Shown one piece after another: positions 1 through 33,912 of a stretch of DNA of 33,912 nucleotides. Source of the stretch: a virus. Positions within the stretch are counted from its first letter, which is position 1. Each line of letters opens with the position of its first letter. A program made the position numbers and the translations under genes. The notes under the pieces were generated by a model that was not told the origin of the DNA, searched no databases, and worked only from the letters and a program-made list of their open reading frames with translations. The stretch is from the IMG/VR virus record IMGVR_UViG_3300025327_000106, positions 1 to 33,912 of that record. The stretch is one strand, 5' to 3'.

Positions 1-1
1 T

Positions 2-769
2 GAGGGAATTATTCAAGATAAAATTGATGAAGATCAACTTCGAAGAGAAATTGATGAGTTGACTTGGGTGTGTGCTGATATGGTCAGATGCACTATTAAA
101 GACAAAGAAATGGCCATTGAAGATAAAAAGAAAAAGGTTATGGCAGTGTTTGATGATTTGGATACTGAAGTTAAAAAACGAATGTCCAAAATGAAGAAAA
201 ATTCTAATAATAAAGGAGAGTACGATAAAATGGAATTTAACTTGAGTGATGTAATGGCAAATAAAGAAATGATGGAAGGTCTTGCCAATCATTTCAGCAA
301 GCAAGAGAAGTATAAGACCTTGGAAGCAGATCTTAAGGAGGCACAAGAGAAAGTTGCTACCTTTACCAAAACTGCTGCTGAAAAAGACAAGGCAATCGAA
401 GATAACAAAACAGCAATTACTGCTTTGGAAGCTAAGAACAAAGAACTGGCTCAAGAGCTGGACAAGATCAAAGCGGCCGAAGCGGTTGCTGTAAAGAAAA
501 ACATGATTGCTGAAATGATTACTGAATCCAAACTTCCGAAAGAGTTGATTACTGATATCTTTATGGAAGATCTAATGAACCAAACAGATAAAGATCAAAT
601 TGCTAAACGATTGGAAGATCGTAAGTCTTTGGTAAGCAAAAAGGTGATTGTGAATAGTGGTGAAGAGCGAAGAGAAAGCATCACTGTTAATGAAGGAGAA
701 AAGAAAGTACTTACCAAAGAAGAGAAAGAAGCTGCTGTCCTAAATCTTGGTAAAACTATCAGACGATAA
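2..769 (+). CDS. Capsid protease/scaffold protein, C-terminal part (5' truncated by window edge)
   Basis: The reading frame is open from base 2 with no stop, so this is the 3' part of a larger gene cut by the window edge. The TTG at 59 has no good ribosome site and is not needed as a start. The visible part is highly charged and helical: an N-terminal Lys/Glu/Asp-rich stretch, then a long coiled coil (about 300-500) and a Lys-rich tail. Position directly before decoration-like and major capsid genes, plus the coiled coil, fits the scaffold domain that many phages fuse behind a head maturation protease. No protease active site is visible here, so the protease part is inferred from gene order only. 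A second in-frame start lies inside (see the entry at 230). Confidence 0.6.
   Translation, partial: EGIIQDKIDEDQLRREIDELTWVCADMVRCTIKDKEMAIEDKKKKVMAVFDDLDTEVKKRMSKMKKNSNNKGEYDKMEFNLSDVMANKEMMEGLANHFSKQEKYKTLEADLKEAQEKVATFTKTAAEKDKAIEDNKTAITALEAKNKELAQELDKIKAAEAVAVKKNMIAEMITESKLPKELITDIFMEDLMNQTDKDQIAKRLEDRKSLVSKKVIVNSGEERRESITVNEGEKKVLTKEEKEAAVLNLGKTIRR
230..769 (+). CDS. Nested in-frame scaffold protein (internal start)
   Basis: An ATG at 230 is preceded by a strong AAAGGAG at 212-218, in the same frame as the larger protease/scaffold gene. It would give a separate 179-residue protein starting MEFNLSDVMANKEMM. This protein is mostly alpha-helical coiled coil: Lys/Glu/Ala heptad-like text runs through the middle third, and the C-terminus is basic. 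Phages such as lambda (C and Nu3) make free scaffold from an internal start within the protease gene, and this arrangement looks the same. The ribosome site and frame are seen directly; the scaffold role is inferred from position and composition. Confidence 0.6.
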   Translation: MEFNLSDVMANKEMMEGLANHFSKQEKYKTLEADLKEAQEKVATFTKTAAEKDKAIEDNKTAITALEAKNKELAQELDKIKAAEAVAVKKNMIAEMITESKLPKELITDIFMEDLMNQTDKDQIAKRLEDRKSLVSKKVIVNSGEERRESITVNEGEKKVLTKEEKEAAVLNLGKTIRR

Positions 770-806
770 TTAAAGTAAAAAATATATTCAAAGGAGATAA
801 AATAAA

Positions 807-1301
807 ATGGCTGGAAAAAATAGACACTTGTATGGGGATATCAAACCCATTCTCGTTCAGATTCCTGGAGCAGTAGCTTGCTCTGCTGGAGATCTGATGT
901 TTTTGAATACTGCTGTTAGTAATCAAGCATATCCTTTTGATGCTTTGATCGGCGGTGTTTCTACTGGTACTTGGCATGAAAACATTCTCCATGTCAACTT
1001 CCTAGGTGTCAGTATGGAAGATTCCAAATCTGGCGTAACTGAGAATATCACCATTGCTACTGATGGTGTTTTTCGTTTCCCGGTTTATGGTGGGCCTTCT
1101 GCTGTTACCATTGGTTCCAAGGTTTCTGCTGTATCCAGTAGCCTTTATGCTTCTGGTGCAGATCATGTAAGTAATGAGGAATCCTATTCTGTCAGCGGTT
1201 CTACTGCCATTTTGGGCATTTGTGTTAAGACACAATCTGGAGCTTCCTATGTAGATTTCAGGATCATTCCTGCTAAGTCTACTGGTGTAACTCTGGTCTA
1301 A
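807..1301 (+). CDS. Head decoration/cement-like protein 1
   Basis: This 164-residue protein is preceded by AAAGGAGAT about 10 bases before its ATG. It has no signal peptide or membrane segment and is rich in beta-type sequence (Val, Thr, Gly, Ser). It carries a GAVACSAGDLMFLN segment near the N-terminus and ITIATDGVFRFP in the middle. Both segments are matched in the next gene (GVTVEVGDFLFLD and VTVATEGVFEFP), so the two are tandem paralogues. The pattern of a small all-beta protein between scaffold and major capsid genes is typical of capsid cement or decoration proteins (DUF2190-like). The role is inferred; the paralogy is seen in the sequence. Confidence 0.55.
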   Translation: MAGKNRHLYGDIKPILVQIPGAVACSAGDLMFLNTAVSNQAYPFDALIGGVSTGTWHENILHVNFLGVSMEDSKSGVTENITIATDGVFRFPVYGGPSAVTIGSKVSAVSSSLYASGADHVSNEESYSVSGSTAILGICVKTQSGASYVDFRIIPAKSTGVTLV

Positions 1302-1306
1302 TAAAT

Positions 1307-1816
1307 ATGTCATCAGTTAAATACATAGGCAATGAGAAATACCCTACTTTGGTTAATGTCCAAGGTGGGGTCACTGTTGAAGTAGGAGATTTTCTGTTTT
1401 TGGATAGTTCAATTAATCTCCGAAATAATGGGGATTCTACTGCTTCTATGTATGCTTACCCAATTGAGTACTTTAGACCTGCAACGGAAATTGATGTGAA
1501 AAGAGTTCAGGTTGTAGCTTATTTTATTGGTGTAGCAATTTCTGATAAGTACGGTCAGACTGGTGCAAACAATAAAAATGTTACTGTAGCTACTGAAGGT
1601 GTTTTTGAATTTCCACTTAAACCAGGAAGAACTGTATATCCTGGAGATTATGCTTCTGCTGCTGGAACAACTGCTGCTTCTGATCTGTTTAACCAGTACG
1701 TTAGAAGAACAACAGATGTAAGTTATGCATTAGGTGTCTTTGTTGAACGGAAGATATCTGCTGCAAGAGCTTATGTTTCGATAAATTCGATATTGAATCC
1801 TAATAAATTATTTTAA
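1307..1816 (+). CDS. Head decoration/cement-like protein 2 (paralogue of the preceding gene)
   Basis: This 169-residue protein starts only five bases after the previous stop and lacks a strong ribosome site of its own, so translational coupling is likely. It shares the layout of its neighbour: an early [GV]D[FL][LM]FL[DN] segment, a central (I/V)GV(A/S)(I/M)S strand, then VTVATEGVFEFP and a Gly-rich turn. It differs by a longer loop around residues 35-60 (NNGDSTASMYAYPIEYF). Two diverged copies next to the major capsid gene suggest two decoration proteins occupying different sites, or one recently duplicated and specialised. Function is inferred from position. Confidence 0.5.
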   Translation: MSSVKYIGNEKYPTLVNVQGGVTVEVGDFLFLDSSINLRNNGDSTASMYAYPIEYFRPATEIDVKRVQVVAYFIGVAISDKYGQTGANNKNVTVATEGVFEFPLKPGRTVYPGDYASAAGTTAASDLFNQYVRRTTDVSYALGVFVERKISAARAYVSINSILNPNKLF

Positions 1817-1838
1817 AAATATTTGGAGGTAATGGAAA

Positions 1839-2930
1839 ATGGCTTTTAGAGACAAGACTAAAACTGCCCTGGTGACTCTCCTGGAGTCCCATGGTGAAGA
1901 TCAGGTTGTTGATATTTTGCATGAAGGGATTGAAAAGAAAACTTTTCGCCCCGAAGATTTCTCTTTGAGGGAAATTTGGGAAGCTTGTCAGACTGCGGCA
2001 AAAATGTCTACTGACATTTCTGAAGCTGTAACATCTTCTGCTTTTCCAAAGATTACTGGTGAGTTGATTAATTCCCGTTTGATTTCTGCTTATGAATCTG
2101 CTGCTACTATTGGTGACAATCTTTGCACTACTGTTCCTAGTAATAAACAGATTGAAACTATCGCTGGTTTTACCGATGCTGAAGGCCCTGAGGAAGTTGG
2201 TGAATCTCAGGACTATAAAGATTCTACTGTCAGTGAGAAGTATGTAACTGCTGACAACGTTAAATTCGGACGTATGATTAGCATCACCGAAGAAATGATC
2301 TATTTCGATAAAACCGGTCAGATCCTTGAGAAAGCACGGCGGATTGGGATGAAAGCTGCTCAGAAGAGAGAGAAAACCATCCTACAAGGTATTCAGGACA
2401 TTAACAGTAATGTCTACAAGCCCAGCGGGGTTGCTACTGCATTCTTCTCTGCCACTTTCGGGAACTTGATTGCTTCTAACCCATTTGGTGAGTCTGGACT
2501 TGAGGCGGTTCGTAAAGCTGCTCAGTTGATGAAGGATGATTCTGAAGGCGCTGAAGGTGATATGGATTATATCCTTATTGATCTGAATAATATGGTTGTT
2601 TTGGTTCCCTCTGATTTGGAAGTGGAAGCTTGGCAGATGGCTAATTCTACTCTTACTCCTGAATCTGGTGATAATGCCAACAACTTTTTCCGTCAACGAT
2701 TTATGCCCATGACTTCTCCTTTTATTACTAGCAGATCTACTACCACTTGGTATGCTGGAAATCCTAAAGAAGATTTCTGGTGGACGGAAGTTTGGCCTTT
2801 GCAAGTTCTTACCCAACCCACTCCTCATGATGATGCTTTTAAGAAAGACATTAAGGCACGTCATAAGGTTCGGTATTATGGTGGAATTTCCGCTGTTGAC
2901 TACCGTCACTGGTTTAAGTGTACTGCGTAA
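1839..2930 (+). CDS. Major capsid protein (HK97-fold type)
   Basis: This 363-residue protein starts at an ATG preceded by TTGGAGGTAATGG, a strong ribosome site. It follows scaffold and decoration genes and is followed by a GC-rich hairpin, the usual setting of a highly expressed capsid gene. The N-terminal 50 residues are acidic and helical. A long central region around ISITEEMIYFDKTG and the following basic helix (EKARRIGMKAAQKREKTIL) resembles the spine-helix region of HK97-fold capsid proteins. The C-terminal part has Trp/Tyr-rich strands (AGNPKEDFWWTEVWPLQVL), also usual in this fold. No cleavage site is obvious. I did not match it to a specific subfamily. Confidence 0.75.
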   Translation: MAFRDKTKTALVTLLESHGEDQVVDILHEGIEKKTFRPEDFSLREIWEACQTAAKMSTDISEAVTSSAFPKITGELINSRLISAYESAATIGDNLCTTVPSNKQIETIAGFTDAEGPEEVGESQDYKDSTVSEKYVTADNVKFGRMISITEEMIYFDKTGQILEKARRIGMKAAQKREKTILQGIQDINSNVYKPSGVATAFFSATFGNLIASNPFGESGLEAVRKAAQLMKDDSEGAEGDMDYILIDLNNMVVLVPSDLEVEAWQMANSTLTPESGDNANNFFRQRFMPMTSPFITSRSTTTWYAGNPKEDFWWTEVWPLQVLTQPTPHDDAFKKDIKARHKVRYYGGISAVDYRHWFKCTA

Positions 2931-2950
2931 CTTTCTGATGTAATTGAATA

Positions 2951-2981
2951 AAGGGGGCGTGGTATATTTCTCAGCCCCCTT
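2951..2981 (+). terminator. Probable intrinsic terminator after the major capsid gene
   Basis: The arms AAGGGGGC (2951-2958) and GCCCCCTT (2974-2981) form a perfect 8-bp GC-rich stem with a 15-base loop. The following bases are TATTTAAACT, a weak T tract. It sits 20 bases after the capsid stop codon, so it may end or reduce transcription past the capsid gene. Confidence 0.6.
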
Positions 2982-3012
2982 ATTTAAACTGAGAAATAGG
3001 AGATAAAGTAAA

Positions 3013-3393
3013 ATGCGAAGACACGGTACTGGTCATGGAACACGAATGCCCAGAGGAGTTTTTAGTGGTGTTACACTTGCCACTATTCCTTCTGGTGTAA
3101 CTATGGATTCTAAAGGAATTGATTTTCCTAGCTTTGGTCCTTTTGATTTTATGTCTGCTAAGGTGGCTTGGGCTGGAACTACACTAACTCTTGCCCATGG
3201 ATTTACCACTTTATATCATATTAATGCTACTTTGATCAATGGAACTGGAAGTGGAGCATCTACTGCTTGGACTACACGAATCACTGAACTTAATCCTGCA
3301 TTAGGAGGAGTTTCCTGCTCAATTAGAACTGATTCCAATGCTGTTTTGGGTAGTGGTGGGTCTGTTACTTGGTTTGCTATTGGTTTGGTGTAG
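3013..3393 (+). CDS. Small probable virion protein, unrecognised
   Basis: This 126-residue protein starts at an ATG with AATAGGAGAT in front. The first twenty residues are basic and Gly/His-rich (MRRHGTGHGTRMPRG). The rest is beta-type sequence rich in Thr, Gly, Ser and Ala with no cysteine motif beyond a single Cys, and no membrane segment. It stands alone between two terminator-like hairpins, directly after the capsid gene. Position and composition suggest a small structural protein such as a head fibre or decoration protein, but I do not recognise the family. Confidence 0.5.
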   Translation: MRRHGTGHGTRMPRGVFSGVTLATIPSGVTMDSKGIDFPSFGPFDFMSAKVAWAGTTLTLAHGFTTLYHINATLINGTGSGASTAWTTRITELNPALGGVSCSIRTDSNAVLGSGGSVTWFAIGLV

Positions 3394-3413
3394 TTTAGTA
3401 ATAAAAACAATTT

Positions 3414-3480
3414 AGCCCAATAGGAGAATTATGGAAGCACAAAAAATTATATGTCTTCCTGTCTCCTATTGGGCTTTTTA
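3414..3480 (+). terminator. Strong intrinsic terminator with long stem
   Basis: The arms AGCCCAATAGGAGA (3414-3427) and TCTCCTATTGGGCT (3462-3475) pair perfectly over 14 bp and run into TTTTTA. Within the loop GGAAG (3433-3437) and CTTCC (3455-3459) can pair, extending the hairpin inward. It lies 20 bases past the preceding stop and 15 bases before the next gene's start, so it should separate the two transcripts or reduce read-through. Confidence 0.8.
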
Positions 3481-3494
3481 TTGGAGAAAATAAA

Positions 3495-3908
3495 ATGAGT
3501 ATAATTAAGTGCAGCCTATTAACGGCAACGTCTGGAACTGCATATGTCTACTCAGATCCTATTGATTTAACAAAACGACACTTAGCTGATAGAAATGTGT
3601 CTGTTAAATGTGATATCAGTGGATCTGCTGTGTCAGGAATTGTGGGACTTAATGCTTGTTGGGCAGAGTCTTCAGGTGGGACGTATGCCTTTTTTGCAAC
3701 AGGACAAGGAGCAACTACCAAAATTTTGTCTTCAGGAACCTCAATTGGTGGATATGGTGCGAATGGTTCTTACTTGATTCCTTTGTACTTTTCTGGGGTT
3801 GGTTTAAGTGGAGTTACTGATAGATTTAAAACAGGGGGGTTTCTAAAGATCGGTGCCATTGCGAACAACAATAACTCTCCTGTCAATATCAATATAATTA
3901 TTCACTAA
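3495..3908 (+). CDS. Small probable virion protein, unrecognised
   Basis: This 137-residue protein starts after TTGGAGAAAATAAA. It is rich in Ser, Gly, Thr and Val with alternating hydrophobic residues, suggesting an all-beta fold, and ends in a run of Asn and Ile (NINIIIH). There is no signal peptide and no transmembrane helix. It lies between the terminator after the 126-residue gene and the lysis genes. A structural or decoration role is plausible from the company it keeps; no family was recognised. It is not clearly similar to the 126-residue protein before it. Confidence 0.5.
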   Translation: MSIIKCSLLTATSGTAYVYSDPIDLTKRHLADRNVSVKCDISGSAVSGIVGLNACWAESSGGTYAFFATGQGATTKILSSGTSIGGYGANGSYLIPLYFSGVGLSGVTDRFKTGGFLKIGAIANNNNSPVNINIIIH

Positions 3909-3920
3909 TATGAGGTAAAC

Positions 3921-4223
3921 ATGAGCGGATTTGAAATTGGAAAACTTACCGAAGATGATTTTGTGAAAGAAGAAACCTCTAAGCAGTTATGGTACTTGTA
4001 TAAAGGGCAAGAACATACGCAGGAAACACAAGAGAAGATATTGGGTCAATGCTCTTGTCGAATGGAGCAATGTAAATTATCTTCTGAAGAAAAAGATAAA
4101 GAGTATGACAAGCGATTCTCTAAAATAGAAAAAAGTAAAAAGTTTGATACTGCCCTTGGCACAGCTTCGGGGGGTATAGGAGGATTCCTAGCGTTTGTAC
4201 TTCAAAAATTCCTTAATCTATAG
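3921..4223 (+). CDS. Small C-terminally anchored membrane protein, XhlA/holin-like
   Basis: This 100-residue protein has a polar, charged, helical N-terminal three quarters and one hydrophobic Gly-rich segment at the very C-terminus (ALGTASGGIGGFLAFVLQ, about residues 77-95). That layout matches the XhlA-type haemolysin/holin accessory proteins of phage lysis cassettes. It carries CSCRMEQC in the middle, a small Cys cluster. The lysozyme gene begins 11 bases after it, which supports a lysis role. A spanin-like or tail-associated membrane protein is an alternative. Confidence 0.5.
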   Translation: MSGFEIGKLTEDDFVKEETSKQLWYLYKGQEHTQETQEKILGQCSCRMEQCKLSSEEKDKEYDKRFSKIEKSKKFDTALGTASGGIGGFLAFVLQKFLNL

Positions 4224-4234
4224 GAGATACAAAT

Positions 4235-4657
4235 ATGTGGACATGGAATGATACAATATCTCTTATCAAAAAGCATGAAGGATTTAGAGATAGATTATAT
4301 TGGGACACCAATAAAGTTCTAACTGGAGGATGGGGACATGCCTTCACTGTTGGATCATTCCTTCCACATGATATTGCTGAAAAATTTTTCCTGTATGATT
4401 TCAATCAGGCAACTATTGATTACAAGCAATTAAGTATAGCTACCATTGATCCAGTAAGACGAGCAGTTCTGACTGATATGCTTTTCAATCTTGGGCTTAC
4501 AAAATTTTTGAAATTTAAACGGCTGAATAAAGCTCTACATGAAGGTGATTATATCTTAGCTTCCAAGGAAATGTTAGACAGTAAATGGGCAGAACAAGTT
4601 GGAAGTAGAGCCTATGAATTATCTTGTATGATGGAGAGAGGAAACAGATCATGTTAG
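4235..4657 (+). CDS. Endolysin, T4-type lysozyme (glycoside hydrolase family 24)
   Basis: This 140-residue enzyme should cut the beta-1,4 bond between MurNAc and GlcNAc in peptidoglycan to release progeny. The catalytic triad pattern of T4 lysozyme is present with the same spacing: Glu15 (KHEGFRD), Asp24 (YWDT) and Thr30 (LTGGWGH), compared with E11, D20 and T26 in T4. The C-terminal half has helical text including AVLTDMLFNLG, which matches the conserved family segment before the second helix bundle. It is slightly short for the family (about 150-165). There is no signal peptide, so it needs a holin to reach the wall. The next gene overlaps its end. Confidence 0.9.
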   Translation: MWTWNDTISLIKKHEGFRDRLYWDTNKVLTGGWGHAFTVGSFLPHDIAEKFFLYDFNQATIDYKQLSIATIDPVRRAVLTDMLFNLGLTKFLKFKRLNKALHEGDYILASKEMLDSKWAEQVGSRAYELSCMMERGNRSC

Positions 4658-4863
4658 ATTTTAATATAATTCTTCCTTATTGGCTACAATGGGACCAAAA
4701 TCTTCAGGTAGTTGTTGCCTATATTAATGAATTTATAAAATGTAATTATGTTTCTTTGGGTTTTCTCCTGTATATTTTGAAATATATAGCTACAAAATCA
4801 AAAAATAACTATGACAATAAAATAGCTACCTACTTATCTAATCTTCTTCGGGTAAAAAAATAA
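4651..4863 (+). CDS. Small membrane protein, possible holin
   Basis: The ATG at 4651 is preferred over the ATG at 4624 because GAGAGAGGA precedes it closely and the start overlaps the lysozyme stop by 7 bases, a coupled arrangement. The 70-residue product has a hydrophobic helix around residues 38-54 (YVSLGFLLYILKYIA) and a moderately hydrophobic N-terminus, with a basic C-terminal tail ending RVKK. Its size, membrane segment and place next to the lysozyme make a holin or antiholin plausible. One or two membrane passes cannot be decided by eye. Confidence 0.5.
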   Translation: MLDFNIILPYWLQWDQNLQVVVAYINEFIKCNYVSLGFLLYILKYIATKSKNNYDNKIATYLSNLLRVKK

Positions 4864-5288
4864 TGAATACTACTAACTATATTTATTACAAAAAAGGGTA
4901 TAAATATCAGCTTGATACTGACTATTTAATTCAAACTGATATCTGCCCGAAAGTAAATATAGATACAGATTTTATAATTTTAACATCTACAGGGCTTTTA
5001 CATATTAAGAAAGGCTATGCATTTGACGGACCGTCAGGCCCGGCTATAGATACTTCAAATTTTATGAGGGGAAGTCTAGAGCATGATGCTTTTTACCAGT
5101 TAATGAGAATGGGCAAACTGGATGCTTCATTTAGATACAAAGTTGACGACAGGTTATATTTTGTTTGTATAGAAGACGGTATGAGCAAAATAAGAGCATC
5201 ATGGGTTAGATGGGCAGTTAGAAACTTTGCAGCCCGTTCTGCATCTCCTCAAGGGGAAAGAACTATTTATAGAGCACCTTTAACTTAG
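4863..5288 (+). CDS. DUF1353-like phage protein
   Basis: This 141-residue protein starts at an ATG that shares one base with the previous stop codon. It contains GYAFDGPSGPAIDTSNFMRG followed by SLEHDAFYQL, closely resembling the conserved core of DUF1353 phage proteins (a Gly-aromatic-x-[FW]DG-x-S motif and a following HDxxY/F). Members are common near tail and lysis genes, and their biochemical role is not established. The His-Asp pair (HDAF) looks like a metal or catalytic site. The C-terminus is basic with a Trp pair (SWVRWAVRNFA). Confidence 0.6.
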   Translation: MNTTNYIYYKKGYKYQLDTDYLIQTDICPKVNIDTDFIILTSTGLLHIKKGYAFDGPSGPAIDTSNFMRGSLEHDAFYQLMRMGKLDASFRYKVDDRLYFVCIEDGMSKIRASWVRWAVRNFAARSASPQGERTIYRAPLT

Positions 5289-5296
5289 GAGGTTTT

Positions 5297-5794
5297 ATGT
5301 TTAAAAATTTAGTAATTGTTATTTGTATTTTGTTTATCACCTCTTGTTCGTTTTTGAAAGTAAAAAAGGCCGAGGTTGATTTTTGTGCTGATGCCCCTCC
5401 CACATCCAAATTCTGTTCTGTTGCTAAAGCACTTGATTGGCATTTGAATGATCTGAATGAAAAAATAATGAAAGCCAACTTGGTTGCTGTTGCTTCTGGT
5501 CAGATCAAATGCGATGAAATCATAGCCACAACCAAAGAGATCAGAACTGTTCTTGAAAACGTTCCCCCTGGACGATTGACCTATGAGAAGATGATTTATT
5601 ATCTAAAGGACACCAGCAAAGAAACCAGAAAGGGAATTGCTATCACTTTAATCCTCATTGGCGATGACATTGACTATTTTGCTGTTCCTGAAGTAGTAGA
5701 TCCTTATGATATGAAGTTGATTCTTGGATTGTTGAACAATATTGATTCAAAAGTGAATACTGAAGGAAGATTGTTAGAAGAATTAGTAAAATAA
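5297..5794 (+). CDS. Phage-encoded lipoprotein, unknown role
   Basis: This 165-residue protein starts after GGAGGTTTT and begins with a lipoprotein signal: Lys3, a hydrophobic core LVIVICILF, and a lipobox ITSC with the lipidated Cys at residue 17. Ser at +2 suggests the outer membrane. The mature part has two more cysteines flanking a Pro/Thr loop (CADAPPTSKFC) and is otherwise helical. It sits behind the lysis genes, so an outer-membrane spanin or an exclusion lipoprotein are both possible. It is much larger than Rz1-type spanins and not Pro-rich, so that role is uncertain. Confidence 0.6.
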   Translation: MFKNLVIVICILFITSCSFLKVKKAEVDFCADAPPTSKFCSVAKALDWHLNDLNEKIMKANLVAVASGQIKCDEIIATTKEIRTVLENVPPGRLTYEKMIYYLKDTSKETRKGIAITLILIGDDIDYFAVPEVVDPYDMKLILGLLNNIDSKVNTEGRLLEELVK

Positions 5795-5803
5795 GGATAC
5801 TTC

Positions 5804-7174
5804 ATGCCAACAAATAATCCTAAATCAGTTAAAGCTCTAGAGTGGATAACTAATTACTTTAAGGAGAATGATAGTTGGCCAACAGGTTATACAGTAGCAA
5901 AAGCAACAGGCTGTTCAGCACGAACATCAAGAAATAATATTGTACGAGTAAAAAAACAATTTGGGATAATAGATGAAGAGGGTATTTCCATTATCAGAAA
6001 TAATGGAAAACAAGTCAATGTTAAATATTCAGAAAATAATGATGGGAAAACCATCACAATAGACTCTCTAAAGATTGTAACTTTAGATGAGGCCATACAG
6101 TTGGCAAATATTGATTTAAATTTATGGTCAATTGTAAACTCTGAGTTTACATCTTGGACCACCCCTGTAAAATTAAAAAATATCAAAAACAAAAAAACAG
6201 TGGAAGAAGTTAAACAGGTAACTAATTATAGAACTTTTATAAGGATAAAACCTCTAAAAACGCTTCCAATCAATGAAGCTATAGATAACATAGTTAAAGG
6301 ATTTCCTGTTGCATCTTACATAAAAACACCAATTAATCATAATGAAAATGAACTCCTCTTTGTTCCCTCTCTATATGATGTCCATATAGGGAAATTTGCT
6401 TGGGGCAAAGAAACAAACGGTATGGATCAAGATTTAAAAATAATTAGAAATACATTTACTTGGGCAGTTAATAAACTTTTTTCAAGAATTGAATATCAAA
6501 AAGTAAACAGAATACTTGCTGTAATTGGCCATGATTGGCTGCATATAGATAATCAAGAAGGAACTACCAGAAAAGCAGAAAACAGGTTGGATTTTGATAC
6601 AAGACTAATCAAAGTAATTGAAGTTGCCTACTTAGCAGCAATTGACTTTATTAAAAAATGTTTAGAAGTAGCTCCTGTAGATGTTGTATGGATTCCTGGT
6701 AACCATGATGAAATAACTTCTTATGCTCTTTGTAGAATATTAAAAGAGCACTTTATCAACAATGAAAATGTAACTGTAGATATAGAACCTACAAAAAGAA
6801 AATCATATGTTTGGGGAACAACATTAATTGGAATGACCCATCAAGCGTTGGAACCTTTAGACAAACTTCCTAACATATTAGCAAGTGAGTGGCCGGAATT
6901 GTGGGGAAAATCTAAATACAGAGAAATGTTGATTGGGCATTTACATAAAAAAGAAGAAAAATCTTACTTTCCAACTCAAACTGCTGGAAGGGTTATTATA
7001 AGGCGTGTCCCTTCTATGTCGTCTATTGATGCTTGGCATTATGAATATGGCTATGTTGATGCGGTTCGTGCTGCTGAAGGCTATCTTTATTCTAAGACTG
7101 AGGGCAACATAGCTACTGTAGTGGCTTTGTTAGATGTTGAAGAAAAAACTAGACTACTAACTAATCTTTCTTAG
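5804..7174 (+). CDS. Metallophosphoesterase with N-terminal helix-turn-helix-like region
   Basis: This 456-residue protein carries the ordered motifs of calcineurin-like metallophosphoesterases: Asp192-Val-His194, GHD at 242-244 (a variant of the usual GD), GNHDE at 299-303, a late THQ (His346) and GHLH at 378-381. These residues normally bind two divalent metals and hydrolyse phosphodiesters or phosphomonoesters. Residues 1-60 look like a helix-turn-helix segment (PTGYTVAKATGCSARTSRNN), so the enzyme may bind DNA. The substrate is unknown. It follows the lipoprotein gene by nine bases and precedes the membrane protein by eight. Confidence 0.75.
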   Translation: MPTNNPKSVKALEWITNYFKENDSWPTGYTVAKATGCSARTSRNNIVRVKKQFGIIDEEGISIIRNNGKQVNVKYSENNDGKTITIDSLKIVTLDEAIQLANIDLNLWSIVNSEFTSWTTPVKLKNIKNKKTVEEVKQVTNYRTFIRIKPLKTLPINEAIDNIVKGFPVASYIKTPINHNENELLFVPSLYDVHIGKFAWGKETNGMDQDLKIIRNTFTWAVNKLFSRIEYQKVNRILAVIGHDWLHIDNQEGTTRKAENRLDFDTRLIKVIEVAYLAAIDFIKKCLEVAPVDVVWIPGNHDEITSYALCRILKEHFINNENVTVDIEPTKRKSYVWGTTLIGMTHQALEPLDKLPNILASEWPELWGKSKYREMLIGHLHKKEEKSYFPTQTAGRVIIRRVPSMSSIDAWHYEYGYVDAVRAAEGYLYSKTEGNIATVVALLDVEEKTRLLTNLS

Positions 7175-7182
7175 GAGAGAAT

Positions 7183-9324
7183 TTGAACTTAGAGACTATC
7201 ATAATTTGTTTAACCATTTTAATAGCTCCCTCCATTGCTTGTCCTTTGCTTTTGTTTGATGGATATATTTTGCCACAGATAGGGGCAATTGCAATTGGTG
7301 TGGGAATCACATTAACTGTTTTTATGTTTCATGGTTTTTTAGTTTATAATACTTTTATTGTTCTGTGTCTTGTCTACTTTTTTTACTTAATGTTAACCAA
7401 TATTTGGTCTACATGCATTAACAATTCTGAAAAAGATGTCCCATTGGTATTTGGGTATTTAATTGGTGCCATTTTACTTTTTAACCTATTTACTCTATTT
7501 GATAATTCCCTTTTAATTATAACAATAACTATATCAACCATAACAATAATTTTATCAGTGTATGCTATTCTTCAAAGCTATGGAATTGACCCTCTGTTTC
7601 CTGATAGAGTCAAGTCCAGAAAAGAAGAACTAAAAAATACACCAATTAATCAGTTAGCAGAATTTTATAGAAATGATAATTGTGTTGATGTCAGAGCAAT
7701 ATCTACTTTAGGAAATACCAACTTTGCTGCAGGGTTTTTTATTTGTGGATTGCCCTTCATTTTTATCCTTTGTTCGTTAACTTCGTGGTGGTTTGGTTTT
7801 CTATCCATTCCAGTTATAATTGCAATCAATAAAACCAATAGTAGAGCAGGAACCCTGTCTCTAATTGGTTTTATTTTATTTTTTCTGCTTTTATGTAAGC
7901 AAAGAAACTGGATATGGGAAACAATAACATCTGCTTCTGAAATCGAATTGTTCATTGTTCAATTAGTTGTGGGTATCTTGTTTTGTTTGGCTTGGATAAA
8001 ATATATTCATAAATTTAGAAAAGCAATCAATTTTTTATCCAAAGACAATAACCTAAACAATTTTTTAGATGTTGAAAAGCCGGATGAATCAGAAGACGTG
8101 GAAGCAATAAGAGATCATCCCGTGGCTCATCTTAGATATAGATTTAGATATTGGAGATCTGCATTTTGGATAATAAAACAGAGACCAATTTTGGGATATG
8201 GACTGAGAACATACAGAAGAGAAGTCTATAAAGCTCAAGCTGAATTGAATGCTCTTACAAAGGGACAATTCTTAGATGAAAAAAGGTATGCTACTCCTCA
8301 GCCAAGAGAATGTCATAATGACATAATAGAAAATTTTGTGGAAGGTGGAGTAATAGGAGGATTGCTATTTCTGATTATAATTGGGTTGGCTTTTTCTCAT
8401 GGACTTTCATATATAGAGATGGTTGATGGCAGTAAAGCAATACTGATGATGTTTATTCTTAGTGGGATTGTTGGTGTATTAATTGATGCATCATTTTTCT
8501 TTCCACTAAGATTAGGTCCATCAGCTTTTTGTTTTTGGACATTGGTTGCTTCCATTGAATATTTATATACAAAAGAAGTTGGTTTTGTAAAGATTTTTTC
8601 CTTCACTCCAAATTTGTTTATGATTTTAATGCTTGCTACAGGTATTGGAGCTTTCTTGTACAAAACCGTTCTCAGACCAAACATATCCAATTACTATTTC
8701 ACACGACATTGCTTTACTCCATCTCCAGCAAAACGGGAAAAGCTATTAAGAAAAGCACTATCTTTTGATCCAGAAAATAACATCGTATTGTCTAACATGG
8801 TAATAGGATATGTTGCCAACTTCCCTAAAATTGCAGAGAGATTTGCAATTCAAATGTATGAGAATTTTGATGGGATGATACCTGCATGGGCAATGTCTTA
8901 CAACTATGGATTGGTAAGGTTTTTTAATAAGGACTATGAAATTGCTTCTGAATTATTTCAAGAGTCTTTATACTATCTACCTTATTTTGAACCTTCCAGA
9001 CATTTACTTTCTAGAGTGTGGCCATTAGCTGCATTCCCCAACAGAGGAGTAGCAATGAAAATTATTAGCCCTGATGTAGCTGCATTTATTACCCAATGTA
9101 AAGAACAAGGTGAAAAAGGTGGTTTAACTCAAGAAGAAGCAAGAATTTTAGAACTTAATGTTTTATGCAGTATTTTGAATGAAAAAGTTAGATTGAACAT
9201 TCCATTTAATTGGGCATTTAATTTGGATGAATTTTACTTCATGTCCCCTGGTGAAATCAATGAAAATTTTAATGTCATTGAAGCAGGGCACATTAAATTA
9301 TTATTAGCAAAAAGGAGAAAATAA
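7183..9324 (+). CDS. O-antigen ligase/polymerase-like polytopic membrane protein with C-terminal helical repeats
   Basis: Starts at TTG with TTAGGAGAG just before it. The first 460 or so residues hold many hydrophobic helices. A large loop between two helix groups contains RYRFRYWRSAFWIIKQRP (318-335), GYGLRTYRREV, and CHNDIIENFVEGG with His378-Asn379, followed by a Gly-rich helix. This matches the Wzy_C/WaaL pattern (Arg/Trp helix, P-x-x-G-x-G, HN before E-G-x-x-G) of bacterial enzymes that join or polymerise O-antigen or other glycans in the periplasm. Residues about 510-700 are soluble and helical, resembling TPR repeats (LRKALSFDPENNIVLSN). Such proteins are rare in phages; a surface-modifying role is inferred. 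Confidence 0.7.
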   Translation: MNLETIIICLTILIAPSIACPLLLFDGYILPQIGAIAIGVGITLTVFMFHGFLVYNTFIVLCLVYFFYLMLTNIWSTCINNSEKDVPLVFGYLIGAILLFNLFTLFDNSLLIITITISTITIILSVYAILQSYGIDPLFPDRVKSRKEELKNTPINQLAEFYRNDNCVDVRAISTLGNTNFAAGFFICGLPFIFILCSLTSWWFGFLSIPVIIAINKTNSRAGTLSLIGFILFFLLLCKQRNWIWETITSASEIELFIVQLVVGILFCLAWIKYIHKFRKAINFLSKDNNLNNFLDVEKPDESEDVEAIRDHPVAHLRYRFRYWRSAFWIIKQRPILGYGLRTYRREVYKAQAELNALTKGQFLDEKRYATPQPRECHNDIIENFVEGGVIGGLLFLIIIGLAFSHGLSYIEMVDGSKAILMMFILSGIVGVLIDASFFFPLRLGPSAFCFWTLVASIEYLYTKEVGFVKIFSFTPNLFMILMLATGIGAFLYKTVLRPNISNYYFTRHCFTPSPAKREKLLRKALSFDPENNIVLSNMVIGYVANFPKIAERFAIQMYENFDGMIPAWAMSYNYGLVRFFNKDYEIASELFQESLYYLPYFEPSRHLLSRVWPLAAFPNRGVAMKIISPDVAAFITQCKEQGEKGGLTQEEARILELNVLCSILNEKVRLNIPFNWAFNLDEFYFMSPGEINENFNVIEAGHIKLLLAKRRK

Positions 9325-9328
9325 ACTA

Positions 9329-9616
9329 ATGGATAATAACATGGCAGAAAAACTTAATACTTTAGGTAATGAAAAGAAACTTCAGATTGTACGTAAGGCC
9401 ACTCCGACTATTGAAGATCTTATGAATGATAAAGCCTTTAGGGATGGAATTACAAAGGCCACTGGAAGCAGAATTTCTTCTGGAAATTGCCTTAATATTC
9501 TTATGGCTATGTCCAATTTAGAAATCTTGAAAGAAATCAAAAAATTGAATGACAACTTGATGGCTTTGATTGTCCCTGAAGAAGAAATTGAAGATACCTC
9601 CAAAAAGAAGAAATAA
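9329..9616 (+). CDS. Small hypothetical protein
   Basis: This 95-residue protein begins after AAAAGGAGAAAATAAACTA. It is charged and helical, with a central segment ISSGNCLNILMAMSNLEILKEIKKLNDNLMALI that could form a short coiled coil, and an acidic then poly-Lys C-terminus (EEEIEDTSKKKK). No family recognised. It directly precedes the connector gene and is probably co-transcribed with the neck genes. An alternative ATG four residues downstream (MAEKL) is possible. Confidence 0.5.
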   Translation: MDNNMAEKLNTLGNEKKLQIVRKATPTIEDLMNDKAFRDGITKATGSRISSGNCLNILMAMSNLEILKEIKKLNDNLMALIVPEEEIEDTSKKKK

Positions 9617-9625
9617 GGGTGTAGA

Positions 9626-10003
9626 ATGGCATTCACTCATGATCCATCAACTGATGAAGGTGTTATTCGAAGTCTGATATTTGATACTGATGCTACATCT
9701 TATGATTTTGAAGATGACGAAATAACAGCAATATTGGACAAGAATAACGCGGATGTGTGGGCGGCTGCCTCAGACCTATGCAGGTCTTTAGCAGCTAAAT
9801 ACACGAAAAATGCTGTTAATTTGAATTTGGGTAAGTATGATATTGTGATTGACACTAGAAAGAAGGCTGAATTTTATATGTCTCTGGCAAGGCAATATTC
9901 AGCTAAGACTGATTCTTCAAATGTTGTAGAGTATATTGATAGAGTGGATTATCATATTACTGATTATGGATATGATACTTCCGAATATGTTGGTGAAGAT
10001 TAA
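9626..10003 (+). CDS. Head-tail connector, gp6-like adaptor
   Basis: This 125-residue protein has the N-terminal pattern of gp6/gp15-type adaptors: DPSTDEGVIRSLIFDTD, then DFEDDEITAILDKN, followed by an Ala-rich helix AAASDLCRSLAAKYTK. In these families the protein forms a ring beneath the portal and links it to the head closure protein. It is the expected length. The C-terminal third is Tyr/Asp-rich (YHITDYGYDTSEYVGED). The head-closure and gp10-like genes that normally follow directly are displaced 5 kb downstream by an inserted cassette. Confidence 0.7.
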   Translation: MAFTHDPSTDEGVIRSLIFDTDATSYDFEDDEITAILDKNNADVWAAASDLCRSLAAKYTKNAVNLNLGKYDIVIDTRKKAEFYMSLARQYSAKTDSSNVVEYIDRVDYHITDYGYDTSEYVGED

Positions 10004-10026
10004 AACTTTGGTAAGGAGTAAATAGG

Positions 10027-10584
10027 ATGGCAACCATAAAAGATCCTTCAGGTGTAGATATACTTGGTGCCGATGGTCTTCCTATTTACTTTTCCTTACC
10101 TGATACTTTAGGATCTCATGGGTATATTACCAATGTAAAACGATCATTGGATAAATACCTGTTTGATAATATCTACACAACTAACAATATTTATGTAGAT
10201 TATCAAGGTTTACCATTCTCCACTTTTCCAGTAGATGAATGGATTCAACCAAGAATAGTAGATATAAAGCGTACATATTTAAGACAAGGAAGTTCTACTC
10301 AATATGCAAACAAAACTGATATTTTTTATGGAATGTTTATCTATGTAAAGAAAGGACATCAAACTACTTCAGATAGGCATTATAAATTAAAAGATATTAT
10401 ACAGCAGTACTTTATTTATAACCAAAAGATTTCCCTCTATAATTATGTTGATAATGGAGCTTTTGTAACCTATATGAAAGTTCGAGAAGTTGACGATAAT
10501 GGACCGTTGCAGGAAAACAATAATTTATACTCCTATTTAATTCAATATAGAATTGATTTTACAGAATTGATTTTGCAGGTATAA
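10027..10584 (+). CDS. Tail terminator/completion-like protein 1 (tandem paralogue)
   Basis: This 185-residue protein is a clear paralogue of the next gene: both carry SxDKYLFDNxYTT, EWIQPRIVDI, and the identical VKKGHQTTSDR. The layout of a small alpha/beta protein next to the connector fits the tail terminator family, which caps the tail tube and joins it to the head. Its N-terminus has an extra piece, DPSGVDILGADGLPIYFS, which the paralogue lacks but which resembles the start of the hub protein at 24856. Ribosome site AAGGAG lies 12 bases upstream. The role is inferred from position and size. Confidence 0.55.
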   Translation: MATIKDPSGVDILGADGLPIYFSLPDTLGSHGYITNVKRSLDKYLFDNIYTTNNIYVDYQGLPFSTFPVDEWIQPRIVDIKRTYLRQGSSTQYANKTDIFYGMFIYVKKGHQTTSDRHYKLKDIIQQYFIYNQKISLYNYVDNGAFVTYMKVREVDDNGPLQENNNLYSYLIQYRIDFTELILQV

Positions 10585-10587
10585 AAC

Positions 10588-11070
10588 ATGAGCCTATTAT
10601 TGGGATCAGAAGTAAACATTAAAAGGTCTATAGATAAATATCTATTTGATAACCTTTATACTACTGAAGGAATTCCAATTGATTTTGAAGGTATAAAATT
10701 TGATCAGGTTTCTAATAACGAATGGATTCAGCCAAGAATAGTGGACATTCAATCTGTGTTCAGAAGGCAATCCTCTTCCACTCAATATGGGGAAGATACA
10801 AATATTTTATTTCAAATAAATATTTTTGTTAAGAAGGGACATCAAACTACTTCTGACAGAAATTTTTATATTAGAGATATAATTCTGCACTACTTTAAAT
10901 TTGGACAGCAAATTACTGTCTACGATTATGATGGAGATTTAAATTCCATAGGACATATTACTGTCAGGAATATATCTGATGATTTTGCTTTAGAAGAACG
11001 GCAAAATATATATCAATATGCAATTTCATGGGAAATTGATCTAACAAGACATTATACAAAGCCTAGTTAA
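10588..11070 (+). CDS. Tail terminator/completion-like protein 2 (tandem paralogue)
   Basis: This 160-residue protein starts three bases after the previous stop, with only GCAGGT as a weak ribosome site, so coupling is likely. It aligns with its neighbour along nearly its whole length, including EWIQPRIVDI and VKKGHQTTSDR, and lacks only the N-terminal extension. Two copies of a tail-end protein could form a mixed ring or serve the two different tail ends. It is the last neck gene before cassette A. Confidence 0.55.
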   Translation: MSLLLGSEVNIKRSIDKYLFDNLYTTEGIPIDFEGIKFDQVSNNEWIQPRIVDIQSVFRRQSSSTQYGEDTNILFQINIFVKKGHQTTSDRNFYIRDIILHYFKFGQQITVYDYDGDLNSIGHITVRNISDDFALEERQNIYQYAISWEIDLTRHYTKPS

Positions 11071-11090
11071 AGGAATTAAATAATTGGAAG

Positions 11091-11975
11091 ATGAGGATGG
11101 GGAAAATGAATAGGTTAATTAAGATTCAATGGGCTATAATTACTTGGGCTATTATAATGGTCCCTATTATAGCTTATAGTAATTTAAGTTTTCACACAGA
11201 AGCATTAGTTGATGATCTGTTGTTGATTATTGATCCTGATCATGATGGAGCAATGTCTGATACAGATCTGACTTTGAATTCTGTAACCACAGCAGCTACA
11301 ACAAGTCCTGGTGTCACATTAAAAGATAGTGATGCTCCTGGAGCTGATAAAGAGATAGCAACATTTCAGGCTGAGTATGTTGATGGTGCTGATGGAAGTG
11401 AAAATGCCGATGTTTTAATATATACTTGGCAAGGAGGAAGCAAGACATTAATCGCACAATTTGATGAGTCTGATGATCAGTGGGAAACTTCAAAAGTCAT
11501 AAATTCTTCTGGGGGATTTATTGGAACATTAACAGGAAGTTCCACAAGTGTTGGGGGTGCAAATGGAGTTGATTCAGATGATTACACAGACGGCTCTATT
11601 TTTTTTGAGCATTTGGCAACTGCAACTCTTGGTATAGTTACAAAAACCACTGCCGTAGATTATACAATAGGCACTACTGATGCCAAAGAAGCATATGGTG
11701 GGATAATTTATGTTACTGGTGCATCAACTATAACTGTTCCTGCTGTTGCTGAAAGAATGGCTTTTACCATAGTGACCATTGGTGCTGTGGCAGTAAGTTT
11801 AGATGTTAGTGCTTCTGATAGACTGTATTTAGATGGAACTGCTTTATCCGATGGTGATAAAGCAACCAATACATCCACAACAGGGGATATGTTAGTTTGT
11901 ACTTATGAAAGTTCTTCTGGATTTTATTGTGCCTCTGGATCACCTGACGGAGATCACTGGACGGATGGAAACTAG
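11091..11975 (+). CDS. Cassette A gene 1: signal-bearing protein with shared C-terminal domain
   Basis: Three in-frame ATGs occur (11091, 11097, 11106); the last has GAGGATGGGG before it and fits a signal peptide start (MNRLIKIQ then a hydrophobic stretch through IIMVPIIAYS). The mature protein of about 265 residues is Thr/Asp/Gly-rich and beta-type, with DPDHDGAMSDTDL, an EF-hand-like acidic loop, near the N-terminus. The last 95 residues (from YGGIIYVTGAS to the end) match the C-terminal domain of the first gene of cassette B at 26622: a YGG start, a central D-x-x-x-x-DGT, GD[MF] then Cys, and a terminal GW/HW. A fibre or adaptor role is inferred. Confidence 0.6.
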   Translation: MRMGKMNRLIKIQWAIITWAIIMVPIIAYSNLSFHTEALVDDLLLIIDPDHDGAMSDTDLTLNSVTTAATTSPGVTLKDSDAPGADKEIATFQAEYVDGADGSENADVLIYTWQGGSKTLIAQFDESDDQWETSKVINSSGGFIGTLTGSSTSVGGANGVDSDDYTDGSIFFEHLATATLGIVTKTTAVDYTIGTTDAKEAYGGIIYVTGASTITVPAVAERMAFTIVTIGAVAVSLDVSASDRLYLDGTALSDGDKATNTSTTGDMLVCTYESSSGFYCASGSPDGDHWTDGN

Positions 11976-11983
11976 GTGACTAT

Positions 11984-13072
11984 ATGAAAAAGTATATATT
12001 AACTGTACTATTATTATTATTATTAATACTAATTTCAGTTTGTTACGGATCTTCTTTACAATATCAACAATTGTCTGTGCTTCAAATGTATTCTGGTGGG
12101 GGTGTTGCATGCTCTCCCACCTATGATAGCGAATTGCAAACCGATGCCAATGCCGCTGAGCCCGACGCAAGCGACACAAACGCCACAACGGGGTTGACAA
12201 ACTATACGTTGGAAACGTTTGAATCAACTACCACAAACCCTAGCCTTGGAACTTATCATATCAATGCCGTTGCTGATTCGATTAACGATAGATTTGTAGA
12301 TGTGTTGACAGGCCTTACCGACGGGGTAGCCTATCGAATTTCATTCGACGTGGCACACAATGGAACCGGAAACAATTGGGCCTGCCGGATTGCCGACCAA
12401 ACAAGCAGCAGCGATAAAATACTGCTCAAGGCGTTGACTTCAGCCGATACGACGTATTCAAGCGTATCGGCATATTTTATCAAGACTGCTGACCTTGATC
12501 ACCTTCAATGCATTGCCACAACGGACACCGGTGGAGTACTTTTTGATAACTATTCTGTAAAAGCAATCACATCACCATGCCTTGGAGGCGAGCTGCACAC
12601 CAGCGAAAATGCAGCCTCGCTTTCCAACGAAGCCAGCGCTGTTACTGGGTTTACCGTAACCGGTATAGACACATTCGAAAGCGTCTCAACTGATACTCCT
12701 CAAGCCGGGACCTACCATTTGCATATTAGGGAGGTTGATACACCAACTGGTAGCGCTAGAATTTATATGGATATTGGCACCTTATTCAGCCTCCAAGAGG
12801 GCGTAAAATACTATCTTACGTTTTGGGGCAAAACCTCTGGGTTAGCCGCTGCTACTTGGAGGATGGGGTTTTCGACCTCTACGACATCTATAGATAACGG
12901 GAAGATAATCGGCACTCTAACCGATGCAGATACTAGTTATAAAAAACAGGGTGTTTCATTTACTTATACATCTGGTAGTCACAGATATTTTACGATAATG
13001 GAAAACAACGTGGCCAATACGGGAGAATTATGGATCGACTCTTTAAGCATAAAAGAAGTTGTTTCGGAGTAG
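11984..13072 (+). CDS. Cassette A gene 2: secreted protein with two carbohydrate-binding-like domains
   Basis: This 362-residue protein begins with a textbook Sec signal (MKKYILTVLLLLLLILISV). The mature part holds two repeats of about 150 residues. Each starts with a Cys and an acidic stretch, then TxFES or TFES, GTYH, a V/I-rich core and a closing strand (FDNYSVKAI and IDSLSIKEV). This is the usual look of CBM_4_9-type jelly-roll modules that bind glycans. The first 125 bases are AT-rich like the rest of the phage, while the rest is clearly richer in GC, so the mature domains may be of foreign origin. The next gene starts inside its 3' end. Confidence 0.65.
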   Translation: MKKYILTVLLLLLLILISVCYGSSLQYQQLSVLQMYSGGGVACSPTYDSELQTDANAAEPDASDTNATTGLTNYTLETFESTTTNPSLGTYHINAVADSINDRFVDVLTGLTDGVAYRISFDVAHNGTGNNWACRIADQTSSSDKILLKALTSADTTYSSVSAYFIKTADLDHLQCIATTDTGGVLFDNYSVKAITSPCLGGELHTSENAASLSNEASAVTGFTVTGIDTFESVSTDTPQAGTYHLHIREVDTPTGSARIYMDIGTLFSLQEGVKYYLTFWGKTSGLAAATWRMGFSTSTTSIDNGKIIGTLTDADTSYKKQGVSFTYTSGSHRYFTIMENNVANTGELWIDSLSIKEVVSE

Positions 13073-14465
13073 TATTTTTAGTTTTATTTGCAACCAACTC
13101 CAATGCTGCAACACATTGGGTATCCCCGACCGGTGGGGCAACCTGGGCGGCTTCAGAAAGCGCAACTCCTCTTAGCGGTACGGCTTGCACAACGTATCAA
13201 CTCGCAATGGCAAATGCTGATGATGACGACATCGTAAATTTCAGGGTGGGAACTTATGTTTTGGATTTACAAACCCCATTGTCAAACGGCAACAGAGCCA
13301 ATATGCGCCCAACTAATTCGGGGTCTCTTGGGCATGTAATCACTTTCCAGGCATATAATCAAGAGCAAGTTATCCTTGACAATTATACCAATAATCATCT
13401 GGTGCATACGTCTACTCTACCAACCTTTGGGAGCTATGTAACGAGCTATCATGTGTGGGATGGATTTACCACAACACAGCTAGCGCGAGATACAACTTCT
13501 GGGCTTGCCAAGGCTGCTGCTTTTGACGGCGCTGACAGTGTTGTAATTAAAAATTGCGTCCTTGCGGGTGATCCCATCGGGAAAAGCAACAGCTCAAGTA
13601 TTCGTTTGGAGGATTGTGATGGAATACAGATTGTCAACAACCTGCTTTATAACAACGGTAGGTCAGGCACGGACCCAACCAACCCATCCGGAGTAGAGAT
13701 TTATGACAGTAGTAATGTAACTGTCGAGAAGAACACCATGCACACATCATGCAATGGCGTTTATATGAAATCAGGTACTTCCAACAACATTACCGTACAG
13801 GATAATTACTTTTATAACTGCAACAAGGCTATAAGCATTCTATCGAAATGGGACACGCCGGGAACGAACGATGATGATTTCTATGAAAATCACATCTACC
13901 GACGTAACGTCGCAAGGAATTGCAGCGATGGGTTTATATCCACTCCTGGTGGTGATGGGCAGTATGGTGCTTGGTCTATTGGATTGATGTTCTACAACAA
14001 CACTTCATACGCAGAAAATGGGTACAATACGTCAATCTATCACATTGGGCGTAAACATACACAATGGTTTAATAACATTGTGTATACTACCTCTTCAAAT
14101 AAGTATGTCAATATGTCTGAGGATGCAGATAGCATTTCATATGCAAATTATAATCTCTACTTTGGCTCTACTGCCAACCCTATGTTTTTGTTTTTATTTG
14201 AGGGCGGAACGGTAGAAAACTACGCCAATATAACCGCTTGGAAAACCCACGCTACAGGGTGGGAATCTGCAAGCGAAGTGTCAAATCCGAATTTTCTCAA
14301 TGGATCTGGTGCACTCAATACCGTCGAAGATTTTAAACTGCAAACCTCATCCCCAACACTTGCAAAAACAGGGGGCCGTGGCGGTGCCTACCCGGCTTAT
14401 TTGGGTGCCTGGGAGTGGCCAATAAACGAGTCACAGCAGATAGGCTATGTGGTGTCTGGAGAAAC
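12110..14465. other. GC-richer mosaic segment inside cassette A
   Basis: Base use changes sharply inside two reading frames. Hand counts of 60-base rows give 18/60 G+C at 11161 and 18/60 at 14521, but 32/60 at 12121 and 33/60 at 13141. The left edge falls just after the signal peptide of the 362-residue protein and the right edge just after the beta-helix of the 703-residue protein. The C-terminal repeats after 14465 return to phage-like AT-rich sequence. This suggests transfer of one block carrying the binding and beta-helix domains. Confidence 0.7.
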
Positions 14466-15141
14466 GGGAGATATTACCGCTCCAACAGTAATATCAGTAG
14501 CAGTTAATACCTCAACAGCAACTATTACATTTGATGAAGATATTGTTTCTACAGGTTACGATGCTTCTGATTTTGATCTTGATTGCTCCACAACTGGAAA
14601 TGATTTGGTGCTGACAAGTCCATCAGGATTAGGATCTAGTAGAACATTTACAGTTGCAAGTCCTATTGTGTTTGGAGAAACATGTAGCTTGGATTATGTT
14701 GGAACCACTGATGATATAGAAGATACTTCAGGAAATGATTTAGCAGTATTTTCAAATGCAGAAGTCACCAATGACACTCCTGATCCTGGTGATACAACTG
14801 ATCCAGTAATTTCCAATGGACTCCCTTCAGGAGTACAGAGTTGTGCCTCTGATCCGCGGAATATTGATATGTCTGTCACAACTGATGAAAATACTGATTG
14901 CAGGTATGGGCTGTCAGGAACAATTTGGGATAATATGTCTGTTTTTTCTACCACTGGAGAAACTTCCCATTCCGTTACCATTTCATCTTTAGATTGTGGG
15001 GAATCATATAGTTATGATGTTATTTGTCAAGACCCTTCTAGTAATGAGAGTCTTCCAGCAGATATCGACTTTTCGATTTCTGCTCAGTCAGTAATAAAAA
15101 CCATAGAGGGCTGTGGGTTTTCTGGAGCAGACATAGATTAA
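13030..15141 (+). CDS. Cassette A gene 3: secreted right-handed beta-helix protein with Ig-like C-terminus
   Basis: The ATG at 13030 lies 43 bases inside the preceding gene and has GGGAGA five bases before it. A Sec signal ends near NSNA (residue 26). Residues about 27-475 carry the short repeats of a right-handed parallel beta-helix, with many N-x-(I/V)-x-N-N turns (DGIQIVNNLLYNN, SNVTVEKNTMH, NITVQDNYFYNC), and close with LGAWEWP (458-464). This fold is common in pectate-lyase-like enzymes and phage depolymerases. An Ig-like domain with Thr/Val strands follows (480-585), then a fibronectin-like domain (590-690). Enzyme activity is not shown; no catalytic residues could be assigned. Confidence 0.7.
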   Translation: MDRLFKHKRSCFGVVFLVLFATNSNAATHWVSPTGGATWAASESATPLSGTACTTYQLAMANADDDDIVNFRVGTYVLDLQTPLSNGNRANMRPTNSGSLGHVITFQAYNQEQVILDNYTNNHLVHTSTLPTFGSYVTSYHVWDGFTTTQLARDTTSGLAKAAAFDGADSVVIKNCVLAGDPIGKSNSSSIRLEDCDGIQIVNNLLYNNGRSGTDPTNPSGVEIYDSSNVTVEKNTMHTSCNGVYMKSGTSNNITVQDNYFYNCNKAISILSKWDTPGTNDDDFYENHIYRRNVARNCSDGFISTPGGDGQYGAWSIGLMFYNNTSYAENGYNTSIYHIGRKHTQWFNNIVYTTSSNKYVNMSEDADSISYANYNLYFGSTANPMFLFLFEGGTVENYANITAWKTHATGWESASEVSNPNFLNGSGALNTVEDFKLQTSSPTLAKTGGRGGAYPAYLGAWEWPINESQQIGYVVSGETGDITAPTVISVAVNTSTATITFDEDIVSTGYDASDFDLDCSTTGNDLVLTSPSGLGSSRTFTVASPIVFGETCSLDYVGTTDDIEDTSGNDLAVFSNAEVTNDTPDPGDTTDPVISNGLPSGVQSCASDPRNIDMSVTTDENTDCRYGLSGTIWDNMSVFSTTGETSHSVTISSLDCGESYSYDVICQDPSSNESLPADIDFSISAQSVIKTIEGCGFSGADID

Positions 15142-15154
15142 ATAAGGAATTAAA

Positions 15155-15568
15155 ATGTCTACTATTCTAAATCAAAGTGAATTAGCTCAAATAATATCTG
15201 ATGTCAGAAGTATTTTAACTGATGATACAATAGGAACCTCAATTTATTATCATAAATTTGATTCTGCATCTGCTCTGTCTAGTTGGTCACCAACAACAGG
15301 TTTGCTCCCTGTTATGTACTCAATATCTTCTGTTTCTGTTTTCAAAGGAAGTTATAATGTTCAGGAAATAATGCAAAGTGGTGGGCTTATTGAACAGGGA
15401 GATATTAAATTTATTTTGATGAGAGATGATGTTTCCGGAGTGCTATCTGTTGACGATAGAATAGTAGAATCTGCAAAAAATTATCAATCTGCAACAACTT
15501 ATGAAATACGGAATATTCAAAGAGATCCTTTAGCTATTTGTAATTTTATCCAGGCAAGGTCTCTATGA
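15155..15568 (+). CDS. Head closure/head-tail joining-like protein
   Basis: This 137-residue protein starts after AATAAGGAATTAAA. It has a helical N-terminus (ELAQIISDVRSILTDD) and a beta C-terminus with VDDRIVESAKNYQSATTYEIRNIQRDPL. The TYEI...DPL pattern with a final strand resembles the head closure family that seals the connector. It lies just before the gp10-like gene, which it overlaps by four bases. The match is by pattern and order only. Confidence 0.55.
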   Translation: MSTILNQSELAQIISDVRSILTDDTIGTSIYYHKFDSASALSSWSPTTGLLPVMYSISSVSVFKGSYNVQEIMQSGGLIEQGDIKFILMRDDVSGVLSVDDRIVESAKNYQSATTYEIRNIQRDPLAICNFIQARSL

Positions 15569-16032
15569 TAACTTTAGACATAGACACTTCCAGGCTTAAT
15601 TATAGAGTAACAAAATTCATTCAACAGTCTGGTTTAAGCGCCAGAGTAGTAATAAAGAAAACTGGTGCTGATCTTCTAAGAAATATTATTCGTCCAGAAC
15701 CTTACGGAAGACATCCTGTTTGGAGTGGTAGAGCTAGAGCAGGTTGGTACATGTCAATGAAAGCACTAAATGTTACTGTTGGTCTTGAGGGGGGGCTTAA
15801 AGCTCCCTCCCAAGTTTCTTTAGGAAAAGCGGAAGGGGGATTCATTGATAGATTGAGTGATCCAAATCTACCTACAATAACTTTAATCAATTCCGTAGAT
15901 TATTATATCTATTTAGAATATGGGTATAGTAAGACAGCCCCCTATGGAATGGTACGGGTTTCAGTTAGAAAGATGACATATAAGTTTGCAAAAGATTTAA
16001 GAGCAGGAATTCTTAGTAATTGGAAGAAGTAA
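15565..16032 (+). CDS. HK97 gp10-like neck/tail completion protein
   Basis: This 155-residue protein overlaps the previous stop by four bases (ATGA-type). It contains RPEPYGRHPVWSGRARAGW, the R-x-P-x-x-[TS]GR-x-R-x-x-W type motif, and later NSVDYYIYLEYGYSKTAPYGM followed by VRVSVRKM. That pair of motifs (N-x-x-x-Y-x-x-x-x-E-x-G-x-S, then P-x-GM) is characteristic of the HK97 gp10 family, which works at the head-tail junction. The length is typical for the family. Confidence 0.8.
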   Translation: MITLDIDTSRLNYRVTKFIQQSGLSARVVIKKTGADLLRNIIRPEPYGRHPVWSGRARAGWYMSMKALNVTVGLEGGLKAPSQVSLGKAEGGFIDRLSDPNLPTITLINSVDYYIYLEYGYSKTAPYGMVRVSVRKMTYKFAKDLRAGILSNWKK

Positions 16033-16097
16033 AATTTCCGTGAATAATTTTATACTATATCTTTATAGATAAGTTATTTATTTGAAAGGATTTTAAT

Positions 16098-16271
16098 ATG
16101 GACTGCAAACAATTATTGATAGAAGCAGGATTTTCAAAGAGAAAAGCAGAGGAACATGCCTCTGCTCTAAATTCTGCTATTGAAAAACATAAAAAGGGGT
16201 GTACTGAAAATTGTAAGTGTAAGGATACCCAAGAAATAAAAAATGAGTATGATCTAAATACAGAAGAATAA
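16098..16271 (+). CDS. Small Cys-containing hypothetical protein
   Basis: A 57-residue ORF starts at ATG 16098 with GAAAGGA ten bases upstream and ends at TAA 16269-16271. It begins MDCKQLLIEAGFSKRKAEEH, a short basic/acidic helix, and carries CTENCKC (Cys35, Cys39, Cys41) which together with Cys3 could bind a metal. It lies between the gp10-like gene and the tail tube gene, in line with the late operon. No family recognised. Confidence 0.5.
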   Translation: MDCKQLLIEAGFSKRKAEEHASALNSAIEKHKKGCTENCKCKDTQEIKNEYDLNTEE

Positions 16272-16289
16272 ATTGGAGGATAAAAGAAA

Positions 16290-16877
16290 ATGACTACCAC
16301 GTTTCAGGGGTACGATGGAGAGATGAGGATTATTTCTTATGGTACTACTCCTTCTACCTCTACAGGCTATCTTGAGCTTTTGTTTTGTGAGATGGATTTT
16401 TCTGGTCCCATTTCTAGACCTAAACGAAATGAAACTTTGATTCTAAATCGAGGCAGATTTGATACGGACGCTCACTATATAGAAGGCAGTGATGAAGACG
16501 TCTATATGCCTCTGCAGTTTACTGTATCATGTAGATTGGCAGATACAGTCCATACAAATGTACTTCATGAGTTGATTTCTGGTGTTACCAAGCTTTCTGG
16601 CACTACTCAACTTTATTCCTGGAAAACTCATACCACTATTAATGGAGTAAGCACTCCAGCATTTGCTGATTCTACTGGTAAGTTTGCTTATAGAGTAGAA
16701 ATGCTGTGGGACGGTGACACTGATTATGGTTTCAGATATGAAGAGGTGTACTTTCAACCTGGACAGCAAACAATCAATGAATCTGCTAACTCATTGATGT
16801 TAAATATGACAGGCATGATTTTTGGTGATGTTACAAGAATCAGTGCCTTTACTTCTGGGGTTACTTCACTGGTTTAA
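16290..16877 (+). CDS. Major tail (tube) protein
   Basis: This 195-residue protein starts after TTGGAGGATAAAAGAAA, a strong site suited to high expression. It is an all-beta, Gly/Thr-rich protein with GYDGEMRIISYG at the start and a middle Trp-rich part (YSWKTHTTINGV, EMLWDGDTDYGFRYEEVYF). It is followed directly by the frameshift chaperone pair and the tape measure gene, the fixed order of siphovirus tail genes. The size matches tail tube subunits. Assignment rests mostly on order. Confidence 0.7.
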   Translation: MTTTFQGYDGEMRIISYGTTPSTSTGYLELLFCEMDFSGPISRPKRNETLILNRGRFDTDAHYIEGSDEDVYMPLQFTVSCRLADTVHTNVLHELISGVTKLSGTTQLYSWKTHTTINGVSTPAFADSTGKFAYRVEMLWDGDTDYGFRYEEVYFQPGQQTINESANSLMLNMTGMIFGDVTRISAFTSGVTSLV

Positions 16878-16907
16878 TTTTATTAACTTTTTAACAAATG
16901 GTGATTT

Positions 16908-17423
16908 ATGTTAGAGATTAAGAAAGAACGTATTACAAAATTGGTTCGTGGTCAAAGTATTTTTCACAGCACTGGAATCTCGGAAATTAAAGTTACCAGA
17001 GATGGTGAAATTGTTTGTTTAGAAATTCCCATTAGGTCTACTGGTGTAAGTGAATTGATTGATGCTTTTAGAGACAAAGCTCCTAAGCCCCCAATGATTA
17101 ATAAGTTGATTGAGCCAGATAGTGAATTAGGGAAAGAATTAAAGATTACAAAGAAGAACGCAATTAAGATCTTTGATTTTACCAATGAAATCTATTTGAA
17201 AGAAAAAGAAAAGCACGATTCACAATTAGGAATTGCCATTGTAGTAAAAGGGTTGGACTTTGACATCACAAATGAAGATGGAACCGTCATTTCTTCCCAA
17301 GAAGAGAAAATTGCAGCCTTAAAAGATATGGGCATGTCTGGAGAACAATTCACTCAACTGGTAACTGATATTACCTCTTTAACCAAGTGGTCAGCGGAGG
17401 AACGTACCAATTTTTTAGGATAG
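16908..17423 (+). CDS. Tail assembly chaperone (gpG-like)
   Basis: This 171-residue protein is charged and helical and lies between tail tube and tape measure genes, the fixed place of the chaperone that keeps the tape measure in solution during assembly. It starts at ATG 16908 with the weak TGGTGATTT ahead. Its last codons AAT TTT TTA GGA TAG contain a slippery heptamer, so a share of ribosomes should shift to give the longer GT product. No family motif beyond position was identified. Confidence 0.7.
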   Translation: MLEIKKERITKLVRGQSIFHSTGISEIKVTRDGEIVCLEIPIRSTGVSELIDAFRDKAPKPPMINKLIEPDSELGKELKITKKNAIKIFDFTNEIYLKEKEKHDSQLGIAIVVKGLDFDITNEDGTVISSQEEKIAALKDMGMSGEQFTQLVTDITSLTKWSAEERTNFLG

Positions 17424-17692
17424 AGATGGGTCTTGGCAACATCAAAGATCCAGATCCTAAGAAAAGAACTCCGGTTTTTGAGAGGATCACACCACTTGAA
17501 ATAGAAATGAAAATTTGCTGTGAATATCTTCACATAACTCACCAAGAATATAAAGCTTTACCTTCTGAAGAGAGAGTAAAGCTTTTATTATATGAAGAGA
17601 TGCAAAGATCTCGTACAAATGACGAAGCAAAACAAATGAAGAACAAGAATAAAAGCACCAAAGGTCCTGAACTTAATGGGAAAAGAAAATAG
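16908..17692 (+). CDS. Frameshifted tail assembly chaperone fusion (gpGT-like)
   Basis: A -1 shift at TTTTTTA (17411-17417) joins the first 170 codons of the chaperone to a 91-residue extension ending at the TAG at 17690-17692, for a 261-residue product. The extension continues RIEMGLGNIKDPDPKKR after the slip and is basic and helical with a Lys-rich end. In lambda and relatives, the T part binds the tail tube subunit while G binds the tape measure. The extension has no convincing own start (an ATG at 17426 lacks a good ribosome site). Confidence 0.75.
17411..17417 (+). promoter_or_regulatory. Programmed -1 frameshift site TTTTTTA
   Basis: The heptamer T TTT TTA sits in the correct phase, with zero-frame codons TTT and TTA, two codons before the zero-frame TAG at 17421. 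After slipping, the reading frame stays open for 91 codons. The heptamer follows the X-XXY-YYZ rule with X=Y=T and Z=A. No strong downstream stem was sought by computation. Confidence 0.8.
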
Positions 17693-17722
17693 TAATACTA
17701 CTTATATTAGGGAATTAATATA

Positions 17723-20700
17723 ATGGGTGCATCAGACATAATTGTAAAAGTTGGGGCAGATTTAGCTGGTTTCAAATCATCCATGCAGGAGGTTGGCGGT
17801 ATTGCTGAAACATCTATTAAGCCAGCATCCGTAGCAATTGATTTGTTGAAAAAGGGACTGATTGGTCTTGGTGCTGCACTTACAACTGTATCAATTATTG
17901 GTGCCCGTTATGAACAAACGTTGATTGAAACTGCCACTGTAGCAGGTGCGTTTGGTGATGAACTTAAAAATCTTGAAAACAGTTCTCGTAGTTTAGCAAC
18001 AACTACGGCATTCTCAGCTAGAGAAGTGGTTGGGGCGTATTACGATCTTGCATGCTTACCTCCTGGTGAATTTATTCTTGGTGGGGATTTTAGAGTTCAT
18101 CCAATAGAACAATTTCCAGAAATTGATATTATTGGAAATAACGGGTTACCTCAAGCAATAAAAGAATTTACCAACAGAAAATGTAGTGAAGGTACCTTAT
18201 ATAAAATAAAACCCAGAAACTTGAGACCTTTTAAAGTTACTGGTAACCATCCTATTTATGCAATTAAGGGCAAAAAATGCAAAGGCAGTATTTGTAAACC
18301 ATCTTGTACCAAAGGTTCAAATTGTACAAGAAATTATTGGGAGAAGTACACACCTGAATGGATAAGATCAGAAGATTTAGAGCAAGGGGATATTTTACTT
18401 CAACCGATAATTAAAGAAGAGAGGGATATTCCTATAGAATGGGATATAGTTTCTTGCGCCTATAATAGGGGATTTGATCATGATAAATTACCAAAACAAG
18501 TTGATGAGAATTTTGCTTATTTTTTAGGTTTGTTTCTTGGCAATGGATGGGCTGATAAAAACCAAGAAAGAGTTTACTGTGCAATTTCTAAAAAAGAAAC
18601 AGAAAAATGGTTTATTGAGTATGTAAATAGTTTAGGATACACCCATCAAATTCGGGAAATGCAAAACTGCAATCAAATTTGTTTTTGGTCTGCTCCAATT
18701 GCAAGGTTAATTCATAAATGGATTGGTAGTGGAGCAGAGAACAAAAGAATCCCTCCTGAATTGTTTTACGCAAAAAAGAATATAATAATTGCTTTTTTAA
18801 AAGGTTACTTAGACACCGATGGTTGTTTGTTTTATGCTAATAATCGTCCCATAATCAGTATCTCAACAATTTCTCCTCATATCGCTTATTTTATTAATTA
18901 TTTATCCGCAAAAATTGGGGATGTTTTCAGTATAGTCTTTGATGATAAAGAAAAAAATGGCAGAACACATAGGCTAATGCCAAGTGGATATTATTCTGAA
19001 TTAAAAGATAGTTACACTATTAAAAATAGTAGCAAATCGTTTATATCCCAATTTTACAACCTAAAAACTGATTGTGTTGAGTGTGGGTACAAAAAAGCTT
19101 GGATAAGTAATGGTTTTGTTCATTATCCAATCCTAAAAATTGATTTAGAAGTATATTATGGGCAAGTTTATAATTTTGAAACTGAGGATAATACATATTC
19201 AACGGGAGTAATTGTTCATAACTCTTCAGGAATGTCCGCAACTCAAATCATAGCCTCTGGAGAACATGCAGCAAAACTGGCAGGAGCCACAAATGCAGAG
19301 ATGTCCGAAGCTACCCATATTTTAGCATCGGCTTTACGCATGTTTAACATTGAAGCAGATGATAGTAGACGTGTAACAGACACTTTTACTACAGCAATAT
19401 CTAAGTCTCTTTTAACCATGGACAAGTTAACTATTGCCTTCAGATATGCTGGTGCTACTGGTTCTTCATTAGGGTGGTCAATTGAAGAGACTACAGCAGC
19501 AATATCTAAACTAACCGATCTTGGCCTGACTGGCGAAATTGCGGGAACAAACATCAGATCTGCCATGTCTCATCTAATGCGACAAACAACTGAAATGACA
19601 GAAGAATTAGAAAAGTTAGGAATGACATATGCAGAAATTAATCCTCAAACAAAGGGGTTTGGAGATATATTAAACGCTTTAAGTAAACATTCTTTCACTG
19701 CTGCTAATGCTATTAAAGTATTTGGTGTAGAATCTGGCTTGAACATGAAAAACTTGGTTGACAAAGCCAGAGAAGGCACATTGAAATTTGAAGAATTTGT
19801 AGAGATGATCAAGGAAGGTCAAAAAGGAATAGGCACTACTGCTGAAATGTATGACCGTATGATGGACACTTTCCAAAATCAATGGAAGGTGATGGTTAAC
19901 AGTTTAATGGAATTAGCTTTGGTCTTCTTTGATACATTTAAAGAAGAAGGTAAAGATGTTTTTACCAGAATGGCAGAAAGAATTAAAGAATTTGCTGAAT
20001 ATGTGAAAACAAACAAACATGTTTTTGAAGATTTAATAAGTATAATGTTAAAGCTTGTAGAATATACAGGCATAGCTATAGTTAAATTGGGTGAATTTGC
20101 TACTGGTTTTGTTGATTTTTTCACTTTTTCAACTGTTAGAAAACAATTGGATGAGGTCATTGCAAAAAGTGAAAAATTAAAAGAATTAGAGTATGAAATG
20201 GGTAGAGGTCATGGGAGTCGTGCCCAAAATGCCGAACGACTTATGAAAGCTATGGATGGTGATAAAGAAGCAATAGACTCCCTCAATAAGTCCTTTGAAA
20301 AATCCACCGAATTGACTAAGGAACAAAATAAAGTTATTGATGATGCTATTGAAACTCGTGAACGAATGCTTCAAATGCTTGATAAAACTGTGGAACGACA
20401 TAATGTGTCATCAAAAAAACAAAAAGAGGTTGTTAAAGTTACCAAAGAAGTTGTAGAAGTTAATGAAGAGGCAAATTATGGAGTACAGGCTCTTTATTCT
20501 GGTATTGATGAACTGGTTGAGAGTTGGGAAAAAGAATACCTTGCAGAACAAAAGTCACGAATTGAAAAGCAAAGAATGCATTTGGAAATGCAAAAGTTAA
20601 TTGATGACCATGCGGAGTTAATGAAAGAGTTGATCGTATCAACTGATCTACAAACCAAGTATACTGAAAAAACCCAATATTCTTTTATTTCAGGATGGAA

Positions 20701-22189
20701 AGAAGCCTTTGATGCGTTTAGAAAAGGATCTGATGAAGCAGAGTTAGATTCTTTTCTTATGGATGGTACAATGTCTGATTTGGGTAAAAAGTTTACTGAA
20801 GAACTTTCCGATACTTTTGGGCAGAATTTTTATAGCATAATTACCGGGGAATTTGATTCCATTGATGATGCATGGATATCTCTTGCTGATAGTATGTTAA
20901 AAACCTGGACCAATGTATTAGGGGATATGACAGTTCAGTGGTTAAAGGAAGGAGATAACTGGAAAGTCGGTGTGGGTGGAGTATTAGGGGGGGTTGTCGG
21001 CAGTCAAATAGGATCAATAGCTAATCCAGGAAATAAAAATGCCCAAACAGGAGGGATGCTCGGGGGGGCTTTAGGTGGGGGTCTTGGAACTTATTTTGGT
21101 GGTCCTTGGGGGGGAGCTGCTGGAACTGTTGTTGGCGGTTTACTTGGTACAGGTATCGGTGGTCTGTTTGGTGGAAGTGATCATCCTGATAGAGTAGAAA
21201 TAAATAATGGATGGATGAACTATAACAGAAAAACAGATAGATTCAGAGGATCTTCTAATCTTGATGTTAATAGTGATTTTGCTGGAGGAGCACCAGCTAT
21301 AGGTAAAAAATTAACAGATTATTTAAAAGGTGTTGGAGAGCAATTTCAAACAATTCCTACTGAGTTCCGAAGAGAATTTGAAGAAGTGTTTTCTGCAACA
21401 CCCATCGATTTTGGTGGGTTATGGGAAAGTCAAGATGAAATGTTGGCTACTTGGGACACACGGGTTAAAGCAGCTACAGAATCTACTGCCAAAGCACTTG
21501 GATATGCCTCATTAGAGGCGTACCAAGAATTCATGGAAAAGTTTGAAGCAATGTCTCAACAGTCAGCAAATATGATTGCCGATGCTTTTAACTCTACTGT
21601 AAGTGCAGACAATGCTAGCTTTTCAAAGTTTACTTATAATTTAAAACAAAATATTTATGAAAGTGTAAAGGGGGGTCTCCTGGAAGCTTTCATGAAGACT
21701 GAAGTTTATCGTTCTGCAATTAGACCATTTATTGATAACTTTTCTAAACAAATTGAAAAAGCCACAATAGATGGAGTATTTGACCCTTCTAAATTTAAAG
21801 TTGGCGCTGCTTTTGATGAACAAATAGATTTCAAATCTCTTGAAAGTATTTATAATTTAATGACAAATTATTTGGGTAAAATAAATCAAACTTTAGGAAC
21901 TGATTTTGACAACATGCATGCTCCTGTGGAAGGCAGAGCCAAAGGAGGAAGGGTTGTTAGGGGTAAAAAGTATGTTGTTGGTGAGAAAGGTCCAGAAGAA
22001 TTTGTTCCTGGTCAAAACGGCTTTATAAATCCTAATGGATCTTCAGGGAATATGATTTTTATAAATCGTGGTGTTTTGACAGAATCAGATTTTTTCAAAC
22101 GGGGAATGCGAAATTATCAAGATCTTAAACAACAAGATACTTTTTCCACCATTGATACAAGTTCCCAAGGTATCAGGAGTCTTAGATGA
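17723..22189 (+). CDS. Tail tape measure protein interrupted by an intein
   Basis: The 1488-residue precursor holds a 390-residue intein at residues 111-500, leaving a 1098-residue tape measure protein. The N-extein ends GAYYDLA and the C-extein starts SSGMSATQII, which join into the DLASSGMSA text typical of TP901-like tape measure proteins. The mature protein is helical, with a hydrophobic helix near residue 46-61, a charged coiled-coil zone (about 880-990) and a Gly-rich stretch (about 1080-1155, GGALGGGLG and similar) that could insert in a membrane. The tape measure sets tail length and helps DNA cross the cell envelope. The gene ends in TGA overlapping the next ATG. Confidence 0.85.
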   Translation: MGASDIIVKVGADLAGFKSSMQEVGGIAETSIKPASVAIDLLKKGLIGLGAALTTVSIIGARYEQTLIETATVAGAFGDELKNLENSSRSLATTTAFSAREVVGAYYDLACLPPGEFILGGDFRVHPIEQFPEIDIIGNNGLPQAIKEFTNRKCSEGTLYKIKPRNLRPFKVTGNHPIYAIKGKKCKGSICKPSCTKGSNCTRNYWEKYTPEWIRSEDLEQGDILLQPIIKEERDIPIEWDIVSCAYNRGFDHDKLPKQVDENFAYFLGLFLGNGWADKNQERVYCAISKKETEKWFIEYVNSLGYTHQIREMQNCNQICFWSAPIARLIHKWIGSGAENKRIPPELFYAKKNIIIAFLKGYLDTDGCLFYANNRPIISISTISPHIAYFINYLSAKIGDVFSIVFDDKEKNGRTHRLMPSGYYSELKDSYTIKNSSKSFISQFYNLKTDCVECGYKKAWISNGFVHYPILKIDLEVYYGQVYNFETEDNTYSTGVIVHNSSGMSATQIIASGEHAAKLAGATNAEMSEATHILASALRMFNIEADDSRRVTDTFTTAISKSLLTMDKLTIAFRYAGATGSSLGWSIEETTAAISKLTDLGLTGEIAGTNIRSAMSHLMRQTTEMTEELEKLGMTYAEINPQTKGFGDILNALSKHSFTAANAIKVFGVESGLNMKNLVDKAREGTLKFEEFVEMIKEGQKGIGTTAEMYDRMMDTFQNQWKVMVNSLMELALVFFDTFKEEGKDVFTRMAERIKEFAEYVKTNKHVFEDLISIMLKLVEYTGIAIVKLGEFATGFVDFFTFSTVRKQLDEVIAKSEKLKELEYEMGRGHGSRAQNAERLMKAMDGDKEAIDSLNKSFEKSTELTKEQNKVIDDAIETRERMLQMLDKTVERHNVSSKKQKEVVKVTKEVVEVNEEANYGVQALYSGIDELVESWEKEYLAEQKSRIEKQRMHLEMQKLIDDHAELMKELIVSTDLQTKYTEKTQYSFISGWKEAFDAFRKGSDEAELDSFLMDGTMSDLGKKFTEELSDTFGQNFYSIITGEFDSIDDAWISLADSMLKTWTNVLGDMTVQWLKEGDNWKVGVGGVLGGVVGSQIGSIANPGNKNAQTGGMLGGALGGGLGTYFGGPWGGAAGTVVGGLLGTGIGGLFGGSDHPDRVEINNGWMNYNRKTDRFRGSSNLDVNSDFAGGAPAIGKKLTDYLKGVGEQFQTIPTEFRREFEEVFSATPIDFGGLWESQDEMLATWDTRVKAATESTAKALGYASLEAYQEFMEKFEAMSQQSANMIADAFNSTVSADNASFSKFTYNLKQNIYESVKGGLLEAFMKTEVYRSAIRPFIDNFSKQIEKATIDGVFDPSKFKVGAAFDEQIDFKSLESIYNLMTNYLGKINQTLGTDFDNMHAPVEGRAKGGRVVRGKKYVVGEKGPEEFVPGQNGFINPNGSSGNMIFINRGVLTESDFFKRGMRNYQDLKQQDTFSTIDTSSQGIRSLR
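18053..19222 (+). mobile_element. Intein with LAGLIDADG homing endonuclease in the tape measure gene
   Basis: The element encodes 390 residues from Cys1 (CLPPGEFIL, block A) to the final His-Asn, followed by Ser as the +1 residue (VIVHN then SSG). Block B is VTGNHPI with Thr63 and His66. Two LAGLIDADG-type helices are visible: FLGLFLGNGWAD and FLKGYLDTDGCLF, in the spacing of a single-chain dodecapeptide endonuclease. Block F/G text VYNFETEDNTYSTGVIVHN closes it. All residues needed for self-splicing are present, so splicing and perhaps homing look possible. A four-Cys insertion follows block B. Confidence 0.92.
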
Positions 22190-24852
22190 AATCTAAAATA
22201 ATTGTCTCCAGTTTAATAGAACCAGAAAACTTTCTATTCACCCCTGAACAGGCAGGCCCATATATAGATCAGCCTAAAGTTCAGTCTTCTGGAAATACTG
22301 GTGAATTTAGGTTAATTTCAAGGGGAGATTTTGATAACAACATAAATGATTTTATTTTTCATAGTTTTGCTACTGCTAATAGTGCTACTTATGGAGAAGT
22401 TGTTGATTCCAGATTAAAAATGTTTGGTGATGAATTTTTTATAGGAGCAACTGTAGGAGTTGGATCAGATGTTTATGGACCTTTCAAGGTAATTGATTTT
22501 TCCCAATCTGGGGGAACCCTTTATGTTCAGGCTCCTGGTTTTTATACCGTTTCAGTTAATGTTAGTTATACATTAACTGCATCATACAATAATAAAAAGT
22601 TTTTGGTTCATTTGACTTCTGAAGGTGATGCAGGAGATGCACGGTTTAAGTGGTCTCCTGATGGGGGAGCTAATTATTTTGGAAGAAATAATCCTAATGC
22701 GGCTAATTGGCTAGGTGTTAGTGCTGTTCTTGAAATGACAAATGGTGCTTTTCCTATTACTGTAACTCATCATATGATTAGTCCTATTGTGCAAGCTGCT
22801 GATGGGGATCTTCTTGTTGCGGCATATAATAGAACTTTGTCCTTTACAAAACTGACATCTTCTGAAAACAGGGGTCTGCAATTTGTTCCTAATCCTAATG
22901 ATTATATTTTATATGATCCTGCTATAAATGTGACTGAATATAATTACCCTATTGGTTTACTTCGTTTTAAATACAATCGGACTTATAAAAACAGAATAAT
23001 GTTTTATGAAGTAAATGGTTATGGAGTTAATAAAAATTATTATCTCCGAGCATTGCACTCTGATGATAATGGGGAAACATGGAATAATTCTGGAATTTCT
23101 GTGCCTTTTGCAGTTAGTGCAACTTATGGAGTTACCACAACTAGAACTTCACAGATAACAGAACTTCCTGATGGTAAAGTAATTCTACCTTTTATTACTT
23201 CTAATGGATCTGGTAATGGCATTGCTTGTTTGACGTCTTATGATGGATTAAACTTTACTAGTGAAATACCAATATATACCAATGATCTAATCATTAAGGA
23301 TTCAGTTGGAATTACAGTTTCAGATGAAGGAAGAATTTTTTGTTTTTATACTCACGGTGGTATTAGTGGCATATCCGGAAGTACACATAAATTATATTAC
23401 ATTTATTCTGATAATAATTTCCAAAGCGTTGCTAATGATACGAATGCTATTAGAATTGGATCAACAGTCACCGGCAGTTTAAGACATCCATTTGGATTTA
23501 AAGATATAAATGGAGATTTGTATGTTTTTTGTGAGGAAACTATTAGTGGTGCTACTAGACCTCATATAGTGTTTTTTAGATCGGCAGACAGTGGTGATAC
23601 TTGGGGAAGTAAAACAGTAGTGGTTTCAGAACTTTCTACATCTAAAGGTCAAGGCTGTGAAAGGCCCTATGTTACCCTAGTTGACGGACATGAAATTGTT
23701 ATGTCCTATATATCAGCTTCTTCTTCCCCTGTAAACTATGGAACTACAAAAATAATTAGAAGAGGAATGTGGGAAAAGTATTCTACATCCACAGGATGTC
23801 CTGTAGCTTCTGGCAGAACAGAACAAAAATTAGTAAATGATGTTGGAATTGAATGGTTAGGAGGTAATGGATCAATTGGGGACAGTTGGTTATTTTCTCC
23901 TAAATATAAATATGCATCATCAAATATTATATCTGATTCCCCCAACATAATTTGGAAATCTGTACATGATAGCGTTACATGTGAATTGATAATAGATATG
24001 GGTCCTACAAGAGGATATTTTGTTGATGGTGTAGCGTTATTCAATTGTAATTTCTCTTCTTGTTCAGTTCAATTAAACTCTGCAAACACTTGGGGATCTC
24101 CATATGAAAGTAAAAACATCTCCTTTACTTTAGGATCTGGATCTATTGAAGGAGGAATATCCCGTACAGTCATAAGAACAAATTCAACAGTTGCAAATAG
24201 GAATGATCATGAATTGAAAGGTTTGTTTTGCCATATAACTTCAGGAGTTTCTGCTGGTTATGTTTTTAGGATTTTAGATAACATTAATATTGGTACAGAG
24301 CGAAATGTCAATGACAGAAAATACCAAATATTTTTAGATGCTGATGTAAATTTAACTGGAGCTTTAATAGACGGAACAACTTTTGAAATTTACCAAAACA
24401 GCATTTGGGTGGAAATGCCTTATGATGTAACAAATAATAGTAGATATATCCGTATTTATATCCCTTCTCAAGGCTCCCCTGATGGATATTACCAGATTGG
24501 AAATGCTATCCTTGGAAAAATAACTACTCTTGATAATACTTGGGATTGGTCTAGCTATGATCAAGACCATGATATTAATGTTTCCCTCCTTAGAGCTTTG
24601 GGTGGAGGTATGACTCCTGTTGACCATGGCAACACAAAAAGAAAATTTAATCTAACATGGGATAAAAGCGAAAACAGTTACAAACAAATAAAAAGCATAG
24701 TTAATTTTGTAAGAGGAAAGAACATTGCTTTAATACCTGAAAGTTCTTCTTCTACAGAAGTGTATCTGGTTAAGCAGTCTGGATCAATTAAACAAAGTTT
24801 TCAATATGGAAATAAGTGGAATTTGTCTGTTCAATTTGAAGAAAGTGTCTAA
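22186..24852 (+). CDS. Distal-tail-like protein with inserted sialidase-like beta-propeller
   Basis: This 888-residue protein overlaps the tape measure stop by four bases. Residues about 170-530 contain propeller-type blades with two canonical Asp-boxes (S-x-D-x-G-x-T-W at 292-299 and 466-473), degenerate ones such as SYDGLNF, and strand text of the form TELPDGKVILPF and TLVDGHEIVMSY. This is the sialidase/BNR fold. The Arg expected in the first RIP motif is replaced (MISPIVQAADG), so activity is uncertain. The C-terminal 100 residues (from DHDINVSLLRALGGG to LIPES) look like the tail-associated domain of distal tail proteins. It likely forms the tail tip, with the propeller contacting host glycans. 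Confidence 0.6.
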   Translation: MKSKIIVSSLIEPENFLFTPEQAGPYIDQPKVQSSGNTGEFRLISRGDFDNNINDFIFHSFATANSATYGEVVDSRLKMFGDEFFIGATVGVGSDVYGPFKVIDFSQSGGTLYVQAPGFYTVSVNVSYTLTASYNNKKFLVHLTSEGDAGDARFKWSPDGGANYFGRNNPNAANWLGVSAVLEMTNGAFPITVTHHMISPIVQAADGDLLVAAYNRTLSFTKLTSSENRGLQFVPNPNDYILYDPAINVTEYNYPIGLLRFKYNRTYKNRIMFYEVNGYGVNKNYYLRALHSDDNGETWNNSGISVPFAVSATYGVTTTRTSQITELPDGKVILPFITSNGSGNGIACLTSYDGLNFTSEIPIYTNDLIIKDSVGITVSDEGRIFCFYTHGGISGISGSTHKLYYIYSDNNFQSVANDTNAIRIGSTVTGSLRHPFGFKDINGDLYVFCEETISGATRPHIVFFRSADSGDTWGSKTVVVSELSTSKGQGCERPYVTLVDGHEIVMSYISASSSPVNYGTTKIIRRGMWEKYSTSTGCPVASGRTEQKLVNDVGIEWLGGNGSIGDSWLFSPKYKYASSNIISDSPNIIWKSVHDSVTCELIIDMGPTRGYFVDGVALFNCNFSSCSVQLNSANTWGSPYESKNISFTLGSGSIEGGISRTVIRTNSTVANRNDHELKGLFCHITSGVSAGYVFRILDNINIGTERNVNDRKYQIFLDADVNLTGALIDGTTFEIYQNSIWVEMPYDVTNNSRYIRIYIPSQGSPDGYYQIGNAILGKITTLDNTWDWSSYDQDHDINVSLLRALGGGMTPVDHGNTKRKFNLTWDKSENSYKQIKSIVNFVRGKNIALIPESSSSTEVYLVKQSGSIKQSFQYGNKWNLSVQFEESV

Positions 24853-24855
24853 AAT

Positions 24856-26625
24856 ATGACTATTATTCATGATGCATTGGGCGCCATTCTATATGGCTCG
24901 GACGGTCTTCCTATTGTTGATGTAGATGGTGATGGTATTGCTGCTGGACCATATGTTTCTCCAATTGCCAGACAATTGCGAAATGCAAATGAAATTCATT
25001 TTCTATTGATATTAGATTTTGATGGCACCAAAAAATATTATTCTGATGCCAACATATCTTTTGGCGATCATCAATTTGAAGATAAAATCCTAAGTATTTC
25101 GGATATAAAATCTTCTTTTGATATCCGAAATTTCAAATATTCCTTTCCCTCAATTTCGATAACAATTAAAAATCCATTTACTTCTGAAGATCGCTTACAA
25201 GATCTAGATGCTTTAAAAGTGTTAGATGGAAGTGTTGGAGATATTTACATTTGGGCAACTGATATTTCTTGGGAATTGTTAATGGAGGAAGGGCCTAAGT
25301 TTTCTGGAATATTCCAAGAAAATATTTATGACAGTGAAACATTTACATTTAACTTAGTAGATAAATCGGAAAGTAAATTTTCAACATTAACGAATAAATA
25401 TATTGATTCAAATACCTTTCCTTACCATCCATCCGAATATTCTGGAAATGTCCAGCCACTTATCTTTGGTGCTTGGGGAAAAGGGGTTCCTCTTGATTGT
25501 ATAGTGGATGAAGCTATCTATGGATTTTCAACTATTAATAGATACTTAATATCAATAAATTCATTATATTCTTCTGTGTCTTGTTTCATCACAGGACAAG
25601 AGCATATATTTTCGTCATCTGGAGTTACTTATTCTGGTATAGTAAATGTCGGTGGAACTACAATAACCACAGCTATAGACAATGAAGGAACCGTTTACTC
25701 GTATATTAATTTTAATGATAGGCAAACTGCTTCTGAACCGTTAAATTGCTCTATTAAAGGTGTTAAGGATATAGCCAACAACTTAATTGAGCATCCTGCA
25801 AATATATTTGAATTCGTTTGTAATAATTATTCTAACCTTACACCATCTGAAGTAGATAAAGTTAGTGTTAATTCTTTTAAAGCAATCATGCCTTTTGCAA
25901 AATGTGCTTCCATTGTAAACGATAATATTGAAGCCCCCAATTTTATTGACAGAATTTTTAGCCCATTTCTATGTGCCAGAATTACAGTTGGTAACAAAAT
26001 TGGAATTATGATTCCTGATTTAAATGATTCTCCAATAGCAAGATTTTCAAAAGACTTCAATAATGTAGGGGAAAGAATTTCAATTACCAAAACTGATTAC
26101 AATCTGATTTGTAATGATTTGACTGTTTTTTACAATTTAAATCCTGCAACTGGAAAATATCAAAGTGTTGTCAAAAGAAATAAATCCAACAGTGAAAAAT
26201 GTGAGTCTTCTTATTATAACCACAAAGAAAAGCTGTTTCAAAAAACACTAAAGTTTTCTGATATAAATGATTCTGGAATTGCAGAAGCATTAGCTGAAAG
26301 GTATTTAGATTTTTATGCTCATAGACACCATATCATGTCTATAGATATGAAATATGGTGATGCTTATGACCTGAAAGAAGGGGATTTGGTTCTATGGACA
26401 ATTCCTGAAGGTGGTAGAACCATTCCTGGTGGGTGGGTTGACGAGAAATTCATTCTGTTAGAAAAAGCATATAAAAAAGAATATATTTCTACAGTTTGGT
26501 GGAAAGTGTCAACTGTTGCAAGTAACAAACAAATGGCTACATCTTCTGGTGGTGCTGGCTCTGGTGGGTCTTCTGCTGGTTATGGGTGGCTTGGGGATGG
26601 ATGGCTTGGAGAAGGGTGGTTATGA
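24856..26625 (+). CDS. Tail hub/tail-associated protein
   Basis: This 589-residue protein follows the distal-tail-like gene after three bases, the usual place for the hub. It begins with DALGAILYGSDGLPIVDVDG, an N-terminal extension resembling that of the tail-terminator-like protein at 10027. The central part is mixed alpha/beta with many aromatic residues, as in baseplate hub proteins. The C-terminus ends in a Gly/Ser linker and three copies of a G-W-L-G type unit (YGWLGDGWLGEGWL). The first gene of cassette B starts inside its last codons. Assignment rests on order and general character. Confidence 0.6.
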   Translation: MTIIHDALGAILYGSDGLPIVDVDGDGIAAGPYVSPIARQLRNANEIHFLLILDFDGTKKYYSDANISFGDHQFEDKILSISDIKSSFDIRNFKYSFPSISITIKNPFTSEDRLQDLDALKVLDGSVGDIYIWATDISWELLMEEGPKFSGIFQENIYDSETFTFNLVDKSESKFSTLTNKYIDSNTFPYHPSEYSGNVQPLIFGAWGKGVPLDCIVDEAIYGFSTINRYLISINSLYSSVSCFITGQEHIFSSSGVTYSGIVNVGGTTITTAIDNEGTVYSYINFNDRQTASEPLNCSIKGVKDIANNLIEHPANIFEFVCNNYSNLTPSEVDKVSVNSFKAIMPFAKCASIVNDNIEAPNFIDRIFSPFLCARITVGNKIGIMIPDLNDSPIARFSKDFNNVGERISITKTDYNLICNDLTVFYNLNPATGKYQSVVKRNKSNSEKCESSYYNHKEKLFQKTLKFSDINDSGIAEALAERYLDFYAHRHHIMSIDMKYGDAYDLKEGDLVLWTIPEGGRTIPGGWVDEKFILLEKAYKKEYISTVWWKVSTVASNKQMATSSGGAGSGGSSAGYGWLGDGWLGEGWL

Positions 26626-27647
26626 TGAAAAAATTATGGTTAATTTTATATAGTTTACTTTTCATTTTCAATACTCCGGTTGTCGATGCATCTACTGGTA
26701 TGCATTGGTTTATTGGTCTTACTGGAGGAACAGATACTTCATTAGATAGATATGATAATAGTGGAACTGATGCTTATGTTGACGGCAATATTGCTGTGGG
26801 TTCTGATGGAAGTGGAAACTTTTATGCCTATACGTATGATGAAGATCTTGTACAAGCTGAAGAACCTCCTACCTATATAGTTCCAGATGATAATTCCACA
26901 GGAACAGGTTGTTGGGTATTGTTAACAACATCTTCAGTAACCGTGGGGACATGCACTGATGGATCGTGTACAGCAGCAGGTTTGTTTGCCGATATTATTG
27001 GATTGGGAAGTCTAGATTTTTCTGATATTGCTACAATACATGGCCCCTTGATTTTTTTGGATACTGATGGAGATCCTACAGTTGTCGGCCAATTACGATA
27101 TGACAATACTATCACTGGAATTGATGATGGTGAATATAGTTGGTATGATGATGACGAAATAAGGGTGTTTGTAACATACCCTGTAGGGTTGCTTCCTACT
27201 GTAGATGGAAGTTTTTTACTTTATGACTCTGCTGAAGATCAGTGGGAACCTACAAGTCCTTTGTTATTGACTACACCAATCTATACAACACATGAAATAA
27301 ATGGTAAATTGGATGTAACTGATTTTACTGCTGCCACAGGAGATATTTCTGCTCAATCACATTATGGTGGAGTAGTTACAAATAATGATGCAGATGCTAT
27401 TGAATTTGACTTAGATGCTGCTGTGGTAGGAATGTCTTTGATTGTAATTGATGATGCTGGTGGAGTAATAACTATAGATCCAAATGGAACAGATACTATT
27501 GTTTATGATGGAACAACTGCTGCTGCAGGTGAAGCAATATTATCTTCTGGAGCAAAGGGAGATTTTGTGTCATTAGTTTGTTTAACCGCTAATCAGTGGA
27601 TTGTTATTGGTCATGATTCTAATGGTTGGGCTGAGACAACACCATGA
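26622..27647 (+). CDS. Cassette B gene 1: signal-bearing protein with shared C-terminal domain
   Basis: The start at ATG 26622 is preferred to the upstream GTG at 26586 because it gives a good Sec signal (MMKKLWLILYSLLFIFNTPVVDA) and overlaps the hub stop codon. GAGAAGGG lies nine bases upstream. The mature protein of about 318 residues is beta-type and Asp/Thr/Gly-rich, with HWFIGLTGGTDTSLDRYDNSG near the start. Residues from HYGGVVTNNDADA to the end match the C-terminal domain of the 294-residue protein of cassette A (YGG, central DPNGTD/DGT, GDF, final GWA). It ends in an overlap with the next gene. Confidence 0.65.
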   Translation: MMKKLWLILYSLLFIFNTPVVDASTGMHWFIGLTGGTDTSLDRYDNSGTDAYVDGNIAVGSDGSGNFYAYTYDEDLVQAEEPPTYIVPDDNSTGTGCWVLLTTSSVTVGTCTDGSCTAAGLFADIIGLGSLDFSDIATIHGPLIFLDTDGDPTVVGQLRYDNTITGIDDGEYSWYDDDEIRVFVTYPVGLLPTVDGSFLLYDSAEDQWEPTSPLLLTTPIYTTHEINGKLDVTDFTAATGDISAQSHYGGVVTNNDADAIEFDLDAAVVGMSLIVIDDAGGVITIDPNGTDTIVYDGTTAAAGEAILSSGAKGDFVSLVCLTANQWIVIGHDSNGWAETTP

Positions 27648-28381
27648 TAAAAAAATATTTTATTATTCTATTTTTAATCTTATTACTTCCATCAATTTGC
27701 CTTTCTTGGGGAACGGCAGTAGTTGGTAGTGGATCTCAATCCATAGCTCCTAGTTTTTGCGACTGTGGTGCTACTGATGTTTTATGGTGTTGGGAAGTAA
27801 CAAATACAAATACAACAATTACTGCTAGCGGTGGGTGTGCTGATGCTGGATGGGACACTACAGGAACGGCAGCAAGTGCAATTAACATTGTTGATGCTCC
27901 TACTGGAAAAACTGGAAGTGCAGTACATTGGAGCAGTGCACAAGATTATTATTCCTTTTCTTTGCCTACAGGAACCATAGACTCAGAAGGAACTGTTGTT
28001 TTTGACATTTATTTAATTTCATTTGCTTCCAGCACCCTGTTTTTTTGGGCTTTTGGGAATTCAAATGTGGACGAATTAGCAATTAGCTTAACTGGAACGG
28101 ATGAGATTTATTTTGCCCATTATGGAAATTCAAATTCTGTATTGACAACGACTACTGCTGCCAATTTAGTATTGGATACATGGTATACTATAACAGTTAA
28201 ATGGAGACAAGGGGTCACTGATCCTTCACTTTCTATTAATGCTAACAGCACAACTATAACATCAAATACCGATCTGACTAATTGGGAGGCAGACTCTACA
28301 GGTATGCGGATAGGTAACTCTGCTTCTGGTATTTCTGAAGGATATATTAAAAATATAAGGATATACAGCTCATGGCAATAA
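27644..28381 (+). CDS. Cassette B gene 2: secreted lectin-like (LamG/concanavalin-type) protein
   Basis: This 245-residue protein starts in an ATGA overlap with the preceding gene and has a strong Sec signal (MIKKYFIILFLILLLPSICLS). Residues about 60-240 look like one concanavalin A-like jelly roll: GSAVHWSSAQDYYSFSLP, a central TWYTITVKWRQG strand, and the closing GYIKNIRIYSSW typical of LamG or pentraxin-type domains. These often bind sugars. A Cys-rich stretch near the N-terminus (CDCGATDVLWCWEV) may form disulfides after export. It occupies the same place as the CBM-like gene in cassette A. Confidence 0.65.
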   Translation: MIKKYFIILFLILLLPSICLSWGTAVVGSGSQSIAPSFCDCGATDVLWCWEVTNTNTTITASGGCADAGWDTTGTAASAINIVDAPTGKTGSAVHWSSAQDYYSFSLPTGTIDSEGTVVFDIYLISFASSTLFFWAFGNSNVDELAISLTGTDEIYFAHYGNSNSVLTTTTAANLVLDTWYTITVKWRQGVTDPSLSINANSTTITSNTDLTNWEADSTGMRIGNSASGISEGYIKNIRIYSSWQ

Positions 28382-31300
28382 AAATGTTAAAGATAGTCGG
28401 TTTACTTTTATTGTTCCCTTTAACATCTTATTCAGCAACAGAATATTACAGTCAAACAGCTACAGGGGGAGGAACTTCCTGCACTGCTGCACTCGGTATC
28501 GCTTCTTTCAACGATGGTGTTACTTCTGGAAATACTGCTGTTATATGTAATGATGGGGGATCGATTATTACAACTAGGTTGACATTGGACACAAATCATT
28601 CAAATATTACATTGCAAAATGAATCTGGAGCAGCTATAACACTAAGAGGGATAGATCTCGATAATTCAGATAATGTAACTATTCGTAAGAATCCCAGTGG
28701 TGGGTCATTAACTGTAAATGTTTCCAGTGGTTTTATTTTGAACAGTCAAAATGCTGACAATTTAACAATTGACGGTGTATCATTGATTGCATCTGGGAAT
28801 GGCTCATTAGTTCAATATAGACCTGTGACGTTTATTGCAAATGATGATTTAACAATTATTAATTCATATTTTAATTATGACACTGATCCAAATGGGACTT
28901 GCACTGCTTCTGGGGTTCCGCTATCTTGTTGCACTGGAGTTGATGTTGGCACATGTGGAAATTACAAACATGATATTATACAATTATCTGATTGTAATAG
29001 AGTTAACTTTGGGTATAATGTAGTGGCAAATGTAACCCATGCTGCTTTTGATACATCCATAACACCAAATAATTATGTTTGGGTACATCATAATTTATGG
29101 ACCAACCGATGGCGTCATGCAGTGGGTATAGATGGTAACGGGGACGAGAATATATTAATTGAGCATAATTTTTTTGATCAGGTGGGTAGGGATACATTAT
29201 TAAATCCTGCTGTTGTTGAAAGAAACAGAGCTGTTGCTTGTATAGAAATTGGTGGACCTCAAAAGGTAATTGCTCGTTTTAATACCTATGACAGACCATC
29301 TACAGCAATTAATATTTTTGATCTAACAAATTGGGTGAGTGTTGATCGGTTTATATACCACGAAACAATCTATAACCCAAAAACATATGGTACAACTGCC
29401 ACATCAAATGCAGGTGCTGCATTCTCTGGAAATTCAACTGATTTGTTAAATCATTTCTATTATAAAAATAATATTATATATGGTTCAGAATCAGTGTGGG
29501 ACATAACCCATCCTAATAGTACAGGGGCAAGCATTACAAATATGCTTTTTGATTCTAATTTGATTTGTGGTTTTGATTTTACAGCCAGTATTCGTATTGC
29601 TAATTCCACTTACTCTGGAATAAGTAATTTTAATGCCTCAGAATGGGGGGACAGAAATATTATCGGCAATCCTGCATTTATCAACGCTTCCACAGGTAAT
29701 TTCAATATTAACAATTCATCTGTTTGTAAAGATGGAGGGACCTTCTTGGCTTTTATTTCTGCTAAAAGTGGTAACCTTTTGACTCTTGTAGGTAACCATC
29801 AAGCATATCAATTTACAACCGATTGGGGGATTTCTGGTAAGTCGGACGATACAATCTATGAAAGTGATAATGGTACATCAACTACTGTTACAGCCATTAA
29901 TGCCCACAATCAAATAACAGTATTAAGTTCAAATGGATTTGATGTTGGGGATGGGATCACGGTTGTTAATTTTAAAGGCATCAAACCAGATATAGGGGCT
30001 TTTGAAGCACCGTCCACAATCAACGCAGCACCATCAGCAGTGATTGATACCCCTGTTGGTGCAATTACAACAACCGAAGAAGGAAATTTAATCAATTTTA
30101 CAGCGTCCGATTCTGATAGTGATGGGACTGTTGTTTCCCGATTATGGAATTTTGGAGATCCAAACATCCCCACTCAAACTGTACAAGATCCAGGGAATGT
30201 TCAGTTCAATACTGCTGGAGATTACACAATATCCTATTTTGTAACTGATAATGACAATGCCACATCTAATGTTGTCACTAAACAAATTAGAGTTGTAACA
30301 GCGGGTGGGGGAGAAGATTGTTCTCAAGGGTCAAATTCCACTGTTGATTTGTGTGCTGATGATGCCGTGGGATCTGCAATAGCAAATGATACATACTATC
30401 GATTTACCTTTGTAGCTCAAGAAAATTCTGATATTTGGGGAATTGTAATGAAATTTAAAACCTATTCAAATACAAGTGATAGGTTTATAGATATCAGAAT
30501 TGGGGAAACAAGTGATTTATCTGTGACATATTTAGCCAAGGCAACTGTAAATCTTACTGGGACATCATTTATTGAATATCAAATCCCATGGGTAGATTCC
30601 GCCGATGCTCCAGTATGTTTAAGTTTAGTATCAGGCAACACCTATCACATTATTTTTACAAAAGGTACAGGTATGGACACCTATACCATGTACTGGAAAG
30701 GGACTGGAACAGGAACTTGTACAGAGGAAGTTTCTTACACTGGAACATCATGGGCATCAACACCAACTGGTAATAGTAGAGATTTCTATTACAAGTTAAT
30801 TAAATCTGCTGGTTCTCCTGCTCAAGCGAGCATAACAGGAATTTTTCCTTTTATATCAAATGGTACATACGGTTTAGGAGAAACAATCACAGTGGCAATA
30901 ATAATGGACGTAGCGGAACCTTGGACTTCTGGTGGGTATTTGAGAACTGACGCTGTTGGAGGACCTTTTGACCTCTTGCACATACAACCAGCAAGCGGAA
31001 TAAGTTCAAATGTACATTATTATTCTGCTGCAATAACTGCTGGATTGTCTGCAACAGATTTGAATATATCTACCTTTGACCCTGGAACTTTTGATGTTTC
31101 ATCAACACTGCCAACATCAGAAAATCTTGCAGATAACGGTGATATAAATATCAGCACGTCAATGTCTATAACTTTAGACAGTATGGTTGCATGTGATAGT
31201 AATGGTGATGCCATCACCAAAGATACTCTATATTTCCAAAAACAAAATCCAAGATTAAAATTGTGTTTCTCAGAAGCAGCTATTTTTGCGGATGGATCAT

Positions 31301-31683
31301 TAAATGATTTTGCAATTTCCGTGCCTCCTGATAGTGGAGGACCATTGATTTATTCCTATCAAGAACAGCCTACTGGTTATGGATCTGAATATGAATGTTG
31401 GGTCTTTACTGCAGAGGTATCCCCAACACAAATAGAAAGTACTAATCTATCCCTGTCCTCAGTGCAGGATTTCAATAGGGATTATAACGGAGATGGAAAC
31501 TTAACTAGGATTACCAATGTAAATAATGTTCAGGTAACAAGCTATTCATTGCCCCAATTATTAATTGATCCAACATACATACAAACTGTTTTCGGACCGG
31601 GTTGCTTGTGTATAGACTCAGCAGCACCAGGATCATTAACAGTTGATAATACTGGCTCTGGTTCAATGTCTGTCGGTAATTAA
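28372..31683 (+). CDS. Cassette B gene 3: large secreted beta-helix protein with PKD-like domain
   Basis: Translation may start at ATG 28372, overlapping the previous stop, or at ATG 28384, which gives a cleaner signal (MLKIVGLLLLFPLTSYSA). Residues about 20-545 form a right-handed beta-helix (repeats such as NLTIDGVSLIASGNG, NRVNFGYNVV, ENILIEHNFFDQV), closing with IGAFEAP (541-547), the same terminal signature as the cassette A beta-helix protein. A PKD-like domain follows (about 550-640, RLWNFGDP, YTISYFVTDNDN), then a beta-sandwich with CSQGSNSTVDLC and further Thr/Ser-rich domains to the end. It is the largest cassette protein. A depolymerase or receptor-binding role is inferred. Confidence 0.7.
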   Translation: MAIKMLKIVGLLLLFPLTSYSATEYYSQTATGGGTSCTAALGIASFNDGVTSGNTAVICNDGGSIITTRLTLDTNHSNITLQNESGAAITLRGIDLDNSDNVTIRKNPSGGSLTVNVSSGFILNSQNADNLTIDGVSLIASGNGSLVQYRPVTFIANDDLTIINSYFNYDTDPNGTCTASGVPLSCCTGVDVGTCGNYKHDIIQLSDCNRVNFGYNVVANVTHAAFDTSITPNNYVWVHHNLWTNRWRHAVGIDGNGDENILIEHNFFDQVGRDTLLNPAVVERNRAVACIEIGGPQKVIARFNTYDRPSTAINIFDLTNWVSVDRFIYHETIYNPKTYGTTATSNAGAAFSGNSTDLLNHFYYKNNIIYGSESVWDITHPNSTGASITNMLFDSNLICGFDFTASIRIANSTYSGISNFNASEWGDRNIIGNPAFINASTGNFNINNSSVCKDGGTFLAFISAKSGNLLTLVGNHQAYQFTTDWGISGKSDDTIYESDNGTSTTVTAINAHNQITVLSSNGFDVGDGITVVNFKGIKPDIGAFEAPSTINAAPSAVIDTPVGAITTTEEGNLINFTASDSDSDGTVVSRLWNFGDPNIPTQTVQDPGNVQFNTAGDYTISYFVTDNDNATSNVVTKQIRVVTAGGGEDCSQGSNSTVDLCADDAVGSAIANDTYYRFTFVAQENSDIWGIVMKFKTYSNTSDRFIDIRIGETSDLSVTYLAKATVNLTGTSFIEYQIPWVDSADAPVCLSLVSGNTYHIIFTKGTGMDTYTMYWKGTGTGTCTEEVSYTGTSWASTPTGNSRDFYYKLIKSAGSPAQASITGIFPFISNGTYGLGETITVAIIMDVAEPWTSGGYLRTDAVGGPFDLLHIQPASGISSNVHYYSAAITAGLSATDLNISTFDPGTFDVSSTLPTSENLADNGDINISTSMSITLDSMVACDSNGDAITKDTLYFQKQNPRLKLCFSEAAIFADGSLNDFAISVPPDSGGPLIYSYQEQPTGYGSEYECWVFTAEVSPTQIESTNLSLSSVQDFNRDYNGDGNLTRITNVNNVQVTSYSLPQLLIDPTYIQTVFGPGCLCIDSAAPGSLTVDNTGSGSMSVGN

Positions 31684-31707
31684 GCTCTAAAAAATATCCA
31701 AGTAAAA

Positions 31708-31751
31708 AATTAAAGAAGCTTCTTAATTATTTTTGGGAAGCTTCTTTAATT
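31708..31751 (+). terminator. Terminator-like hairpin ending the late operon
   Basis: The arms AATTAAAGAAGCTTC (31708-31722) and GAAGCTTCTTTAATT (31737-31751) pair perfectly over 15 bp around a 14-base loop. It lies 24 bases after the stop of the last cassette B gene. T-rich bases lie within the 3' arm rather than after it, so termination strength is uncertain, but it could act in either direction. Confidence 0.6.
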
Positions 31752-31872
31752 ATATCAAGTACATATTTAAAAATCAAAGATAATCCTCGATAATAATTGA
31801 AAGCCCTATCAATTTACCTCCTATTTTCTTTATAATTCCCCCTAATCCTCCAAAACAGCCTAAAATTAGGTA

Positions 31873-31900
31873 TTGACTATTTTTGAAATAGTTATATTAT
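31873..31900 (+). promoter_or_regulatory. Sigma70-type promoter
   Basis: TTGACT (31873-31878) and TATTAT (31895-31900) are separated by 16 bases; each differs from the consensus at one position. The start of transcription would be near 31907. It is the best promoter seen by eye in the window and lies at the boundary between the late operon and the ATPase module. Confidence 0.6.
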
Positions 31901-31927
31901 ACGTTCATAATTCAATAGGAAATAACA

Positions 31928-32029
31928 ATGAAATCCACGAATAAAATTGATTTCAGAACATCTAAAGCCTGTAGGTCTCAATCTTGGGATTTGCTGGCTT
32001 TTTTATTTCCTGGCGATAACTATCTATAA
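31928..32029 (+). CDS. Possible 33-residue leader peptide or small protein
   Basis: ATG 31928 has AATAGGAAATAAC before it and opens 33 codons (MKSTNKIDFRTSKACRSQSW and onward) to TAA at 32027. It begins about 20 bases after the predicted transcription start. The reading frame runs through the T-tailed hairpin at 31964-32004, so it may be a leader peptide affecting attenuation, or not translated at all. Confidence 0.3.
   Translation: MKSTNKIDFRTSKACRSQSWDLLAFLFPGDNYL
31964..32004 (+). terminator. Candidate attenuator/terminator hairpin
   Basis: AAAGCC (31964-31969) pairs with GGCTTT (31996-32001), which runs into TTTTTT. Within the loop TCTCA and TGGGA can pair (with one G-T). A transcript from the promoter at 31873 would be about 100 nt if it ended here, the size of a small RNA. 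Confidence 0.4.
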
Positions 32030-32065
32030 AGATAGTGTTCTTTGAAAAATAATTAGTTTATTTTT

Positions 32066-32167
32066 AGTCTTGCTACAGTCCTCCATAAGGGGGAGAGCCA
32101 AAGGCCATCTGCTGTAAGCATCCATCTGGACCCTGAACAATTCTGCAAACCTTAGCCGGGCAAGATT
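32066..32167 (+). ncRNA. Candidate structured RNA, class unknown
   Basis: The outer arms AGTCTTGC (32066-32073) and GCAAGATT (32160-32167) can form an 8-bp closing stem with one G-T pair. Inside, TACAG (32074-32078) pairs with CTGTA (32112-32116), enclosing a hairpin TCCTCC-ATAA-GGGGGA (32079-32094, one G-T) and a short GCC-AAA-GGC. The segment is richer in G+C than its surroundings and has no open reading frame of note. I could not match it to a known riboswitch or other RNA class. Confidence 0.4.
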
Positions 32168-32214
32168 GAAAATAGCCAGATTCAGTTCAAATTTGATTTT
32201 TTATTTTCCCATCA

Positions 32215-32249
32215 AGACCAATTCTATTTTGATGGGAAATGTAAGGAAT
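32215..32249. repeat. Perfect 11-bp inverted repeat
   Basis: TTTCCCATCAA (32215-32225) and TTGATGGGAAA (32239-32249) are exact inverted copies around a 13-base loop, about 40 bases before the next ORF. No T tract follows on either strand, so it is less likely a terminator and could be an operator or an RNA hairpin in the leader. Confidence 0.6.
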
Positions 32250-32286
32250 CAAATAACCATAATATATCACTGAAAGGAACAACATT

Positions 32287-32403
32287 ATGAAACATGAAAT
32301 TATTAGGGAAGGTAAGTGGTGTTACAAACTTCCAAAATTTAAGCAAACGAGAATTGTAATTGTACAAGTTAAAAAACGATTGGAGGTTAAAAATGATAAA
32401 TGA
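32287..32403 (+). CDS. Small 38-residue protein upstream of the ATPase
   Basis: ATG 32287 follows GAAAGGAACAACATT and opens 38 codons to TGA 32401, overlapping the ATPase start by 11 bases. The product (MKHEIIREGKWCYKLPKFK and a basic Val/Ile-rich end) has charge +8 or so and no recognised family. Its stop sits just past the ATPase ATG, so its translation may feed the ATPase gene. Confidence 0.45.
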   Translation: MKHEIIREGKWCYKLPKFKQTRIVIVQVKKRLEVKNDK

Positions 32404-33850
32404 TTTTTCATATTATCTAAAAGCCGGGTTTCCTTATTTTTATATTGAAACCTATGAAGCTGATAGGTGTATTGAAGATTTGAAAAAGGAAACCAAAAAG
32501 TACAATTCAGATGCTCAGATATTTGTTTGGGATATCACATCAACTAACCTACCCCCTGATCCAATGGAAATTCTAAACAAAATCAAGGAATCCAAAACTA
32601 GATCGATTTTCATCCTCAAAAATTATAATTGGTTTATGGTTAGCAACAATAGCCCAAATCCTTTTATTATCCAATTTTTTCAAAATAACTATGAATCATT
32701 TTGTAGCGGAAACTTCAGAAAATCTATTGTTATTGTATCTGATTCTCCCTTTGATTCAATCCCTACCTCAATCAAAAAACATTTCATAGATCTGAAATTT
32801 GACCTCCCCAATGAAAAAGAAGTCTCCACCATACTAAATAATATAGTTAACATTGCCTCTAAGAACCCTAAATTTGATCCAAAAAAATGTACCAAGGAAT
32901 TGAAAGAAAGGATTGTTGATGCAGCTTTGGGAATGACAGCTCAAGCTGTTGAGAATAGTTTGGCCCTATGCGTTATTCAACATGGGAAACTCATTCCAAA
33001 GGTTATTGATCGAATAAAAGCTCAGGACATTGAAGGAACTGCGGGTGTTAAATATACTGAATATGATTCTTCTTTCTCCGAGTTAAAAGGATTGGATAAC
33101 CTAAAATTCTTTGTGATTAAAACAATCAATCATCTAAATTCAAAAGGAATTATATTATTAGGACCTTGCGGAACGGGGAAGACCTATTTTGCACAGTGTC
33201 TTTCAAATGAGACGGGTATGCGCATGTTGACTGTTGAAATGGCTGAATTTCAGGGTGGAATTGTTGGTGAAACCGAGCAGAAGGTACGTCAAGCAATTAA
33301 AGCTATTCGTGCCATGGCAGGGACAAAAGGAGTAATAATACTGGTGGATGAAATTGAAAAGGCCCTGTCTGGTATTGGCAATCAAACAGTTTCGTCTGAT
33401 TCAATTACTGCAAGAGCTATGGGACAGTGGTTAAAATTTATGCAAGATCCTGGTTGTAAGGTTTACTTCATTGCAACCTGTAATGACATCAGTAAAATTC
33501 CTCCTGAATATCTTCGTGCTGAAAGGTGGGACACAGCGCCCTTCTTTGTTGATCTCCCTAATATTGTTGAAAGAGAAACAATTATTACACATTATATGAA
33601 AACATATAATGTGAAAGGGAAGATCAAAGCTGATAATTTGGAAGGTTGGTCAGGAGCAGAAATAAAAGCTTTGTGTCGGATTGCAGACATGATGAAATCC
33701 ACAACAGATGAAGTCATAGATTTCATTGTTCCAATGTCAAAAACCGCTGAAAAGCAAATCCAAGATTTAAGATCATGGGCAGTGGGAAACACCATTCCTG
33801 CTACTAGAAAAATAACTATTGGAAAAACAGAAAGAGAATTATCTCTATAA
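32393..33850 (+). CDS. AAA+ family ATPase
   Basis: The start at ATG 32393 is chosen because TGGAGG lies six bases upstream; the earlier TTG at 32360 has none. Of 485 residues, the N-terminal half (about 1-220) is an accessory domain with FPYFYIETYEADRC and DSPFDSIPTSIKKHF. The AAA module follows: Walker A GPCGTGKT (257-264), Walker B ILVDEIEK with Asp319-Glu320, sensor-1 text FIATCND, and RAERWD with an Arg-finger candidate. The small helical lid (NLEGWSGAEIKALCRIADM) is typical of the FtsH/Cdc48/ClpX-like AAA group. Its target in the phage is unknown; a DNA or protein remodelling role early in infection is inferred. Confidence 0.8.
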   Translation: MINDFSYYLKAGFPYFYIETYEADRCIEDLKKETKKYNSDAQIFVWDITSTNLPPDPMEILNKIKESKTRSIFILKNYNWFMVSNNSPNPFIIQFFQNNYESFCSGNFRKSIVIVSDSPFDSIPTSIKKHFIDLKFDLPNEKEVSTILNNIVNIASKNPKFDPKKCTKELKERIVDAALGMTAQAVENSLALCVIQHGKLIPKVIDRIKAQDIEGTAGVKYTEYDSSFSELKGLDNLKFFVIKTINHLNSKGIILLGPCGTGKTYFAQCLSNETGMRMLTVEMAEFQGGIVGETEQKVRQAIKAIRAMAGTKGVIILVDEIEKALSGIGNQTVSSDSITARAMGQWLKFMQDPGCKVYFIATCNDISKIPPEYLRAERWDTAPFFVDLPNIVERETIITHYMKTYNVKGKIKADNLEGWSGAEIKALCRIADMMKSTTDEVIDFIVPMSKTAEKQIQDLRSWAVGNTIPATRKITIGKTERELSL

Positions 33851-33863
33851 GAAAGGAAATAAT

Positions 33864-33912
33864 ATGAAAAAAACAACTAAGAGAATTAATAAAGTCAAAG
33901 CAGATAAAGCAA
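33864..33912 (+). CDS. Start of a further small gene (3' truncated)
   Basis: ATG 33864 with AAGAAAGGAAATAAT before it begins a Lys-rich frame (MKKTTKRINKVKADKA) that is open to the end of the window. It follows the ATPase stop by 13 bases, so it is probably in the same transcript. Nothing more can be said from 16 codons. Confidence 0.5.
   Translation, partial: MKKTTKRINKVKADKA

Follow-up and report, generated by a model that had tools for sequence, protein, structure and literature searches.

Tail fibers and tailspikes are regarded as proteins of the cytoplasm that become assembled onto the virion. Phages also encode proteins that are exported to the host envelope, among them Lom and Bor of phage lambda and Llp of phage T5; the lom gene adjoins the tail gene J, and Llp blocks the phage receptor. 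A branched tailspike complex has been described in the Ackermannviridae phage CBA120 (TSP1–4), in which TSP4-N is the anchor and assembly part (PMC8825819).

Here we analyze a 33.9 kb linear virus record (the window, i.e., the whole stretch of DNA studied), whose genes look like those of a siphophage structural region. Cassette A (11091–15141) and cassette B (26622–31683) each contain three genes, and what sets them apart is that every product is predicted from its sequence to be exported. The anatomy of the cassettes is well supported, and the mechanism that we propose for them is unproven.

Results

Two Three-Gene Cassettes Lie among Structural Genes

The structural genes of the window encode a major head protein, a tail-terminator-like protein, head closure and tail completion proteins, and a tape measure whose gene is split by a LAGLIDADG-containing insertion that is intein-like in appearance. 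The cassettes are inserted gaplessly among these head-tail genes:

7183–9324, + strand: Wzy_C O-antigen ligase/polymerase-like membrane protein (Pfam Wzy_C, 9.5e-18), a surface-glycan gene
10588–11070, + strand: tail terminator-like gene, 20 bases 5′ of cassette A (Pfam Phage_tail_terminator_5, 1.2e-4, under the family cut-off)
11091–11975, + strand: A1, predicted exported fiber-like protein, position 1; shared C-terminal domain at about 11643–11972
11984–13072, + strand: A2, predicted exported protein whose two halves are homologous and jelly-roll/CBM-like (putative fold)
13030–15141, + strand: A3, predicted exported protein with a right-handed β-helix at about 13516–13845, an LGAWEWP closing motif, and Ig-like domains
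15155–15568, + strand: head closure (Hc1)-like gene, 13 bases 3′ of cassette A (phrog_161, 2.1e-6)
24856–26625, + strand: probable tail-tip gene, judged from sequence and position; its stop overlaps the B1 start (ATGA)
26622–27647, + strand: B1, predicted exported fiber-like protein, position 1; confident C-terminal domain at about 27312–27644
27644–28381, + strand: B2, predicted exported LamG-like jelly roll (Pfam Laminin_G_3, 2.2e-5, slightly under the curated cut-off)
28372–31683, + strand: B3, predicted exported long protein with N-terminal repeats, an IGAFEAP motif, and a PKD domain at about 30055–30294

The start codon of B1 (ATG at 26622) lies inside the stop codon of the probable tail-tip gene, for which family searches gave no match. 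Because there is no space for separate control around cassette A or at the start of cassette B, the cassettes are probably co-expressed late with the virion genes. Promoter and terminator scans gave numerous, uninformative matches in this AT-rich DNA. A host search matched a single genome entry, a 10 kb contig that is assigned to a WWE3 MAG and may be misbinned. A sequence-only reading of the window had proposed two parallel cassettes with the same order of parts, and this description stands: the six open reading frames lie at the positions listed, and their order and signals are beyond chance.

Position 1 Is Clearly Homologous between the Cassettes

Relatives were sought in IMG/VR contigs, with A1 as the first query and then with alignments. 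The blocks found on contigs L003, L008, L006, L012, and L014 are designated G1, G2, G4, G5, and G6, and the suffix _n denotes the nth exported gene of a block. The C-terminal domain that the sequence-only reading had assigned to both A1 and B1 is indeed common to them (blastp E = 0.002; local score z = 5.4, equaled in 0 of 300 shuffles), and relatives bridge the two proteins: G6_5 matches B1 at 8e-9 and A1 at 3e-5, and G4_1 (L006), whose central part is present in A1, matches A1 at 4.6e-42 (40% identity over 253 aa). The N-terminal domain of B1 is also present in G4_1, G5_6, and G1_1. To judge from these alignments, A1 and B1 are mosaics of one family.

At position 2, where a glycan-binding-like jelly roll had been proposed, B2 is LamG-like and A2 is built from two homologous halves (score 141; hhalign 93.5%), but the identification of the A2 halves as CBMs found no supporting HMM or PDB match, and a Pfam scan of position-2 domains (E up to 5) detected no CBM family. 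B2 corresponds to the C-terminal domain of the predicted lipoprotein G1_5 (L003 14341–16098; 41% identity over 190 aa, 1.3e-29), and the two genes have an identical junction (SWQ-stop/MAI-start). In A2, the signal is followed by a tag, SSLQYQQLSVLQ, that resembles GLLQERQAAV of its relatives.

At position 3, a β-helix had been proposed for both proteins. A3 retains it (Pfam Beta_helix, 3.1e-9, above the cut-off), and its last Ig-like domain (14791–15084) is common to L003 16089–17216, with 45–52% identity. For B3 the PKD domain is supported (Pfam PKD_4, 3.8e-8), but its N-terminal repeats, in which a β-helix pattern was seen by eye, gave no β-helix match by HMM or PDB sequence search. The single-sequence structure model of B3 had a pLDDT of 34, and B3 as a viral query gave no pattern match; PDB sequence searches as a whole returned nothing meaningful. 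Equality of fold at position 3 is thus not upheld, B3 and G5_4 being unconfirmed. The GA[WF]E-x-P closing motifs are present as read, as LGAWEWP in A3 and IGAFEAP in B3, and in G1_3 the equivalent region matches the choice-of-anchor Q domain (4.7e-7, above the cut-off). Separately, the glycine-rich C-terminal ends of the proteins (GFSIKGYGATFYK, MSGGGGSGLSIR, and others) look similar by eye.

Duplication, which had been suggested as an origin of the layout, finds no support in these comparisons: A2 and B2 show no homology (z = 0.4), and A3 and B3 show only weak similarity. As position 1 alone is clearly homologous, copying of cassette A into B is rejected.

The Modeled C Terminus of B1 Resembles Tailspike and Baseplate Proteins

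The structure model of B1 is confident only in the last ~110 residues (pLDDT about 88). A structure search with this model returned tail proteins from uncultured phages, and from the PDB the Pa223 capsid spike (1.3e-6), CBA120 TSP4-N (1.4e-5), and the Klebsiella KP1 baseplate protein (9.8e-5); T4 gp9 and gp10 were weak matches, with the aligned region not displayed. We take the modeled C-terminal domain of B1 to have a tailspike/baseplate-type fold, which is no proof of docking.

These matches, including the weak ones to gp9 and gp10, would fit a receptor-binding complex of the virion that makes an export detour. The triplet would be branched, with position 1 as the scaffold and positions 2 and 3 as the binders; it would fold with disulfides in the periplasm and join the tails as virions leave the cell at lysis. 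The placement of the cassettes, which adjoin tail-tip genes within structural gene runs, also fits such a complex. However, tail assembly is cytoplasmic, and we know of no precedent for an export detour. We consider this explanation unlikely, and further evidence on both sides of it is given below.

Export Signals Are Enriched in Cassette-Like Blocks

All six N termini in the cassettes passed our rule for a Sec signal, a feature that the sequence-only reading had not emphasized; shuffled N termini passed at 1–6%. Signals were called by this simple rule and not by SignalP. Among blocks with hand-picked boundaries, 39 of 42 proteins were positive for a Sec or lipoprotein signal, compared with 22 of 764 background genes, and shuffled N termini of the block proteins passed at 0–7.5%. 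The three misses were two Tat-type copies and one protein without a charged N terminus. Sec, lipoprotein (lipobox), and Tat types all occur among the blocks, and cleavage-site motifs are present. Lipoprotein signals are found on G1_1, G1_5, and G4_4, and the homologs G5_7 and G6_2, which are 63% identical, differ in signal type: a Tat motif (NRRDFLRRAF) stands in G5_7 at the place of the Sec signal of G6_2.

A fairer test than the hand-picked blocks was provided by 49 distinct contigs that were fetched solely by a match to G4_1, irrespective of signals, and mostly through a common tail-fiber shaft motif. The fibers of 46 of these contigs were signal-less; those of L035, L048, and L091 carried a signal. 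Downstream genes had a signal in 5 of 8 cases after signal-bearing fibers but in only 1 of 87 after ordinary fibers (Fisher p = 6e-6). The same fiber domains are found without a signal in ordinary tail fibers: residue 3 of the signal-less homolog in L052 already falls within the mature region of G4_1 in the alignment. The Cys content of the mature exported proteins is four times that of conventional fibers (1.27% versus 0.32%, p = 7e-10), and the ratio of even to odd Cys counts (21:11, p = 0.055) only suggests disulfides.

Two alternatives bear on these results. The N termini might be hydrophobic helices that dock the proteins onto the virion, as the location of the genes among structural genes would allow. 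The occurrence of lipobox, Sec, and Tat types with cleavage-site motifs, and of an L052 homolog without the stretch, argues against docking helices, which are largely refuted by the swapping of signal types and which we regard as extremely improbable. The virion complex introduced above gains from the shaft motif that signal-bearing fibers share and from the S74 chaperone in which the signal-bearing L048 fiber ends, but the lipoprotein signals on three block proteins imply membrane anchoring.

The Triplet Recurs on Different Phage Backbones

The order of fiber-like protein, jelly roll, and third long protein recurs in G1, G2, and G6 and, less exactly, in G5, G4, and L091. An FN3 protein usually follows the triplet, with a CxxC tail in G1, G2, G4, and G5; L091 repeats the block as a fiber, a jelly-roll-like protein, a lyase-like protein with Ig, and an FN3 protein. 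The backbones differ: G1 has a P22-like head and a podovirus-type portal, G5 has a lambda J (G2 is nearly related to G5 in this region), and G4 and G6 have contractile tails. Recurrence in unrelated phages, which the sequence-only reading had named as a check, is therefore observed. No relative was found among the INPHARED cultured phages (tblastn, ten query sequences), and in the literature accessible without subscription we found no account of exported tail-fiber cassettes. The claim that no named system has this layout agrees with our finding none described.

The exported block of G4 lies between the terminase and portal genes, away from its tail genes, and the fiber-type genes of G4 sit after its baseplate genes. 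G6 retains a signal-less collar-type fiber gene, and in G5/G2 a signal-less 307-aa gene follows J. The presence of conventional fiber-type genes in G4, G5/G2, and G6 speaks for an accessory role of the exported proteins, which would not be the sole receptor-binding proteins; both these genes and the remoteness of the G4 block from tail genes count against the virion complex.

The blocks also contain candidate glycan-active proteins. A β-helix scored above the Pfam cut-off in A3, G1_3, G4_5, and G6_8; G5_8 is PL14-like (3.1e-5), and a protein of L091 is Polysacc_lyase-like (9.6e-7). These three kinds of protein would suit depolymerases that are secreted from the infected cell, digest the capsule or biofilm matrix surrounding it, and so free the progeny. 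However, none of the six window proteins matches a lyase, a lipoprotein anchor is ill-suited to a diffusible enzyme, and such enzymes would be freed by lysis anyway, and we judge this role very unlikely.

Variable domains are swapped behind constant ends. G1_2 and G2_2 are 96% identical over their first 53 residues and have unrelated domains thereafter, the best relatives of which are G5_3 and G6_7. G1_1 and G2_1 have 405 C-terminal residues in common, preceded by parts that differ, and G1_3 and G2_3 are alike at their C-terminal ends only. By sequence comparison, this combination of constant end and variable domain is the pattern of receptor-recognition proteins. The modular surface-recognition unit that had been proposed fits the domain content and this swapping of domains; the duplication, the equality of fold at position 3, and the CBM identity of A2 are not supported.

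Genes for surface glycans accompany some of the blocks: an FkbM methyltransferase gene adjoins that of G1, and G4 has a nonulosonate-type operon (Polysacc_synt_2, DegT, NeuB, cytidylyltransferase). The G2 and G5 blocks are near integrases, which raises the question of whether the proteins are adhesins of lysogenic conversion, that is, surface proteins of host type that the phage carries as morons and that alter the attachment or biofilm behavior of the lysogen. Such a role would suit the choice-of-anchor Q and FN3/PKD domains, a typical feature of surface proteins in bacteria, and lambda lom and bor encode exported phage products. Against this, the window cassettes lie among structural genes with gaps of 20 and 13 bases, overlapping starts, and no control space, and the shaft motif belongs to tail fibers; we find lysogenic conversion distinctly unlikely.

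Discussion

The reading that we tentatively prefer, as possible rather than probable, is that the cassettes form a mobile module. Its proteins would be exported, tailspike-like, and glycan-binding; they would be made with the late structural proteins and would mask or alter the glycans on the host surface. This reading starts from what can be read directly in the DNA, namely the order of parts, the signals, the recurrence across backbones, the exchange of domains next to constant ends, and the location within structural gene runs. Position 1 would be a fiber-like protein with a tailspike/baseplate-type C-terminal domain, and positions 2 and 3 exchangeable jelly-roll and β-helix proteins. The products would cross the inner membrane via Sec or Tat, some of them becoming lipoproteins, would fold with disulfides in the periplasm, and would then either remain exposed on the envelope of the infected cell or be shed from it. 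They may bind polysaccharide of the cell surface, which some members may also cleave, and receptors would thereby be masked or altered. The outcome would be less superinfection, with fewer progeny readsorbing to the dying cell or to debris, and the module may act in concert with glycan-changing genes of the phage (Wzy_C, FkbM, nonulosonate synthesis).

We favor masking because signals are called on 39 of 42 block proteins, because the signal type can be exchanged while the mature domain is kept, and because the mature parts are rich in Cys. The clustering of signals (5 of 8 versus 1 of 87) and the constant N terminus before swapped domains point the same way, as do the glycan-recognition domains (LamG, β-helix, PL14-like, Polysacc_lyase-like), the conventional fiber genes elsewhere in G4, G5/G2, and G6, the surface-glycan genes in the same phages, and the matches of B1 to tailspike and capsid-spike folds. 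Against masking, phages often carry glycan genes. A tailspike-type domain and a tail-gene neighborhood could equally well mark virion proteins.

More generally, tailed phages of aquifer-type metagenomes may possess a receptor-binding-like module that is exported by Sec or Tat, matures in the periplasm, and acts outside the cell on released virions or on the envelope; such a route would be undescribed, and we put it forward as a doubtful proposition. If it is correct, phages also place horizontally exchanged fiber-like modules onto, or outside, the cell that they infect. The escape of progeny from their own receptors, the exclusion of rivals, and the reason why glycan-modifying genes accompany some blocks would become testable, and the label "tail fiber" in viral metagenomes may conceal secreted proteins.

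The cassettes resemble CBA120 TSP1–4 in that one gene cluster encodes several glycan-recognizing proteins with exchangeable binding modules, and an assembly-type domain, TSP4-N, may be near in fold to the modeled B1 C terminus (PMC8825819). They differ in that all cassette proteins bear signals and that the domain is C-terminal here and N-terminal there; the cassette proteins are at most candidate virion components. The signal-less cytoplasmic state of branched tailspikes is not what we observe, as signals are called in 6 of 6 proteins of the cassettes and in 39 of 42 from the blocks. Conventional fibers with the DxADNDYAKFT..GLEGRS shaft motif have that motif in common with the signal-bearing fibers, as well as the N-terminal domain in L052, but they are signal-less in 46 of 49 contigs and have signal-less neighbors. 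Bacterial choice-of-anchor Q and β-helix surface proteins are alike in the domain match of G1_3 and in their Sec signals, whereas the cassettes lie in phage structural runs behind a fiber-like gene. Lom, Bor, and Llp have the N-terminal Sec or lipoprotein signals that are found on cassette and block proteins; no Pfam or PHROG match indicated homology to Lom/Ail, Bor, or Llp. Unlike these small single proteins, the cassettes are multigene blocks that encode large, modular, fiber-like glycan-binding proteins.

C-Terminal Tails and Export Signals

Several proteins of the cassettes and related blocks end in short glycine-rich tails (GFSIKGYGATFYK, MSGGGGSGLSIR, RLTGVHGSFTY, and similar sequences), which are often preceded by a TP-repeat linker. 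The carriers are A3, the third protein of cassette A; the predicted exported proteins G1_3 and G1_6 (contig L003), G2_3 (L008), G4_3 (L006), and G5_4 and G5_8 (L012), numbered by their order in each block; and the product of 12615-14027 in L091, a contig that repeats the block. Judged by eye, the likeness of these tails suggests a possible common C-terminal tag.

The triplet in L003 closes with a predicted exported FN3 protein that has an Ada-like CxxC C-terminal region (13718-14350), and a protein of this kind is kept at the triplet end in four contigs (L003, L008, L012, and L006). A further phage protein of the tail-fiber region carries a Tat-type signal (MNRRDFLRRAF) in L012 (11979-12548) and L008 (16332-16898); sequence comparison identified a homolog in contig L014 with a Sec signal.

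Surface-Glycan Genes, Host, and Inteins

Two features of the window and one of the 107 kb contig L023 concern glycans or receptors:

Window 7183-9324, phage-encoded membrane protein resembling a Wzy_C O-antigen ligase/polymerase (Pfam, 9.5e-18)
Window 22186-24852, tail-region protein without a signal, with a weak BNR/sialidase-repeat match (1e-4, under the cut-off)
L023 8991-15859, phage-borne nonulosonic-acid-type biosynthesis operon (Polysacc_synt_2, NeuB, DegT aminotransferase, cytidylyltransferase, and oxidoreductase)

The 22186-24852 product may be a conventional receptor-interacting protein. L016 (MEWG01000029.1), a phage contig of 10 kb that matches a portion of the 107 kb phage, is binned in a WWE3 MAG (RIFOXYD1), which reflects either misbinning or a real Patescibacteria phage.

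In the window, an insertion that resembles an intein and contains a LAGLIDADG domain interrupts the tape measure protein (17723-22189). In the 107 kb phage, the portal gene harbors an intein (4.5e-18), and the portal/terminase intein regions of L006 are 2976-6000 and 17974-20475. The terminase gene of the 107 kb phage (L006) looks as though its intein had been split or invaded: an ORF (3881-4891) comes between the N-terminal half of an intein and a third ORF that holds the remainder.
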